From Candidatus Lumbricidiphila eiseniae (GTDB taxonomy: Bacteria; Actinomycetota; Actinomycetes; Actinomycetales; Microbacteriaceae), in the NCBI GenBank assembly GCA_002529645.1, contig NAEP01000059.1, positions 1 through 64,000 of the forward strand: a stretch of 64,000 nt of DNA, written 5' to 3'. The position numbers were made by a program, and so were the translations under genes. Shown here in pieces: positions 1 to 64,000 of the stretch (position 1 is its first letter; the number at the start of each line of letters is the position of its first letter). The notes below the pieces were generated by a model. It saw nothing but the letters and a program-made list of their open reading frames with translations. It had not been told where the DNA came from and did no database searches.

Positions 1-239
1 TGCACAATCTTGCACACCAGCTCCGGGCGCGTGCGGTTCGGTGAGCGGTGCGGCCTTGAGGACCGATCCTGAAGACCATCCCGACCCATCACCGCATACC
101 GCTCAGCCCACCGCTTCGCCGCCGGCCACAAGACATGGAAGACCTGAGCAGCGTGAGCAACCGGCCACCCCTCATCAACGATCAACCGCACGATGCGCAG
201 CCTTTGAACAGGAGCAAGAACAGCATTAGCGTGAAACAC
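1..239 (-). CDS. IS481-family transposase, N-terminal part (3' end outside window)
   Basis: Starting at a GTG at 239, the minus strand encodes about 79 residues that read like the N-terminal helix-turn-helix of IS481 transposases. Landmarks are FHANAVLAPVQRLRIVRLIV, then DEGWPVAHAAQVF, then RWAERYAVMGRDGL and DRSSRPHRSPNRT. The usual family pattern is a GWPVAHVA stretch followed by RWxxRY and DRSSRPHxSP. The DDE catalytic core would lie beyond base 1. The gene is open to the window edge with no internal stop, so the copy may be intact. Confidence 0.85.
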   Translation of the reverse strand, partial: MFHANAVLAPVQRLRIVRLIVDEGWPVAHAAQVFHVLWPAAKRWAERYAVMGRDGLQDRSSRPHRSPNRTRPELVCKIV

Positions 240-344
240 GAAGACCTCCGGACGGAACCTAGGGAACTAGACAACTCCACCCTCCACCGGAAGTCTTCCT
301 CATTTCAAGACCTCACACACCAACCAACGTACCTGGGCACTACA
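1..344 (-). mobile_element. IS481-family insertion sequence, left end (truncated by window edge)
   Basis: The minus strand reads from a terminus starting TGTAGTGCCC at 344 through about 105 bp of leader into an IS481-type transposase that runs off the window at base 1. The terminus abuts CCTAGT (345-350) inside an integrase fragment. IS481 of Bordetella is known to insert at NCTAGN, and CCTAGT fits that target. The integrase reading frame loses all resemblance to its family exactly here. The other end lies outside the window, so the target duplication cannot be confirmed. Confidence 0.75.
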
Positions 345-925
345 ACTAGGACCGAGATGAGCGCGCGGTAACGCGGGTCGATGGCCTCCGCAAGCTCTGC
401 GATCTCGTCGTAGGTGAGATACGGGTGACGGGCCTTCCAGGTGCGTGGCAGTCGGACGTTCCTCACCGGGGTTGATGGAATGAGATTCGCCGCGACTGCT
501 CGCCTCATCACGCTGACGAGCAGCTGGTACGCCTTTTGGACAGTAGAAGCTCCAGCGCTGGCCGCTGACATGTGCTGAATCCACTCTTCAACCGCGCGCT
601 TGGTGATGCGACCGACGGGCCAATCCTTCCACTGGGGAAGGAGCCAGTTGTCGGCATGGGAGCGGCGTTGGGCGACCGTGCCTCGGGAGAGCCCGGCGGT
701 GAGCGAGACGTAGTCCTCGATCAGCCTTCCCATGGGCGTCTTCAGCGCGCTATTCGAAATGAACGTCCCGGACATCTTGCCTGCCTCCATGTCGTGTATC
801 CAGGCCGCCGCTTCGGCCCTCGTGCTGAATCCGCCCTTGTCGGTGGATCTGTTGTCGGGGGTCAGGTACCAAATGCGGTAGCGAACGGCGCCGGACTTGA
901 GCAGGTATTTCTTTATGCTGGCTAT
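345..925 (-). pseudogene. Tyrosine integrase fragment (copy A), interrupted by IS481 element
   Basis: The minus strand encodes the N-terminal arm-binding and core-binding part of a phage or ICE integrase. The frame runs from about 925 (SIKKYLLKSGAVRYRIWYL, then TRAEAAAWIHDME) through the SAM-like core-binding domain (TAGLSRGTVAQRRSHADNWL, VEEWIQHM) to RALISVLV, where the catalytic domain should begin. It then runs into IS sequence. No good start codon exists at the upstream end; an internal ATG at 790 would remove the arm domain. The R-H-R-Y catalytic domain is absent from the window. It resembles the neighbouring integrase at 982-2161, which suggests repeated integrations at the same tRNA. 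Confidence 0.75.
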
Positions 926-981
926 ACCTCGTCTATGCGCGACGGGGAGTGTGTTGCCATGCCAAGCGCTGAGGAACGAGG

Positions 982-2161
982 TCAGGGCGAGAATCCTCGA
1001 TCGAGGTCGGCCGACCGGAGCGCGTGGTCGAGCGCCGATCCACTCATGTCGCGCTGAAGCGTCTCGGCGACCGCGGTGAGGTCGCCCGTGAAGAGGCCGG
1101 CGTACGTGTTGAGGGTCATCCTGGAATCGGCGTGCCCGAGCATGCGCGCGACAGCGACGACCTCCGCTCCCGCACGAATCGCGAGAGACGCCGCTGTGTG
1201 CTGAAGGTCATGGGGCGTGACGTCCGGAAAAGAGATCGGCACCTGGCCGGTGCGAGCCGACTCCGCTGCGCGCCGAGTGGTGATGCGCTCAATTGCGGGA
1301 TACCAGAAGCGTCTGCGCCATGTGTTGATTCGCAGTCCGCGACTCGTGGGGCTGCGGAAGATGTGGTCTTCGCCACGGCGACCAGAGGTGAGCTCGCGCA
1401 TCATCGCGTCGAGAATCGGGGGATAGGCGATGGTGTGGATGGTGTGACTCTTCGTGTCGCCTTCTGAAAGTCGCCCCGCGACTTCTTTGAACGCGGAGTC
1501 AATGTGCACGAGTCGGCCGTCCAAGTCGATGCTTGATACACGGAGCGCGGCGGCTTCGCCGAAACGAAGGCCAGTGAGAGCAAGGAACGTGACTAAGGAC
1601 CGGTAGCGAAGGCCCATCGCATCGTTGAGTTCAGCGAGCTCGTCAAAGGTCAGGTAGGGGTGCCGTTGCGCGGGACGAGCGCGGGGAAGTCGGACGCCGC
1701 GCGCAGGGTTGCGTTGCAGGAGGTGGTCTTCGACGGCGTGGTTCAGCGTCGCATTGAAGAGCCGGTAGACCTTCTGAATCGTGCCCGAGCCGACACCGTC
1801 AGCATTGAGCTCTTCGATCCAGAGCTCAACGAGGTTGCGAGTGATGTCCGCGACCGGCCACGTTTCCCACTTCGGGGTAAGCCACTTCCTAGCCACGGAC
1901 CTCCGCTGATAGAGCGTGTTCTCGCTGAGACCCGCTGTCAGTTCGAGGTGGCGGTCGAGCAGCTGCTGGAACTGGATTCGAGCCGCGCTGACGGGCACAA
2001 ACGTGCCCGCGCGCTTGCTGACCTCCATCTGGTGCTGCCACGCCTTCACTTCCGCGAGCGTGCGGAGTCGCTATCGTGGTCCGCTCGCCGTCGGATTTCG
2101 TGTAGAGCACTCGGTAGCGCGTCTCGCCGCGCTTGGTCTTGTACTTCTGGATCGATGACAT
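982..2161 (-). pseudogene. Tyrosine integrase (copy B), frameshifted and with an altered catalytic motif
   Basis: This is a nearly full-length site-specific recombinase on the minus strand. ATG at 2161 opens the arm-binding domain (MSSIQKYKTKRGETRYRVLY). Around 2069-2073 the frame shifts, and the rest (RLRTLAEVKAWQHQMEVS onward) continues in another frame to 982. The catalytic domain has the first Arg (TGLRFGEAAAL), GHADSRMTLNTY with the Tyr nucleophile, and HDLQHTAAS where the family has HxLRH. The second catalytic Arg is therefore Gln (CAG). Both lesions suggest an inactive gene. Its start faces the tRNA-derived repeat at 2347-2390, the usual place for an integrase beside its att site. Confidence 0.85.
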
Positions 2162-2314
2162 GCACTACCTATGTGCGGCAACCGTTGCCAACCATTGGGG
2201 CTCGGAGCGCTCCCTGCAGGAAAACGCGCATCGCCGCCTCTCGCACCCACGACTCCCATTGGTTTTCATGGGTGCGTCGCGCATAGGTGAGGAGCAGGAC
2301 GGGGTCAAAACGGC

Positions 2315-2344
2315 AAAAGCCCCCGGAACCCGGGGGGGGGCTTT
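2315..2344. terminator. Stem-loop with C-run/G-run arms, probable terminator
   Basis: The sequence AAAAGCCCCCGG, a short loop, then CCGGG and a G-run ending in GGCTTT forms a strong hairpin flanked by A-run and T-rich ends, so it could work in either direction. It sits just before the tRNA-Val-derived repeat. The intact tRNA-Val(CAC) copy also has a hairpin at the same relative position, with a different sequence. Confidence 0.55.
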
Positions 2345-2346
2345 CT

Positions 2347-2390
2347 GGTGGGCGATACCGAACTTGAACCGATGACCTCTTCCGTGTGAA
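2347..2390. repeat. Attachment-site copy (3' half of tRNA-Val), distal
   Basis: These 44 bp match 4724-4767 with one difference (A for G in the T-arm region) and in the same orientation. They correspond to the anticodon-loop-to-3'-end part of tRNA-Val(CAC) on the minus strand. Tyrosine recombinases commonly use tRNA 3' halves and leave such a partial copy at the far end of the inserted element. The 2.3 kb between the copies holds remnants of integrase, relaxase and an accessory gene pair, as expected of an element scar. Confidence 0.8.
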
Positions 2391-2485
2391 CGTGCTCTGG
2401 GGGCGGGCTCCCCTGATTCTTAGGGTCCCCGGGGTGTCTCTCAGACCCCTGAATCCATCCTCGGGGTGATTTTGGGGTGAGCGTG

Positions 2486-3179
2486 TCAGCGCCCGATCGA
2501 GGGCGGCTGGTGGCCGGTTGACTGCCCCGAGTCGCGTCCGAAGGACTCCGGGGGCGCGAGCTTGGATCGGCGTTCCGCAATCGCTTCCGAGAGTAGTGGG
2601 TCGGTCTGCCGGTGTGCGGGGCTCTGCGCCGCGCGGCGGCGGGCGGCAGCGCGCTCGGCCACGTCCTGCACGACGTAGCGGTGCCGGGGCAGCAGTCGGC
2701 CGGTTGGGTAGGTGTTCGTCAGCAGGTCGATGCCCTGCTCTGGGGTCGTGTAGCCGAGCAGATCGAACAGGGTCGCGGCGTCGTCCAGGTCGCGCTCGTC
2801 GCGGGAGGCGTGCAGCTTCATCGCCAGCAGATACTCGGGCGAGGCGATCTGCACCAGCAGCGACTCGGACTCGAACACGGTGGCCGGGTGCTCGTCCTGG
2901 CCGGGCAGGAACCCCTTGGCGGCGTCGTTGAGCCAGTCCGGTTCCAGCCCGCGCGCCGCGCCGATCGCCTCAGCAGCCTGTCGGACCTCCGGGGCGGGCA
3001 CAAACAGGGCGTCCACGTCACGGGTGAGGCGGCCCTGGTCGTAGGCCAAGGCCAAGGCCATTGCCGCCCCGCCCACGACGAACAACTGCGCGTGAACCGC
3101 TCGCAGCCAATCGGCCGGAGAGTTCTTGGAACAGGCCGCGGACGGCCTCGGCGTCGAGTTCTGCGCCTTGTCCGTTCAT
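2486..3179 (-). pseudogene. DUF6036-type nucleotidyltransferase, frameshifted
   Basis: The product resembles small predicted nucleotidyltransferases of toxin-antitoxin type: FVVGGAAMALAL, DQGRLTRDVDALFVP (the GG...D.D nucleotidyltransferase pattern), then PEYLLAMKLHASRDERDLDD. The natural start is ATG at 3179 (MNGQGAELDAEAV..., LFQELSGRLAASG), but the frame breaks near 3090, after which the conserved part continues as VHAQLFVVGGAAM in another frame. MALALAYD also carries a small duplication of a GCCTTG unit. It overlaps the upstream gene by ATGA, so the pair was translationally coupled. The toxin assignment is by family analogy. The frameshift suggests loss of function. Confidence 0.65.
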
Positions 3180-3667
3180 GCCCGGTCCAGCGACCGCCCG
3201 GTGATGAGGATGCCGCGCGGGCGGAACGCCCGCGGGCTGTCCTGCTCGGCCTCGGCCCGGAAGATCGTCGGCACCGCCGGATACCACCCGTCGGCCCGGC
3301 GCGCGGGGTCGGTCGCCCACGCGGGAGCGGGCCAGCCGTCGTGCTCGGCCAGGTGGTCGGCCAGCGCCGCGAACGCCGCGTCGATTCGCACCGAGCCGGT
3401 GGGCGCGGGCGCGGGCGCGAACACCTCGGCGGCTAGCTTCACCCCGCCGCGTCGGAGGGTGGAAGCGTAGTCATCGAGGGTCTGGAGGATGCCGAACCGC
3501 CAGCACGCCTCCGGGGTGTCCCCGGCGGACAGGAGCACGGCGCACCGTGCGGCGTTGTCGGCGGCGGTGTGGCGCACGCCGACGTCCGCGCCCGGCTCGT
3601 AGGCCGGGGCGGTCTGCGCGCGCTCCAGCAGCGCGCCGATCGGTAGCACGTCGCCCTGGAACACCAT
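3176..3667 (-). CDS. Hypothetical protein, partner of the nucleotidyltransferase gene
   Basis: This open frame of 163 aa starts at ATG 3667 (MVFQGDVLPIGALLERA). I recognise no domain. It is acidic, Ala-rich and soluble, with no signal peptide or membrane segment. It lies directly upstream of the frameshifted nucleotidyltransferase with a 4-bp stop/start overlap, an arrangement typical of two-gene toxin-antitoxin operons carried by mobile elements. An antitoxin role is only an inference from position. It sits inside the att-bounded element scar. Confidence 0.5.
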   Translation of the reverse strand: MVFQGDVLPIGALLERAQTAPAYEPGADVGVRHTAADNAARCAVLLSAGDTPEACWRFGILQTLDDYASTLRRGGVKLAAEVFAPAPAPTGSVRIDAAFAALADHLAEHDGWPAPAWATDPARRADGWYPAVPTIFRAEAEQDSPRAFRPRGILITGRSLDRA

Positions 3668-3749
3668 GACCGCCTCTTTCCCTCAGTTCCCATTCTCCCA
3701 GAGCCGCCGCCGAAAGTCCCGAGTCGGCGCGACCACTGCTGAGTCTCGG

Positions 3750-4223
3750 CTACAGGCTCGGCCCGAAGTCGCGCTCCAGCCCCGTCCTGCCGTGATCGCT
3801 CGACGGTCGGGACCGACCGAGCTGCGCGGCGCGCGCCTCGCGTGCGGCCTGGGCGCGTTCAGCCGCTTGCCGCTCGGCCTCGGCTCGGGCAGCGAGTTCG
3901 CCGACGAGCTGGGCGGCCTCGGCAACGGGCAGCGCCTCGATCTGTGCGAGGTCGTGCCGAGCCTGCTCCGCGCGGGCACGCCACCCCGCAGCGCGAGCGC
4001 TGACGGTACTCGGGGTCGCGGAGCCGAGCACCTGCCGGCGCAGCGCGACGGACTCGCGCAGGTGCCGCTCGGCAAGGCGGTTCTGCTCACGACGGGCCTG
4101 CTCCGCCTCCTGCCGCAGCTCGGTCACGCGCAAATCGGCGTCTGCCCGCTTTCCCGCGAAGGCCTCGGCCCACGGTTCCACTCCCTGCGCGCCGGTCGGC
4201 AGGCCGCCCCAGCACCGCCGCAC
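3750..4223 (-). pseudogene. C-terminal remnant of a MobF/TraA-type conjugative relaxase
   Basis: A 157-aa open frame with a long charged coiled coil (ADADLRVTELRQEAEQARRE, RLAERHLRESVALRRQVLG, then EAAQLVGELAARAEAERQAA) ending in a Gly/Pro/Ser tail. This composition matches the extreme C-terminus of actinobacterial MobF relaxases found on plasmids and conjugative elements. The relaxase, Walker and helicase motifs are all missing, and the sequence at 4224-4300 belongs to something else. I read it as a deletion remnant. The nearby integrase remnant supports a conjugative origin. Family assignment is from pattern memory only. Confidence 0.5.
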
Positions 4224-4300
4224 CGCGTCCGCCGTCGCGCGGTGCTCGCCCGCGGCCTCTGTCGCTGCACGGCCGGCGGCACGCCTCCGCAGCCGCCCGG

Positions 4301-4597
4301 CCCGGCCGCGGACGTACCCTCCACGACCTCCGGCACACCGCAGCCTGTGAACGGCTCATCAAGGGCGTGCCGCTGACGACCGTGCAAGCGTGGCTCGGGC
4401 ACGGCTCCATCCAGATCACCGCCCGCTACCTGCACCACCTCGGCGACTTCGCCGATCGCGCCGCGCTCGACGTGCTCAACAACGCTGCGTCTAAGACGCT
4501 TAGCGAGCGCGCTCGGAAGCTGCCGGACCTCGGCAACTTCGGTGCTGAGGCCGCGCGTCGCAGTGCTCCCGATCGCGGGCGCGGCCTCGGGCGGTAG
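4301..4597 (+). pseudogene. Tyrosine integrase C-terminal remnant
   Basis: The plus strand encodes GRTLHDLRHTAACERLIKG followed by VPLTTVQAWLGHGSIQITAR and YLHHLGDFADRAALDVLN. These are the HxLRH box, the LGH box and the Tyr nucleophile of a tyrosine recombinase. Everything upstream, including the first catalytic Arg, is missing and the frame enters unrelated sequence near 4300. This integrase differs from copies A and B and points the other way, so at least two different elements have used this tRNA region. It ends about 130 bp from the intact tRNA-Val(CAC). Confidence 0.8.
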
Positions 4598-4690
4598 TCC
4601 GCTCACAGGAAAGCCCGGTTCACGCTGAACCTCGGGGTGATTTCGGAGTGATTCAGAAGGCTGAGAACAACGACTCTGCAGGCCGAAACA

Positions 4691-4721
4691 AGAGAACCCC
4701 TGGCGCTACCAGGGGTTCTCT
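4691..4721 (-). terminator. Terminator of tRNA-Val(CAC)
   Basis: AGAGAACCCCTGG and CCAGGGGTTCTCT form a 13-bp perfect stem with a short loop, followed on the minus strand by TTGTTTC. It starts 4 bases beyond the 3' end of the minus-strand tRNA-Val, so it is the likely end of that transcript. Confidence 0.75.
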
Positions 4722-4723
4722 GC

Positions 4724-4767
4724 GGTGGGCGATACCGGACTTGAACCGATGACCTCTTCCGTGTGAA
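4724..4767. repeat. Attachment-site copy within intact tRNA-Val, proximal
   Basis: This is the tRNA-proximal copy of the 44-bp direct repeat also found at 2347-2390 (one mismatch). It covers the anticodon loop, variable region, T arm, acceptor strand and two flanking bases of tRNA-Val(CAC). As expected for the functional junction, the rest of the tRNA is intact on this side. Confidence 0.8.
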
Positions 4768-4798
4768 GGAAGCGCGCTACCAACTGCGCCAATCGCCC
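4726..4798 (-). tRNA. tRNA-Val(CAC)
   Basis: The minus strand gives a full cloverleaf. Acceptor GGGCGAT pairs with ATCGCCC, the D loop contains AGTTGGTA, the anticodon stem is CTTCC/GGAAG with loop TTCACAC (anticodon CAC, codon GUG), and the T arm is CCGG-TTCAAGT-CCGG. Discriminator is A. CCA is not fully encoded. The gene served as integration target for the mobile element to its left and has been kept intact. It faces away from the plus-strand tRNA array that follows. Confidence 0.95.
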
Positions 4799-5032
4799 GT
4801 GGTGCCCCTCGCGAGACACCCTCTGACGATCCTACCCGAACTTTGGAGGTGCCACGGGGGCACTGGATGCTGCACACACTGGGCAGGTGACGCGGGCAGC
4901 GTGAGGCGGAGACGATGCCGTCAGTACGATGCTTGCAACGGGTAGTAGCGGGGAATTGCTCGGGAACGGTGCGGTGCGTTTGGTATTCGTTTGATCGGTC
5001 GGTAGAGTCAATGTCTACACGGTGACGTGTGT

Positions 5033-5105
5033 GCGGATGTAGCGCAGTTGGTAGCGCATCACCTTGCCAAGGTGAGGGTCGCGAGTTCGAGTCTCGTCAT
5101 CCGCT
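5033..5105 (+). tRNA. tRNA-Gly(GCC)
   Basis: Cloverleaf of 73 nt: acceptor GCGGATG with CATCCGC, D loop AGTTGGTA, anticodon stem TCACC/GGTGA with loop TTGCCAA (anticodon GCC), and T arm GCGAG/CTCGT around TTCGAGT. Discriminator T; CCA is not encoded. First gene of a Gly-Cys-Val array on the plus strand, with 54 bp to the next tRNA. Confidence 0.95.
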
Positions 5106-5159
5106 CTGATCGGGAGTGCGCGCAAGTGGGCCTCCGATCAGTGGTGGTGAACCCTGCAC

Positions 5160-5230
5160 GGTGGATTGGCCGAGAGGCGAGGCAGCGGCCTGCAAAGCCG
5201 TTTACACGGGTTCAAATCCCGTATCCACCT
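5160..5230 (+). tRNA. tRNA-Cys(GCA)
   Basis: Cloverleaf of 71 nt: acceptor GGTGGAT with ATCCACC, anticodon loop CTGCAAA (anticodon GCA), T arm CGGG-TTCAAAT-CCCG and discriminator T, as expected for Cys. The bases CCA follow directly (5231-5233), so the 3' CCA may be encoded here, unlike in the neighbouring tRNAs. Second gene of the array. Confidence 0.95.
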
Positions 5231-5258
5231 CCAAACTGTGCACCTCGGCGCAGAGTTT

Positions 5259-5330
5259 GGGCGATTGGCGCAGCGGTAGCGCGCTTCCCTGACACGGAAG
5301 AGGTCACTGGTTCGATCCCAGTATCGCCCA
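5259..5330 (+). tRNA. tRNA-Val(GAC)
   Basis: Cloverleaf of 72 nt: acceptor GGGCGAT with ATCGCCC, anticodon stem CTTCC/GGAAG with loop CTGACAC (anticodon GAC), T arm CTGG-TTCGATC-CCAG, discriminator A. Its 3' half is close to, but clearly different from, the repeated att sequence, so it was not the integration target. Last gene of the array, followed by an intrinsic terminator. Confidence 0.95.
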
Positions 5331-5341
5331 CCGCGAAAGAC

Positions 5342-5363
5342 CCCCGGAAATCCGGGGTTTTTT
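5342..5363 (+). terminator. Intrinsic terminator of the Gly-Cys-Val tRNA array
   Basis: A 7-bp GC stem (CCCCGGA/TCCGGGG) with a 2-nt AA loop is followed by six T residues, starting 12 bp after tRNA-Val(GAC). This is a textbook rho-independent terminator for the tRNA transcript. Confidence 0.85.
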
Positions 5364-5390
5364 GCTGTCTGGGTTGCGTTGTGGCGGCTC

Positions 5391-5620
5391 CAATTTGACG
5401 TCACCAAGAACCATGTGGACGTTTGACGTCACCAAGAACCGTGTGGATGGCCGGGGATCCAATATCGCCTTTGAGTTTCGCACAGTCAATAACGTGAAAC
5501 ATCTGGTAGTGAGCGCTTACATCGCGAACGATTCCAAGTGGATCAACAAATGGGTACTACCGGTTGGGGGCAGCTCTCAACCGGCAGAACTTCGCGAACA
5601 ACCTCAACAACGCTAGATAA
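5391..5620 (+). pseudogene. Secreted-protein C-terminal fragment (copy 1 of the paired cassette)
   Basis: The frame encodes FDVTKNRVDGRGSNIAFEFR, then LVVSAYIANDSKWINK, and after a frameshift near 5545 YYRLGAALNRQNFANNLNNA. It closely parallels the C-terminus of the secreted protein at 45907-46640 (FNATKNHIDGLGSNIIFEFR ... YYRLGAALNWQNFANNLNRG). The N-terminal signal peptide and middle are missing. A 28-bp tandem duplication (5394/5422) repeats the FDVTKN segment. The fragment is followed, as in the second copy, by a small membrane protein gene. Function is unknown; the family appears to be small actinobacterial secreted proteins. Confidence 0.7.
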
Positions 5621-5631
5621 GGGGATGTATT

Positions 5632-6041
5632 GTGAACTCTCAATGGAAATGCCAGAGTCCCTCGGACGCTTGTCTGGTCGGCGGACTGGTATCTGTCGGC
5701 GTGGGCGCTATCGCAGGTGCTGGCTATGCTATTGCAGCGCAGGTGGCAGCGGATTCGTTGTGTGGGTGACTCCCGGAGTGACGCTTGTCGGTTTTGTGGC
5801 CGGGGCAGCAGCGTTTGGCTTCGGCGCGCTGGCGTATCGGGTTCTTGGGGTGGCTCGGTGTCGTACGATTCAGCGTATCGGGTCAGCCTTGGTCGCAGCA
5901 CTCATCACCGGGTTGATCACTGCGGCTGCGCTGGCAACAACGAAAAGCTATGGTGCGGTTACTACGAGCCTGATCGCAGCGTTGTGGGCTGCGATCTGCG
6001 CGGTGATCGCTCTGCGGCCCTGGGAGAAAGCATCAGGCTGA
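5632..6041 (+). pseudogene. Small multi-pass membrane protein, frameshifted (copy 1)
   Basis: GTG at 5632, preceded by AAGGGGA, opens MNSQWKCQSPSDACLVGGLV, then SVGVGAIAGAGYAIAAQV. That frame stops at TGA near 5767, and the remainder (GFVVWVTPGVTLVGFVAGAA, AFGFGALAYRVL, then ALITGLITAAAL and ALWAAICAVIALRPWEKASG) continues in another frame. The order of four hydrophobic segments and the ending ALRPWEKA match the intact paralogue at 46647-47078 (ALRPMEKATG). A single-base indel near 5755 explains the break. Function is unknown; the fixed pairing with a secreted protein suggests the two acted together. Confidence 0.7.
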
Positions 6042-6201
6042 TCTCCGCCTTGCTTTGCAACGTACGCTCTCCCAGCGGCTGACACCAGCCTCGCACCCAC
6101 ACCTGTGCTTCCCGCAGCTGGTACTACGCGGGCGAACGCGGCGGCAGTTGCGCGAGCTCCACAACCGTGTCCCCGCAGTTAGTATGCGCTGCACCACATT
6201 A

Positions 6202-6292
6202 GGACTCAACTCACTCAGGTGGATCGAACTCAATCCTTGTCAACATTGTGATCGGGGTCGGTGGGACTCAACTCACCCGGGTGGATCGAACT
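6202..6292. repeat. Two 29-bp direct repeats separated by 33 bp, in a gene-free stretch
   Basis: Copies at 6202-6230 and 6264-6292 differ at two positions. Each begins GGACTCAACTCAC and ends GGTGGATCGAACT, and the second contains the palindrome CACCCGGGTG. The 33-bp sequence between is unique. The 29 + 33 geometry equals one unit of a type I-E CRISPR array, but there are only two copies and no cas gene nearby. The rest of 6042-6427 has no recognisable gene. Confidence 0.7.
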
Positions 6293-6375
6293 GTGTCGAG
6301 ACGTCGCTGTGCTCAGAGACGATTCACCTTCCTCCGAAAGCACCGCAAAAAGCATGCGGTTTGCCTGATTATTTG

Positions 6376-6392
6376 CTAGGATTAAGTCCTAG
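6376..6392. promoter_or_regulatory. Palindrome CTAGGA-N5-TCCTAG upstream of the protease gene
   Basis: A perfect 6-bp inverted repeat with a 5-bp spacer lies in an AT-rich patch 36 bp before the protease reading frame. Its size and position suit an operator for a dimeric regulator, but no matching regulator gene is nearby and no clear -35/-10 pair can be fixed. It is not a terminator because no T-run follows. Confidence 0.4.
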
Positions 6393-6427
6393 AAATATGG
6401 CTCGCTAGGTTCTGGGGGACCGGCTGA

Positions 6428-8698
6428 GTGAGCAGAGAGGGGGACACCGTGATTGACGGGAGAGGTGTGAAGCGAGTTAGATTCGGGAAGGTTGTTCTTG
6501 CGACCGTTGCCGTGACGGCGACTCTGTTGCTGGGGGTCGTTGCGCCCACCCGGGCGGATGGGGGCGAGCCGAAAGCGCCGGTCTCGGGTGCAGTGTTCGA
6601 CGCTACGGCGAAGTCATTGCTGGCCAGTGAAACGACCGCAGCCGTGTCGGCCGATGGCGAGGGTAACGTTGTTCTCTACTCGACAGCTCCGGAGGGTCAG
6701 TTAGCACCCGACGCACAATCGTTCGCGGATTCCCACTCGAATGTCGTTGTTGAGCACCTTGATGCACCGCTCACCGCGTACTCAGTCAATGATGTCGTCG
6801 GCGGATCAGGCATGCTCCTGAACCATCCCAATAACACAACGGGCACCGTTTATGCGTGCTCTGTCGGGTACGGTGCCTGGAGCTCGACCGGATCGCCCGT
6901 GGTGCTCACCGCCGGTCACTGCTCGAATGACGGTGTGGAGACCAGCGCCAGTGCGGCTGACCCCACGCGTGACCCGGCAGGTGGTGGCACAGCAGGTGGA
7001 GGGGTGTCCTCGCTCGGGTCGTTGGGGACGCTCGCCTTCTCGCAGTTCGGCGGAACGGGCAACACCGTCGCCAGTGAATCAGACCCGAACGCAACCGACG
7101 TTTCGGTCTATACAGTGTCGAACCCGAGTAAGACCATCCTGCCGCGTGTGACCGACTGGAGAACCGCAGCATCCAAAGATCTCGCGGCATCCTCCTTCCC
7201 CATTCGCAAGGTGGGCACTGTCCAGACGGGGTCTATTGCACGCTCGGGACGCACAACCGGATATCAGACCGGAACCGTTGCTAGCGTGGGCGGCTGGGCC
7301 ACTGTCAGCGGTCGGTACGTGTACGGTTTTGGCAGCTGGGTGACGAGTGACCACGGCGATTCTGGTGGAGCGGTGTTCCAGGGGGACACCGCCGTTGGGC
7401 TTGTCTCGGGTGGCGGCACCTCCAGAGGGCGATCCTTCATGTGGGCCGCTGATCTGACAACGGCACTCCGAGTTGCGGGCAGCTATGAGGTTGCGCTGTT
7501 CATTGACCCTCCCGCTGTATCAAGTCCGGCGAACAGCGCCACAGTGCTGCCCGGAACACTCATCACCGGAACTGGAGCCGCTGGAACAACCCTGAAGGTG
7601 TACCAGGGTTCCAGCACAACACCGGCCACCGTCGCCGTGAACTCAGCGGGCAGGTGGAGTTTTTCTGCCCCTACCACTCCAGGCTCGTATCAGTATCGGT
7701 TCGTGTTATCGAAGGGGTATGACAATTCAGCGCCAGTGACATGGAACATCGTCGTTTCTGCTCCCAGCTCGACACCAACAACTGCGCCAACCCCCACGAT
7801 CACGCCAACGCCAACGCCAACGCCAACGCCGTCGGTTTCCCCTCCGCCGGTTGCGGATGGTCTGTATCGGTTGAACACTCCGGGTGGTCAGGCTTTGGAT
7901 GTTTCGGCTGGGGGAACCACTGATGGCACAAAGGTGCAGATTTGGTCGGATAACGGGACCGCCGCCCAGATCTGGCAGGTCACGTGGCAGGGCGATGGTA
8001 CCTATTCGGTGGTGAACCCCAGGTCGGGAAAGAGTCTGGATGTTAATGGTGGCAGGTCAGATAACGGTACCCAGGTGCAGATTTATACCGGGAACGGTAC
8101 GTGTGCTCAGAGGTGGAGCATCGTGGCGAATGGGAGCGGTTATTCACTGTTGTCGGCGTGCTCGGCGAAAGCCCTGGATGTCTCGGCCGGCGGAACCGCG
8201 AACGGCACGAAGGTGCAGATCTTCGACCGAAACGGCACCTCCGCACAAACCTGGTTCTTCAACCGTATAACCGCGCCGGTTGCGGATGGTCTGTATCGGT
8301 TGAACACTCCGGGTGGTCAGGCTTTGGATGTTTCGGCTGGGGGAACCACTGATGGCACAAAGGTGCAGATTTGGTCGGATAACGGGACCGCCGCCCAGAT
8401 CTGGCAGGTCACGTGGCAGGGCGATGGTACCTATTCGGTGGTGAACCCCAGGTCGGGAAAGAGTCTGGATGTCAATGGTGGCAGGTCAGATAACGGTACC
8501 CAGGTGCAGATTTATACCGGGAACGGTACGTGTGCTCAGAGGTGGAGCATCGTGGCGAATGGGAGCGGTTATTCACTGTTGTCGGCGTGCTCGGCGAAAG
8601 CCCTGGATGTCTCGGCCGGCGGAACCGCGAACGGCACGAAGGTGCAGATCTTCGACCGAAACGGCACCTCCGCACAAACCTGGTTCTTCAACCGCTAG
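6428..8698 (+). CDS. Secreted trypsin-like serine protease with two ricin-B lectin modules
   Basis: The protein has a signal peptide (VVLATVAVTATLLLGVVAPT then RADG) and a chymotrypsin-fold domain with all three catalytic residues in view: His in VVLTAGHCSNDG, Asp in ATDVSVYTV and Ser in HGDSGGAVF. An Ig-like module follows (about residues 360-440), then a Thr-Pro linker of repeated TPTP, then two ricin-B beta-trefoil modules of 143 residues each carrying Q-x-W boxes. The lectin modules should bind carbohydrate and tether the protease. The two modules are almost base-identical. GTG at 6428 is the longest start; GTG at 6449 has the better ribosome site (AGAGAGGGGG) and still leaves a signal peptide. 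Monocistronic. Confidence 0.9.
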   Translation: MSREGDTVIDGRGVKRVRFGKVVLATVAVTATLLLGVVAPTRADGGEPKAPVSGAVFDATAKSLLASETTAAVSADGEGNVVLYSTAPEGQLAPDAQSFADSHSNVVVEHLDAPLTAYSVNDVVGGSGMLLNHPNNTTGTVYACSVGYGAWSSTGSPVVLTAGHCSNDGVETSASAADPTRDPAGGGTAGGGVSSLGSLGTLAFSQFGGTGNTVASESDPNATDVSVYTVSNPSKTILPRVTDWRTAASKDLAASSFPIRKVGTVQTGSIARSGRTTGYQTGTVASVGGWATVSGRYVYGFGSWVTSDHGDSGGAVFQGDTAVGLVSGGGTSRGRSFMWAADLTTALRVAGSYEVALFIDPPAVSSPANSATVLPGTLITGTGAAGTTLKVYQGSSTTPATVAVNSAGRWSFSAPTTPGSYQYRFVLSKGYDNSAPVTWNIVVSAPSSTPTTAPTPTITPTPTPTPTPSVSPPPVADGLYRLNTPGGQALDVSAGGTTDGTKVQIWSDNGTAAQIWQVTWQGDGTYSVVNPRSGKSLDVNGGRSDNGTQVQIYTGNGTCAQRWSIVANGSGYSLLSACSAKALDVSAGGTANGTKVQIFDRNGTSAQTWFFNRITAPVADGLYRLNTPGGQALDVSAGGTTDGTKVQIWSDNGTAAQIWQVTWQGDGTYSVVNPRSGKSLDVNGGRSDNGTQVQIYTGNGTCAQRWSIVANGSGYSLLSACSAKALDVSAGGTANGTKVQIFDRNGTSAQTWFFNR
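7846..8697 (+). repeat. Near-identical 429-bp tandem duplication encoding the lectin modules
   Basis: The segment starting at 7846 recurs at 8275 with a period of exactly 429 bp (143 codons). The only difference I noticed is a silent GTT/GTC change. Such identity points to a very recent duplication or continuing gene conversion. Unequal recombination between the copies would change lectin copy number without disturbing the protease frame. Confidence 0.9.
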
Positions 8699-8720
8699 CC
8701 TCCACTGCCCACATCAAACA

Positions 8721-8807
8721 GCTCACCCTTGCACGGGCCCGGAGTTGTGCCCCGTTTTTACTCGGACTCGGCGAGGGTGATGCTCACCCTTGCGCGGGTA
8801 CGGAGTT
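8721..8807. repeat. Two 26-bp imperfect direct repeats, 61 bp apart
   Basis: GCTCACCCTTGC at 8721 and 8782 opens two 26-bp copies ending CGGAGTT with three differences (copies 8721-8746 and 8782-8807). The interval is 35 bp. They lie between the protease gene and pyrR; the first overlaps the probable terminator of the protease gene. Confidence 0.65.
8734..8759 (+). terminator. Probable terminator after the protease gene
   Basis: CGGGC and GCCCCG can pair around a 10-nt loop and are followed by TTTTT (8755-8759), 36 bp after the protease stop codon. The stem is short and includes one unpaired or wobble position, so this is a moderate call. Confidence 0.5.
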
Positions 8808-8890
8808 ATAGTGCCGCTTCGCTGGGCGAATCGAGGTGTGCGCCCGAGGCATCCGCACCCACTAAACTGAACCGAGTTGGCAACCTTTAA

Positions 8891-8919
8891 GGCCGTCCCG
8901 TGAGGCGGAGAAGGAGTCG
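8891..8919 (+). promoter_or_regulatory. PyrR-binding loop overlapping the pyrR ribosome binding site
   Basis: The leader reads GGCCGTCCCGTGAGGCGG just before the pyrR start. TCCCGTGAGGC matches the RNA loop bound by PyrR in Firmicutes (UCCNGNGAGGY) and sits in a potential short hairpin (GGCC...GGCGG). The following GAGAAGGAG is the ribosome site of GTG 8921. No terminator follows, so UMP-dependent PyrR binding would block translation initiation rather than transcription, as described for mycobacterial pyrR leaders. A -10-like TAAACT lies at 8863-8868. Confidence 0.65.
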
Positions 8920-8920
8920 C

Positions 8921-9466
8921 GTGATAGAACGTGCCGTGCTCACCCGGGCAGACATTTCTCGGGCACTCGTCCGAATATCGCACGAGATCCTCGAGGCGAA
9001 CCGTGGCAGCGCTGACCTGGTCCTCTTGGGCATTCCCACCCGGGGTGTCACGCTCGCGCACCGCATTGCCGCCGAGATTGAGCGCATCGAGCCGGATGGC
9101 CCGGTGCCGGTCGGCACCCTCGACGTCACCATGTATCGAGACGACCTCACCCTCACCCGCACCCGGACTCCGGGACCCACACACCTTCCGCTCCGGGGGA
9201 TCGATGGCGCGGTGGTCGTGCTCGTTGACGATGTGCTGTACTCGGGTCGTACTATCCGAGCCGCGTTTGACGCCCTCTCCGACCTGGGTCGAGCGCGTGC
9301 CGTGCGACTCGCGGTGCTCGTGGACCGGGGCCACCGTGAGTTTCCCATTCGGGCAGACTTCATCGGCAAGAACCTCCCCAGCTCTGCGCGCGAGCGGGTC
9401 AATGTGCGACTGTGTGAGGTTGACGGCGATGACGCCGTCACGATTGCCGGAGGTGAGGCGGCATGA
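8921..9466 (+). CDS. pyrR: Bifunctional pyr operon regulator / uracil phosphoribosyltransferase
   Basis: PyrR senses UMP and binds pyr leader RNA, and it can make UMP from uracil and PRPP. The PRPP-binding motif [18 protein letters not shown] is intact, as are [16 protein letters not shown] and [13 protein letters not shown]. The frame is open back to GTG 8900, but that start would place codons inside the conserved PyrR-binding loop. GTG 8921 after GAGAAGGAG gives [19 protein letters not shown], matching the usual N-terminus, so I chose it (181 aa). First gene of pyrR-B-C-orf-carA-carB-F; its stop overlaps pyrB as ATGA. Confidence 0.93.
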
Positions 9467-10473
9467 GGCACCTGCTGCGCACCCGTGACCTCACCCGCGA
9501 CGAGGCCATTCACATCCTTGACATTGCGCTTGACATGGCAGCCGTGCAGAACCGTGAGGTCAAGAAACTGCCAACGCTGCGCGGCAAAACCGTTGTCAAC
9601 CTGTTCTTCGAAGACTCCACTCGCACCCGTATCTCGTTTGAAGCCGCCGCCAAACGGCTCTCCGCCGACGTCATCAACTTCAGCGCACGAGGCTCCAGCA
9701 TCTCCAAGGGCGAGTCGTTAAAAGACACCGCACAGACACTGCAAGCACTCGGTGCCGACGGGGTTGTCATTCGTCACCCGGTGTCAGGCGCGCCGCAGGT
9801 GCTTGCGGTGAGCGGATGGATCACGGCGGGGGTCATTAACGCGGGAGATGGCACGCACGAGCACCCGACACAGGGGCTCCTCGATGCCTTCACGATTCGA
9901 CAGCGGGTGCACGGTGCGGGTGCACGCGGTCGAGGGCTCGACGGGGTGCGGGTCATCATTGTGGGGGACATCCTGCACTCGCGGGTGGCGCGATCCAACG
10001 TGTGGTTGCTCACGACCCTTGGTGCCCACGTTCATCTCGTCGCACCGCCGACGCTGCTACCGGTGGACACATCAGGGTGGCCGGTGACAACCGGGTTTGA
10101 TTTGGATGGCGCGCTGGCGGGGCATCCGGATGTTGTCATGATGCTGCGCATTCAAGAAGAACGGATGCACGGCTCGTTTTTCCCCTCCTCGCGAGAATAC
10201 ACGCGAACCTGGGGACTGGACGGCCCCCGCTTCCGTGCACTGCAGCCCGATACGATAGTGATGCATCCGGGTCCGATGAATCGGGGTCTGGAGATCGCAC
10301 CGATCGCCGCGGATTCCCCGCAGTCAACGGTGCGCGAACAGGTCGCGAACGGAGTGTCAGTGAGAATGTCGGCGCTCTACGTGCTGCTGTCGGGGGAGCG
10401 CGAGACAGCAACAGTATCCGGTGACGGTGCCACCGAACACCACGCGATTCAGCAACGGAGCGCAGCACAATGA
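9463..10473 (+). CDS. pyrB: Aspartate carbamoyltransferase catalytic subunit
   Basis: Joins carbamoyl phosphate and aspartate to carbamoyl-aspartate, the committed step of UMP synthesis in the cytoplasm. The carbamoyl-phosphate signature [19 protein letters not shown] is at residues 47-65, and [10 protein letters not shown] follows around 130. The length of 336 aa is normal for the family. The ATG overlaps the pyrR stop (ATGA), and its own stop overlaps pyrC in the same way, so translation is coupled along the operon. No pyrI regulatory subunit is present, as usual in Actinobacteria. Confidence 0.96.
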
Positions 10474-11885
10474 CGGTGTCAGAGCACACGCCCACACCAC
10501 CGAGCGCGACGTTCCACATCGTCGGCGCGCAACTGGTCACCGGCGAGCACGCCGACATCCTCCTTCGGGACGGTGTCATTGCGCAGGTTGGCACGGTGAC
10601 GGATGCTGCGGGGGCAACCCGCGTTGACGCGGACGGGCTTGTGGCCCTCCCCGGCCTGGTTGATCTGCACACCCACCTGCGGGAACCCGGATACGAGCAG
10701 AGTGAAACGGTGCTCACCGGCACACAGGCCGCCGCCGCGGGAGGTTTCACCGCCGTGTTCGCAATGGCGAACACACTGCCGGTTGCCGACACAGCGGGGG
10801 TCGTTGAACAGGTTGCGAGCCTCGGGGCGTCCGCGGGATACGCAATGGTGCAGCCCATCGGAGCGGTCACTGTCGGACTCGCGGGTGAGCGACTCGCGGA
10901 ACTCGGCACAATGGCGGCATCCCGCGCCCGCGTGCGGGTCTTCTCCGACGACGGACTGTGTGTTTCCGACCCGTTGCTCATGCGGCGGGCACTGGAATAC
11001 GTGAAGGCGTTCGACGGAGTCATCGCTCAGCACGCGCAGGATCCGCGGCTCACGGTCGGGGCGCAGATGAACGAAGGCGCCCTCTCGGGGGAGATCGGCA
11101 TGGTGGGATGGCCCGGCGTCGCCGAAGAGTCCATCATCGCCCGCGATGTACTGCTGGCCGAACACGTCGGCAGTCACCTGCACGTCTGCCACCTCTCGAC
11201 AGCGGGATCGGTGGAGATCGTTCGGTGGGCAAAGGCGCGGGGCATTCGGGTCACCGCCGAGGTGACACCGCACCACCTGCTGCTCACCGAGGAACTGGTG
11301 GCCAGCTACGACCCCCGGTACAAGGTCAACCCGCCACTGCGCCGCGCCGAGGACGTCGCCGCTCTGCGGGACGCACTCGCCGACGGCACAATCGACACCG
11401 TCGCGACCGATCACGCCCCGCACCCGATCGAGGCGAAAGAGTGTGAGTGGGATGCCGCGGCCAACGGCATGGTCGGCCTCGAGTCCGCCCTCTCGGTTGT
11501 GCACGAAGCGATGGTTGCAACAGGTCTTATGGGGTGGGCGGATGTCGCACGGGTGCTGTCTGCGACCCCCGCGCGCATCGGGCGGCTCACAGGTCACGGG
11601 CGACCGATTGCGACGGATGAGCCGGCTAACCTCACGCTGTACGACCCGCGCGGGAGATCCTCCTTTGATCTGGCTCGGCTCGTTGGCCAGAGCTCAAATT
11701 CACCGTACCTGGGCCGTGTGTTACCCGGGCGAGTGGTCGCAACATTCCACAATGGCTACCCCACGCAGCTCGACGGTGTTGTTCGACCAGCCGAGGAGGT
11801 CGCCGCCGCTGCCCGGTTGGCTGAGCAGCGCGGTCGATCGGACACCCCTGAGGACAACGGACGACATCGGTTTACCCGGTCGTGA
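10470..11885 (+). CDS. pyrC: Dihydroorotase
   Basis: Type I (long) dihydroorotase that cyclises carbamoyl-aspartate. Zinc-binding HxH lies in [31 protein letters not shown] and [13 protein letters not shown] supply further metal and active-site residues. At 471 aa it is longer than the roughly 430 usual because of a charged C-terminal tail ([20 protein letters not shown]). The DNA encoding that tail contains one copy of a 19-bp repeat that recurs at 11904-11922, after the stop. ATG overlaps the pyrB stop. Confidence 0.95.
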
Positions 11886-11924
11886 CGAGGAGATTGACAG
11901 GGGCACCCCTGAGGACAACGGAGG
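11840..11924. repeat. Direct repeat pair at 61-bp spacing across the pyrC stop
   Basis: CACCCCTGAGGACAACGGA occurs at 11843-11861 inside the pyrC tail and at 11904-11922 in the spacer before the next gene. With two mismatches the match extends to about 24 bp. The second copy lies just 5' of GAGGGAAGG, the ribosome site of the next gene. The spacing of 61 bp equals that of several other repeat pairs in this window. Confidence 0.6.
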
Positions 11925-11937
11925 GAAGGTAACGGGC

Positions 11938-12534
11938 ATGGAACGGTGGATCACGATTGCCAGTGCGGCGGCGCTGTTCGTGCTGCTCGTGTGGCTCATG
12001 GTGGGATCGTGGCGGCGGCGAACGGCCCGTGATTCGGCGTTGTCTGGCTACCCGGTGCCCACGAGCGTGCCGGATGTCACCGTCGAGGCCGAGGTGCTCT
12101 ATGTCGCGACCACCCTGGCCGGGAAACCACTGGAGCGACTGGCGATCACCGGGCTTGCCTTTCGCGCGGCGGCGCAGTTGATCGTAACCGAGCAAGGGGT
12201 ATTGCTGCGGGTCACCGGGGCGTCCGCGACGTGGATTCCGGCGGAGCGAATCGTTGGTATCTCGCGGGCGAGCGTCGCGATTGATCGTGCGGTTGAACCC
12301 GATGGGCTGCTGGGGCTCGAGTGGCGGCCGCAGGCCGCGCCGCGCCGCGCCGCTGGGACATCCATTTTCGAACATTACACGGAGGCGGTTGTGCCGAAGT
12401 CCGAAGCTGCACCGCCTCGGGTGACAAGCTATCTTCGAACCCGTGAGGGCGACAACGACCTCCGAATCATTCAGGCCGTCACCGCCCTCGTGGGCGCGGG
12501 CAGCGGCACCGACCACGAACAAGGCGGTCAGTAA
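11938..12534 (+). CDS. Membrane-anchored protein of the actinobacterial pyr operon
   Basis: A 198-aa protein with one N-terminal membrane segment (WITIASAAALFVLLVWLMVG, residues 3-22) and a basic stop (SWRRRTARD), leaving a cytoplasmic domain of about 165 residues. That domain (VEAEVLYVATTLAGKPLERL ... GVLLRVTGASATWIPAERIV) resembles the PH-like domain protein regularly encoded between pyrC and carA in Actinobacteria. Its biochemical role is unknown. ATG 11938 follows GGAGGGAAGG at good spacing and precedes the hydrophobic segment; the open frame extends upstream but into pyrC-overlapping shadow. The stop abuts carA directly. Confidence 0.85.
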   Translation: MERWITIASAAALFVLLVWLMVGSWRRRTARDSALSGYPVPTSVPDVTVEAEVLYVATTLAGKPLERLAITGLAFRAAAQLIVTEQGVLLRVTGASATWIPAERIVGISRASVAIDRAVEPDGLLGLEWRPQAAPRRAAGTSIFEHYTEAVVPKSEAAPPRVTSYLRTREGDNDLRIIQAVTALVGAGSGTDHEQGGQ

Positions 12535-13767
12535 ATGTCCCTGCACAGCGGAGCATCCCCCAAGCCACCCACCGACAACACCCTCACCCGCGCGCCCGGG
12601 CCGGCTGATCGCGCGGTGCTCGTGCTGGAAGACGGGCGCACCTTTGAGGGCAGGGCCTACGGTGCTCGCGGTCACACGCTCGGCGAGGCCGTATTTGCGA
12701 CCGGAATGACCGGGTACCAGGAAACACTCACCGACCCGTCCTACGCCGGTCAGATCGTCATGATGACCGCACCGCACATCGGCAACACCGGAATGAATGA
12801 CACCGACACGGAGTCGGCACAGATATGGGTCGCCGGGTTTGTTGTGCGTGACCCCTCTCGTGTGGTGTCCAACTTCCGCGCACAGCGCAGCCTCGATGAC
12901 GATCTCATTGCGGCCGGAGTGGTCGGTATCTCGGGAATAGACACCCGCGCCCTGACGCGCCACCTGCGTTCAGCCGGCGCGATGCGGGCGGGGATTTTCT
13001 CCGGTGATGCTCTTGCGCTGACCGCTGACCAGCAACGGGATGCTGTGCTCGCGGGTATGCAGATGTCGGGACAAAACCTGTCGGCTGCGGTGTCCACGGC
13101 CGAGCGGTACACGCTTTCCGCACAGGGGGAGCGGGTTGGGTCAGTCGCGGTGCTCGACCTCGGCGTCAAGACCTCAACCCTCACCCTCCTTGCCCAACGC
13201 GGGTTTGAGGTCATCGTGCTGCCGCAGAGCACAACGGCGGAGGATCTCGCAGCACTCGGTGCGGACGCGCTGTTCTTCTCGAACGGGCCGGGGGACCCGG
13301 CGGCATCCGACTCTCACGTGGAGTTGTTGCGGGCCGGACTGCGGGCGGGTATGCCCTATTTTGGGATTTGTTTCGGCAACCAGTTGCTCGGTCGGGCGCT
13401 CGGGTTCCGTACGTACAAGTTGCCGTTCGGACACCACGGCATCAACCAACCCGTGCTCGACCGTGCCACCGGTCGGGTCGAGATCACCAGTCACAACCAC
13501 GGTTTTGCGGTGGATGCCCCGACCGACCGTGTGATCGACTCCAGCGAGGGATTCGGGCGGGTAGAGGTGAGCCACATCAACCTCAACGACGGTGTGGTGG
13601 AGGGGCTAGCCTGTCTCGACATCCCCGCCTTCTCGGTGCAGTACCACCCCGAATCAGCGGCGGGACCACACGACGCCGAGTATCTCTTCGACCGCTTCCG
13701 GGCTCTTGTGCTCGAGAATCCACAGCGGCGAGCCACCGTTTCGACTCCCGAGGAGCACACCCCCTGA
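12535..13767 (+). CDS. carA: Carbamoyl-phosphate synthase small (glutaminase) subunit
   Basis: Hydrolyses glutamine and channels ammonia to CarB for carbamoyl phosphate, feeding pyrimidine and arginine synthesis. The N-terminal CPSase domain has [14 protein letters not shown] and [15 protein letters not shown]. The class I amidotransferase domain has the nucleophile Cys in [15 protein letters not shown] and the His-Glu pair in [12 protein letters not shown]. 410 aa, slightly long through a Pro/Thr-rich start. The ATG immediately follows the TAA of the previous gene. TGA overlaps the carB ATG by one base. Confidence 0.96.
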
Positions 13768-16700
13768 TGCCCAAACGTGATGACATCAGAAGCGTTCTTG
13801 TTATCGGCTCCGGGCCGATCGTCATCGGGCAGGCCGCCGAGTTCGACTACTCCGGCACGCAGGCCTGTCGTGTGCTGCGAGAGGAGGGCGTGCGAGTTAT
13901 TCTCGTTAACCCCAACCCGGCAACGATCATGACCGACCCCGGATTCGCGGATGCCACATACATTGAACCGATCACGCCCGAGATCATCGAGTCGATCATT
14001 ATCAAAGAGCGGCCCGATGCCGTGCTGCCGACGCTCGGTGGGCAGACGGCGCTCAACGCCGCGATTGCGCTGCACGAGCGGGGCATCCTCGACAGACACG
14101 GTGTCGAACTCATTGGGGCGAAGGTTGACGCGATTCGCAAGGGCGAAGATCGACAACTGTTCAAAGACCTCGTAATCGAGTGTGGGGCGGATGTCGCGCG
14201 CTCACACGTTGCCCACACGATCGCGGAGGCACAAGCCTTCGCGCGTGAGCTTGGATACCCGCTTGTGGTTCGGCCGTCATTCACGATGGGCGGTCTCGGT
14301 TCAGGATTTGCATACACCGAGGCGGATCTCGTGCGGATCGTCAGCCAGGGGTTGCACGACTCACCGACAACGGAGGTGCTGCTCGAGGAATCCATTCTCG
14401 GCTGGAAAGAGTATGAGCTGGAACTCATGCGCGACACCCACGACAACACGGTTGTGGTCTGTTCAATCGAGAATGTTGACCCGGTGGGAGTGCACACGGG
14501 CGATTCCATCACCGTCGCCCCCGCATTGACACTCACGGATCGTGAGTACCAAAAGCTGCGTGACATTGGGATCGATATCATTCGTGCGGTGGGGGTAGAC
14601 ACGGGCGGATGCAACATCCAGTTTGCCGTTGACCCGGCCAGCGGTCGCATCATCGTCATTGAGATGAACCCGCGGGTGTCGCGATCGAGTGCGCTCGCGT
14701 CAAAGGCGACCGGGTTTCCGATTGCGAAGATTGCCGCAAAGCTCGCGATCGGGTATCGACTCGATGAGATCCCCAACGACATTACGAGGGTGACGCCGGC
14801 CTCGTTTGAGCCAACACTCGACTACGTGGTCGTGAAGGTACCCCGGTTTGCGTTCGAGAAGTTCCCGGCCGCTGATCCGACGCTCACGACGACGATGAAG
14901 TCGGTGGGGGAGGCCATGGCGATCGGACGCAACTTCTCGACGGCGCTGCAGAAGGCGCTGCGGTCGCTGGAGAAGCGGGGTTCCTCCTTCCACTGGGGGC
15001 CAGAGTCGCGCGACGCATCCAGGCTTCTGGAGCTTGCGGCAACCCCGACCGATGGGCGGATCGTGCTCGTACAGCAGGCGTTGCGCCTGGGTGCGACCGT
15101 TGAGCAGGCGTTTGAGGCGACAAAAATCGACCCGTGGTTCCTTGACCAGATCGTGCTCATCAACGAGGTCGCGCAAGAGGTTCGGGATGCCCCAACCCTC
15201 GCCGTGGACATCCTCCGCTTTGCGAAGGAGCACGGTTTTTCCGACGCCCAGATCGCGCAACTGCGCGGGTGTGACGAGGCGGAGGTGCGGAGCATCCGGC
15301 TCGCCGCTGGCGTGCGCCCCGTGTTCAAAACGGTGGACACGTGCGCGGGTGAGTTTCCCGCGCAGACGCCGTACCACTACTCGAGCTATGAGCAGGAAAC
15401 CGAGGTCGCGCCATCCGATCGGAAGAAGGTCATCATTCTCGGGTCGGGCCCGAACCGGATCGGACAGGGGGTCGAGTTCGACTACTCGTGTGTGCACGCC
15501 TCCTTTGCGCTCTCTGATGCCGGATTCGAAACGATCATGATTAACTGCAACCCCGAAACGGTCTCGACCGACTACGACACGAGCGACCGACTCTACTTCG
15601 AGCCGCTCACCCTGGAGGACGTGCTCGAAATTGTCCACGCCGAATCGCAGTCGGGTGAGCTTATCGGGGTGCTCGTGCAACTCGGTGGGCAAACAGCACT
15701 CGGGCTCGCGAAGGGACTCGAAGCGGCGGATGTCCCCATTCTGGGGACGACCCCGGCGGCGATTGACCTTGCCGAGGAGCGGGGGCTTTTTAGCGCCATC
15801 CTCGAACAGGCCGGTCTGCTTGCGCCGCGGAACGCGACGGCGATTGATCTGGCGGGTGCGGTCGTGGCGGCCGAAAACATTGGATATCCCGTGCTGGTGC
15901 GTCCGAGTTATGTGCTGGGAGGTCGGGGCATGGAGATCCTCTACGACACGCCGTCGCTCGTGGACTACTTCGACCGGATCACCGGGCAGGGGATCGTGGG
16001 GCCGGGATTTCCGCTGCTTGTTGACCGCTTCCTTGACGATGCGATCGAGATTGATGCCGACGCACTTTTCGACGGGCACGACCTGTACATCGGTGGGATC
16101 ATGGAGCACATTGAGGAGGCCGGGGTCCACTCTGGTGACTCGAGTTGCACCCTCCCGGCTGTGACGCTCGGTCGAGCCGACCTGGAGCGGGTGCGCGATG
16201 CGACCCGGGCAATCGCTGAGGGAATCGGGGTGCGAGGCCTGCTGAACGTGCAGTTTGCGCTCGGTGCGGGGGTGCTATACGTGCTGGAGGCGAATCCGCG
16301 CGCGAGCCGCACCGTGCCGTTTGTGTCGAAGGCGCTCGGCATTCCGCTCGCCAAAGCGGCAGCCCGAATCATGGTCGGTGCGACCATTTCCTCGCTCATT
16401 GAGGAGGGGTTGTTGCCACGGGCAGATGGCTCGCACGTGCCGCACGATGCACCGGTGGCGGTGAAAGAGGCGGTGCTTCCGTTCCACCGGTTCCGCACCC
16501 GTGAGGGGCGGATGGTGGACTCCGTGCTCGGCCCGGAGATGCGCTCAACCGGGGAGGTGATGGGAATCGACCGTGACTTCCCACGGGCGTTTGCGAAGAG
16601 TCAGCTTGCCGCCTACGGGGGAGTGCCCCAGAGCGGCACCGTGTTTGTTTCGGTCGCCGACCGTGACAAGCGGGCGAGTATTCTGCCGGTGCTGCGACTG

Positions 16701-17132
16701 CAGCAACTCGGGTACACGATCGTTGCGACCAGTGGCACCGCCGAGGTGTTGCGGCGCAACGGAATCGCGGTGACCGAGGTTCTCAAGTTCAGTGAGACAG
16801 CGAGCGGGATGCCGGGTGACTCGGTCGTAGACCTTATTCATCGCGGTGCGATCCAGATCGTCATTAACACACCAAACGGTCGGTCGGCGCGAGTTGATGG
16901 CTACGAGATTCGGGCCGCGGCGGTGGCGGCGGACATCCCGCTGTTTACGACGGTTGCTGAGGTTGCGGCGGCAGTTGCCTCGCTCGATGTTGTTCGCGCG
17001 GGCTTTGATGTGACAAGCCTGCAGGAGTACGAAGCACAGCGACAGGCCTCGCTCGCACGGGTGGCGGGTGCCGCAGCTGTGCAGGGCACGGCGACGGTGC
17101 AGCAGAACTCAGGGTGGGTGGCGACCGCGTGA
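13767..17132 (+). CDS. carB: Carbamoyl-phosphate synthase large subunit
   Basis: 1121 aa with the family's duplicated architecture. The first half starts [20 protein letters not shown] with ATP-grasp landmarks ([32 protein letters not shown]). A homologous second half starts [20 protein letters not shown] with [14 protein letters not shown] and [22 protein letters not shown]-terminal MGS-type allosteric domain follows (residues about 960-1090), where nucleotides and ornithine act in other bacteria. The frame is open upstream inside carA, but ATG 13767 overlapping the carA stop is the family start. The stop overlaps the pyrF GTG. Confidence 0.96.
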
Positions 17133-18070
17133 ACAGGGTGCGTGCGCTCGGCGATCGCGTGAGTGAGCCGCGTGCGTTCGGTGACCGGCTCGACGAGTGT
17201 TTCAGCCTGCACGGGCGGCTCTGCGTGGGCATTGACCCGCACGTGTCGTTGCTTGATGAGTGGGGTCTGCCCGACTCCGATGCGGGGATGCGCGAGTTCG
17301 GGCTCCGGGTGGTGGATGCTACGGCGCGCCGCGCCGGGATCGTGAAACTGCAGGTGGCGTTCTTCGAGCGACACGGCTCGGCCGGCTACGCCGCCCTGGA
17401 ACGGATCATCGCCGAGGCACGCGGTGCCGGACTGCTCATCATCGCTGATGTGAAACGCGGCGATATTGGCACGAGCGTGCGGGCGTACGGTGACTCGTGG
17501 CTGCGCCCCGGCTCGCCTCTGGGCTCTGATGCGATCACCGTGAATCCATACCAGGGGCTCGGATCGTTGCAGGATGTTTTCTATCAGGCGGAGAGCTGGG
17601 GTAAGGGTGTGTTTGTGCTTGCGGCCACGAGTAATCCTGAGGCAGCTGCCGTGCAGCGGGCGGTGTTGCAGCAGTCGAGCCGGGAGGGCTCAACGGTGGC
17701 CGGAGCGATCGTGGCCGGGGTCGCGGGATGGAACGCCACCGCGGATGACAGGACGGTTGCCACGGCATCCGGTGGCGGCACAACACCCACCCACCGCCCT
17801 CCCTACGGATCCATCGGCGTCGTCATTGGTGCCACCGTCGATCTGTCCGCCGCCGGAATCGACGCCGCGACCGACCCACCGCACCCCACCCTGCCGGTGC
17901 TTGCTCCCGGCTTTGGACACCAGGGCGCTGTCGTATCGGATGCTCGTGCCATCTACGGTTCGCTCGTTGACGGCGTCATTGTGAGCGAGTCTCGCTCGAT
18001 TCTCGCGGCGGGACCGGACGGAATCGCGGACGCGGTTGCTCGACACGCCGACCAGGCGGCGATGCTGTGA
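17129..18070 (+). CDS. pyrF: Orotidine-5'-phosphate decarboxylase (type 2)
   Basis: Final step of UMP synthesis. The catalytic Lys-Asp motif is [34 protein letters not shown] and the late [14 protein letters not shown] match the long actinobacterial form. There is an extra Gly/Thr-rich stretch around residues 195-230. I start at GTG 17129, which overlaps the carB stop (GTGA); GTG 17114 is in frame but less plausible. The first codons carry a small 30-bp-offset repeat (RALGDR / RAFGDR). OMP synthesis genes pyrD and pyrE are not in the window. Confidence 0.93.
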
Positions 18071-18194
18071 CGCCAAGCTGAGGGTGACAGCTGAGTATGA
18101 CAACAGGCATCCGTGCCCGTTAACCCCGAACAGCGCGCAACCGAACGGAAAAAGCTAAGGTAGAACGATCATCTCCGTTGCCTGAGAGGGGTCA

Positions 18195-19100
18195 ATGTCA
18201 GAGCAGACCAACCACCGCGCCACCGGGCTCCCGGTCGTGGACCGTGCCGCAGGACTGCAGGCAGCTGTTGCTGCTCGTCGTGCTCGGGCAGCTGTGAAAG
18301 CGGTTGTTGCGAGCCGCCAGAGAACCCCGATCGATGTGCTTCGCGGCGCGACGCGCGAGCCGGGTAGCGCGGAGGGCACCCTGCGAGTGTCGGATCTGCT
18401 GCGGGCCATCCCGGGCATTGGTGTCACCAAGGTCGAGCGGATCATGACCGAACTCGACATCTCGCCCGTGAAGCGGCTCGGTGGACTAGGGCAGCGACAG
18501 CAGCGCAGCCTGCACCTGTTCTTGCGCACGTGGGCTGCGCAGCACGGCGGGTGTGCCGGTCAGCTCACGGTACTCGCAGGACCTACGGCCGTGGGCAAGG
18601 GCACCGTGTCGGTGTACATTCGGCAGAATTATCCCGAGGTGAGTATTTCGATCTCGGCCACAACGCGGCTACCCCGCCCGGGCGAGGTGGAGGGCAAGAC
18701 CTATTTCTTCGTCGATGATGCCGAGTTTGATCGGATGATTCGGGAGGGCGAGTTGCTCGAGTGGGCGACCGTGCACAACGCCTACCGGTACGGCACTCCC
18801 CGGGAACCGGTTGAGTCTGCGCTCGCGGCGGGGCAACGGGTGCTGCTCGAAATTGACATTCAGGGTGCCCGGTCGGTGCGACAGGTCATGCCGGAGGCGA
18901 GTTTTATCTTTCTGCTGCCGCCGACGTGGGAGGAACTGGTACGCCGCCTCACCGGCCGAGGTACCGAGAGCACAGAGGAGCAGATGCAGCGGCTTCGCAG
19001 TGCCGAGGTTGAGCTTGCGGCGGTGACAGAGTTTGATTTCCGTGTTGTCAATAAGGATGTTGCGACGGCGGCACGGGAGGTTGTTGACCTGATGGGGTGA
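18195..19100 (+). CDS. gmk: Integration-host-factor (mIHF) domain fused to guanylate kinase
   Basis: Residues 1-115 match the actinobacterial IHF-type DNA-binding protein: an Ala/Arg helix (LQAAVAARRARAAVKAVVAS) then the helix-hairpin-helix LLRAIPGIGVTKVERIMTEL. Residues 120-301 are a complete guanylate kinase (GMP + ATP to GDP), with P-loop LAGPTAVGKGTV, SISATTRLPRPGEVEGKTYF, the WATVHNAYRYGTP GMP-binding loop and EIDIQGARSV. In most Actinobacteria mihF and gmk are separate adjacent genes; here they share one frame with no stop between. Whether the product is cleaved is unknown. ATG 18195 follows GAGAGGGG. Confidence 0.93.
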   Translation: MSEQTNHRATGLPVVDRAAGLQAAVAARRARAAVKAVVASRQRTPIDVLRGATREPGSAEGTLRVSDLLRAIPGIGVTKVERIMTELDISPVKRLGGLGQRQQRSLHLFLRTWAAQHGGCAGQLTVLAGPTAVGKGTVSVYIRQNYPEVSISISATTRLPRPGEVEGKTYFFVDDAEFDRMIREGELLEWATVHNAYRYGTPREPVESALAAGQRVLLEIDIQGARSVRQVMPEASFIFLLPPTWEELVRRLTGRGTESTEEQMQRLRSAEVELAAVTEFDFRVVNKDVATAAREVVDLMG

Positions 19101-19225
19101 GGTTCGGACGGCACCGGGTACCGGGCCGGTCTGCGCTGTCAGCGGGGTCGAACACTGTCACGTGCGCGGCAACGCTGTTCCGCGGGCCAGCCCGCGATGT
19201 CAGTGGGGCCGATTAGGCTGTCGGC

Positions 19226-20296
19226 ATGAGTGAACGGCTGCGATGGGGCATCCTGGCAACAGGCGGAATTGCGCGAAAAGTAACCGGTGATCTGCTGGCC
19301 AACGGGTTCACCGTGGCCGCGGTGGGGTCTCGTTCGCTCGCAAAGGCAGAGGCATTTGCGGCGGAGTGTGGAATTTCTCGCGCCCACGGGTCGTATCGAG
19401 AGCTCACCGCAGACCCCGGGGTTGATGCGGTGTACGTGGCGACACCGCACCCCTTACACGCTGACAACGCGCTGCTCGCGCTGACCGCGGGTAAGCATGT
19501 GCTTGTAGAAAAACCCTTCACCCTCAACGCCGAACAAGCGCAGGCCGTGGCAACCCGGGCAGCTCAGACACAGTTGGTCGTGCGTGAGGCGATGTGGACA
19601 AGGTACCTGCCGCACATGGTGCGGGTGCACGAGATCATCGCGGCGGGCACCCTGGGGGAGGTGCGCACCCTCATCGCCAATCACACGCAGCTGCTCAGCA
19701 GCGACCCTGCTCACCGGATCAACGCACCCGAACTGGGCGGTGGGGCACTGCTTGATCTGGGAATTTATCCGGTGTCGTTTGCGTGGGACCTGTTTGGTGA
19801 GCCCAGCAGTGTGCGTGCGGCTGCGAGTTTTGGCACGACCGGGGTGGACTCGCAGGTCGTCACGGTGTTGACCTATTCGTCGGGACAGGTCGCCTCGCTC
19901 TGCGCCTCACACATCGCGCGGGGGCCGAATATTGCGATGCTCCTGGGTTCCGAAGCTCGGATTGAGATTGACTCGGTCTGGTACCAGCTCGCAAACTTCC
20001 GGGTGATCGCCAATGACGGAACCGTGTTGGAAGAGTACCGGTCACCGGAGGTGCTCGGTACGGGGCGACACTTCCAGTTCAGAGCGTTTGAAGAGATTGT
20101 TGCGGCCGGTGGTGACCGGAACCCAGATCAGCGAGCATTCAAGAGTGCGCGGGAGTCTCAGGGTCGGCTGCCGGTTACCGAGTCGGTTGCGATTATGAAC
20201 ACTCTCGACCGGGTGCGCGCGCAGATCGGGCTGAGGTACCCGGGTGAGGATCGGGTACCTCCGGGCGAGTTCCCGGGGTCCGTGAGCTGTGAGTGA
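19226..20296 (+). CDS. Gfo/Idh/MocA-family NAD(P)-dependent oxidoreductase
   Basis: 356 aa with an N-terminal Rossmann domain (RWGILATGGIARKVTGDLLA) and the family signature GKHVLVEKPFTLNAEQAQAV with the EKP lysine. The C-terminal substrate domain has GGGALLDLGIYPVSFAWDLF, typical of sugar or trans-dihydrodiol dehydrogenase relatives. The substrate cannot be read from sequence. It sits between gmk and rpoZ, genes usually adjacent in Actinobacteria, so it is likely an insertion into a conserved neighbourhood. Start ATG 19226; the upstream spacer of 125 bp shows nothing I recognise. Confidence 0.88.
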   Translation: MSERLRWGILATGGIARKVTGDLLANGFTVAAVGSRSLAKAEAFAAECGISRAHGSYRELTADPGVDAVYVATPHPLHADNALLALTAGKHVLVEKPFTLNAEQAQAVATRAAQTQLVVREAMWTRYLPHMVRVHEIIAAGTLGEVRTLIANHTQLLSSDPAHRINAPELGGGALLDLGIYPVSFAWDLFGEPSSVRAAASFGTTGVDSQVVTVLTYSSGQVASLCASHIARGPNIAMLLGSEARIEIDSVWYQLANFRVIANDGTVLEEYRSPEVLGTGRHFQFRAFEEIVAAGGDRNPDQRAFKSARESQGRLPVTESVAIMNTLDRVRAQIGLRYPGEDRVPPGEFPGSVSCE

Positions 20297-20492
20297 CCCC
20301 CTCTCATCCGACACCGCAGGCCACGGGAACCCCGGAGTTCGTGAGCTGCGGGTGACCTGTGAGCATCGTTGTCGCATCAGTGTTGTCGGGCCACTCGGGC
20401 TGAGGTCGTAGACTTGGTGGGCACGCGTCAGCCTGTTGCGGCGTGTGTATCGCGCGGGGCGAGCCCCGCGGCATCCATTTCAAGGAGTCTTC

Positions 20493-20750
20493 ATGGCTGA
20501 GAAGCTGTCCGGCATCATCGACCCGCCCATTGACAACCTGCTCAAGCGGGTGGACTCGAAGTACCAGCTCGTCATTTTTGCGTCGAAGCGGGCTCGACAG
20601 ATCAACGACTACTACGCCGACCTGCACGAGGGCAGCATGTACAACAACGTTGGGCCGCTCGTTGATTCCGCGATTGACGACAAGCCGCTCACGGTGGCAC
20701 TGCACGAGATTCACGAGGAGAAGCTTCGGCTTCGACCGATCGGCGAATGA
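20493..20750 (+). CDS. rpoZ: RNA polymerase omega subunit
   Basis: 85 aa, assembles around the beta-prime C-terminus of RNA polymerase. [20 protein letters not shown] and [13 protein letters not shown] are the signature helices, and the C-terminus [19 protein letters not shown] is typical for Actinobacteria. ATG 20493 follows CAAGGAG at good spacing; the open frame runs further upstream but without homology. The stop overlaps the coaBC start as ATGA. Confidence 0.95.
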
Positions 20751-22183
20751 GCTCGGGTGCCTCGGTGAACCCCGAGGGCGGGTCTGCGCAGCACGCGGGC
20801 GACACCGGGTTGCGGCGGTGCCGGGAAAACGACACTGGCGGGTCTGCGCGGCACGCGGGCGACACCTGCCCTGAGTGGACGGCTTCTGCTCGCGATCACC
20901 CCGGGTTCTCGGGCCGGGATGACTCCGGCCCCCGACTGCGGATTGTCGTTGGTGTCACCGGCGGAATCGCGGCGTACAAGGCTGTCTTTCTCGTGCGCGG
21001 GTTTGTGCTCGACGGACACGATGTGCACGTTGTGCCGACGGCAGCCGCGCTCCGATTCGTGGGACTGCCGACCTGGGAGGCAATTTCCCGCAATCCGGTG
21101 AACACCGACCCCTTCGACGACGTCGCTGAGGTGCGACACGTGGCACTCGGACAGAGCGCCGACCTTATTGTCATTGCCCCTGCAACCGCGAACTCGCTCG
21201 CGAAACTCGCCACCGGGCTTGCCGATGACCTGCTCGGCACGACGGTGCTCGCGAGCGAGGCACCGCTGGTCATCGCACCCGCCATGCACCGCGAAATGTG
21301 GGAGAACGCGGCGACGCAGGCAAACATTGCAACGCTGCGCGCCCGCGGGCACACGGTGGTTGGCCCCGGTGACGGGCAGCTGACCGGCGACGACCGCGGC
21401 GTTGGTCGGATGTCGGAGCCGACGGAGATCGCGGCAGCGGCGCTGGCGGTGGTTGTTGCCTCGACCGGTAGACGTACGAGATCGGCTGACCTGGCCGGTG
21501 CGCGTACGAGATCGGCTGACCTGGTTGGTCAGCGCATTCTCATCACGGCTGGCGGCACTCGCGAGCCGCTCGACCCGGTGCGGTTTTTTGGCAATCGCTC
21601 GAGCGGTCGGCAGGGTGTCGCACTCGCTGAGGCGGCGATCGAACGTGGCGGCGAGGTCGTGTTTATAGCGGCGAATCTGGAGGTTCCGGAGCCGGGTGGA
21701 TGTGACATCCACCGGGTCTCAACAGCCGCGGAGCTGCGTGAGGCTACCCTGGCTGCTGCGGGCACCGCGCGCATTGTCATTATGGCGGCAGCGGTCGCCG
21801 ATTATCGTCCCGTCACCGTGAGCGAGACAAAGATCAAAAAACAGGGGGATGCCTCGCTGACGCTGACGTTTGTGGCGAACCCAGATATTCTTGCGGAACT
21901 TGGGCACAGCTCGCACCCGGGAACCGTGCTCGTGGGCTTTGCCGCAGAAACTGAACCTGAGGATGCCCAGTTGCTGCGGGTGGCGCGGGCGAAGCAGGAG
22001 GCGAAGGGTGCTGACATCCTGGTTGTCAATCGGGTTGGGTGGGACACCGGATTTGGGGACGCGGACAACGAGGTCGTTGTGCTTGGTGCCGCGGGCAGGG
22101 TGCTTACGAGCACGAATGGATCGAAAATGTCGGTGGCTCATGCCATCCTCGATGCAGTGCTCGCCCACGACACCCCCACCTGA
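20747..22183 (+). CDS. coaBC: Bifunctional phosphopantothenoylcysteine decarboxylase/synthase
   Basis: Two steps of coenzyme A synthesis. The flavin-dependent CoaC part starts at residue 64 ([20 protein letters not shown], with [19 protein letters not shown] and [11 protein letters not shown]); the CoaB part starts near 262 ([31 protein letters not shown]). The first 63 residues are a low-complexity extension with a 30-bp duplicate at 60-bp spacing ([10 protein letters not shown] / [10 protein letters not shown]), and the linker between the domains carries a 30-bp tandem repeat (RTRSADLAG / RTRSADLVG). No alternative start near residue 60 is in frame, so the extension is probably translated. 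ATG is coupled to the rpoZ stop. Confidence 0.92.
20777..20866 (+). repeat. 30-bp direct repeat at 60-bp spacing in the coaBC N-terminus
   Basis: Copies at 20777-20806 and 20837-20866 (starting GGCGGGTCTGCGC, ending GGGCGACACC) differ at one base and are separated by exactly 30 bp of unrelated sequence. The unit of 60 bp keeps the reading frame. The palindrome CTGCGCAG lies in the first copy. Confidence 0.75.
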
Positions 22184-22202
22184 AAGTTGATGCAGAACAC
22201 CC

Positions 22203-23396
22203 ATGAGCGATCTTCGCCTGTTCACCTCCGAGTCCGTGACCGAGGGACATCCCGACAAGATCTGTGATCAGATCTCCGATGCGATCCTCGACGCCATGCT
22301 CGCGGAAGACCCGTACAGCCGTGTCGCGGTCGAGACCCTTGTCACGACGGGGCTTGTGCATGTGGCGGGTGAGGTCACAACCTCGGGGTATGTGGAAATT
22401 CCATCGATCGTGCGGGAGACGGTCACGGCGATCGGGTATAACTCATCGGATGTCTGGTTCGACGGTCGTTCCTGCGGAGTGTCGGTGTCGATCGGTGGGC
22501 AATCGCCCGATATTGCACAGGGAGTTGACGACGCGTTTGAAACGCGCGAGGGCGCGAGTCGTGACGTGCTTGATCGGCAGGGGGCGGGCGACCAGGGCAT
22601 CATGTTCGGCTTTGCAACGCGAGAAACCCCCGAGCTCATGCCGCTGCCGGTTTGGGTTGCGCACCGGCTCGCCGAACGGCTCGCAGAGGTGCGCAAACAG
22701 GGTGAACTCGACTATTTGCGACCCGATGGTAAAACCCAGGTGACGGTTGGTTACCAGGGGCATACGCCTCGCACGATCGAAGCGGTTGTGCTGTCGACGC
22801 AGCACTCTCCGGAAGTTTCGACCGAGCGCCTGCGGGCCGAGATCACTCGGCTTGTCATAGCGCCGGTGCTCGATCGGGTTGAGCTTACTCGTTCCAACAT
22901 GCAGCTCTTTATCAATCCCACCGGTCGGTTTGAAATCGGCGGGCCGCAGGGTGACGCGGGGCTCACGGGTCGCAAAATTATTATCGACACGTACGGGGGG
23001 GCATCGCGCCACGGTGGCGGAGCGTTCAGCGGGAAAGATCCCTCGAAGGTCGACCGATCCGCCGCGTACGCCCTGCGGTGGGTAGCAAAAAACGTCGTTG
23101 CGGCGGGCCTGGCAGACCGGCTCGAAATCCAGGTCGCGTACGCGATTGGAAAGGCCGCTCCGGTGGGGTTGTATGTGGAGAGCTTCGGCACCGGGACGGT
23201 GTCAGACGAGACGATTATTCGGGCCATCCGGGAGGTGTTTGACCTGCGCCCGGCCGCGATCATTCGCGACCTTGACCTGCTCCGACCGATCTATCGACAG
23301 ACCGCAGCGTACGGGCACTTTGGGCGGGAGCTGCCCGACCTTACCTGGGAGCGGCTCGACCGTCTTGACGATCTGCGTGCCGCTGCGCGGGTGTGA
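22203..23396 (+). CDS. metK: S-adenosylmethionine synthetase
   Basis: Makes SAM from methionine and ATP. Diagnostic segments are [20 protein letters not shown] at the N-terminus (the catalytic His is in GHPDK), [19 protein letters not shown], and [20 protein letters not shown]. The 397-aa length is normal. ATG 22203 lies 19 bp after coaBC. The usual order coaBC-metK-priA is kept. I see no SAM riboswitch upstream. Confidence 0.97.
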
Positions 23397-23413
23397 GCGG
23401 TGGTGGTCGTTGA

Positions 23414-25885
23414 ATGAGCAGCGGTGCGCCGGGAGTGGGCGGCGAGAGCGTCGGCAGCGTTCGTGTGTCCGTAGAGCACCGTGATGCGTCCACCGTGGGC
23501 TCTGGTGGGATACCTGTGGGCTCTGGTGTGCTCCCTGGTGCCCGCAGGTCACAGGAGCACGAGCACGCGCTAACCGCGGCGGAGCGCACGAGGCCGGAGC
23601 ATTGCGGGTCACCGGAGCACGGGGGCAGGGTTGTGCGGGTTCTTATTGATTCCCCGCTGCCACAGCTCGATCAGTTGTTTGACTATGCGATTCCGGAGCG
23701 GTTGAGCGAGATGATACGGGTCGGAGTGCGGGTGCGGGTGCCGTTGCGTTCTGGTGGCCGGATTGCGAACGCCTGGGTTATCGAAGTCGTGACGGAGAGC
23801 GCGTTCGTGGGGAAACTGAGTGAGCTGGACGATGTTGTCTCAGCGGTTCCGGTGCTGACACCGGAGGTGTGGCGGCTTGTGCGAGCCGCCGCCGACCGAG
23901 CCGCGGGAAACGCGAGCGATATCCTGCGACTGGCGGTCCCGACACGATACGTGCGGGCTGAGAAAACCTGGGCGGCGGCGGCGGCGGTTGGTTCGCTCAC
24001 GGCTGCACACCCCGGAGCCGATGAGGCCCGCTCGGTTCCCTCCGCCGCAGTAGACAGTGCGCGCTCGATTGACGGGGGTGTCTCGACCGGAACATCGGTG
24101 GGAGCCCCGGCAGTTGTCATTGCGGGGTACGAGCCGGGACGGGTGGAACGAGGGATTGACAGCGGCGAACGTCTCGCACTGGCTGCCGCCCCGCAGCCAC
24201 TACACCTGCCCACCGGACACTGGGTAGCGGCGTGGGCGAGCACTCTTGCCCACGCCGCGGCGTACACCGTGGCTCAGGGCAAATCGAGCATCCTCGTCGT
24301 TCCCGATTATCGGGACCAGGAACAGCTCGAACACGCCCTCGCCGCCCTCGTGCACACCGGAGTGATCCACCCGGACCGTATTCTGCGCACTGACGCTCGT
24401 CAGCCGGGTGGTACTCGGTTCCGCGACCACCTCCGCGCCACCACTGGCCGAGCGCACATCATCATCGGAAACCGGTCGGTCGTCTATGCGCCGGCTGACC
24501 GGCTCGGGCTTATCGCACTGTGGGACGATGGCGACCCTCTTCACGCCGAACCGCTCGCACCGTACGTTCACGCGCGTGACGCCGCCCTCATCCGACAGGA
24601 ACAATCCGGTGCCGCCCTGATATTTCTCAACCACAGCGGCAGCGTTGAGCTGGAGCGTCTGTGTGAGATTGGCTGGGTTCACCGCGTTCCCCCGATCCGG
24701 CCGCTGCATCCGCGGGTCATTGTGACCGAGAACCAGGAGACACCGGAACCCGGCTCCGCCCGTATCCCATCGCTGGCCTGGCGGCACGCGCAAGACGCCG
24801 TGAAGGAAGGGCCCGTGCTCGTGCAGGTTGCCCGGCCCGGCCATACGCTCCTCTACGTCTGCGGCGGATGTCGACAGGTAGCACGCTGTAGCACCTGCCA
24901 CAGTGCCCTCATGACCCCCCGCAGCAGACCGGAACCTGTTGGGGCTGCTGCCTCGAGCGTTCGCGAAGGGATGACCCGGGGCCCGGCCCGCCACCGTGTG
25001 AGCACCCCCGTTCTGGCCGAGCCGCCGCACGGTGGAACAGGTATTCAGCTGCCCCGGCCCGGCCCGGGAAAAAGTGGGCCGTCGCCGCACGGTGGAACAG
25101 GTTCGCGTGGAACGGGTTTGCGTGGAACGGGTCCGCACTGTCCCCTGTGCGGACCGCTGTCACGGTCGTGGTGCTGCCCCGAGTGTGACAGCACACAGCT
25201 CCGAGCCGCGACGATTGGAGCGACCCGCACGGCCGAGGAACTCGGCCGGGCATTTCCCCGCACCCTCATCGTTCTCGCCGACGGCGAGCATTCGGTTCTC
25301 ACTGTCCCCGCAAAACCCGCTCTTGTTATCGCGACCCGAGGCGCCGAACCGGTTGCTGAGGGCGGATACCGGGCGATCCTGCTCCTGGACGGTGACCGGA
25401 TGCTGCTGCGCGAATCCCTCCGTGTTGCAGAAGACTGCCTGCGGTGGTGGTCGAACGCTGCCGCGCTCGCTGCACCACAGGCACCGGTGTTTCTCGTCGG
25501 CGTCGGCGGACAACTCGCCTCGGCGTTGGCCGGGTGGCGGCAGTCCCGGTGGACATCGGCGGAGTTCGCGGCTCGCCGTGAGCTCCGCTTCCCTCCCGCC
25601 GTACGGGTTGCGACGTTGACGGCACCGCCATCAACGCTCGCTGCGGTCATCGCCGCCGTGCAGGCGGAAGTACCGGAGGTCGACGCGCTCGCAACGATAC
25701 CGGTTGAGCAGGAACTCAGCCGGGTCATCCTGCGCTTTGACTATGCGCAGGGAGCGAGCGTCGCTCGTGCCCTGCGCGCCGAGAAAATTCGCCTCGCCAC
25801 CGCACGTCGACGTCCTGTTGCGGGACGATCGCCGTCACCACTACCGAAGCTGCGGGTTTGTTTCGATGACCTGACCGCGCTGTGA
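23414..25885 (+). CDS. priA: Primosomal protein N' (PriA), actinobacterial form without helicase motifs
   Basis: Replication-restart protein. The N-terminal DNA-binding domain starts RVLIDSPLPQLDQLFDYAIP. The Walker A site expected in the helicase core is missing (ASTLAHAAAYTVAQGKSSIL) and the DEAH box reads ALWDDGDPL, as known for Actinobacteria, so it is unlikely to be an ATPase. Zinc-binding Cys pairs are visible (VCGGCRQVARCSTC; CPLCG; CPECDS), but about 65 low-complexity residues with a 60-bp-spaced repeat (PHGGTG) split them. The first 73 residues are also low-complexity; GTG 23633 would start at the conserved region and may be the true start. Confidence 0.88.
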   Translation: MSSGAPGVGGESVGSVRVSVEHRDASTVGSGGIPVGSGVLPGARRSQEHEHALTAAERTRPEHCGSPEHGGRVVRVLIDSPLPQLDQLFDYAIPERLSEMIRVGVRVRVPLRSGGRIANAWVIEVVTESAFVGKLSELDDVVSAVPVLTPEVWRLVRAAADRAAGNASDILRLAVPTRYVRAEKTWAAAAAVGSLTAAHPGADEARSVPSAAVDSARSIDGGVSTGTSVGAPAVVIAGYEPGRVERGIDSGERLALAAAPQPLHLPTGHWVAAWASTLAHAAAYTVAQGKSSILVVPDYRDQEQLEHALAALVHTGVIHPDRILRTDARQPGGTRFRDHLRATTGRAHIIIGNRSVVYAPADRLGLIALWDDGDPLHAEPLAPYVHARDAALIRQEQSGAALIFLNHSGSVELERLCEIGWVHRVPPIRPLHPRVIVTENQETPEPGSARIPSLAWRHAQDAVKEGPVLVQVARPGHTLLYVCGGCRQVARCSTCHSALMTPRSRPEPVGAAASSVREGMTRGPARHRVSTPVLAEPPHGGTGIQLPRPGPGKSGPSPHGGTGSRGTGLRGTGPHCPLCGPLSRSWCCPECDSTQLRAATIGATRTAEELGRAFPRTLIVLADGEHSVLTVPAKPALVIATRGAEPVAEGGYRAILLLDGDRMLLRESLRVAEDCLRWWSNAAALAAPQAPVFLVGVGGQLASALAGWRQSRWTSAEFAARRELRFPPAVRVATLTAPPSTLAAVIAAVQAEVPEVDALATIPVEQELSRVILRFDYAQGASVARALRAEKIRLATARRRPVAGRSPSPLPKLRVCFDDLTAL
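25021..25102 (+). repeat. Direct repeat at 60-bp spacing in the priA zinc-domain insert
   Basis: CGCCGCACGGTGGAACAGGT occurs at 25023-25042 and 25083-25102, exactly 60 bp apart; one flanking mismatch extends it to 22 bp. It is followed by a second, shorter repeat (GCGTGGAACGGGT twice, 14-15 bp apart). The repeats encode PHGGTG and RGTG motifs in a linker that interrupts the zinc-binding region. Confidence 0.7.
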
Positions 25886-26084
25886 GACGACGAGGTGTCC
25901 GACCCGCTGAAGATGTCAGGTCGCATTCCCGGTGATGAGTGTGGTCATCAACGCGGAGGCGACGGCGACTTATTGGTGCGGCTCGGTGATCGGATGACTG
26001 AATCCACCACCACAACGATCAGTGGCAACCTCAACGGCAGCGATCAGTGACAGCGTTAGTGACAATGATCGGCGACAATGGACT

Positions 26085-27119
26085 GTGCGCCTCGTCTTTG
26101 CTGGAACCCCCGCCGCCGCGGTGCCGAGCCTCCAGCGCCTGCACGGCCTCGGCTTCGAGATTGTTGCGGTTATTACCCGCCCGGATGCCCCGCTCGGACG
26201 CCGTCGCATCCTCACTCCCTCGCCCGTGGCAGAGGCGGCCGAGAAACTCGGGCTCAGAGTTGTCCGTGCCGCCCGTCTCGATGCGGAGACCACCACCCTC
26301 ATCGCGACACACCGCCCCGACCTCGGAGTTATTGTGGCCTACGGTGGCCTGGTTCGCGACCCCCTGCTGACGGTGCCGAGGCACGGGTGGATCAACCTGC
26401 ACTTTTCACTGCTGCCCGCGTGGCGTGGGGCCGCACCGGTGCAGCACTCGCTTATTGCCGGTGGGTGCGGGGTCGGGGCATCCGTTTTTCGGCTCGTGTC
26501 GCAACTGGACGCCGGAGACCTGTATGCCTCACAGCCCCACGCACCTGCCGACCACGAGACCGCCGGTGATGTTGTGGATGCCCTCGCTCGATCGGGTGCC
26601 AGTCTTCTTAGCGACGTGGTCACCTCGATACGCGCGGGCACCGCCCACACCGCTCCGCAGGTTGGTGAGCCGACCTTCGCGCCCAAACTTACCCTCGACG
26701 ATGCTCGCCTCGACTGGACGCACCCGGCCCCCACCATCCTCGCCCGCTTTCGCGGGGTCACTCCCGAACCCGGTGCCTGGACGACGGTCGATGGTGTGCG
26801 ATTGAAGATCCGTGCCCTGGCGTTGGACACTGCAGATGCTTCGGATGCCACGGCGCTGCCCGCTGCTCCGGGCTCCCTCACGGCCCCACCGCCTGTTGTT
26901 CCGGGAATCTGTGCCACAGCACCGTCTGCACCGCTGGCCCCCGGCGAATTTGCTCTTCGCAATCGTCGGCTTGTTATCGGCACGGCGACTGTTCCGCTCG
27001 TGTTACTGCGCGTGCAACCCGAAGGACGTATCGAGATGGATGCTTCCGCCTGGTGGCGTGGACTCAGCGTCCCAACTCGCCGGATCGTGGCGCGCTCTAA
27101 AACTGTCGGAGGTTGTTGA
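26085..27119 (+). CDS. fmt: Methionyl-tRNA formyltransferase
   Basis: Formylates initiator Met-tRNA. The N-terminal domain shows MRLVFAGTPAAAVPSLQRL, the folate/catalytic segment WINLHFSLLPAWRGAAPVQ (Asn, His and the SLLP loop) and SQLDAGDLY; a C-terminal OB-like domain follows (PTFAPKLTLDDARLDWTHPA). GTG 26085 gives the canonical start. The frame is open to an ATG at 26022, adding 21 Ser/Asp-rich residues encoded by degenerate AGTGACA repeats, which I judge non-native. In many relatives rsmB follows fmt; here an oppositely oriented HNH gene does. Confidence 0.92.
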   Translation: MRLVFAGTPAAAVPSLQRLHGLGFEIVAVITRPDAPLGRRRILTPSPVAEAAEKLGLRVVRAARLDAETTTLIATHRPDLGVIVAYGGLVRDPLLTVPRHGWINLHFSLLPAWRGAAPVQHSLIAGGCGVGASVFRLVSQLDAGDLYASQPHAPADHETAGDVVDALARSGASLLSDVVTSIRAGTAHTAPQVGEPTFAPKLTLDDARLDWTHPAPTILARFRGVTPEPGAWTTVDGVRLKIRALALDTADASDATALPAAPGSLTAPPPVVPGICATAPSAPLAPGEFALRNRRLVIGTATVPLVLLRVQPEGRIEMDASAWWRGLSVPTRRIVARSKTVGGC

Positions 27120-27154
27120 CATGTGGCCTGGGGAAGGGGGTATGAGTTTCACAA

Positions 27155-27694
27155 TTAAACAACTGATGCGCCCTTACGTCGGTTACAGGGGCCACACAAA
27201 ATCTGGAGATTTTCAGCTGTCGTAGCACCACCGTATGCTACTGGAATCACATGGTCGTACTGGAGTTCAGTATTAGTGCCACACTGGCGACAGCGTCCCC
27301 GGTCTCGTGTCCACACGAATTGTTTGACTTCAGAGGAGATTGCCCGCCGCACAGTTGAGCGGGGGCTTTGCTCCATGGCGACTATCGATTTTGCGCGGTT
27401 TAACGTAGCTTCATTTCTCTGGTGTTTCACGACCAGTAGTGCATAAACATCTTCCGGGTGTAACCCATCGTTGTCCCAGTGCCACTGCCCTCTGAAAAGC
27501 CAATAGGCACGCTCCTCCACCTGTGCAACCCTCCAAGGAAATCGCTCCGTTTGGGCGACCAATTGGTCGAACTCCTCACCGCGTACCTTCCAGAGACGAT
27601 AGACCTGTCTACCGATTGCCAGTGTGACCCAGCCCTTAGTGCGGAACACCCCGGGTTGGTGGGTGAGTTTCACGTTATTGACCCGTCGAAGCAC
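27155..27694 (-). CDS. HNH endonuclease domain protein
   Basis: 179 aa on the minus strand. The C-terminal third is an HNH nuclease: RDRGRCRQCGTNTELQYDHV, IPVAYGGATTAENLQILCGP, CNRRKGA, showing CxxC, the DH pair, the central Asn and the second CxxC zinc pair. The N-terminal 110 residues (RTKGWVTLAIGRQVYRLWKV, EERAYWLFRGQWHWDNDG) are not recognised. Such proteins are often orphan or restriction-like nucleases in accessory DNA. It is convergent with fmt (35 bp between stops) and occupies the place between fmt and rpe, and its base composition looks lower in GC than its neighbours. Confidence 0.85.
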   Translation of the reverse strand: MLRRVNNVKLTHQPGVFRTKGWVTLAIGRQVYRLWKVRGEEFDQLVAQTERFPWRVAQVEERAYWLFRGQWHWDNDGLHPEDVYALLVVKHQRNEATLNRAKSIVAMEQSPRSTVRRAISSEVKQFVWTRDRGRCRQCGTNTELQYDHVIPVAYGGATTAENLQILCGPCNRRKGASVV

Positions 27695-28129
27695 CTTAAA
27701 TCTCCTAATGAGTAACCAGGGAACGAACTATATAGTAGCTCATATCCGACACTCTCGAGGCCGCATTCAAGCACCTGATTGAGCATCCCGTCCCCACGAA
27801 ACAACGCGAAACCAATGCGAGTTCACAGCACGTTTTCGACACCCACCTCCAAACTCTGCGGTGTCCATCCGGCCCGTCACCTGCCTATCACCCAGGACAC
27901 CATCTGATCCTGTGTGAACACTCGTGGTTGGCGCGAGCTTGATGTCCGCTTCCAAGAACGAAATTCAGTCCGTTCTGTCGGGCACTACCGGTGTCGCCAC
28001 ACCAGCACGCGACCGAATTAGTCCGGATACGGACGATACGTCTCGTTCTCGTTCTCGTTCCCGTTTCGCGTTCGATGGTACCCAACACTTACTTCGTCGA
28101 AACACAACCCGCCCAGATAGGCTTTCCCC
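27695..28129. other. Intergenic stretch before rpe with a hexanucleotide-like run
   Basis: No gene is recognised here. The left part is AT-richer (GAACTATATAGTAGC near 27727), possibly the HNH promoter region. At about 28041-28064 a TCGTTC-type run repeats four times with slight decay. The short plus-strand frame through it (SRSRSRSRF) overlaps rpe out of frame and has no ribosome site, so I do not call it. Confidence 0.5.
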
Positions 28130-28795
28130 ATGCCCTCGCGAATCAACCCGAGCATCCTGTCGGCTGACTTCGCGAACTTTGAGCGTGAGTTGGGGCGGAT
28201 CGCGAGCGCCGACCTCGTGCACGTTGACGTCATGGATAACCATTTTGTGCCGAACCTTACGTTTGGACTGCCGATGGTGCAGCGCTTGCAGCAGGTCAGC
28301 CCCATTCCGCTTGACGTGCACCTCATGATCGACGATGCCGACCGGTGGGCTCCCGGTTATGCCGAGGCGGGCGCGTACTCGGTCACCTTCCACGCCGAAG
28401 CGGCGGCTGATCCGGTTGGTATTGCCCGCCGCCTGCGTGAGATTGGTTCCCGTGCGGGCATCGCACTGAAACCGGGCACGGATGTCACGCCCTACCTTGA
28501 GTTGCTGCCGAACTTCGATCAGGTCCTGGTCATGACGGTCGAACCAGGATTTGGGGGGCAGTCCTTCATGCCCGAAATGATGGGCAAGCTCCGCACTCTC
28601 GCTAGGGCTGTGCACGTGCGCGGACTCGACGTGTGGCTGCAGGTTGACGGGGGCGTGTCGCTCGACACCATCGGCATCGCCGCCGAGGCCGGTGCTGACA
28701 CCTTTGTCGCTGGATCCGCCGTTTTTGGTGCGGATGTCCCGGCCGAGCAGATTGCGGCACTGCGGGATGCGGCGGCGGGTCATTCGCACCGGTAA
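28130..28795 (+). CDS. rpe: Ribulose-phosphate 3-epimerase
   Basis: Interconverts ribulose 5-phosphate and xylulose 5-phosphate in the pentose phosphate pathway. TIM-barrel signatures: [40 protein letters not shown] (metal-binding His and Asp), [26 protein letters not shown] and [12 protein letters not shown]. 221 aa, full length. ATG 28130 opens [14 protein letters not shown]. hisE follows after 9 bp, so rpe probably starts the his-trp transcript. Confidence 0.96.
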
Positions 28796-28804
28796 TCTTG
28801 ACGG

Positions 28805-29068
28805 GTGAAGACTTTTGACGGGCTTTTTGCTGAGTTGAGCGAGATCGCTCGCCGTCGCCCCGAGGGTTCTGGCACTGTGCGGGCGCTCGATGCTGGTGTG
28901 CACGCGATCGGCAAGAAGATCGTGGAGGAAGCGGCCGAGGTGTGGATGGCGGCCGAATACGAGGGCGATGAAAAAACCGCTGAGGAAATTTCGCAGCTGC
29001 TTTACCACCTGCAGGTGCTCATGCTCGCACAGGGGCTCACCATTGAAGATGTTTACCGACATCTCTGA
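28805..29068 (+). CDS. hisE: Phosphoribosyl-ATP pyrophosphatase
   Basis: Second step of histidine synthesis. 87 aa: [20 protein letters not shown], then [20 protein letters not shown] with the EE..E metal-binding motif of MazG-like all-alpha pyrophosphatases, ending [13 protein letters not shown] start 9 bp after rpe. In Actinobacteria hisE is separate from hisI, as here, and precedes hisG. Confidence 0.95.
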
Positions 29069-29116
29069 GTCGATACTGGCCTGACATCCGCCCCTGACAA
29101 ACTCGAAAGCCGCCTT

Positions 29117-29965
29117 ATGCTCCGAATAGCCGTGCCGAACAAGGGATCGCTTGCCGATACCGCCGCGCAAATGCTCAGCGAGGCGGGGTACCACGGGCGC
29201 CGTGATCCGCGCGATCTCATTGTCGCGGACAGCCGCAACGGGGTGGAGTTCTTCTATCTGCGGCCGCGGGATATCGCAACCTATGTTGGATCAGGGGTGC
29301 TTGATGTCGGCATCACCGGGCGGGATTTGCTGTTGGATTCGGGGGCGAGAGCCGTTGAGATCGAACCGCTCGGGTTCGGGCAGTCAACGTTCCGGTTTGC
29401 GGCACCGACCGGGGTATTTGCAACTCTCTCCGACCTCGACGGCGCGCGCGTGGCCACGAGCTATCCCGGGCTGGTGCGCACGTTTCTTGCGGCCCACGGT
29501 GTGACCGTGCACCTCGTGCGCCTTGACGGTGCGGTCGAGTCTGCCGTGCGGCTCGGAGTTGCCGATGCGGTCGCTGATGTCGTGTCGACCGGTGCGACGC
29601 TGCGTCAGGCGGGGCTGGAGATTTTTGGTCCGGTCATCCTCGAGTCTGAGGCGGTGATCATCGGGCCGGTCGCCGAGAACGCGAACCGGCCCGGCATTGA
29701 TACGCTCCTGCGCCGCTTGCAGGGTGTGCTCGTGGCTCGGCAGTGGGTGATGCTCGATTACGATATTCCCGTCACAGACCTTGAACGAGCAACTCTTGTT
29801 GCCCCCGGGTTCGAGTCACCAACGGTGTCACCGCTGCACGATCCGGAGTGGGTTGCGGTGCGAGTTATGATTCGTGCTGACACCATGAACCAGGTCATGG
29901 ACCAACTGTACGCGCTCGGTGCCCGTGCCATCCTCGTGAGTCAAATCCACGCCGCCAGGCTGTGA
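29117..29965 (+). CDS. hisG: ATP phosphoribosyltransferase (long form)
   Basis: First, feedback-controlled step of histidine synthesis. [20 protein letters not shown] is the family start; [14 protein letters not shown] and the PRPP-binding segment [20 protein letters not shown] are visible. The length of 282 aa and the C-terminal domain ([20 protein letters not shown]) identify the long HisG that binds histidine itself and needs no HisZ. Its stop overlaps hisF by 4 bp. Confidence 0.96.
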
Positions 29966-30735
29966 GCGACCGGATGCCCCTCACTGTCCGTATTATTCCG
30001 TGCCTAGATGTTGATCGGGGCCGGGTGGTCAAGGGCGTTAATTTTCGCAAACTGCGTGATGCCGGTGACCCCGTGGAGCGTGCCGAACAGTACGGCACAC
30101 AGGGTGCCGACGAGCTTACGTTTCTCGATGTCACGGCGACCGTGGATGACCGGTCGACGACGTACGACATGGTGCAGCGGGTCGCTGAGCAGGTGTTTAT
30201 TCCGCTCACGGTGGGCGGTGGCATCCGCTCGCCCGAGGATGTGGCCCGGTTGCTCGGTCACGGTGCCGACAAGGTGGGAGTCAACAGCGCCGCGATTGTG
30301 CGTCCGGGGTTACTCAGCGAGATAGCTGACCGGTTTGGTGCGCAGGTGCTTGTGCTCTCGCTCGATGTGAAGCGAGCGTCGCACACACCGTCGGGGTTTG
30401 CCGTCACGACCCACGGTGGGCGCACCGAGACACAGCTTGACGCGCTCGCCTGGGCACGCGAGGCGATTGAGCGTGGCGCGGGGGAGTTGCTGGTTAACTC
30501 AATTGATGCCGACGGCACGAAGGCCGGGTATGACCTTGAGCTCACCTCGCTCATGCACGAGCTGTCAACTGTCCCGATTATTGCCTCTGGGGGTGCGGGG
30601 GCGCTTGCCGACTTTGCCCCGGTCGTCGCGGCGGGTGCCGACGCGGTGCTCGCGGCATCCGTGTTTCACAACGGTGAGTTGACCATTCGTGAGGTGAAGG
30701 CCGCACTCGCGGCGGAGGGCGTGGTGGTGCGGTGA
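29962..30735 (+). CDS. hisF: Imidazole glycerol phosphate synthase, cyclase subunit
   Basis: Works with HisH to make IGP and [25 protein letters not shown] carries the first catalytic Asp, [10 protein letters not shown] the second, and [20 protein letters not shown] and [13 protein letters not shown] bind phosphate. 257 aa. GTG start overlaps the hisG stop (GTGA). Its partner hisH is 24 kb away in the other his cluster. Confidence 0.96.
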
Positions 30736-31313
30736 GTGCGCAAAACGAGACGGCCCAGGATGTCGCGGTGCGGAGCACGGTGGCACCCGGCGGGGTATCT
30801 GACAAGACCGATGCGGATGTCGCAGCCGCACTTGATCGCGCCCGCTTTAACGCCGACGGGCTGTTGCCCGCGGTCATCCAGCAGCACGATACGGGCGAGG
30901 TGCTCATGCTCGGCTGGATGGACCGTGAGGCGATGCGGCGCACCCTCACACAGGGGCGAGTGACGTTCTGGTCCCGCTCGCGTCAGCAGTATTGGCGCAA
31001 GGGTGACACAACGGGCAACGCCCAGTGGGTGCGTTCGGCAGCGCTCGACTGCGACGGTGACACGCTGTTGGTTCGAGTGGTACAGGTGGGTGTGGCCTGT
31101 CATACCGGCACGCGCACGTGCTTCGACGGCGACGAGTTGACCGTCGTTGCCGACGCGGCATCCGCGGCATCGGGTGAGGGTGTTCGTGGTGTTGCGGGGT
31201 CGAGCGATGTCGATGTGCCTTGTGACACCGCGGTCGAGGCCGGGTTTGTTCGCTCCGCCGGGCTCGGTCAGCGCACAGAGAAGGGAGCAGCCCGTGGCAT
31301 CCACAACTCGTGA
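30732..31313 (+). CDS. hisI: Phosphoribosyl-AMP cyclohydrolase
   Basis: Third histidine step. The core runs [57 protein letters not shown] and the zinc/Mg motif [10 protein letters not shown] ... [12 protein letters not shown]. At 193 aa it is longer than the usual 120-140: about 35 N-terminal and 50 C-terminal residues are low-complexity. GTG start overlaps hisF by 4 bp. The 3' end overlaps the trpE start by 20 bp, coupling histidine and tryptophan gene translation. Confidence 0.93.
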
Positions 31314-32814
31314 AGACTTTCTCGCACACCTGGTCGGTCGTCGAGTGGTGCCGGTCGTGCGCGAGTGCTTTGCCGACGGCGAATCGCCGGTTGGTATCTA
31401 CCGGAAACTCGCGGCCGATCAACCCGGTTCGTTTTTGCTGGAATCGGCTGAACAGGGGGGCATGTGGTCACGCTACTCGTTTGTTGGTGTCGCCAGCTAT
31501 GGGGTGCTCACGCAGCGCGGTGATGAGGTCGAGTGGCTCGATTATGGGCTGTCGGCGCAGCGGGCATTTGGCACGGATGTCTCGGCGCTCGCCCCGCTCG
31601 CGGCCGTTGATGCGCTGTACCAGCGGTGGCAGACAGCGAGTGTCCCGGACGGCCCGCCGCTGTCCGGTGGGCTCGTGGGATTCATTGGCTGGGAGGCTGT
31701 GCGGCAGCTTGAGCATCTTCCGAATCGCCCCCCGTGCGATTTCGATATTCCCGGGCAGGCGTTGGCGTTCGTCGCGGATCTTGTTGTGGTTGATCACCGC
31801 ACGGGAACCGTGCAGCTTGTGGCAGTCATGCTCAACACCGATACTGTTGACGCCGAGGCGCTCTGGCTCGCAGCGCAAGAGCGCCTCGATCGAATGCAGC
31901 GTTTGCTCGCTCAACCCGCTGAAGCGTGGTTGGCCGAGGTGGATTTTGCCGCGCCATCCACGCCCCGTCACCTCACCGCAAAACATGACTTTCTCACCGC
32001 GGTCGTGCGCTCGAAAGAGCACATTGTGGCCGGGGATATCTTCCAGGTCGTTATCTCGCAGCGGTTTGAGCATGATGTCACGGCGCATCCACTCGAGGTG
32101 TATCGGGTGCTGCGCAACCTCAACCCCAGCCCGTACATGTACTACTTTCACCTTGAGGATGTCGCGCACCGGCCATTCTGGATTGTCGGGTCATCGCCCG
32201 AAGCGCTCGTGAAAGTACAGTCGGGGCGGGTGTACACCCACCCGATCGCGGGGTCAAAACCCCGTGGCGACACCCCCGAGGCTGACGCGGAGCTTGAGGC
32301 TGAGCTCGCGAACGATGCGAAAGAACAGTCTGAGCACCTCATGCTCGTGGACCTGAGCCGCAATGATCTCTCCCGGGTGTGTGAGGCCGGGTCGGTGGAG
32401 GTGACGGAGTTCATGCGGGTGGAGCGATACAGCCACATTATGCATCTCGTGTCTTCGGTGGAGGGTAACCTCACCGCTGGGCGCAGTGCGATTGATGTGC
32501 TCCGCGCGAGCTTCCCGGCGGGCACGCTGTCGGGGGCCCCCAAGCCTCGGGCACTGGAGATCATCGACGATCTGGAACCGACGCAGCGCGGTGTGTACGG
32601 CGGTGTTGTCGGCTACTTCGGATTCGATGGCGACGCTGACCTTGCGATCGCGATCCGTACGGCCGTCATTGCGGACGGGGTCGCCCGTGTGCAGGCGGGT
32701 GCGGGACTGGTTGCCGATTCTGATCCGGAGACCGAGTATGAGGAATCCCGGGACAAGGCGGCGGCACCGCTGCGTGCGGTCGCCATCGCCAATGCTCTGC
32801 GGAGGTTGCGGTGA
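31294..32814 (+). CDS. trpE: Anthranilate synthase component I
   Basis: Converts chorismate to anthranilate with ammonia from TrpG. The tryptophan-sensing motif is [11 protein letters not shown] near the N-terminus; the chorismate-binding C-terminal domain has [60 protein letters not shown] and [12 protein letters not shown]. 506 aa. I start at GTG 31294 ([20 protein letters not shown]) after AAGGGAGCAG; the longer open frame is hisI shadow. trpG and the other trp genes are not here. Confidence 0.95.
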
Positions 32815-32854
32815 TTGGTGTGTGCTGTGTGTTTGTGGTGTTGTGGGGGCTGCA

Positions 32855-33574
32855 GTGACCGGTGCTCGGCTCAGATTTGTGACCCTTTCCGGTTGCCTTG
32901 TGGCGGCACTGTTGGTGTTGCTCGCATGGAGTCAAAGCTGGTACCAACTCGTTCTTGCGCCAGGGTCGGGTGCTACCGGTGCACCGCTTTCGATTTCCGG
33001 AGATATTGCCTCGCCCGCGCTCGCTGCCTTTGCGCTCGCCGCGCTCGCACTCGTGGCGGCACTGGCACTGGCCGGTCCGGGCATCCGAATGGTGCTCGGT
33101 GTGCTTGCCGTGCTGCTCGGTGGCTGCGTGCTCCTCGCTGCGGCAACGACCCTCAGCAACCCGGTGACCGCGGTCTCTTCGGCGGTGACGAAGGCGACCG
33201 GGGTGGCCGGGGATGCCTCGACTGCCGCGCTCGTCGGATCGCTCACCCAGACCGGGTGGCCGATCGTGTCGTTCATCGGTGGAGTGTTGCTTCTGGCCGC
33301 GGGAGTCGTGGTGTTGATCACCGGAGGAAGGTGGCCCAGTAGCTCACGGCGCTATAGTCCGGTGAGGATAGCCCCGGTGGACGGACCGGATGAGATCGAG
33401 GAATCCGCCGGCTCGACGTGGCCCGTCGGGGCAGGCCGGTCGGGTGATGCTGCGGTTCTGATCGAAGCTAGTGAGGGGGTCACCGGATTCGACGGGAGCC
33501 ACGAATCATCCAGTGACGCAATCAGCGACTGGGACAGCCTGACACACGGCACTGATCCGACCGCCCGGAACTAA
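32855..33574 (+). CDS. Trp-biosynthesis-associated membrane protein
   Basis: 239 aa with four membrane segments: FVTLSGCLVAALLVLLAWSQ, ALAAFALAALALVAALALA, VLGVLAVLLGGCVLLAAAT and IVSFIGGVLLLAAGVVVLIT, then an 80-residue acidic cytoplasmic tail. Position directly after trpE and the AWSQSWY motif match the membrane protein family regularly found in actinobacterial trp clusters (PF09534-like). Role unknown. GTG 32855 after GTGGGGGC is the best start. Confidence 0.8.
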   Translation: MTGARLRFVTLSGCLVAALLVLLAWSQSWYQLVLAPGSGATGAPLSISGDIASPALAAFALAALALVAALALAGPGIRMVLGVLAVLLGGCVLLAAATTLSNPVTAVSSAVTKATGVAGDASTAALVGSLTQTGWPIVSFIGGVLLLAAGVVVLITGGRWPSSSRRYSPVRIAPVDGPDEIEESAGSTWPVGAGRSGDAAVLIEASEGVTGFDGSHESSSDAISDWDSLTHGTDPTARN

Positions 33575-33576
33575 GC

Positions 33577-33696
33577 GCGCCAGCCCCGTCCGCTCCGAAC
33601 CCTGTGCGAGGGTCGTGCCAGCCCCGTCCGCTCCGAATCCTGTGCGAGGTTCGTGCCAGCCCCGTCCGTTCCGAACCCTGTGCGAGGGTCGTGCCA
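33577..33696. repeat. Three 38-bp tandem repeats between trp membrane gene and dapF
   Basis: Units start at 33577, 33615 and 33653 with a fourth partial at 33691. Each contains GCCAGCCCCGTCCG and CCTGTGCGAGG and differs from the others at 1-3 bases. They begin 3 bp after a stop codon and end about 44 bp before the dapF start, so they fill the intergenic region and may affect transcript end or start. Confidence 0.85.
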
Positions 33697-33739
33697 CGGG
33701 GAGCGTTTGTACCACGGTGTTTCCGCCTAAACTGGGTGA

Positions 33740-34618
33740 ATGTCCCGGGAACTGCGCTTCACCAAGGGCCAGGGAACCGGGAATGATTTTATTGTCTATT
33801 CTGACCCCGAAGGGGCTTTCAATCTCTCGGCAGAGGCCATCGCCGCAATCTGCGATCGACAGTTTGGTGTGGGAGCAGACGGGGTCATCCGGGCCATCCG
33901 TTCGTCGCGTCTCGATGCGGGTGCGGCGGTGCTGGCCGAGGATGCCTCGGCGGAGTGGTTCATGGACTACCGCAACGCCGACGGTAGTGTCGCGGAAATG
34001 TGCGGCAACGGCATCCGTGTCTATCTGCGATACCTGTTAGAACAGGGCCTGTTGACTGCGGGTGTGGGGGATGTCGTGGCAATCGGCACCCGTGTCGGCG
34101 TCCGCCGGGTGACGGTGCACGAGGCTGGGTTCGAGGTCGATCTGGGCGTGTGGCGGCTGAATGACGGTGAGCCACTCGTGCGAGCGCGAGGTCTGCCGGT
34201 TGCCCGACCTGGCCTCGCGTTGAATCTCGGCAACCCGCACGTTGTCGTTGCGCTCGCCGATGAGGAGGAACTGGCGGGGGTCGATCTGACTCGGGTGCCG
34301 ATCCTCGATCCAGAGGCGCCGGATGGCGCGAACATCGAGTTCGTCGTCCCTGCAGAGCCGCTCGTCGACTCGGGGTACGGGCGAATTCGGATGCGGGTGC
34401 ACGAACGTGGATCAGGAGAAACTCTCTCGTGCGGCACCGGTGCTGCCGCCGCGGCGCTCGCGGTGCGGACCTGGGCTGGTATCGCTGCCCCCAGGATCTG
34501 GAAAGTGCAGGTTCCCGGCGGAGTGCTCGGCGTACGAATGTGGTCCGAAGTCGATGGCGAGCACGTGTCGTTGCGTGGCCCGGCGGAACTCGTGTTCGAC
34601 GGGGTTGTGGGCATTTAA
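33740..34618 (+). CDS. dapF: Diaminopimelate epimerase
   Basis: Makes meso-DAP for peptidoglycan and lysine. Both active-site Cys are present: [16 protein letters not shown] and [50 protein letters not shown] and NIEFVVP are further family markers. 292 aa. ATG 33740. In related genomes dapF is followed by an rRNA-type methyltransferase and hflX; here a glycosyltransferase lies between dapF and the methyltransferase. Confidence 0.96.
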
Positions 34619-34810
34619 CGGGGTTGTAGGCGTTAAAACATCTTCTTTCTAGCGTTTAGACACTGTCTTTCTAGATTGTCGCAAGGTGGCTTCTAGATTG
34701 CCGCAAGGTGACGTGGTTAAGGTCGTAAGCGGCCCGGCCACCCGGACAGAGGTGCGTGCGGTCATTCCTAATTGGGTGCACAGTTCAGCCCTGTCGAGTG
34801 GAGCATATCG

Positions 34811-36430
34811 GTGGCACATGTCGAAACTCGTTTGCCCGTCGGTACGCGCGAGCTGTTGGAGTCACCGGCCTCGGGTGTTGCGTCTGCCTCTGTGCCCGTC
34901 GGTACGCGCGAGCTGTTGGAGTCACCGGCCTCGGGTGTTGCGCTGCCTCGTGTGCCCGTCGGTACGCGCGAGCTCTTGGGGCAAGTGAACGCGGCGCAAC
35001 TTGTTCTCGTGTTGTGTGTTTTCACCTGGGGGGCTTACCAGTGTTTTTGGAATCTTGCCGCAGCAAATATCGGCCCGGACGAGCCTGTCTATCTGAAGGC
35101 TGGTCTTGAGTATATCCGCGGTGATTTTTCCTACAACCGTGAGCACCCGCCCACGGTGAAATTCCTACTGGGAATAGCCCAATTACTCTTGGGCGAGGGG
35201 CAGATTGCCGGTCGGGTGCTGACCGCTTTGGCGGCGTACTCCGTCGGAGTCATCCTGTGGTTCTGGCTGAGGAGGGAGATAGGGTGGGCAGGAGCCATTA
35301 CTGCTGCCGGGTTCTGGTTGATACTGCCGCACGGTTTCTACGGTAATGTCCGGCTGGACAGGATTACTCTTCTGGAACCATTCATGGTTCTCTTTGTGGT
35401 TGCTGCGATGGCATCCGCATGGCGGTGGTGGCGAACAGGAAGTCTCTGGTACGCAGCAGCGGCAGGTCTTTTATTCGCACTATCGGTGACATCTAAGGTG
35501 ACCGCAATCGTCATGATTCCGGTGTTTATTCTGTTAATGGTCATCCGGCGCCCGTGGAAAAAATCGGTGTGTGCTGCCGTGTTGTTCATGATTATTGGGT
35601 GTGCTGCTGCAGTTGCCCTGTACGCACCGATGGACATTCAATCGGCACTTACCTACATGGTGGATTATCAGTCAGCGCACAATGGAAACGGGCACCTTGT
35701 CTCGATTGCCGGGATGGTCACTCGTTATCCACCGTGGTGGGCAAATCTGTGGTTTCTTGCTGCGGGGATGGGTGCTATTGCACTTATTGTCGTCGGAGGA
35801 CTCACCACCGTTTCACTCCTGTCGAGGTACCGCGTTCTCACCGCATATCTCGCCGTGGCTTTGGGTCTGCTGGTGGTGTTCTATCTTGTGATATCTCGTG
35901 TGGCCCTGCCGCACTATTACTACGCCTGGGTGTGGCTACTGTGTGCTCTGGCGGGTGTTGGTGTGTCCGTGCTTCTCACCGGGCGAAACGGTGCCACCAC
36001 ACTCGTGAACAGAAGACGAAAATCTATTCAGACATTGACGCTTGTTGCGGTCATATTATTTTCGTTGATCAGCGGCATAACGGCGTCTGTGCGGGTGTGG
36101 AATGAGCGACCAGCGGGGGCCGCCCTTGTTAGCGCAAGATTGGCCGATGCGGGCCTGTCGAAGGGCCTAATTTACGTGGAGGGGCTTGCCGGATGGGAGT
36201 TTGTTCCGTACCTTGGATCACGTATCACCTCATCACTGCAGGATGCATCGCTTGTCGGAATTATAATTGGCTTGGGCCCAACCGATAGTGTTCCACCTTC
36301 ACCCGAGTTTGTACGAGCACTCATAAACAACCCGGATATTTTTGAGGCCGTCAAAATCGATCGCATCTGCCTGTTTATTATCCGTGATAAAACCCGGGCG
36401 TTAACCCTTCTTGCCCGGGTGCACAATTAG
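34811..36430 (+). CDS. GT-C type membrane glycosyltransferase (GT39/ArnT-like)
   Basis: 539 aa with about ten hydrophobic segments. IGPDEPVYLKAGLEYIRGDF carries the acidic pair of the first extracytoplasmic loop and YNREHPPTVKFLLGIAQLLL is the second hallmark of lipid-linked sugar transferases of the PMT/ArnT type. The donor is probably a polyprenyl-phosphate sugar; the acceptor is unknown. The first 55 residues contain VPVGTRELLESPASGV in 20-residue repeats (60-bp units). GTG 34811 after GTGGAG is my start; TTG 34772 is in frame upstream. The gene is AT-richer than its neighbours and may be acquired. Confidence 0.78.
   Translation: MAHVETRLPVGTRELLESPASGVASASVPVGTRELLESPASGVALPRVPVGTRELLGQVNAAQLVLVLCVFTWGAYQCFWNLAAANIGPDEPVYLKAGLEYIRGDFSYNREHPPTVKFLLGIAQLLLGEGQIAGRVLTALAAYSVGVILWFWLRREIGWAGAITAAGFWLILPHGFYGNVRLDRITLLEPFMVLFVVAAMASAWRWWRTGSLWYAAAAGLLFALSVTSKVTAIVMIPVFILLMVIRRPWKKSVCAAVLFMIIGCAAAVALYAPMDIQSALTYMVDYQSAHNGNGHLVSIAGMVTRYPPWWANLWFLAAGMGAIALIVVGGLTTVSLLSRYRVLTAYLAVALGLLVVFYLVISRVALPHYYYAWVWLLCALAGVGVSVLLTGRNGATTLVNRRRKSIQTLTLVAVILFSLISGITASVRVWNERPAGAALVSARLADAGLSKGLIYVEGLAGWEFVPYLGSRITSSLQDASLVGIIIGLGPTDSVPPSPEFVRALINNPDIFEAVKIDRICLFIIRDKTRALTLLARVHN
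34833..34980 (+). repeat. Three 60-bp repeat units at the start of the glycosyltransferase gene
   Basis: TGCCCGTCGGTACGCGCGAG heads units at 34833, 34893 and 34953, exactly 60 bp apart. Units 1 and 2 share about 50 bp; unit 3 has diverged after GAGCT. In frame they encode a 20-residue repeat. A further tandem pair (TTCTAGATTGTCGCAAGGTG type, 22 bp apart) lies just upstream at 34669-34710. Confidence 0.85.
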
Positions 36431-36780
36431 CTAATATCTCAACGGTTAATGCTCTATTGCTGCTGTGAGGGGTATGAGCTTTCGAAGGCGAGTGCACGAT
36501 CCGCACGGCGTGTTTCCTTTTTTATCACCGGGTAGTTCTCTTCCCGGTGGGTGCACGACCCTCACGATGTCCCGGGCTGGAGTTAGGCGCTCCCAAGCAG
36601 AGAGTGTCGAGCTCCCGGATTGTGCGAACCCAGATACATACCCAGGGCTGATTCTGAGCCCCAAATCGTTCTGCGTATCGCTCAACACCCACACAATCGA
36701 TAGGCTGCATGTGAGCGCTCAGATCACCCCCTGTCGCCGTCTCGGCAGCCCAGGAGCCGGAGGTCTGTGCCGTGTTCAGT
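36431..36780. other. Intergenic stretch after the glycosyltransferase gene
   Basis: No gene recognised. An inverted repeat ACCGGG/CCCGGT around 36528-36549 may end the upstream transcript but lacks a T-run. GTGCACGA occurs twice (36491 and about 36551). Small frames here have no homology or ribosome site. Confidence 0.4.
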
Positions 36781-36929
36781 ATCGGAACGTTCGCGGGCGC
36801 AGACTGCGGAACGTGTGGCCGCGGCTATCCTGAAACGGATCAATCGGAACGTTCGCGGGCGCAGACTGTGGACTCCGACCGAGCGCTTCTGGTACAGCTT
36901 GGCATCGGAACGATCGCGGGCGCAGAGCG
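36781..36929. repeat. Three-unit CRISPR-like repeat series with two unique spacers
   Basis: A 26-bp element (ATCGGAACGTTCGCGGGC plus GCAGACTG) lies at 36781 and 36843 identically and at 36904 with three changes. Intervals are 36 and 35 bp and unrelated to each other, so the period is 62 then 61 bp. The last copy is the degenerate one, as in terminal CRISPR repeats. No leader, no cas genes and only two spacers, so I call it a repeat and not an array. It ends 4 bp before the stop of the minus-strand methyltransferase gene. Confidence 0.7.
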
Positions 36930-36932
36930 TGT

Positions 36933-37613
36933 TCATGCGCTCGGCGTAGGGCTCGGTGAGGAACACGGCACGGCAGGGCCCACGACCCGCAGTATTCGGT
37001 ACCCTTTGTTCTGTCTGGGTCGGCTCACGGTTAGCCCGAGGTCTTCTGTCAGCCAGCGCTGAAGAGAGTCCGCACCCAGCTGTTTTGCCACGACGAACCA
37101 CGCGGACGAGCCGGTGGTGACAGTGTCAGCGCCAGCGTCGGCGCCGGAGTGGCTGAGTAGTCGTGGTAGCCAGCGGCGGAGCATCCCGTGCAGTTCGATC
37201 TTCCCCACTCGGATCGGGGGGTTCGACCAGATGGTTGCGAAGCGGATGTCATCGGGCACGTCCTCGGGTCGGGCCGCGCGCACGTTTGCGAGTTCGAGTC
37301 GCGCTGCGTTGCGACGGGTAAGCTCGAGTGCACGTTCGTTGGTGTCAATGGCCCACACCGTGGCATCCGGGGACCTCATCGCGAGGCTCAGTGCGATCGG
37401 ACCCCATCCGCAACCGAGATCGAGCAGATTGCCCGTCACCGGCGGGGGCGGCACGCTCTCAAGCAGGATGCGTGTGCCGTGATCGAGTCGGTCGCTGCTG
37501 AACACTCCTGCGCTCGTTACGAGCTCCACATCGCGGTCGGCCAGGTGTACTCGGATGCCCCGCAGTGCGGCATCGCTGCGCGGGATTGCCGAGAAATAGT
37601 GGTCAGTGCCCAT
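36933..37613 (-). CDS. Class I SAM-dependent methyltransferase (RsmC-like)
   Basis: 226 aa. SAM-binding motif NLLDLGCGWGPIALSLAM, then VWAIDTNERALELTRRNA, and the catalytic IWSNPPIRVGK (NPPI/F motif of N6/N2-methylating enzymes). The N-terminal DHYFSAIPRSDAALRGIRVH and VFSSDRLDHGTRILLE match the single-domain RsmC relatives that methylate guanine 1207 of 16S rRNA. The target here is by analogy. A Pro/Ser tail closes the protein. Minus strand, divergent from the phosphonate operon. Confidence 0.85.
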   Translation of the reverse strand: MGTDHYFSAIPRSDAALRGIRVHLADRDVELVTSAGVFSSDRLDHGTRILLESVPPPPVTGNLLDLGCGWGPIALSLAMRSPDATVWAIDTNERALELTRRNAARLELANVRAARPEDVPDDIRFATIWSNPPIRVGKIELHGMLRRWLPRLLSHSGADAGADTVTTGSSAWFVVAKQLGADSLQRWLTEDLGLTVSRPRQNKGYRILRVVGPAVPCSSPSPTPSA

Positions 37614-37898
37614 GCTTCAACGGTAACGCGGTATGCGCTGGTCGCTGATTCACAGTGCACACGAGCGGGATGACCGCGCGGGGTGCGGGGTATAGAGGGC
37701 ACAGTAGGCACGCGAGTACGGCAAACATCGGGCGTTCGTTGAGGGAGGTGCCACGAACCGTTAACCTGCGCGCAACCAGTGGGTCGCTAGTTAGATACGT
37801 GGGCTGGGTACCGTCGGAGGCGGCACGGATGGATTAGCCGTCGTGCCCTCCGGCGCTCGGAGGGCCAAAACATCCGGTTTGCCGCTACAGGAGGAAAT
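37614..37898 (+). promoter_or_regulatory. Leader of the phosphonate-type operon
   Basis: The 285 bp between divergent genes contain two stacked hairpins close to the operon start: GGCACGG...CCGTCGTGCC and CCCTCCG...CGGAGGG (about 37823-37865), followed by the strong ribosome site AGGAGGAA at 37889-37896. Lack of a T-run argues against an attenuator, but a structured leader is clear. I could not fix a -35/-10 pair or a PHO-box-like repeat. Confidence 0.4.
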
Positions 37899-39038
37899 GT
37901 GACCACATCACCCACCCGTGCTATCGGTTTCTTGGGGGCGACCGCAGCACTCGTATTGGCCCTTGCAGCTTGCTCGAGCCAGTCCAACGCATCCAGTTCC
38001 AATTCTTCGGTTGACGCAAAAACAGCAACGTCCGTCGCAGATTTTGGTGGCATGGACGGCTTGATCGCTGCGGCGAAAAAAGAGGGAGCTCTCAACATCA
38101 TTGCAACCCCCGGTGATTGGGCAAACTACCAGGAAATTTTTGATGGCTTCACAGCAAAATATGGAATCAAGATTAACTCGACGCAGGACAACGCGAGTAG
38201 CCAGGAAGAGATTGACGCAGCCAAAAACCTTAAGGGTCAGGACACAGCGCCTGACACCTTTGATATTGGTGCCTCGGTGACGATGGCAAACACCGATCAC
38301 TTCGCGCCCTACAAGCCGACCGGCTGGGCCGATATTCCTGCTGATCAGAAAGAAAGCACAGGTCTGTGGAAAGTTGGATACTACGGTGTTATGGCCGTTG
38401 GGTATGACGCGAATAAGATAAAAACACCACCCACAGCTTTTTCTGATTTGCTCACACCGGCGTTCAAAGGGGCTGTTGCGATCAACGGTAACCCGACCCA
38501 GGCAGCTGCCGGTGCGGGTGCCGTCGCGTACGCAGCACTGCAAAACGGTGGCACACTCGCCGACATCACGCCGGGAATTAACTGGTTCAAGCAGCTCAAA
38601 GCAGCCGGAAACTGGAACGCCGCCGACGGTAAGGCCAACACGATTGCCTCCGGCGAGGCTCCCGTTTTGTTTGACTGGTCGTTCAACCAGAAGAGCTATT
38701 CGGAATCAGAAGTCATTAAGAGTGGTGGTGTGAACTGGAAATACGTTGTTCTGCCCGGTCCGGCGTATGTCGGCTTCTACTACCAGGCAATCAACAAGGA
38801 TGCCCCCCACCCGGCAGCCGTTCGTCTCTGGGAAGAGTACCTGTACACCGACGCTGCCCAGAACGCGTGGCTCAAGGGCGGTGCCTACCCGGTCCGTGTT
38901 GAGGCAATGGACAAGGCTGGCACGCTCGACAAGGGCAGCTACCCCGGAAAGCTCAGCTCGACCTCCACGTTCACCGGCACGCAGGCGGCAGACGCTGGCA
39001 CGCTGCTGAACTCTATGTGGGCAAACGCAGTCGGATAG
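37899..39038 (+). CDS. ABC transporter substrate-binding lipoprotein (2-aminoethylphosphonate/spermidine-type)
   Basis: 379 aa; signal peptide with lipobox (LVLALAACSSQS, Cys 25). The mature protein starts KEGALNIIATPGDWANYQEI and has GVMAVGYDANKIKTPPTAFS and LFDWSFNQKSYSE, typical of family 1 periplasmic binding proteins for iron, polyamines or aminoethylphosphonate. The operon partners (phosphonatase-like and phosphatase-superfamily enzymes) favour a phosphonate or phosphate-ester ligand. GTG start after AGGAGGAA. Its last base is shared with the permease GTG, and a strong hairpin follows. Confidence 0.82.
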   Translation: MTTSPTRAIGFLGATAALVLALAACSSQSNASSSNSSVDAKTATSVADFGGMDGLIAAAKKEGALNIIATPGDWANYQEIFDGFTAKYGIKINSTQDNASSQEEIDAAKNLKGQDTAPDTFDIGASVTMANTDHFAPYKPTGWADIPADQKESTGLWKVGYYGVMAVGYDANKIKTPPTAFSDLLTPAFKGAVAINGNPTQAAAGAGAVAYAALQNGGTLADITPGINWFKQLKAAGNWNAADGKANTIASGEAPVLFDWSFNQKSYSESEVIKSGGVNWKYVVLPGPAYVGFYYQAINKDAPHPAAVRLWEEYLYTDAAQNAWLKGGAYPVRVEAMDKAGTLDKGSYPGKLSSTSTFTGTQAADAGTLLNSMWANAVG

Positions 39039-39979
39039 TGACGAACATTTCTGCCACCACGGAGTTTGCGCCAACGGTAACGGCCCAACGCGCAGAAGGC
39101 GATGGTCATCGTCGCCTTCTGCGCGAGCGTTGGGCAAAACTGCCGTACGCCCTGGGTCTCACGCCGTTCGCCGCCTATGTTCTCCTGTTCCTTGCGATCC
39201 CGACGGTTGTGGCTGTGGGAACGGGGTTCTTCGATGACTCCGGTGAATTCACCTGGAACAATCTGACGGGTCTTGCAGAACCGACCATCCTGCGTGCCTT
39301 CGGGGGATCGCTCGTGCTGTCTGGTGTCACAGCGCTCGTCGGAGCAGTGTCTGGCGCGATTCTGTGTTTTGCCCTGATCGGTTCCCGCCCGGGGGGAGTG
39401 ATCCGGTCACTGGTGAATTCTGCCTGCAGTGTACTCGCACAGTTTGGTGGAGTCATGCTCGCGTTTGCGTTTATTGCTACCGTTGGAGCACAGGGCCTGA
39501 TTACCGTTACTCTGCGTCAAAACTTCAGCATCAACCTCTACGAACACGGTGCCTGGCTCTACACGATCACGGGACTCATGTTGCCGTACCTGTACTTTCA
39601 GATTCCACTCATGGTCATCACCTTCTTACCCGCTTTGGACGGGCTCAAGCCGCAGTGGTTTGAGGCTAATGCCACACTGGGCGGTGGCCGGTGGACGTAT
39701 TGGCTGCGCCTGGGGGGCCCGATCCTTATGCCCTCGTTTCTGGGAGGCCTGTTGCTGCTGTTTGCCAACGCATTCTCCTCGTTTGCCACCGCCGCCGCAC
39801 TGGTGGGTCAGGCTAATCCCATTGTTGCGCTGCAAATTCGACAGGCAATGGTGAGTGAGACCGTCCTGGGGCGAGCGAACCTCGCCGGTGCTATGGCTCT
39901 CGGAATGCTTGTCGTCATGATCATCGTCATGCTCGGATATTCGGTGCTGACATCCCGGACAGCCAGGTGGCAACGATGA
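39038..39979 (+). CDS. ABC transporter permease, first subunit
   Basis: 313 aa with about six membrane segments (LTPFAAYVLLFLAIPTVVAV; LVLSGVTALVGAVSGAILCF; FGGVMLAFAFIATVGAQ; LMLPYLYFQIPLMVITFLP; FLGGLLLLFANAFSSFATAA; AMALGMLVVMIIVMLGYSVL). The EAA-type cytoplasmic loop contacting the ATPase is FEANATLGGGRWTYWLRLGGP. GTG 39038 shares its G with the TAG of the binding protein. Codons 15-33 form a long hairpin in the mRNA, annotated separately. ATGA overlap with the second permease. Confidence 0.88.
   Translation: MTNISATTEFAPTVTAQRAEGDGHRRLLRERWAKLPYALGLTPFAAYVLLFLAIPTVVAVGTGFFDDSGEFTWNNLTGLAEPTILRAFGGSLVLSGVTALVGAVSGAILCFALIGSRPGGVIRSLVNSACSVLAQFGGVMLAFAFIATVGAQGLITVTLRQNFSINLYEHGAWLYTITGLMLPYLYFQIPLMVITFLPALDGLKPQWFEANATLGGGRWTYWLRLGGPILMPSFLGGLLLLFANAFSSFATAAALVGQANPIVALQIRQAMVSETVLGRANLAGAMALGMLVVMIIVMLGYSVLTSRTARWQR
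39083..39135 (+). promoter_or_regulatory. Strong intra-operon mRNA hairpin at the start of the first permease gene
   Basis: GCCCAACG at 39083-39090 pairs with 39128-39135, and CGCAGAAGGCGATG at 39091-39104 pairs with 39110-39123 (one G-U), leaving a 4-nt bulge (CGAG) and a small loop. The 22-bp stem lies 45 bp after the binding-protein stop. Such stems usually protect the upstream binding-protein mRNA and lower downstream permease expression. There is no T-run, so it is not a terminator. Confidence 0.75.
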
Positions 39980-40797
39980 GGGTGCGGGTGGGAAGCGTCC
40001 CACGTTTTGGCCCAGGCCCGGTTGCTCGCACCGTTATCTGGATCATATTTAGCATCTTTTTCTTGGTACCGATCCTGTCCATGGTGGAATTTACGATCCG
40101 CACCGCAAAGGCTGGCAGTTACAGCCTTGATCGGTGGGTGAGCGTTGCCGCCGGTACATCAGCGCGACAAGAACGGTTATACGACGGTCTCAATAACTCC
40201 ATTGTTTTGGCCATTGTAACCATTCTTCTTATTCTTGTTTTGTTGCTTCCAACAATGGTTGTTGTGGAGTTGAATTTCCCCCGGTTGCGACGGGTGCTAG
40301 AGGCAATGTGTTTACTGCCGCTTATGATCCCGGCAATTGTCATGGTTGTCGGACTTGCCCCGGTTTATTCGAGTGTGAGCCGGATCTTCGGATCCGGTTC
40401 GTGGACGCTTGCCTTTGCCTACGGAATTACGGCGTTACCGTATGCCTACCGAGCCATCCAGAGCAGTCTTAATTCAATTGACACGGTTGTGTTGAGTGAG
40501 ACCGCCCGGTCGCTCGGTGCGGGATGGTGGAGTGTATTCATGCGAGTGCTCGTTCCTAATCTTCGGCGCGGGATTCTGGCTGCGATCGGGCTTACCGCGG
40601 CTGTTGTCTTCGGTGAGTTCACTATTGCATCACTTTTGAGCCGGATCAACCTGCAAACATCGATACTTTTGGTGTCGCAGGCCAACCCATTTGCGGCAGT
40701 CATCTTTGCGCTGCTCGCGCTTGCGCTCGCATTCCTCCTGCTGTTCCTGGTTGACCGGCTGCTCTCAGGTCGTCGCTCAGGCTCCTCGAAAGGTTGA
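39976..40797 (+). CDS. ABC transporter permease, second subunit
   Basis: 273 aa with six membrane segments (VIWIIFSIFFLVPILSMVEF; IVLAIVTILLILVLLLPTMV; MCLLPLMIPAIVMVVGLAPV; LAFAYGITALPYAYRAIQSS; GILAAIGLTAAVVFGEFTIA; VIFALLALALAFLLLFLVDR). The EAA loop is ETARSLGAGWWSVFMRVLVP. ATG 39976 overlaps the previous stop (ATGA); an in-frame GTG at 39967 is less likely. Pairs with the preceding permease as a heterodimer. Confidence 0.88.
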   Translation: MRVRVGSVPRFGPGPVARTVIWIIFSIFFLVPILSMVEFTIRTAKAGSYSLDRWVSVAAGTSARQERLYDGLNNSIVLAIVTILLILVLLLPTMVVVELNFPRLRRVLEAMCLLPLMIPAIVMVVGLAPVYSSVSRIFGSGSWTLAFAYGITALPYAYRAIQSSLNSIDTVVLSETARSLGAGWWSVFMRVLVPNLRRGILAAIGLTAAVVFGEFTIASLLSRINLQTSILLVSQANPFAAVIFALLALALAFLLLFLVDRLLSGRRSGSSKG

Positions 40798-40799
40798 CC

Positions 40800-41906
40800 A
40801 TGATGGTGACACTCTCCCCACCCGCCGTTGTTCGATCGGACACTCACACTCAGCACGACCGTGGTTCGGGATCAACCGTTGAGTTGCGCAACATTGTTCG
40901 CGACTTCGGTGGCGGTGCTGGGCTCGCAGACTTTAGCCTGCGTGCTGAGCCCGGAGAACTCATTGCCCTGCTCGGTCCGAGCGGCTGCGGCAAGACGACG
41001 GCGTTGCGCGCTCTTGCCGGATTGGAGCGAGTGGATTCTGGAACCGTTCTCATTGATGGCGCTGATGTGAGCGACCGGCCCACTAACCGTCGTGACATTG
41101 GTGTCGTTTTCCAGTCCTATTCGTTGTTTCCACACTTGACAGCGGGCCAGAACGTGGAGTTTGGGCTGCGCATGCGGAAGGTCACACCGGCTGAGCGCCA
41201 TCGGCGAGCAGCGCAGGCGTTGGATCTTGTCGGTCTTGATCACCACTTTGGGCGATACGCGCATCAGCTCAGCGGTGGTCAGCAGCAGCGGGTTGCGCTG
41301 GCTCGCGCCCTCGTTACCCAGCCGCGGGTTCTGCTTCTCGACGAGCCGCTCTCTGCTCTGGATGCGAAGGTTCGAGTAAACCTTCGGGAAGAAATCAGGC
41401 GACTTCAGACAGAGCTAGGGATTACCACGTTTTTCGTGACGCACGACCAAGAAGAGGCTCTCGCTATTGCTGATCGGGTTGCCGTTATGCAGAGTGGGAG
41501 AATTGAACAGGTGGGAACTCCGGAAGAGTTGTACCGTCAGCCGCAGTCATCGTTCGTGGCCAACTTTGTGGGACTATCGAATGTGGTCGTCGGAGAGGTA
41601 CTCGGAGGCGCGGCGCAGGTTTTTGGACGTGAGCTTCCGCTCATTTCTCAGGTTGAGGATGGCCCCGCGCAGGTCTATGTGCGCCCTGAGAACCTGTCCT
41701 TTGGCGAGGATGGGCTCGCAGGCACCGTTCTCACCAGCAGCTTTCTTGGTGCTCATCGCCGCACTCGGGTACGACTGAATGACGGCACCGAGCTTGTTGT
41801 TCAACACAGTGCGCGGGACATCAAGGAACCTGGCGATCACGTATGTATCGCCTTGAACAGCGAGCCGGTCATGGCCGGGAACTCGCACACGAAAGGAAAA
41901 TCATGA
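40800..41906 (+). CDS. ABC transporter ATPase
   Basis: Nucleotide-binding subunit with Walker A GPSGCGKTTALRALAGLE, Q-loop VVFQSYSLFPHLTAGQNV, signature LSGGQQQRVALARALVT, Walker B VLLLDEPLSALDAKVR and H-loop FFVTHDQEEAL. A C-terminal TOBE-like domain follows (VYVRPENLSFGEDGLAGTVL). The group is that of iron/polyamine/aminoethylphosphonate importers. Start at ATG 40800 or 40803, just after the permease stop; an upstream TTG is in frame. ATGA overlap with the HAD gene. Confidence 0.92.
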   Translation: MMVTLSPPAVVRSDTHTQHDRGSGSTVELRNIVRDFGGGAGLADFSLRAEPGELIALLGPSGCGKTTALRALAGLERVDSGTVLIDGADVSDRPTNRRDIGVVFQSYSLFPHLTAGQNVEFGLRMRKVTPAERHRRAAQALDLVGLDHHFGRYAHQLSGGQQQRVALARALVTQPRVLLLDEPLSALDAKVRVNLREEIRRLQTELGITTFFVTHDQEEALAIADRVAVMQSGRIEQVGTPEELYRQPQSSFVANFVGLSNVVVGEVLGGAAQVFGRELPLISQVEDGPAQVYVRPENLSFGEDGLAGTVLTSSFLGAHRRTRVRLNDGTELVVQHSARDIKEPGDHVCIALNSEPVMAGNSHTKGKS

Positions 41907-42616
41907 TTTCACTCGTTACGCTAGATGTTGCAGGCACCACCGTTGACGAGGGTGGTGCTGTGTACCGCTCACTCAAGGCAGCGGTCGAATCCGCTCTTGG
42001 TAAGACGATCACGGAAGATCAGTTGCGACCGGCCCTGGGGGCAAACAAACGCGAAGCCATCGCCGGTTTCTTGCAGCGGTTCACCGGTTCTGCCCCGAGC
42101 AGCCGGGTGGAGGGCATATACGAAGACTTCCGTGCGCGACTCACGCAGAGCTACAGCGAACGGCCTCCCGTCGCGCTACCCGGGGTAGAAGCTGCGCTTG
42201 CGGAGCTTCGATCGGCGGGAATCATCGTCGCCCTGACAACAGGGTTCAGCCGGTCGATCTGCGACATTATCCTCGGCGCTCTCGGGTGGAGTGTGGGGCG
42301 CGGTGCCAATGACACCGTCGATTTTATGGTCACCTCGGATGACGTTGACGCGGGTCGCCCGTCCCCGGCGCTTATTCACAGGTCCATGGAGTGGGCGGGA
42401 GTCAGTGACCCGGCAGAGGTTCTTGCGGCTGGTGATACCGAACTTGACCTCGCCTCGGGAATGAATGCTGGCGTCCGGTACGTCGTCGCTGTGAGCACCG
42501 GCGCGCAGGCCATCGAGCACCTCGCCACCTTCCCGCACACTGACCTGTGCGACGTAAAGGACCTGCCACGCTTCCTCGGTGTCGTAGCGGATGGCACACA
42601 GGTCGGGGCGGCATGA
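41903..42616 (+). CDS. Phosphonatase-like HAD hydrolase
   Basis: 237 aa. The nucleophile motif is LVTLDVAGTTVDEGGAVY, like DWAGTTVD of phosphonoacetaldehyde hydrolase (PhnX) and its relatives. RPALGANKREAIAGFL in the cap places a Lys where phosphonatase has its Schiff-base Lys. Motif II is VALTTGFSR and motif III/IV SPALIHRSMEWA with VLAAGDTELDLASGMNAGV. The product should cleave a C-P or phosphate-ester bond of an imported compound. No aminoethylphosphonate transaminase is in the operon. ATGA overlaps on both sides show tight coupling. Confidence 0.85.
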   Translation: MISLVTLDVAGTTVDEGGAVYRSLKAAVESALGKTITEDQLRPALGANKREAIAGFLQRFTGSAPSSRVEGIYEDFRARLTQSYSERPPVALPGVEAALAELRSAGIIVALTTGFSRSICDIILGALGWSVGRGANDTVDFMVTSDDVDAGRPSPALIHRSMEWAGVSDPAEVLAAGDTELDLASGMNAGVRYVVAVSTGAQAIEHLATFPHTDLCDVKDLPRFLGVVADGTQVGAA

Positions 42617-43470
42617 CCGCCCCGATGCCCGGACTGAGTGACACTCCCTCGGTGCCGCGGCGGAAAGTGTGTCTCATCGGCATCGACGGGCTGCGACACG
42701 ACATCGCCATCGGTGAGGGTGCGATGCCGACTCTCGTGCAACTCGCGGAGACGGGGAGATTCCACCCCATGACCATCGCGGCTCCCACGTGGTCCGGTCC
42801 GAGCTGGTCAACAATTCTGACGGGTGCAACCATTGCCGAGCACGGTATCACCGACAACAGCTTTGTCGGCAGCACGCTTGCGAGGCATCCCGATCTGCTC
42901 AGCCGCGCGTTCTATGCGGATCAGTCAACAACAACGTTCGCGGCTGCTGCGTGGCCGCCCCTCGTTGACCCGCACGGTCTGGGGCCGGTCATCCACGAAC
43001 GCCGCGAGCAAAAGCAGGCCGGACTTCACCATGTTGTTGTGCGTGACGGGGAGACCTACGGATATCGAACGGCTGACGCCGATATTGCGCAGGCGTCACT
43101 GTGGATGCTCCACCATATTGGTCCCGATGCGAGCTTCATCTACCTCTGTGAGGCAGATGAAGCCGCGCACGGGCACGGTGCGCGATCACCCGAATACGGT
43201 GCCGCGCTGAGCCGAGTCAACGCGCACCTTGATTCGCTCGTTGCGGTTTTGACCGACCGCCAGAGTCGCGAGGAGGAAGAGTGGCTCATTGTCGTCGTGA
43301 CCGATCACGGCCATCTTGATGAGGGAGGTCACGGCGGGGATACCCCGATCGAACGCGCGGCGTTCGTTGTCACTCGACACCTGACCGGCGACCAGCTTGA
43401 CTGGCCGGAACAGATAGAACCGAGTGAGCTGTCGGCGCGAATCCTGGGCTACCTCGCCCGGCGTGATTAG
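42613..43470 (+). CDS. Alkaline-phosphatase-superfamily phosphodiesterase/phosphonate hydrolase
   Basis: 285 aa of the nucleotide pyrophosphatase/phosphodiesterase group (PF01663-like). Metal ligands: VCLIGIDGLRHD, the nucleophile Ser/Thr in AAPTWSGPSWSTILTG, CEADEAAHGHG and VVTDHGHLDEGGHGG. Relatives include phosphonoacetate hydrolase and phosphodiesterases. As the last gene of the operon it could remove phosphate from, or release phosphonate from, the transported substrate. Cytoplasmic: no signal peptide. ATG overlaps the HAD stop (ATGA). Confidence 0.85.
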   Translation: MTAPMPGLSDTPSVPRRKVCLIGIDGLRHDIAIGEGAMPTLVQLAETGRFHPMTIAAPTWSGPSWSTILTGATIAEHGITDNSFVGSTLARHPDLLSRAFYADQSTTTFAAAAWPPLVDPHGLGPVIHERREQKQAGLHHVVVRDGETYGYRTADADIAQASLWMLHHIGPDASFIYLCEADEAAHGHGARSPEYGAALSRVNAHLDSLVAVLTDRQSREEEEWLIVVVTDHGHLDEGGHGGDTPIERAAFVVTRHLTGDQLDWPEQIEPSELSARILGYLARRD

Positions 43471-43569
43471 CAGAGCGGGTGTGCCAGAGCGCGGGTGGGC
43501 TCATACCAGACCGGAGTTTGGCGGCGCACACCCCTGCGCTGCCGCAGACCTGCGGGCTAGTATCTAAGA

Positions 43570-45141
43570 ATGACTGAGTCCGAGGACGGCGCGGGAGGCG
43601 ACGCGGTGGACCGCGTGCTCCGTGGTGCTAAGGCGCGCGCGGCGGTTGCTCGCTTCGGTGCGGCACGGCCGGTCGGCCGCATCGGATCGGTCGGGTCATC
43701 CCCTGGTCTGCTTGATGCTACAGCGGAAGCGCTGCGTGGGCGCGCCGACACCGGCGGCGACACATTCCGCGATGGTGACCAGCTTGACCGCGAGGAGCGC
43801 ACCGCGCTCCGTCGAGTCGCCGGGCTCTCCACCGAATTGCAGGATGTCACCGAGGTTGAGTATCGGCAGCTGCGGTTGGAGAACGTTGTGCTCATCGGCG
43901 TGTACCCGCGGGGGAGCCTCACGGACGCTGAAAACTCGCTCCGGGAACTGGCCGCGCTCGCGGAGACGGCGGGTGCGAAGGTGCTCGACGGGGTGTTGCA
44001 GCGAAAACCGCACCCCGACCCCAGCACCTACCTCGGGCGAGGGAAAGTGAGCGAACTGCGCGATATTGTTGTCGATCTCGGTGCCGACACGGTTGTCGCA
44101 GACACTGAGCTCGCACCGAGTCAACGCCGTGCCCTGGAAGATGCCGTCAGGGTGAAGGTCATCGATCGCACGGCGGTTATCCTCGACATTTTCAGCCAGC
44201 ACGCCAAGAGCCGTGAGGGTCGGGCGCAGGTTGAACTTGCACAACTGCAGTATCTGTTGCCGCGGCTGCGCGGCTGGGGCGAATCGATGTCACGACAGGC
44301 CGGTGGCCAGGTCGGCTCCGGCGGGGCGGGCATGGGGTCGCGCGGGCCGGGTGAGACAAAGATCGAGCTTGATCGCCGACGCATCCACACTCGGATGGCT
44401 CGCTTGCGCAAACAGATCGCTGGATTCGCCCCCGCTCGTGAGGCCAAGCGCGCCAACCGCCGCCGCAACGAGGTTCCGTCTGTGGTCATTGCCGGATACA
44501 CGAACGCGGGCAAATCGAGCCTGCTCAACCGGATCACCGGCGCGGGCCTGCTCGTTGAAAATGCACTGTTCGCGACCCTCGATTCCACGGTGCGCCGCTA
44601 CCGCACTCCGGACGGCCGTGAGTACACGATCACGGACACCGTCGGGTTTGTTCGTAACCTCCCGCACCAGCTTGTCGAAGCCTTCCGCTCGACACTCGAA
44701 GAGGTCGCCGACGCCGAACTTATTGTGCATGTCGTGGATGCCGCCCACCCCGATCCGGCGGGACAGATCGCGACGGTGCGTGATGTTATTGGGGATGTCG
44801 GTGGCCGCGGCATCCCGGAACTTATTGTCTTCAACAAAGCCGACCTTGTCACCGAGCAGGACCGACTCGTGCTCAGCGGGCTTGCACCGCGGGCTGCATT
44901 TGTCTCGGCGAAGACGGGCGAGGGCGTGCCAGAGATGCTCGCGGTCATCGCCGAACTGCTGCCTGACCCGGGGATTGAGGTGAACCTGCTGGTACCGTAC
45001 GACCGGGGTGATGTCATCTCGTCGCTGTATCAGTCGGCGCGAATTCTCACCCGTGTTGACGGCGAGGATGGCACGCGCTTGCGCGCGCTCGTCTCGCTCG
45101 AACAGTCGGGCCAACTCATGGAATTTGCCGCCGCAGGCTAG
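43570..45141 (+). CDS. hflX: GTPase HflX
   Basis: 523 aa ribosome-associated GTPase. N-terminal HflX domain (VVLIGVYPRGSLTDAENSLR, DPSTYLGRGKVSELRDIVVD, GADTVVADTELAPSQRRALE), the Gly-rich linker GGQVGSGGAGMGSRGPGETK, then a G domain with G1 VVIAGYTNAGKSSLLNRIT, G3 DTVGFVRNLP and G4 FNKADLVT. Known to split or rescue stalled ribosomes. ATG 43570. It belongs to the conserved hflX-lexA neighbourhood, but IS remnants and the met genes now separate it from lexA. Confidence 0.95.
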   Translation: MTESEDGAGGDAVDRVLRGAKARAAVARFGAARPVGRIGSVGSSPGLLDATAEALRGRADTGGDTFRDGDQLDREERTALRRVAGLSTELQDVTEVEYRQLRLENVVLIGVYPRGSLTDAENSLRELAALAETAGAKVLDGVLQRKPHPDPSTYLGRGKVSELRDIVVDLGADTVVADTELAPSQRRALEDAVRVKVIDRTAVILDIFSQHAKSREGRAQVELAQLQYLLPRLRGWGESMSRQAGGQVGSGGAGMGSRGPGETKIELDRRRIHTRMARLRKQIAGFAPAREAKRANRRRNEVPSVVIAGYTNAGKSSLLNRITGAGLLVENALFATLDSTVRRYRTPDGREYTITDTVGFVRNLPHQLVEAFRSTLEEVADAELIVHVVDAAHPDPAGQIATVRDVIGDVGGRGIPELIVFNKADLVTEQDRLVLSGLAPRAAFVSAKTGEGVPEMLAVIAELLPDPGIEVNLLVPYDRGDVISSLYQSARILTRVDGEDGTRLRALVSLEQSGQLMEFAAAG

Positions 45142-45189
45142 GTGTACCCGGCCATGAGGTTGGTGGCAGTTCGGAGTTGACGAGGGGGC

Positions 45190-45330
45190 GACGCAGATGT
45201 TTATCAAGCCACACTGTCCGTGGCAGAACGGGAAGATCGAACGCTTCACCCGAACCTTCCAAACCGAGTGGGCCTACCGGCATCCCCTCACCAGCAGCAC
45301 CGAACGCCAGGCAGTTCCGGGTTCCCCGTG
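45190..45330 (+). pseudogene. IS481-family transposase C-terminal remnant
   Basis: The plus strand encodes MFIKPHCPWQNGKIERFTRT followed by FQTEWAYRHPLTSSTERQA. This is the region around the last catalytic Glu (NGKxERFxRT) of IS481-type DDE transposases. The N-terminal two thirds are absent and the frame decays after 45330. It lies just downstream of hflX; whether it comes from the same element as the copy at 1-344 cannot be tested because the regions do not overlap. Confidence 0.75.
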
Positions 45331-45479
45331 TTCAAGATAGAAGCGCAGCACTTGGTAATGTTCGTGTTCGCTGAGTCAAGGGTTGTGTTTCTATGGGTGT
45401 ACATGACGGTCATGTGTCGTTAGGTTGAACGGGTTCAGATCGAGAAGAGTGCGGGGTGGTCTGTTGGGTGAGGGGATTC

Positions 45480-45785
45480 AGACCGAGGTGGAACCAGTAA
45501 GCCGGTTCATTATCGCCCGAAAAATAGACGCTCTGACCGCTGAGTGACAGATCGCAGCACAACACGATCTTCGGTGCTCTGCCTCCTTGCGCGCGGTTGT
45601 CTGTGACCATGGACAAGGGGACCTCAAGATGTACCGCCACTACGAGCTGAGAGTCCAGTGGGGTATGGACACGTACTTCGCTGATCCCTACACCGCATGG
45701 CAACACAGGAGCTAACGAGCACCACAACACTCGGATCCGACGCTACCTACCCACACGCACCGACTTCCGAACCATAAGCGTAGGG
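45480..45785 (+). pseudogene. IS30-family transposase remnant with frameshifts
   Basis: Three frames in sequence give IS30-like pieces: VEPVSRFIIARKIDALTAE, then HNTIFGALPPCARLSVTMDK, then KMYRHYELRVQWGMDTYFAD with PYTAWQHR, then GANEHHNTRIRRYLPTRTDF. The family consensus has VERTSRF, LTxDNGxE, VYFADPYSPWQRGTNE and LRxYLPKGTD. At least two frameshifts and a stop (TGA after ALTAE) make it dead. It sits between an IS481 remnant and a secreted-protein pseudogene. Confidence 0.7.
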
Positions 45786-45906
45786 TATGTAAGGACTTCC
45801 TGGAATCGAATGAGTTTTTCTACCCCAGTATCGATACTGGGGCACCTCACCCATCACCCCACGCCGCACACAACCTCCGTGGGAACAACAATTAGGAATC
45901 ACTCAT

Positions 45907-46640
45907 ATGAAGGCTAGTGGTCGCTCACAACACCTCAAGGTCATCGGCGCGACGCTCCTCGCAGCTGTCCTCGTGTTCTCCGGCGGGCAGGCATTGCACG
46001 CTGAGGAGTGGCCTCCGTCGATAGAGGATGCCATTGCGGTGCTGGAGAACGTCTCTCCGCGCGTCGTCGCCGAGACATCGGATGGTAGCCATGTCGCCAT
46101 TGAGGACACGCGGCTCGTCGAAGGCGAGGCAGCCTACTACCTTGAGCATGGCGGCGACGTGCTCGGAACCGTGTTCAAGCCCTGGGCGGTGGACGCGGCT
46201 GGCAACTCCGTCCCGACGAGTTATTCGTAGGACAACGGTGCCCTCACTCAGCATGTCGATCTGTCTGTGCCGGGGATTGAGTTCCCCGTCGTCGCGGATC
46301 CTGCGTGGGGGTACACCTATTACTATGGACTTAACAAAGTGGTCAGCTGCTGCCGCTCACGGTCAGTGCTGGGCCGATCACGATGAACTTCGAGTGCAGG
46401 TTCGCGCGCGAGTTCACCTCGGGGACGGAGTACTTCGGTTTTCAGTTCAACGCAACGAAGAACCACATCGACGGGCTGGGCTCTAACATCATCTTCGAGT
46501 TCCGCACGATCAGCGGGCGGAGGAATCTCGTGGTGAGTGCGTACATCGTCAACAGTTCCTGGCCAGTAAACAGTGGATACTACCGATTGGGAGCCGCGCT
46601 CAACTGGCAAAACTTCGCCAACAACCTGAACCGGGGCTAG
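45907..46640 (+). pseudogene. Secreted protein with VVADP motif, broken by a stop and a frameshift (copy 2)
   Basis: ATG 45907, preceded by AGGAATC, opens a signal peptide (VIGATLLAAVLVFSGGQALH-AEE). The frame runs to a TAG at 46228, continues past it (DNGALTQHVDLSVPGIEFPV, VADPAWGYTYYYGLN), then shifts near 46335 into GQLLPLTVSAGPITMNFECR and FNATKNHIDGLGSNIIFEFR. The VVADP-WGY signature and the TKNHxDGxGSN block mark one original protein of about 240 aa, a family I associate with secreted proteins of Actinobacteria of unknown function. The 5.4-kb copy keeps only its C-terminus. The membrane partner follows 6 bp later. Confidence 0.7.
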
Positions 46641-46646
46641 CGGCTC

Positions 46647-47078
46647 ATGGGAGAAACCACCGGCCGGACGGCCATGCCGCATATCACATGCCTTGCCGGT
46701 GCCGCCATATCTGCTGGGTTTGGAGCCGCCGCTGCCGCTGCCGTGAGCTTGATCGGGAACGACGGGTCGGGTTTCCTCGCGTTCATACTTCCCGGGGCAG
46801 CTTTCACGGGCCTTGCGGCCGGAGCAATCAGCTTCTCTGTCGGCGCGCTCACCTACCGAGTCCTATGCAACACGGTGAACCGGTGGTGGACCCGGGTTGG
46901 CGCTGTCATTGCTGCAACGGTTTCCTGCGCCATCGTTGTCACCGTGCCCTTCGTCATAATCCCCGCAACGAACGGGGCGCTCCCAACGGCCGGAATCGCC
47001 GCCAGCATCGCGGCATTGTGTGCGGCCCTGGCGTTGCGACCCATGGAAAAGGCCACTGGTAAGAATCGCGCCGCATAG
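46647..47078 (+). CDS. Small four-helix membrane protein (intact copy 2 of the paired cassette)
   Basis: 143 aa with four hydrophobic segments: CLAGAAISAGFGAAAAAAVS; GFLAFILPGAAFTGLAAGAI; VGAVIAATVSCAIVVTVPFV; AGIAASIAALCAALALRP. The C-terminus RPMEKATGKNRAA is basic. The paralogue at 5632-6041 is frameshifted. Its fixed position after a secreted-protein gene at both loci suggests a functional pair (export, immunity or anchoring are possibilities), but nothing in the sequence settles this. ATG 46647, no strong ribosome site, so expression may depend on coupling to the upstream gene. Confidence 0.7.
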   Translation: MGETTGRTAMPHITCLAGAAISAGFGAAAAAAVSLIGNDGSGFLAFILPGAAFTGLAAGAISFSVGALTYRVLCNTVNRWWTRVGAVIAATVSCAIVVTVPFVIIPATNGALPTAGIAASIAALCAALALRPMEKATGKNRAA

Positions 47079-47414
47079 TGCCCGCCACCCGCCGCGACAC
47101 GCCGGCGCCGACTCCACCGAAACTCTGCACCGAAACCCGAATGAACCGAAACATCACTACTGCTGCTTTCGGTTGGCTCTGGCGGAATCGAAGCAGCTCA
47201 CGATTAGATCACCGGCGCGCCGCCCGAGCGCGCACGCGATATCCCTTCGACTGTCAGCCGGAAGGAGATGACAGCGTGGCACGTGGACCGTCACCCGGCG
47301 CAATACGTGCCGCGTCTGTGCCCGTACACCGAGTATCCTCGTTCGAGGCTGTTGCCGGTCGCGGAAACCGGCACCGCCACCCCGCGCCGCACGGTGCACT
47401 GAACGAGGAGCAGC
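47079..47414. other. Intergenic stretch before metF
   Basis: No gene recognised. A stem GCCGGT/ACCGGC with a 7-nt loop lies at about 47354-47372, and GAACGAGGAGCAGC at 47401-47414 is the metF ribosome site. I looked for cobalamin and SAH riboswitch cores and saw none. Confidence 0.4.
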
Positions 47415-48335
47415 ATGTCAGAGAGCGGATCCACGCCGACGACGAGCCCGACAACACGTGCACACCCGCACCCGGTCAAGATTTCTTTTGAGCTCTTCCC
47501 GCCTCGTACGGATGCGGCGGCGCTGGCGCTGGGGCGCACGATCGACCGACTCTCTGACACTGACCCGGATTTCATCTCGGTCACCTTTGGCGCGGGCGGA
47601 ACCTCCCGCGAGCGCTCTCTCACGGTGCTTCGATACATCCTTGAGCACACTCGCATCGATCCGATGGCCCATCTGACGTGCGTGGGCAGCTCACGCGCGG
47701 AGGCGACCGAGCTCGTGCAGCAGTTTCTTGATGCGGGCATCCGCAGCTTTCTTGCGCTGCGTGGAGACCCACCCGCGGAGCACCCGAACGGGTTTTCGCT
47801 TGGCGACCTTGCCAGTGCTGCAGAGCTTGTGCACCTGATTCGCACAACGCACGGGGGAGAGCTTGATCGACTGGCGGTCGCGGCTTTCCCGACGGGCCAC
47901 GCAAAATCCCGCACCGTGCAACAAGATATCGAAACCCTGCTTGTCAAGCAGTCGGCTGGTGCAACCCTCGCGATCACACAGCTGTTCTGGCGCGCCGACG
48001 ACTACCACGGTTTTGTGGCGCAGGCTCGGGAAGCAGGAGTCAGGATTCCCATCCTGCCCGGTGTGATGCCCGTGACCAGTGCCGCCCGGTTGGCTCGGCT
48101 TGCGGAACTGACCGGGGTTGAGCCGCCCGTTGAACTTGCCCGTACGCTTGAGAGTGAACCGGATGCCTCGCGGCAAACCGAATACGGTGTGGCCTTCTCC
48201 ACCGAACTGGTGCGCGATGTGCTGGCGGGCGGAGCGCCGGGCATCCATCTCTACACCTTTAACCGCCACGAGGCTGTGCTCGATGTGATAACCCGACTGG
48301 GGTTGCGTGCCGGGTCGCTCGCATCGGTAACCTGA
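47415..48335 (+). CDS. metF: 5,10-methylenetetrahydrofolate reductase
   Basis: Supplies methyl-THF for methionine synthesis. KISFELFPPRTDAAALALGR is the family start; FISVTFGAGGTSRERSLTVL, HLTCVGSSRAEATELV, FLALRGDPPAEHPNGF and AVAAFPTGHAKSRT (flavin and folate contacts) are present, ending GIHLYTFNRHEAVLDVITRL. 306 aa. ATG 47415. metE follows after 122 bp on the same strand, a sensible pair. Confidence 0.95.
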   Translation: MSESGSTPTTSPTTRAHPHPVKISFELFPPRTDAAALALGRTIDRLSDTDPDFISVTFGAGGTSRERSLTVLRYILEHTRIDPMAHLTCVGSSRAEATELVQQFLDAGIRSFLALRGDPPAEHPNGFSLGDLASAAELVHLIRTTHGGELDRLAVAAFPTGHAKSRTVQQDIETLLVKQSAGATLAITQLFWRADDYHGFVAQAREAGVRIPILPGVMPVTSAARLARLAELTGVEPPVELARTLESEPDASRQTEYGVAFSTELVRDVLAGGAPGIHLYTFNRHEAVLDVITRLGLRAGSLASVT

Positions 48336-48457
48336 CACGACGACTCCCCTCCACCCGCATCGGCCACCACCATCCCGCAGCCCCTACCCACGCCACCACC
48401 TGCAGCTCTGTACCATAGCTCAAGACCCCCGTACCCACACCCCAGATGAGGAACACG

Positions 48458-50791
48458 ATGACGACCGCACACGCTTTCCCTGCCGGCACGATTCTCGGCT
48501 ACCCCCGAATCGGTCGCCGCCGTGAGTTGAAGTTCGCCATCGAGGAATTCTGGTCGGGCAAAATCGATGCCGTGCAGCTCGAGCAGCGCACCGCGCAGCT
48601 GCGATCCGATACCCGTGAGCGGCTTGTGACCCTCGGCCTGGGCCGAACCGACTCCGCGATTCCCGAGTCGTTCTCCTACTACGATCAGGTGCTGGATGCG
48701 GCGATTACGGTCGGTGCTATCCCGGCCCGTTTTGCGCGACTCGCGGATGCGTCCGGAAGTATTGACCTCCGGGGGTATTTCACGATCGCTCGCGGCGAGG
48801 GTAACGATGCCCCACTCGAAATGACGAAGTGGTTCGACACCAACTACCACTACCTCGTACCCGAGATCGCGCCCGATACCGCGTTTTCGTTGCACGCCGA
48901 CCGCATCCTCGCGCAGTTCGCGGAGGCACAGGCTCAGGGCCTGCTGACCCGTCCGGTCATTGTCGGCCCGGTGACCTTCCTTGCGCTCGCGAAGGCATCC
49001 GATTCTGCTCCCGCCGGATTCCGCCCGCTTGATCGGCTCGCCGACCTCATTCCGGTGTATGCGGCCCTGCTGGCCAAACTCGCGGATGCCGGTGCCCAGT
49101 GGGTGCAGCTTGACGAACCTGCGCTCGTGAGTGAGAGCCTTGGGGAGACCGAGGATCGTATTCGGACGGCAACCGCACTGGCGTATGACGCACTCGGTGC
49201 GCTCGATGCCCGTCCGGCACTGTTTATCGCTGCACCGTACGGTGCGCTTGGCAACGCGCTCGCGACGCTCGCAGCGACTCCGGTGGAGGCGATCTCGCTC
49301 GACCTTGTGCGCGGTGACGTGCCCTCTCAGCTCGACTCAGCCACCGCCGAGTCGCTCGCGTCAAAAACCCTTGTGGCGGGCGTTATCGACGGTCACAATA
49401 TTTGGCGCGGTGATCTTGGTACCGCGTTCGACAGGGTTGCTGCCGTGCAATCGCTCTCGGGTCGGGTGTCCGTGTCTACCTCAACCTCGTTGCAGCACGT
49501 TCCGCACGATGTGACCGACGAGCCCCGCCTGGATGCGCGGTTGGCAAGTTGGCTTGCGTTTGCCGACCAGAAGATCGTCCAGGTTGCAACGCTTGCCCGC
49601 GGCATCCGTTCCAGTAGGGGTGCGATTCAGGCCGAGTTGGATGCCGCGTCCGCCGCACTGGCAGATCGCGCCGCCGCCCCGGGTGTCCGTGTCGCTGCCG
49701 TGCGGGATCGGTTGGCCGGCCTTGCGGCAGCCGCCGAGAATCGGGCGAGGTATGCGGAACGGGTGGCGGCACAGGCATCCCTTGGTTTGCCGGAGCTGCC
49801 CACGACGACCATCGGATCGTTCCCGCAGACCGCTGACATTCGCCGCGCCCGGGCACGCCTTGGTAGGGGGGAGCTGAGCGAGACCGACTACGAGACCCTC
49901 ATGCGTGAGGAGATCAAGCGTGTCGTTGACCTTCAGGAGGAGATTGGTCTTGATGTGCTTGTGCACGGCGAGCCCGAGCGCAACGACATGGTGCAGTATT
50001 TTGCCGAACTGCTTGACGGGTTTGCTGTTACCGAGAACGGGTGGGTGCAGTCGTATGGTTCGCGCTGCACGCGCCCGTCGATTTTGTGGGGGGATGTCTC
50101 GCGCCCCGCGCCAATGACCGTGGAGTGGTCGCGCTACGCGCAGACCCTGACATCAAAGCACGTGAAGGGCATGCTCACCGGCCCGGTCACCATCCTTGCG
50201 TGGTCGTTTGTTCGAGATGATATTCCGCTCGGTGACACAGCCCGCCAGGTGGGGCTCGCGCTGCGGGACGAGATCGCTGATCTGGAGGCAGCGGGGATCC
50301 GGATTATCCAGGTGGATGAGCCCGCGCTACGCGAACTGCTCCCGCTCAAGCGTGCCGATCAGGCCGCCTACCTGGAATGGTCGGTGCGATCATTCCGGCT
50401 CGCGTGTGGTGGTGCAGCCCCTGCGACGCAGATTCACACGCACCTGTGCTACTCCGAGTTCGGTGTCATTATCGACGCTATTTCTCATCTCGACGCGGAT
50501 GTCACCTCGATTGAGGCTGCCCGCAGCCGGATGGATGTTGTTGATGACCTCGAGCGGGTTGGTTTCGATCACGGCATCGGCCCGGGTGTCTATGATATTC
50601 ACTCACCGCGAGTGCCGAGCACCGAGGAAGTGCAGACGATGCTGGAGCGCGCCGTTGAGCACATCCCCGCGTCGCGACTGTGGATCAACCCCGACTGCGG
50701 GTTGAAGACTCGCGGTTATGACGAAACCGTCGCGTCGCTGCGGAACATTCTCACGGCGACCAGGGCGGTTCGGGCAAAAATCAGGGCGTAG
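48458..50791 (+). CDS. metE: Cobalamin-independent methionine synthase
   Basis: Transfers the methyl group from methyl-THF-polyglutamate to homocysteine. The N-terminal barrel has [20 protein letters not shown]; the C-terminal barrel has [40 protein letters not shown] and the zinc ligands HTHLCYSEF and [13 protein letters not shown]. 777 aa, full length. ATG 48458 has GAGGA five bases upstream; ATG 48446 is in frame four codons earlier. Followed by a strong terminator. Confidence 0.95.
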
Positions 50792-50799
50792 TTGTTGGT

Positions 50800-50836
50800 G
50801 GCATGGCTCGGGTGCGGCTCGAGCCATGCCGTTTTT
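50800..50836 (+). terminator. Intrinsic terminator after metE
   Basis: GGCATGGCTCG and CGAGCCATGCC form an 11-bp perfect stem with a 9-nt loop, followed by GTTTTT. It lies 9 bp after metE and faces the 3' end of lexA 25 bp further on. Confidence 0.9.
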
Positions 50837-50860
50837 GTTCAGCGAGTAGTTTCTGTGGTG

Positions 50861-51568
50861 CTAAACCGAGCGCAAAACGGCGACGACTCGACCGAGCACA
50901 TCTGCCTCGTTTCCCAGGATCGGTTCAAAGGCGCTGTTGCGGGGAAGTAACCACGTGTTGCCGTCACGCTGCCGAAACACCTTGACGGTTGCTTCGCCGT
51001 CAAGCATGGCCGCGACAATATCGCCGTTTTCTGCCGTGTGCTGTGATCGCACGACCACCCAGTCTCCGTCACAGATCGCCGCCTCAATCATCGACTCACC
51101 CACCACTTTGAGCATGAACAGGTCGCCCTTGCCTACGAGTTGTCGGGGTAGTGGGAAAATTTCTTCGACCTGCTGGTCTGCGGTAATGGGCACTCCCGCG
51201 GCGATTCGACCAACAAGCGGTACCATTGCGGCATCTCCAACGGGTGTGGATGCCTCGTCGGTTACCGTGGGTTCTACATCGGGGAGTTCAATGAGCACTT
51301 CTAACGCTCGTGGCCGGTTTGGGTCACGTCGGAGGTATCCCGCAATCTCCAGCTGGTTGAGCTGGTGGGTGACGCTCGAAAGCGAGGAGAGACCGACCGC
51401 GTCGCCAATTTCGCGCATGCTCGGGGGGTAACCGCGAGCGGCCACGGCCCGCTGAATGGTTTCCAGGATATCGCGCTGCTTCGCGCTGAGGTTCGACCGG
51501 CGGCGGGTCTTGAGTGCCGCGGTGCTCGTTGCTTCTGGCGCGTCGGATGCCTCGTTGTCAGTGCTCAC
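50861..51568 (-). CDS. lexA: LexA repressor
   Basis: SOS repressor, 235 aa. The N-terminal winged helix has [40 protein letters not shown] and [20 protein letters not shown]. The C-terminal protease domain has the cleavage site region [13 protein letters not shown] (Ala-Gly), catalytic Ser in [20 protein letters not shown] and Lys in [17 protein letters not shown] 51568 gives the natural start; the frame is open further upstream but non-homologous. Divergent from the LysM gene with SOS-box-like sites between. Confidence 0.95.
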
Positions 51569-51684
51569 GGATGATCGTTCTCGTTCCCGACCCGCGACGA
51601 CGGTTGTGCGATACGAACCGAATGTCAGTGGGTCTTGGTGAAATGTCGCTGTAGTCGAAACTATATCCGGCAAAGGTGGGTGAA

Positions 51685-51700
51685 GCAAACATATGTTCGA
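51685..51700. promoter_or_regulatory. SOS (LexA) box
   Basis: GCAAACATATGTTCGA fits the actinobacterial/Gram-positive LexA box TCGAAC-N4-GTTCGA, with an intact right half and a decayed left half. A second weaker site, TCGAA-N6-TTCGG, lies at 51759-51774. Both are in the spacer between lexA and the LysM gene, so LexA could control both. An in-frame ATG inside this box starts a 73-codon frame (51693-51914) with no ribosome site, which I do not call. Confidence 0.7.
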
Positions 51701-51915
51701 GAGTGTTGAGGAATTTCTCCGCGACACGCGGGTGTTTGGTGGCTTGCATTCCCGGTCATTCGAAGATATATTCGGAACAGAGATTCGTTTCTGGTTCTCT
51801 CGGTCGAAGACCAGGTATTCCCACCCACCACCCACAGAGCATCTCGGCATCCGATCCTCTCGGCTGAAGATCGGGCACGACTTGTCAGTGAATAACGTTC
51901 CTCAGGAGGATTAGC

Positions 51916-52386
51916 ATGAGCACCATCACACTGCACGATCCCTGTTCGACACTCGTATCCCAGCTTGAGCATCCGGGCCGCGATACGGTTCGGGTATCAC
52001 GGGTTTACGGTACGACGGCTTTAATGCACCGGTCGCAGCCTCGGTTCCGGTTGACCCGGCGGGGGTGGCTCGTGCTGACCGCACTCGTGGCTGTTCCGCT
52101 GGTGCTGTGGGTGTTTGTGTTGATCCTCGGTGCTGACGGGCCCGCCGTCGGTTCGGCGAGTCTTGGCAGTTCATCGGCTGTCGGTGCCCTGTCAGAGACT
52201 GATGCCTCGGTCGCCTCCCTTCACTACACAACGATTGGCTACGGCGATACGCTCTGGAGCATTGCTGAACACATTGCCCCGAAGTCAGATCCCCGCGAGG
52301 TGATCGACGAGATCATGCACCTCAATGGTCTTGACAGCGCCATGGTTCAGCCCGGACAGCGCATCGCTCTGCCGCCAAACCTATAG
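51916..52386 (+). CDS. LysM-domain membrane protein, probable SOS-linked division regulator
   Basis: 156 aa. A cytoplasmic basic start (HRSQPRFRLTRRG) precedes one membrane helix (WLVLTALVAVPLVLWVFVLI), then a Ser-rich linker and a C-terminal LysM domain (YTTIGYGDTLWSIAEHIAPK ... VQPGQRIALPPNL) for peptidoglycan binding. The divergent lexA/LysM arrangement is conserved in Actinobacteria, where the Mycobacterium (Rv2719c) and Corynebacterium (DivS) counterparts are SOS-induced division suppressors. Ribosome site CAGGAGGA directly upstream. SOS boxes lie 215 and 140 bp before the start. Confidence 0.82.
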   Translation: MSTITLHDPCSTLVSQLEHPGRDTVRVSRVYGTTALMHRSQPRFRLTRRGWLVLTALVAVPLVLWVFVLILGADGPAVGSASLGSSSAVGALSETDASVASLHYTTIGYGDTLWSIAEHIAPKSDPREVIDEIMHLNGLDSAMVQPGQRIALPPNL

Positions 52387-52429
52387 TTCGGTGGTGTTGG
52401 GCACCGGAGCGGTTCGATAGCATCGAACC

Positions 52430-53527
52430 GTGCCACGCCTTGATGATTTCCCCCTCCGCGACGATCTCCGCGGGCAGGTGCCCTACGGCGCACCACAGGC
52501 ACCGCTCCCGATTGCGCTCAACGTCAATGAGAACACCCACCCGTTGCCGGAAGCGGTTGCGCAGGACATCGTGGTGCGCATCGCGGCGGCGACCCTCACC
52601 CTCAACCGGTACCCTGACCGCGAGTTCACGCAACTGCGCGAGGCATTCGCTCGGTACCTGGGTCACGGTCTCACGGCGGAGAACATCTGGGCCGCGAACG
52701 GATCCAATGAGGTACTGCAGCATGTTCTGCAGGCATACGGTGGTCCCGGACGATCGGTGCTCGGCTACGCTCCGACGTACTCGATGTACTCTCTGCTCGC
52801 ACGGGGGACCGGGACATCCTGGGTTGCTGCCGATCGCGACATCGACTACGTACTCAGCCCCGAGACGGCGGTGGCCGCCATTATCAAACACGATCCCGAT
52901 ATTGTGTTGCTCTGCCGACCGAACAACCCCACGGGCACACGACTGGACCTTGAGACGGTGCGAGCTGTCGCGGATGCCGCCCGCGGCATGGTCGTTGTGG
53001 ATGAGGCGTACATAGAGTTTGCAGACGCGGGTACCCCCAGTGCGCTGACGCTGCTTTCCGAGTACCCACGATTGCTCGTGTCCCGCACCATGAGCAAGGC
53101 GTTCGCGTTTGCCGGGGCGCGGGTGGGGTACCTGGCGGGCGATCCCGCCGCGATCGATGCGCTGCGACTCGTGCGATTGCCGTACCACCTGTCGGCGATC
53201 ACGCAGGCAGCGGCCCTGGGGGCACTGGCACACTCGAATGAGATGCTCGGGACTGTTGCTGCCGTCCGCGGGCAACGCGACCGGCTCGTTCGCGAGCTGA
53301 CCGCGCTCGGGTTCACACCGCACCCCAGTGATGCAAATTTTGTTCTCTTCGGTGGCCTTGCCGACCCGGCAGCAACCTGTGCGGGTCTGCGTGAGAGGGG
53401 CATTCTCATTCGTGATGTGGGCATACCACAGACCCTGCGCGTGACGGCGGGAACGCAGGCAGAAACCTCGGCTTTCCTTACCGCAATTGCCGCCTATGCT
53501 CCGGGTCAGGTGGTGGGTGCGCACTAG
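52430..53527 (+). CDS. hisC: Histidinol-phosphate aminotransferase
   Basis: PLP enzyme, 365 aa. LNVNENTHPLPEAV at the N-terminus, NGSNEVLQHVLQAYGGPGR, RPNNPTGTRLDLETV, VVVDEAYIEFADAG and the PLP lysine in VSRTMSKAFAFAGARVGYLA. GTG start 43 bp after the LysM gene. hisB follows 9 bp later, forming hisC-hisB-hisH. Confidence 0.95.
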   Translation: MPRLDDFPLRDDLRGQVPYGAPQAPLPIALNVNENTHPLPEAVAQDIVVRIAAATLTLNRYPDREFTQLREAFARYLGHGLTAENIWAANGSNEVLQHVLQAYGGPGRSVLGYAPTYSMYSLLARGTGTSWVAADRDIDYVLSPETAVAAIIKHDPDIVLLCRPNNPTGTRLDLETVRAVADAARGMVVVDEAYIEFADAGTPSALTLLSEYPRLLVSRTMSKAFAFAGARVGYLAGDPAAIDALRLVRLPYHLSAITQAAALGALAHSNEMLGTVAAVRGQRDRLVRELTALGFTPHPSDANFVLFGGLADPAATCAGLRERGILIRDVGIPQTLRVTAGTQAETSAFLTAIAAYAPGQVVGAH

Positions 53528-53536
53528 GCTGAACGC

Positions 53537-54145
53537 ATGAGTGCACAGGCGCGGACCGCGCACATCCGGCGGCAGACCAGTGAGTCCAGCATCGAATTGA
53601 CGCTCAACCTGGATGGTTCCGGCCAGAGCGATGTTGAAACCGGCGTGCCCTTTTTCGATCACCTACTCACGGCCTTTGCGAAACACTCCCTCACCGACCT
53701 CACCGCCCGTGCGCAGGGCGACATCCACATTGATGTCCACCACACCGTTGAAGACACGGGCATCGTGCTGGGGCAGGCCATCCAACAGGCACTCGGCGAT
53801 AAGAGCGGGATCTCTCGGTTTGGCGATGCGCTTGTGCCGCTCGATGAAGCACTCGCGCAGGCGGTTGTCGATATTTCGGGACGGCCGTTTCTTGTGCACT
53901 CCGGCGAGCCCACCGGGTTTGAGTACCACCTCATCGGTGGTCATTTCACCGGCTCTATGGTGCGGCACGTGTTCGAGGCCGTGACGTTTCACGCTGCGAT
54001 GACGGTGCACATGACGCTGCTCGGCGGACGCGACCCACACCACATTGCCGAGGCCGAATTCAAGGCGTTTGCACGTGCCTTCCGGCAGGCAGCATCGAGG
54101 GATGCCGCGGTGCGGGGCATCCCCTCAACCAAGGGCGCGCTGTGA
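53537..54145 (+). CDS. hisB: Imidazoleglycerol-phosphate dehydratase
   Basis: 202 aa. Metal-binding His/Glu motifs are visible: [32 protein letters not shown] and [18 protein letters not shown]. Monofunctional, without the phosphatase domain of enterobacterial HisB. ATG 53537. Stop overlaps the hisH GTG by 4 bp. Confidence 0.96.
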
Positions 54146-54780
54146 CCGTATCCCGACGGGTCGTTGTGCTCGACTACGGGTCTGGCAACATTCACTCGGC
54201 GGCGAAGGCGCTGGAGCGCGCGGGCGCAACCGTTGAGGTGACGTGTGATCGGAGCGCGGCACTGGAGGCTGCGGGGCTTGTTGTGCCCGGGGTCGGTGCG
54301 TTTGACGCGGTCATGGCACAGGTGCGTGCCGTGCGCGGTGATGAGATTGTCGACCGGCGGCTAGCTGGCGGACGGCAGGTGTTGGGCATCTGCGTGGGCA
54401 TGCAGGTGATGTTTGAGCGCGGTGTGGAGCGCGGTGTGGGGTCGGAGGGACTGGGCGAGTGGCCCGGCACGGTCACACGGTTGGATGCACCGGTGCTGCC
54501 GCATATGGGATGGAACACTGTTGAACCCGATGCGGGGTCGGTGCTCTTTGACGGTCTTGCCGGTGAGCGATTTTATTTCGTGCACTCGTTCGCAGCGCGG
54601 GAGTGGACACTTGAGGTGCAGCCGCCCTTCCCCGCCCCGACGCTGACATGGGCAGATCACGGTGGCCGATTCCTCGCCGCGGTGGAGAACGGGCCGTTGT
54701 CGGCAACGCAGTTTCATCCGGAAAAGTCGGCGGATGCCGGCATCCAGCTGCTGCGAAATTGGGTAGGGTCGCTCGGGTAG
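54142..54780 (+). CDS. hisH: Imidazole glycerol phosphate synthase, glutaminase subunit
   Basis: 212 aa class I amidotransferase, partner of His[21 protein letters not shown], nucleophile Cys in [14 protein letters not shown], and [20 protein letters not shown] with the catalytic His and Glu. GTG start coupled to hisB. In relatives hisA follows at once; here a minus-strand export cassette of 3.4 kb intervenes. Confidence 0.96.
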
Positions 54781-54822
54781 ATTACCTGGTGGGCCTCGCA
54801 CCGCGACCTGAGCTGATCGACA

Positions 54823-55890
54823 TCAGCGTTCCTTGAAGTAGCGGAAGAGGTGATGCTCGCGAACGAGGGTGAGCGCTAGGGTGGCCCCGAGGAGGGCGCC
54901 GGCGACGGCAGCGGGAGCCACTGCGAAGGACATGACGGTGATACCTGGCGGGGCCGGTGATACCCACAGGTTCACCGTGGTGAATGCAATGGCAAGGGTG
55001 GCGCTGAGTGTTGACCAGACGAGCACCTCAAGGAGTACCCCCAAAAGCTGTGCGACCCGTGGCTGCCGTGCGTGGAGAGCGGCGGCGTATTCGAGCCGAC
55101 GTGCGCGGACTGCGAACCAACCGACTGCGATCCCGATGAGTGCCGTGAGTGGGTAGGCGAAACGAGTGATGCGATGTTCAAACAGTGACGTACCTGCGAA
55201 CGAGGAACCGTGGTTCATGTTGAGTCGGCCAACCTGCAGGGAGGTGTCGGCAACGGCCTCGGTTGCGGTGTACCGCAGTAGCGTGTCGTTAGTGTCGGTG
55301 GGGGGCCATGCCTGTGCCCAGCACTCGTCAAAGAGGGCTGTAGCTGAAGCAGGGATCAGCACGGCGTATGCGAGACGGCTGTCCCGGCCGTCATCGGGGT
55401 ACGGGTAGGTTCCCGCGAGGGTGAGGGAGCCGATATCGGTGGCGAGCTTCGCGCCGGGAGACACCCCCAGTGTCTGAGCAAGCTGTTGAGAAACCCACAC
55501 CCCGGTGCCATCACCGGTGACGTTGAGGACGTTCAAGAACTTGGGTGACACGATGAACGCGGGGATTGATGTCGCGGGCAGTGCGGTGATCTCGAGCGGA
55601 TCTGTTTTGGCGAGTGCTCCTGCGGCAGATACCGTGGAGTATCCCGAGATCGACTCGCACGAGGTGCCGTCGACGGCGTGCTCGGTCTGCATAATGCGTG
55701 TTGCGGCACCGGAGCTGATGAACGCGGAGGCCTGTTCGTCGAGGACACGTACCGTTGTGGAGTCGGCGAGTGCGAGGCATCCTGCTGCGGTGCCCAGTAT
55801 GCAGGCGAGCGTCGCGGCGCGCGTCGTGCCGGATACGAGGTTTCGTGTGACCTCGGAGAGAACAGCGGACAGTCGCATGTGGGCAGTCAC
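54823..55890 (-). CDS. FtsX/MacB-like ABC permease
   Basis: 355 aa. One membrane helix near the N-terminus (AATLACILGTAAGCLALADS), a large extracytoplasmic domain (residues 45-235), then three helices (FAYPLTALIGIAVGWFAVRA; VAQLLGVLLEVLVWSTLSAT; VAPAAVAGALLGATLALTLV). This is the MacB/FtsX topology of tripartite mechanotransmission exporters. Last gene of the minus-strand cassette; its ATG overlaps the ATPase stop. Converges on hisH with 42 bp between stops. Confidence 0.8.
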   Translation of the reverse strand: MTAHMRLSAVLSEVTRNLVSGTTRAATLACILGTAAGCLALADSTTVRVLDEQASAFISSGAATRIMQTEHAVDGTSCESISGYSTVSAAGALAKTDPLEITALPATSIPAFIVSPKFLNVLNVTGDGTGVWVSQQLAQTLGVSPGAKLATDIGSLTLAGTYPYPDDGRDSRLAYAVLIPASATALFDECWAQAWPPTDTNDTLLRYTATEAVADTSLQVGRLNMNHGSSFAGTSLFEHRITRFAYPLTALIGIAVGWFAVRARRLEYAAALHARQPRVAQLLGVLLEVLVWSTLSATLAIAFTTVNLWVSPAPPGITVMSFAVAPAAVAGALLGATLALTLVREHHLFRYFKER

Positions 55891-56549
55891 TGTTCTTTTC
55901 GGGATGGCGGGTAGTCGGTGAGGTCAATGGTGTGGGTGCAGGACGCGCGAGTGCCGCTGTCGTGTGTGGCGATCATCACGATGGAACCCCCGTCGGCTAT
56001 TCCACCCAGGGTGGCGTTCACGGTGCGAGCCGTAGCCTGGTCAAGCTGTGCGGTCGGTTCATCGACGAGTAGGAGGTCGGGAGCAGCGCATACCGCGCGA
56101 GCCAGCATGAGTCGTTGGGCTTCGCCACCGGAGAGGGTGTGAAACGGATGCGTAGCGACATCCGCCAGCCCGAATTTTGAGAGAACACGCAGGGCATCTG
56201 CGTCTGCATCTGTGCGGCGGAGCCCTTGTGCTAATAGCGGAAAGACAGCATGGTCTAGTACGGTGCGGTGCGAGATGCCGTGGGGGTTTTGGAATACCCA
56301 CCCGATGATGGTGATTCCTTCGGTGGCGACACGGCCTTCGAGGGGGCGTTCCCAGCCTGCGAGGATGGAGAGGAGAGTTGATTTTCCGCTTCCGGATGGC
56401 CCGCAGAGTCCGACGATGTCACCCGGGACGTGGGAAAAGTTGAGCCCCTCGAACAGGGCCGGGGCACTGCGGAATCCGTGGCTGAGGTTTATTGCAGTGA
56501 TTCTTCGTTCACTGCTGCCTGCACTCTGTGTGGGTGATGGCCGAGCCAA
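55887..56549 (-). CDS. ABC transporter ATPase (MacB/LolD-type)
   Basis: 220 aa. Walker A GLCGPSGSGKSTLLSILAGW, Q-loop GWVFQNPHGIS, signature TLSGGEAQRLMLARAVCAA, Walker B LLLVDEPTAQLD and H-loop VMIATHDSG. The start is a TTG at 56549, supported by GGAGGTG five bases upstream; it overlaps the 3' end of the preceding gene by 41 bp. Works with the FtsX-like permease. Confidence 0.88.
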   Translation of the reverse strand: MARPSPTQSAGSSERRITAINLSHGFRSAPALFEGLNFSHVPGDIVGLCGPSGSGKSTLLSILAGWERPLEGRVATEGITIIGWVFQNPHGISHRTVLDHAVFPLLAQGLRRTDADADALRVLSKFGLADVATHPFHTLSGGEAQRLMLARAVCAAPDLLLVDEPTAQLDQATARTVNATLGGIADGGSIVMIATHDSGTRASCTHTIDLTDYPPSRKEQ

Positions 56550-57549
56550 GATTCACCTCCGTGGGAACGTGCTCTGGGCGATCGAAGGTTAGCAGTGTTG
56601 CTCCGAGACTGGAGCCGACGATGGTGACGGGAAAGACGTCGGAACCTGATTGCACACATCCGGTGTTGCCGTTCACGTGGAACAGCGTCCCGAGAGGGAC
56701 TTTCACCGTTCTGAGCGGGGAAGTGAGCGCAATGCGGGCGGGGAGGGTTTCCCCCGGTGTGATCGCCAGCGCTGCTTGTGCCAGAGTGTTTGACGCGATT
56801 TTGGCCAGTGTGTCGGCGTCGGTTATATCCATGTGTTCGCTCAGTGGTCCGGTGATGTCGAGGACAGTGAGAGTGCGGGAACCAGCGACCAGGTCAGCGG
56901 GAGCGGAGTCGAGGACAACTCGCTGTAACACGCCCGGCACGGTGGCGAGTGAGCCGCCGGGTGACACAGGGATACCGAGTGCTGCATCGCAGCTACTGAC
57001 GGTGAGTTCTACACCGGGCATCCACACCAACTCTGCCAGAGTGATGCCACCATACTCGTGATCAATGCCACGGCTCTTCCAGAGTGCGCTGAGCGCTTTT
57101 GCGGTTGTTCTGCCAAATGTTCCGTCGACGGGAGTGGTGAATCCGAGGCGGACAAGTTCCCGCTGCAGTGCGTTCACATCCGTACCTTTTGTACCCCAGG
57201 TGAGGTCGCGGTAGAGCGGCACGGCGGTACTGAGGGCGAGTATCGGTGACTCGTTGACACGTGCGATGAGGCTGCCGCTGACAATGGTGCCGCCCTTAGT
57301 GCAGTTTGTCGCGGTGACCACCCCGGACGTGTTCAGCAGGAGACGTGTGTCTGCTCCCTTTTCGAGTCGAACCTGAACTTTTCTGCTGTCGTCAAATTTT
57401 TGTACGACGGTCGGCACACGTGTTACCGCGGGTGCGCTCTCCAGACGTTCCGGTGGACTCATCGGTCGCAAAAAATAACCGGCGGTTGCCGCAGCAGCGA
57501 CGAGGAGAAGGGCACTGAGCGCGGCAAGCCCGACCACGCCTCGTTTCAT
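56509..57549 (-). CDS. Peptidoglycan-binding, membrane-fusion-like protein
   Basis: 346 aa with an N-terminal membrane anchor (GLAALSALLLVAAAATAGYF), a putative peptidoglycan-binding domain around residues 115-165 (GTKGTDVNALQRELVRLGFT, then TPVDGTFGRTTAKALSALW) and HlyD/MacA-like barrel parts (ETLPARIALTSPLRTVKVPL, GTLFHVNGNTGCVQSG). It probably bridges the ABC exporter and the cell wall. ATG overlaps the lipoprotein stop (ATGA). Confidence 0.78.
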   Translation of the reverse strand: MKRGVVGLAALSALLLVAAAATAGYFLRPMSPPERLESAPAVTRVPTVVQKFDDSRKVQVRLEKGADTRLLLNTSGVVTATNCTKGGTIVSGSLIARVNESPILALSTAVPLYRDLTWGTKGTDVNALQRELVRLGFTTPVDGTFGRTTAKALSALWKSRGIDHEYGGITLAELVWMPGVELTVSSCDAALGIPVSPGGSLATVPGVLQRVVLDSAPADLVAGSRTLTVLDITGPLSEHMDITDADTLAKIASNTLAQAALAITPGETLPARIALTSPLRTVKVPLGTLFHVNGNTGCVQSGSDVFPVTIVGSSLGATLLTFDRPEHVPTEVNLGSAITHTECRQQ

Positions 57550-58187
57550 GGGTTTTTGAGGGTGATGCTGTAGCCCCCGCCTGCGAAGCAGGCCTGGGCG
57601 CCGGGTGATGTGGCGTCGTAGGGGGCCTTGGTAAATCCGGCCTTAAAGTCTGACTTAAAGTGTGCGACCGTGTAGCTCGCGTCAACGAGACCCGCTTTAT
57701 TGAGGCACTGCACGACGGCCTGATCCTGGTTAGTCAGAAGGTTGGGGTTCCCCTGCTGAACTGTGTATAGTGACTCAATGGGGGCAAGTTCATCGGAACA
57801 ATTTTTTGAGGCTTCCATGTACTTTTCGCTATCGTCGGCTTTTAGGTTTGGAGGGGTAGCCTTGTAGAGGCCGTTTGGCAGTTTTTCGTAGCTTTCTACG
57901 TACCCTGCATCCTTCAGGCATACGCGAAAAAGACGGTAAGCTTCTTCGTAATCTACTTGTGTGATTCGACCGGTATTAATCGCGCGTTTTAGCACATCAG
58001 CAACGAATGGATTTTTTGCGCTCTCTTCATCACTTAGTTCCTGTTGGAATAACTCGGTCAGACTTCCCGCTAACTTCTCATTATTCCCTGCTCCGCTCTC
58101 ATATTTGCTTGGCTTTGTCTGCGTGCACCCGACCAGCAGTGCGACGCTGAGTAAAGCCGCAGCGACTTTCAATGCTGTTCTGTTCAT
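57546..58187 (-). CDS. Lipoprotein, first gene of the export cassette
   Basis: 213 aa; MNRTALKVAAALLSVALLVG then Cys gives a lipobox (ALLVGC). ATG 58187 follows AAGGAAA at good spacing; the frame is open upstream but non-homologous. The mature part has four Cys (FRVCLKDAG, SKNCSDELA, QCLNKAG, QACFAGGG) that may form disulfides. No family recognised. AT-richer and Lys/Asn-richer than neighbours. ATGA-coupled to the fusion-protein gene, suggesting a substrate-binding or accessory role. Confidence 0.75.
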   Translation of the reverse strand: MNRTALKVAAALLSVALLVGCTQTKPSKYESGAGNNEKLAGSLTELFQQELSDEESAKNPFVADVLKRAINTGRITQVDYEEAYRLFRVCLKDAGYVESYEKLPNGLYKATPPNLKADDSEKYMEASKNCSDELAPIESLYTVQQGNPNLLTNQDQAVVQCLNKAGLVDASYTVAHFKSDFKAGFTKAPYDATSPGAQACFAGGGYSITLKNP

Positions 58188-58812
58188 ACTGCGTTTCCTT
58201 CGAGTAGTGCAGGCACTCCGACGGTGCCACGGTAGTCGGCAGCCGAGACCTGCTCCGACAAAGAGCGGTGGTTTCTGGGGGTGCCCTGCCAGGAACGGCA
58301 AGGCACCCCCAGATGGAAGGTGATGCTTTTCACAGCGCCACTACTTCCCTGTCGGGGTCACCCTCGGAAGCTGAACTGGGCTCTTCCGTCTGCCAGCCCG
58401 CAGCGTGCCCACGCGTTCGTCGTTCCCACTATCCATCCCGACCGGGCACTGGCGCAGCCATGCTGTTTGTTTTCTTCACGTTTTCAAGCCTTTCTACTTG
58501 TCGTGATTTTTCTATGTGTAACTTTTCCGCTGCGAGCGGACCACATCCTCAACCAAACACCAGCGTGTCGTGCTTCAGAATGTAACCCGAGCCAGACCAG
58601 CCACCCCACATCTCATAGCGTTTACAGGCGAGGTCACATCATTCAACGTGTTAGTTACCAGCATCACCGTGGGGTGGTTGCGTGTGATGGGGGGCATTTT
58701 CGCCCTGAACGGCGCCGAGGGACTGATCAATCGCGGGGACAGCTGGGGGTTCGCATCGCTCGCGTGACCGTGGTCGGTGCCGAGTGTCAGTGGCCTGAGA
58801 TAGCCTCTCACT
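58188..58812. other. 625-bp intergenic region before hisA
   Basis: No convincing gene. It holds the cassette's leader hairpin (58275-58312), an AT-rich tract near 58470-58530 and the hisA promoter region. The small open frames lack ribosome sites and homology. Confidence 0.5.
58275..58312. promoter_or_regulatory. Large inverted repeat upstream of the export cassette
   Basis: CTGGGGGTGCC (58275-58285) and GGCACCCCCAG (58302-58312) pair perfectly, and inside them TGCC/GGCA pair again around AGGAAC. The structure could be an operator or an RNA hairpin in the 5' leader, about 90 bp before the lipoprotein start on the minus strand. No T-run on either side, so not an intrinsic terminator. Confidence 0.55.
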
Positions 58813-59547
58813 GTGACTTTACCTCTTGTTCTGCTACCCGCGGTTGATGTTGCTAATGGGAAGGCGGTGCGCCTTACCCAGGGTGAAGCGGGCACCGAAA
58901 CGAGCTACGGCGATCCCGTTGACGCAGCGCTCGACTGGGCACACCAGGGTGCCGAGTGGATTCACCTCGTCGATCTAGACGCCGCGTTTGGTCGCGGCTC
59001 GAACGCGGAACTGCTGCAGCGGGTCATCCGGTCGCTGCCGCCAGAAGTGAATGTTGAACTATCGGGTGGCATTCGTGACGATGCATCCCTCGCTCATGCG
59101 CTGAGTATCGGTGCCCGCCGCGTGAACCTGGGGACAGCGGCGCTGGAAAACCCGGAATGGGCTGACTCCGCAATTGGTCGACACGGCGACGCGATTGCGG
59201 TCGGTCTTGATGTGCGTGGCACGACTCTCGCGGCCCGAGGGTGGACGCAGGAGGGAGGTAATTTGTGGCAGGTGTTGGAGCGGCTCGAATCAGCGGGAGC
59301 CACCCGATATGTCGTCACCGACGTGAAAAAAGACGGCACCCTGCAGGGGCCAAACCTTGAGTTATTGCGTGAGGTGATGACACACACTGAGCGCCCGGTC
59401 ATTGCCTCAGGTGGGGTGTCGAGTCTTGCCGACCTCATCGCACTACGGGAGCTTGTGCCCGACGGGCTTGAGGGTGCAATCGTAGGCAGGGCGCTGTACG
59501 CGGGCGCATTTACGCTCGTCGAGGCGCTCAATGTCGCCGGGCGCTGA
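58813..59547 (+). CDS. hisA: Phosphoribosyl isomerase (HisA/PriA type)
   Basis: 244 aa TIM barrel, fourth histidine step. [59 protein letters not shown] and [19 protein letters not shown]. In Actinobacteria lacking trpF this enzyme (PriA) also isomerises PRA for tryptophan; whether that holds here depends on absence of trpF elsewhere. GTG 58813. Overlaps the next gene by 17 bp. Confidence 0.94.
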
Positions 59548-60496
59548 GACCCGCGGGCTAGGAGCCGACGGAACGGGTGCTAACGCCCATGAGCCAGAAA
59601 TCGATAGAGCGGGTGTCGATGCACACCGACCTATCGTGCAGCGTTCTCTGGCAGATATGTCAGGTGTGACAGCCACGGACTCGGCGGGCACCCCGTGGGC
59701 GGGGCGCCGGTTTCTGTCCAACCCCCACACGAACGATGATGGCCGGATGCCCGAACCACTGCGCGCCGTGCTTGCACAGTTTCATCGTGGCGAAGTAGAC
59801 CAAGACGAGGTAGTCCGAGAGTTCGCCCGGTCGCGACTGCTTGTGCCACTACTCACCGAACTCGGCGATGGTGGCGCGGTGGTCGGAGCACACGGGCTCG
59901 CCATCGACAAGTCACAAGAACTGTCGATTGTGACCGTCACCGGACCGGAGGGTCGACGAGCGCTGCCAACATTTTCTTCCGTTGAGTCGATGGCCCGATG
60001 GAATCGGAACGCTCGCCCGGTGCCCAGCGACGGGGTGCGGGTGGCGCTCGCGGCGGCATCCGACGGCACCGAACTGGTCGTACTTGATCCGAGATCCGAC
60101 ACAGAATTCGTCGTGCGTCGCCCTGCACTGTGGGCCATCGGACAATCACGAGAGTGGCAGGTACCGTGGCGGTCGGAGCTGGTGCGGTCAGCATTCGAAC
60201 GGTCGATCGAACGTGAACTTGCCGTGCTCGCCGTGTCGTTGATGCCGGGCGATCCACAGGCGAGACTGCAGGCCCCCGAGTTAATTGCGCGGTTGCAGTT
60301 GATCGCAGGGCTGACGCGAGGGGAACTCGACGCGGTAACGGAGCGTCTTGCACGTCGCTGGGCCACTGACGACGCAATCGCAGAGGGCGTGGATTCGCTC
60401 GCGGTTCAATTGGTCACAGCCGGGTTGGACGATTCAGAATCGGGCAGTGCGGAGTGGGATGGCTCAGAATTTTGGGGTGAAGGACTCGTACAGTGA
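59531..60496 (+). CDS. SseB-family protein
   Basis: 321 aa. Residues about 70-200 form an SseB N-domain ([73 protein letters not shown]). The role is unknown in Actinobacteria, where the gene often follows hisA. ATG 59531 overlaps hisA; ATG 59659 would trim a 43-residue unconserved start. ATGA-like overlap with the next gene. Confidence 0.82.
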
Positions 60497-62061
60497 GCCC
60501 CTCACAATCAGAACTTCGGACCACCGGGCACGATGCACCCTCCGGTCTCGAGCCCTTATTGATGCACGCGACTGACAGCGCAGCGCAGCGCACCAGGCCG
60601 ATCGGCAAGTTTTCCGGGCGTGCCGGTGTGAGGTGGGGCCCCGAACCCATCGATACGCGCCGTCCACTGGTCGTTCGCTTCCGCGGGCGTGAGTACCGTT
60701 GGTGGATCGCGGTGCTCTCTCTCTACGCGGCATCCCGATTGCTGAGCACGACGTTCATGCTCACTCTGTATCTTGTCGCAACCGCCGCCCACTGGCCGTT
60801 CGCGAGCCAACGGGAAAACCCCACCTTTTTCACCTTTTCCGGGTCGTGGGATTCTTCGTTCTACCGCCGCATCGCAGAGACCGGCTACCCGACAATTCTC
60901 CCCACCGACCCCACCGGAAGTATCCTCCCCAATCCCTGGGCATTCTTGCCAGTATTCCCCTGGATCGTGCGAGTCATCACGGTTGCCACGGGTCTTGAGT
61001 TTTACCCGGCCGGAGTGTTTGTCGCAACACTCGCCGGTGCGGGCGCCGCGCTCACACTCTTCCGGTTGGTAGCTGCGCGAGCGAGCACACACGGAGCGAT
61101 CTGGGCAACTGCGTTCTTCTGTTTCAGCCCGGTCGCATTCATTCTGCAAACGGCATACGCCGAGAGTCTATTCTTTCTGTTTGTATTCGCGGCCCTGTGG
61201 GGGATGATTGCACGGCGCTACTGGCTGGTTCTCCCGATTGGTGTCCTCGCTGCATTCACCCGTCCCGGCGCACTTGCGATCCCATTGGCGCTCGCGATCA
61301 TCGGGGTGGTTCGGCTGCGGCAGTCACGGCGGATGGCTCGACCGAGACATCCTGCCGGGATGACCCGGGTAGCGATGTGCGAACACTCCGACCCCACTGG
61401 GCAGTCGTGTTCGCCTGGTTCTGTTGGGCAGTCGTGCCTACTCGGTCCCGCCGGACAATCGTGTTCGCCTGACTCTGTTGGGCAGTCGTGTTCGCCTGAC
61501 TCTGTTGGGCAGTCGCGTTCACTCGACTCTGGAAGTCGGTCACACCTGCCCGACCGGTTGCCGGTGCGCGATATCGTCGCGATCACCACAACCGGGCTTG
61601 TGACGGCCGTGGCCGGCCTGGGGTGGCCGGTGATTGCGGCGGCAGTGACGGGGGTGCCCGACGCCTACCTGCGCACCGAGCTTTCCTGGTGGACCGGTTT
61701 TGTCGGTCACGTGTCATTTGTGCCGCTCACTCCGTGGTTCATTTTTGCGAACACCTACCTCGGCATTGGAGGTATCCTGCTGGTCGCATCGGTTCTTGCT
61801 GGCCTCTGCTGGCTGCTGACCCGCCGATCAGTGCGGGTATTGGGGGTGGAAATTGTCGGTTTCTCGTCGGCGTATCTGCTCTACCTCATCGCGGTTTTCC
61901 TCCCCCAGCAGAGCACATTTCGGCTGCTTATGCCGCTCGCCCCGCTCGGCGCGGCACGCGGTCTCACCGAGTACCGTGCACCACGGCGAGCCCTGCTGTT
62001 CGGCGGAATGGCGCTGCAACCGGTTGCGCTGGTACTGCTGTGGTTTGTCGGCTACCCGTGA
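60493..62061 (+). CDS. PIG-V-like membrane mannosyltransferase
   Basis: 522 aa with about nine membrane helices. WDSSFYRRIAETGYPTILP (the WD..Y. motif), FLPVFPWIVRVI and YAESLFFLFVFAALWGM are typical of GT-C mannosyltransferases of the PIG-V/GPI type acting on lipid-linked mannose. A 27-bp repeat (5 units, GQSCSPDSV type) adds 45 residues to the cytoplasmic loop near residues 303-347, bringing in several Cys. GTG start overlaps the SseB stop. Confidence 0.82.
   Translation: MSPSQSELRTTGHDAPSGLEPLLMHATDSAAQRTRPIGKFSGRAGVRWGPEPIDTRRPLVVRFRGREYRWWIAVLSLYAASRLLSTTFMLTLYLVATAAHWPFASQRENPTFFTFSGSWDSSFYRRIAETGYPTILPTDPTGSILPNPWAFLPVFPWIVRVITVATGLEFYPAGVFVATLAGAGAALTLFRLVAARASTHGAIWATAFFCFSPVAFILQTAYAESLFFLFVFAALWGMIARRYWLVLPIGVLAAFTRPGALAIPLALAIIGVVRLRQSRRMARPRHPAGMTRVAMCEHSDPTGQSCSPGSVGQSCLLGPAGQSCSPDSVGQSCSPDSVGQSRSLDSGSRSHLPDRLPVRDIVAITTTGLVTAVAGLGWPVIAAAVTGVPDAYLRTELSWWTGFVGHVSFVPLTPWFIFANTYLGIGGILLVASVLAGLCWLLTRRSVRVLGVEIVGFSSAYLLYLIAVFLPQQSTFRLLMPLAPLGAARGLTEYRAPRRALLFGGMALQPVALVLLWFVGYP
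61399..61533 (+). repeat. Five in-frame 27-bp repeats in the mannosyltransferase gene
   Basis: Units begin at 61399, 61426, 61453, 61480 and 61507, each starting GGGCAGTCG or a variant and encoding GQSCSPDSV-like nonapeptides. Units 3 and 4 are almost identical, others decayed, as in a slippage-prone minisatellite. All keep frame. Confidence 0.85.
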
Positions 62062-62121
62062 GGTCGCCCTCCATGTGTGCTCTGCCAATTGGGATGCCCC
62101 GCCAGCAGAACATTGGCCGGG

Positions 62122-62787
62122 TCACACTCGGCTGTTGTAGCAAAAAATCTTGATATCGGCATTCGGGGCGAGCTCAATCTCGGTCAACCCACAGTTATCG
62201 ACGTACGGGAGGAGCCTCCGGTATCGATCAGCATCGAGTCCAAGCCAGTGGATCAACAGCAGCCGGATAAGCGTTGAGTGGGTGACCACGAACACCCGAC
62301 CGTTCGGATACTTCGACATCAGCTCCTCCAGCACCGGTGTTGCCCGAGCAACGGCCTCCTTCCCCGACTCCCCACCGGGCAAAGGTACGGTCGCGGGGTG
62401 GGACATGAAGGCGTGGAATTCGGCGGGGAATGCGATCTCCATCTCGGCTCGAGTCATCCCCTCGCCCGTGCCGAACGCGACCTCGCACAATCGTGCGTCG
62501 GTAGCAAGGGGGAGCTTCCGATGCCGCCAACGTCATTGCCGGGATGCAGGACGTGCGTCGGTAGCAAGGGGGAGCTTCACTGCCTTCGCGACGGGTGCAG
62601 CGGTATGGATGGCCCGCATCTGCGTTGATGAATACACGGCATCAAGCTGCAGATTTTGTGCACGCATGACCAGGTGCTCGGTTTGTGTGTTTCCGTGGTC
62701 AGTGAGCGGAATATCGCTCCGGCCGGCGTAGCGATTTTCGGCCTGCCACACCGTTTCCGCGTGGCGGACAAGAAAAAACCTGGTCAT
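62122..62787 (-). pseudogene. Histidine phosphatase (phosphoglycerate mutase family) interrupted by a 60-bp duplication with stop
   Basis: ATG 62787 opens MTRFFLVRHAETVWQAENRY (RHAET catalytic motif), then RSDIPLTDHGNTQTEHLVMR and AVYSSTQMRAIHTAAPVA. The frame stops at TGA (62533-62535) inside a 60-bp duplication. The same frame continues after it as LPLATDARLCEVAFGTGEGM, GESGKEAVARATPVLEEL and VFVVTHSTLIRLLLIHWLGL (second catalytic His). Without the extra 60 bp the product would be about 201 aa, normal for the family. Either a pseudogene or a reversible switch. Confidence 0.85.
62492..62578. repeat. 27-bp perfect direct repeat with 33-bp spacer inside the phosphatase gene
   Basis: CGTGCGTCGGTAGCAAGGGG plus GAGCTTC occurs at 62492-62518 and 62552-62578. 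The 33 bp between are unique and bring a stop codon. Deleting one unit (60 bp) restores an unbroken gene, so the insertion point is certain, which is unusual among the repeats of this window. Confidence 0.9.
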
Positions 62788-63014
62788 TGCGATATCCGTT
62801 CGTGGCGGTCGTGTTTTTTCGGGAGAGAGGGGAAGGAAGCTGAGCCAGTGCAACCATCCCGCACACTCTGTTAGACCTCCGACATTCACCTGGACGTAAC
62901 CGGATCGATAACTCCCGTTGGTGTGACATTCCTAGTGTCAAGCGCGGAGTGAGACGCCCGCCCTGGGCGCCCACGATGAAGCCTATCCTGGGCGCCCACG
63001 ACGAAAGGTTCTGC
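62788..63014. other. Divergent spacer between the phosphatase gene and phnD
   Basis: Promoter region for both genes, no gene inside. A 25-bp tandem pair (CCTGGGCGCCCACGA at 62963 and 62988) lies directly before the phnD ribosome site (GAAAGG); GGGCGCCC is palindromic, so it could be an operator pair. Confidence 0.45.
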
Positions 63015-63944
63015 ATGAAACTCCCCTCTCATGGATTGATCACGGGCGTGGTTGCTGTCCTTACAGTGATCGCGCTGACAGGCTGCTCCGGAACTCCCAA
63101 CTCGACCGGGTCACCGGCAACATCGACCGGTAGGTTTGCTGTGGACTCACACACTCTCGTGTTTGGGGTCGTGCCTGACTCGGCTGCCACACAGACCAAC
63201 TATCAGCCGCTGATGGACTACCTAGCGAAGGTGACTGGCAAAAAGGTTACCTACCAGCAGTCCACCGACTATGCCGCGCTCATCGAAGCGGCCGTTGCAG
63301 GAAAAATTGATGTCGCCTCGTTCTCGGGTTTCACGTACGTGACAGCGAAAAAGAATGGCGCGGCCATCACTCCTATCTCATCCATCATCACAAAGCAGGG
63401 GCAGGAGCCTGGCTATTATTCGGAGGCGATTGTTCCCGCGAACAGTACGATTACCGATATCAGCGGATTCAAAAATAAGAAGGTCTGCTTTGTGTCACCC
63501 ACGTCGACCTCGGGTTACCTGTTTCCCTCCTACAGTCTTCTCAACGCCGGGATTGACCCGGCCCAAGAGGTGACGCCGGTTTTTGCCGGTAAACACGACG
63601 TGAGCGTCGCAAAGGTTGCCGCGGGAGGCGAGTGTGACGCAGGCTTTGCCGAAGACAGCGAAGCCGATCCAGCAGCAGCCGCGGGCAAGATTCGTATCAT
63701 CGCGAAGACAATGGTTCCCGGCGCACCGATCACGATCTCTGACACCCTGCCGCAGGCCACCAAAGACAGTGTCATCAAGGCTCTTAGCACCGTGACGATT
63801 GACCAGATCATCGCCGCCGGTATCACCTCTGCAAACACGGATGGTTTCAAGAGCGTGTTCCACGCAACATCTCCGGTAACTGACAACTATTACGACACCG
63901 TCCGTGATATTTGCAAGAAGACGAATGCGAAGCAGTGCCAGTAA
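63015..63944 (+). CDS. phnD: Phosphonate/phosphite ABC transporter substrate-binding lipoprotein
   Basis: 309 aa; signal peptide with lipobox (VIALTGCSGTP). LVFGVVPDSAATQTNYQPLM, DYLAKVTGKKVTYQQSTDYA, GKIDVASFSGFTYVTAKKNG and KKVCFVSPTSTSGYLFPSY are hallmarks of the PhnD family, which binds phosphonates, phosphite or hypophosphite. The exact ligand is not readable. ATG 63015. The next gene starts 18 bp later and probably encodes another transporter part. Confidence 0.9.
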   Translation: MKLPSHGLITGVVAVLTVIALTGCSGTPNSTGSPATSTGRFAVDSHTLVFGVVPDSAATQTNYQPLMDYLAKVTGKKVTYQQSTDYAALIEAAVAGKIDVASFSGFTYVTAKKNGAAITPISSIITKQGQEPGYYSEAIVPANSTITDISGFKNKKVCFVSPTSTSGYLFPSYSLLNAGIDPAQEVTPVFAGKHDVSVAKVAAGGECDAGFAEDSEADPAAAAGKIRIIAKTMVPGAPITISDTLPQATKDSVIKALSTVTIDQIIAAGITSANTDGFKSVFHATSPVTDNYYDTVRDICKKTNAKQCQ

Positions 63945-63962
63945 AAGAATGTGAGGAACTCG

Positions 63963-64000
63963 ATGACGAACCCACCCGTGTCAGCCAACCCCGCTACTCC
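63963..64000 (+). CDS. Start of a downstream gene, cut by window end
   Basis: ATG 63963 follows TGAGGAACTCG and reads MTNPPVSANPAT to the window edge. By operon logic it should be the PhnC ATPase or PhnE permease, but 12 residues cannot show this. Confidence 0.4.
   Translation, partial: MTNPPVSANPAT

Follow-up and report, generated by a model that had tools for sequence, protein, structure and literature searches.

We report that the genome of Candidatus Lumbricidiphila eiseniae is strewn with short repeat-interval-repeat units which, as read from its sequence, very probably represent promiscuous, largely self-derived off-target spacer integrations by its own type I-E Cas1-Cas2. The pattern itself is real and genome-wide. 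In a sample of 1,135,225 bp (40% of the host genome) in 63 stretches, counted with the two CRISPR arrays masked and with tandem-like and over-long matches dropped, we recovered 175 such units at 148 loci, with the two repeats offset by 59-63 bp and a peak at 61. The sample includes the window, the 64,000-bp stretch at the start of contig NAEP01000059.1, in which the initial annotation had pointed to eight such loci. A scan of the window for exact and approximate repeats finds all eight in place, with repeat sequences that differ from locus to locus, as had been claimed. They are listed here with a weaker candidate and the one gene of known strand that bears on them; the units themselves are given without strand:

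6202..6292: unit 1, repeats 6202-6230 and 6264-6292 (29 bp, 2 mismatches), interval 6231-6263 (33 bp)
8721..8807: unit 2, repeats 8721-8746 and 8782-8807 (26 bp, 3 mismatches), interval of 35 bp
11843..11922: unit 3, repeats 11843-11861 and 11904-11922 (19 bp, exact)
20272..20357: weak candidate unit, repeats of 27 bp (4 mismatches) at an offset of 59
20777..20866: unit 4, repeats 20777-20806 and 20837-20866 (30 bp, 1 mismatch), interval of 30 bp
23414..25885, plus strand: priA (NCBIfam PriA models), containing the in-frame unit 5
25023..25102: unit 5, repeats 25023-25042 and 25083-25102 (20 bp, exact), offset 60, within priA
34831..34979: locus 6, two units, repeats starting at about 34831, 34891 and 34951, offsets 60 and 60
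36781..36926: locus 7, repeats 36781-36810, 36843-36872 and 36904-36926 forming two units with offsets of 62 and 61
62492..62578: unit 8, exact 27-bp repeats 62492-62518 and 62552-62578, interval 62519-62551 (33 bp)

By our own gene calls units 1 and 2 and locus 7 are intergenic, unit 3 overlaps the 3' end of a dihydroorotase ORF (10470-11885), and unit 4 lies within the ORF call for CoaBC (20747-22183), ahead of residue 65, where the CoaBC domain begins. The first two copies at locus 6 have 50 bp in common, and its two units and intervals are therefore near-copies of each other; the first of these units was counted by hand because the 50-bp match failed the length filter. The candidate at 20272 has a score of 15, the lowest accepted.

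The offset distribution is sharply peaked rather than flat. A window scan for exact repeats of at least 16 bp at offsets of 5 to 2000 placed 7 of 20 repeats at offsets 60-62, with at most 3 in every other 10-bp bin; the 60-base print width of the sequence is therefore not the cause of the pattern, and the full offset scans of both the window and the wider sample reject such a bias. In the wider sample, the counts at offsets 59, 60, 61, 62 and 63 are 4, 57, 95, 13 and 5, respectively, those at 57, 58 and 64 are 3, 2 and 2, and the background outside 57-65 averages 0.27 per offset with a maximum of 3. Repeat length has its mode at 28 (39 of the 108 units scoring at least 22, followed by 23 of length 29 and 16 of length 27), and 24 of the 148 loci contain 2-4 units. 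Scaling by proportion from the 40% sample yields about 370 loci and about 440 units for the whole genome.

This geometry is that of a CRISPR system resident in the same genome. The initial annotation described the loci as lacking cas genes, which holds for the window alone: contig C67 carries a type I-E set comprising cas1, cas2, cas3, cse1, cse2, cas7, cas5 and cas6e. Thus, the cas1-cas2 pair that the annotation had suggested looking for elsewhere in the genome is present, with profile matches to TIGR03638 (330.8 bits) and TIGR01873 (63.9 bits) and to PF01867 and PF09707, and a genome search finds one Cas1 ORF. The canonical array combines a 28-bp repeat with 33-bp spacers (66 of 68 are 33 bp), and the scattered units share these dimensions (modes of 28 for the repeat, 33 for the insert and 61 for their sum); a degenerate second array lies at L181:7840-8166. 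None of the 68 canonical spacers matched self sequence in a smaller sample of the genome and one did in a larger sample, while searching the whole genome with the newest spacer gave one further self match; both of the newest spacers in the true array derive from self. Among phage records, the canonical array matched a single one, piecewise, with 35% of the query covered at 69.5%, probably in part via the repeats, and we claim no phage target.

Comparison of the intervals with self sequence, another check that had been proposed, shows that many match remote loci of the same genome. Matches elsewhere in the sample were found for 49 of the 175 intervals, against 18 of 517 control 33-mers, with 25 on the minus and 24 on the plus strand. 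The homology to the source runs mostly from border to border and has its mode at 33 bp (22 of 46); for instance, the interval of unit 8 reproduces exactly, over 33 bp, a remote segment, C3:33919-33951, which adjoins AAAG. The identifiable intervals are thus self-derived. About half of the mapped sources bear a PAM-like AA just outside one end: it occupies positions -2,-1 at 21 of 80 source ends, so that 21 of the 40 sources have it, none of them at both ends, and the other 19 lack it; other flank positions give 0-9 of 80. The fraction of intervals with a found source (28%, 49/175) is lower than the sampled fraction of the genome (40%; binomial p 0.001 against all intervals being self), and three of the four window intervals searched genome-wide, those of units 1 and 4 and the first of locus 7, had no second genome match at up to 3 mismatches. 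Hence, some of the intervals for which no source was found may be foreign or too decayed. Divergence between the repeats of a unit correlates with divergence of its interval from the source under a recomputed measure (Spearman 0.35, p 0.016, n 48); a cruder measure that counted unaligned bases gave no significant relation (rho 0.11, p 0.44, n 49).

The target sites, in turn, display the C/G arms of the CRISPR repeat in register. Their arm score is 5.11 as against 3.45 (SD 0.13) for random 28-mers of matched GC content (n 89), with its peak at register 0, and on average they agree with the canonical repeat at 11.1 of 28 bases, as against 9.2 for GC-matched random sequence. The motif is nearly symmetric: orientation from the palindrome alone failed, with the fit favouring the canonical repeat in reverse, and as the sites could not be reliably oriented no fixed PAM-to-repeat polarity was demonstrated. 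Upstream of 30 PAM-oriented sites we saw no strong conserved leader-like or host-factor motif. The units differ from a functional CRISPR array, with its one conserved repeat and leader, in that their repeats vary between loci. Of the units within genes, 24 of 33 are in-frame (Fisher p 7e-6), a figure that is partly circular because a gene with a frameshift would not be called as spanning the unit, and that we therefore keep apart from the main evidence.

Several other processes could be imagined to generate such units. As a target duplication plus an insert is the general geometry of transposition, and as the role of Cas1-Cas2 is here read from sequence, a transposase or uncharacterized integrase that duplicates a fixed length of about 28 bp might have carried the 33-bp chromosomal fragments. 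We regard this as highly improbable, given that the lengths, the PAM-like flank and the palindromic target all fit the resident type I-E system, for which the genome search found one Cas1 ORF. Still less probable is that some 60 bp were duplicated by replication slippage, or locally in tandem, and that the middle part then diverged. Genuine tandem arrays do exist in this genome and the 50-bp match at offset 60 in locus 6 is what slippage would produce, but it predicts similarity of an interval to its neighbour, whereas the sources found for 49 of the 175 intervals are remote and match over about 33 bp; nor does it explain the PAM-like flank and the repeat-like target motif. Templated repair, in which end joining at chromosome breaks picks up short copied inserts, would likewise copy remote self sequence from either strand, as observed; however, it predicts neither the 33-bp length, the 28-bp duplication, the AA at one end nor the repeat-like targets, and the narrow length distribution also speaks against it, leaving it with a negligible probability.

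The sampled relatives lack the pattern. Offset scans of other organisms covered stretches of their genomes; in two genomes of the same genus, at 200 kb each, there were no matches at offsets 59-62, and Cas1 was found in none of the other 59 genomes of the genus searched. In alignments, 66 residues of PriA around unit 5 are missing in the relatives G062 and G068, and a second protein with a unit has extra residues that are likewise missing in relatives. The comparison with relatives envisaged in the initial annotation is hence borne out in part: extra residues are missing at two conserved genes, but no clean single-copy empty site is readable, the relatives being too distant (about 70% DNA identity) for this and the 66-residue gap in PriA exceeding one unit. 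A 993-aa ORF at L116 gave partial, distant matches in the protein search and was left out of account. That the loci are scattered remnants of ordinary arrays with decayed repeats, to which their CRISPR-like geometry, the palindromic repeats and the degenerate second array might point, is equally negligible in the face of repeats that differ by locus, the mean of 11.1 of 28 bases (random 9.2) that target sites have in common with the canonical repeat, the self origin of many intervals, the residues missing in relatives at two sites, and the lack of any shared ancestral repeat or leader seen at the loci.

The reading first advanced for these loci, off-target integration by a type I-E-like Cas1-Cas2, is thus supported by the offset peak, the presence of cas1-cas2, the self sources with a PAM-like AA at about half of those mapped, and the residues missing in relatives at two genes. 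We propose that Cas1-Cas2 picks up 33-bp fragments next to a PAM, for the most part from the cell's own chromosome, and inserts them into ordinary sites that have C-rich and G-rich palindromic arms like those of the CRISPR repeat. Attack at two staggered points some 28 bp from each other would duplicate the target, such that repeat (28) and spacer (33) add up to 61 bp, and some of the new repeats might be reused as targets to yield mini-arrays of 2-4 units. The insertions would survive mainly between genes or in-frame inside them. The low specificity may stem from poor recognition of the leader or from the loss of a host factor that confers specificity, possibly in addition to interference no longer policing self spacers. 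We further lean, with less assurance, toward the view that Cas1-Cas2 has escaped from the array to become an ongoing genome-wide insertion mutagen, responsible for hundreds of 60-61-bp, largely self insertions that seed mini-arrays and add 20-residue in-frame segments to working proteins, self/non-self discrimination having lapsed; the self-derived newest spacers of the true array are in line with such a lapse.

If correct, this proposal implies that a CRISPR integrase is able to reshape a chromosome and that CRISPR-like mini-arrays arise from ordinary DNA, which bears on how arrays originate. It would also furnish a large collection of natural target sites from which to deduce the rules of recognition, and would allow direct tests of what self-acquisition costs and how it is controlled.

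Off-target integration by Cas1-Cas2 is already known from the laboratory and in vitro; its natural scale is what is new here, and among the literature matches listed, the titles and abstract openings contain no report of genome-wide natural off-target integration. Nivala, Shipman and Church (2018, Nat Microbiol 3:310-318) reportedly found that off-target sites resemble the CRISPR locus, and are said to have named Yersinia pestis and Sulfolobus islandicus as harbouring several putative natural cases. Ectopic spacer acquisition is described, in the available excerpt, for Streptococcus thermophilus (PMC7999890); it resembles the present case in the insertion at an unusual place, but there apparently occurs inside a true array (type II-A) rather than across the chromosome. 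The E. coli Cas1-Cas2 is promiscuous in vitro and is corrected by IHF, according to the excerpted part of a review (PMC10011333); there too, integration strays from the array if the specificity factor is lacking, but on supercoiled DNA in vitro, whereas here it apparently took place in vivo over evolutionary time. The closest parallel is the non-canonical integration by type I-E Cas1-Cas2 of spacer-sized DNA at chromosomal sites outside the array, which excerpts of two papers place under Cas1-Cas2 overexpression and near IHF-like motifs (PMC11788318, PMC9456107, citing Nivala, Shipman and Church 2018). The units reported here share the enzyme type, the size of the insert and the chromosomal location, but are found in a natural genome, at 148 loci in 40% of it, with largely self inserts, mini-arrays and repeats at all stages of decay.

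All eight pairs of unrelated direct repeats that the initial annotation had placed at 60-62 bp offsets in the window, and ascribed to off-target Cas1-Cas2 integration, are indeed present (starting at 6202, 8721, 11843, 20777, 25023, 34833, 36781 and 62492). A scan of offsets 5-2000 in the window recovered 20 exact repeats of at least 16 bp, of which 7 lie at offset 60-62, with at most three in any other 10-bp bin; this peak settles the concern that the 60-base print width had created the pattern. The host draft genome (2.85 Mb, 73 contigs, the window being C73:1-64000) was sampled to 40% (1,135,225 bp in 63 stretches, the window counted in) and scanned for ungapped repeats with a score of at least 15, masking the two true CRISPR arrays and excluding tandem-like and over-long hits. 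Hits at offsets 59, 60, 61, 62 and 63 numbered 4, 57, 95, 13 and 5, respectively, against a background of 0.27 per offset on average and 3 at most (offsets 40-100 except 57-65), which predicts about 1.3 hits over the five offsets; the flat distribution that would have spoken against the proposal is thus not what the genome displays. Together with a unit (repeat-interval-repeat) at window 34831, removed by the length filter and restored by hand, we count 175 units at 148 loci, with one unit at 124 loci, two at 22, and three and four at one locus each. Scaled in simple proportion to the full genome, this corresponds to about 440 units and about 370 loci. Their overall density is 154/Mb, reaching 702/Mb in the densest of the longer stretches (L011, contig C35, 14,238 bp; 10 units in 14 kb). 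Looser scoring gave an excess of only 197 at the same offsets, and hence few very old units are hidden there.

Other repeats occur in the same sequences. The window contains a near-perfect 429-bp tandem duplication (7845-8694) within a gene (6428-8698) that encodes ricin-type beta-trefoil lectin domains, and short tandem arrays at 33579-33696 and 61398-61531, whose periods of 38 and 27 bp are apparently unrelated to the 61-bp units. On contig C25, an exact 58-bp tandem array (L009:13794-14343, a 492-bp self-match at offset 58) adjoins a candidate unit at L009 13742 and may be an amplified unit.

The enzymes invoked by the proposal are encoded elsewhere in the genome, on contig C67, which carries both type I-E cas1 and cas2:

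Type I-E CRISPR-Cas features on contig C67
L003:10312-11241, cas1, type I-E (TIGR03638, 330.8 bits)
cas2 (TIGR01873, 63.9 bits)
cas5, cas7, cse2, cse1, cas3 and cas6e, near cas1-cas2 and the array
canonical array with leader, 70 repeat cores and 68 spacers
L181:7840-8166, second, degenerate array of six repeats, beside a divergent cas6e

Cas3 scores above the cut-offs of its domain models and below that of the full-length model (262 of 569 bits). The canonical spacers measure 33 bp in 66 cases and 34 bp in 2, with one spacer present twice; for the first spacer of the degenerate array, L112 (contig C9) contains a partial match of 26 bp. At L003:11575-11728 the leader and first repeat are doubled as an exact 77-bp tandem, which makes the array's first interval a 49-bp leader copy.

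The canonical repeat, ATCCGCCCCGCACATGCGGGGGTGAACC, is 28 bp long, and this length and the 33-bp spacer match the modes of the off-target units: among 108 units scoring at least 22, the repeat is 28 bp in 39, 29 in 23 and 27 in 16, and homology to the source spans exactly 33 bp in 22 of 46 sources with at least 90% identity. The target sites also display a motif resembling the arms of the canonical repeat. An arm score, counting C at repeat positions 6-9 and G at 18-22, averaged 5.11 over the first units of 89 loci versus 3.45 (SD 0.13) in GC-matched random 28-mers, and dropped when the register was slid by a few bases. An orientation fit blind to the canonical repeat, using 68 units, likewise yielded C at 7-9 and G at 19-20. 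Sequence upstream of 30 PAM-oriented sites showed no strong motif.

Matches elsewhere in the host sample (at least 26 bp, at least 85% identity) were found for 49 of the 175 intervals; of 517 control 33-mers drawn from positions 300-900 bp distant, 18 matched. The interval sources lie on both strands (25 versus 24), 42 of the 49 in predicted coding sequence; comparing the best 33 bases, 14 of 48 ungapped sources are identical and 11 differ by one mismatch. In a first, smaller sample, G+C was 61.6% in intervals, 60% in the genome and 52.1% in canonical spacers. Origin from self sequence is thereby borne out in part: the interval at 62492 is an exact copy of C3:33919-33951, but those at 6202, 20777 and 36781 have no second match within 3 mismatches across the genome. 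As these three lack a source and the 28% with a source in the 40% sample falls below an all-self expectation (p 0.001), we estimate that perhaps 60-70% of intervals are recognizably self, the rest being decayed, lost or foreign. The PAM of the E. coli type I-E system is AAG. Among 40 sources with 31-36 bp homology, a PAM-like AA lies directly outside the insert at 21 of 80 ends, each belonging to a different source, as compared to 0-9 of 80 ends for AA at other positions. The 62492 source, outside these 40, has AAAG adjacent, with AA one base further out at a border ambiguous by one base.

By calls from a purpose-written gene finder, 99 units are intergenic, 43 cross a gene end and 33 lie within genes, as against 10%, 14% and 76% of random places. 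The offset is divisible by three in 24 of the 33, a partly circular statistic because a frameshifted gene would not be called intact. As to the empty sites looked for in relatives, a DNA identity of about 70% allowed a comparison at the level of extra residues in two genes: 66 residues of PriA (window 23414-25885) around the 25023 unit are missing in G062 and G068, and 42-47 residues around a unit in a 482-aa protein of contig C25 (L009) in the six aligned of 12 relatives found, but one unit accounts for 20 residues of such gaps, and the remainder may represent older insertions. The 175 units comprise 40 perfect repeats of at least 26 bp, 49 with one mismatch, 40 with two or more and 46 shorter. 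This mixed decay, with a weak correlation between repeat and source divergence (Spearman 0.35, p 0.016, n=48; 0.11 and not significant by a cruder measure), suggests insertion spread over time rather than a single burst.

The units are absent from the relatives sampled, with no hits at offsets 59-62 in 200 kb each of two same-genus genomes lacking Cas1. Three members of the order with I-E Cas2 (400 kb together, true-array repeats removed) gave three hits at 59-63: one in G039 and two in G037, where repeat pairs at L162:16166 and L167:9147 (offsets 59 and 61) share a ~22-bp sequence and look like a small repeated element. Eighty cas1 neighborhoods of other species (1.49 Mb adjoining arrays, true-array repeats again removed) gave 11 hits, of which 10 resemble repeats of CRISPR arrays and one, in L061, a tandem repeat; as these were all scans of stretches, further cases may lie elsewhere in the genomes concerned. 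Cas1 was found in none of the other 59 same-genus genomes searched and the I-E Cas2 family in none of 36, which suggests horizontal acquisition of the system; the nearest Cas1 shows 51-52% identity in a scan of species genomes from which very near records may be missing.

In the 40% sample, self matches were found for 1 of 68 canonical spacers versus 49 of 175 off-target intervals (Fisher 2.7e-7), and for none of the 66 older canonical spacers. Both leader-end spacers (L003:11728-11821) match the host genome: the first at C4:71863-71895, with one mismatch and AA not adjacent, and the second exactly at L201:9828-9860 (contig C24), with AA adjacent, in a predicted gene for a putative ABC-transporter ATPase (judged by eye). 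On one reading that fits, self spacers in an expressed array would have been lethal while interference worked, and off-target self inserts would be harmless as their repeats would escape processing; the self origin of the two newest spacers would then indicate a recent weakening of interference.

We infer that Cas1-Cas2 performs the insertions, probably with poor leader specificity. E. coli Cas1-Cas2 alone also integrates outside the array in vitro, with IHF as the specificity factor (PMC10011333), and DnaK curbs self-acquisition in E. coli (PMC10359635). Among the matches listed in a literature search that covered few subscription journals, none reported genome-wide natural, largely self-derived integration with mini-arrays. 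Nivala and colleagues reportedly noted putative natural instances of non-canonical integration in 2018. Such non-canonical integration of spacers, described by Nivala et al. (2018), is the closest known phenomenon; the L. eiseniae units work alike and display those of its features that could be fully tested. What appears to be new here, as far as is visible, is a natural, genome-wide and largely self-derived form with mini-arrays.
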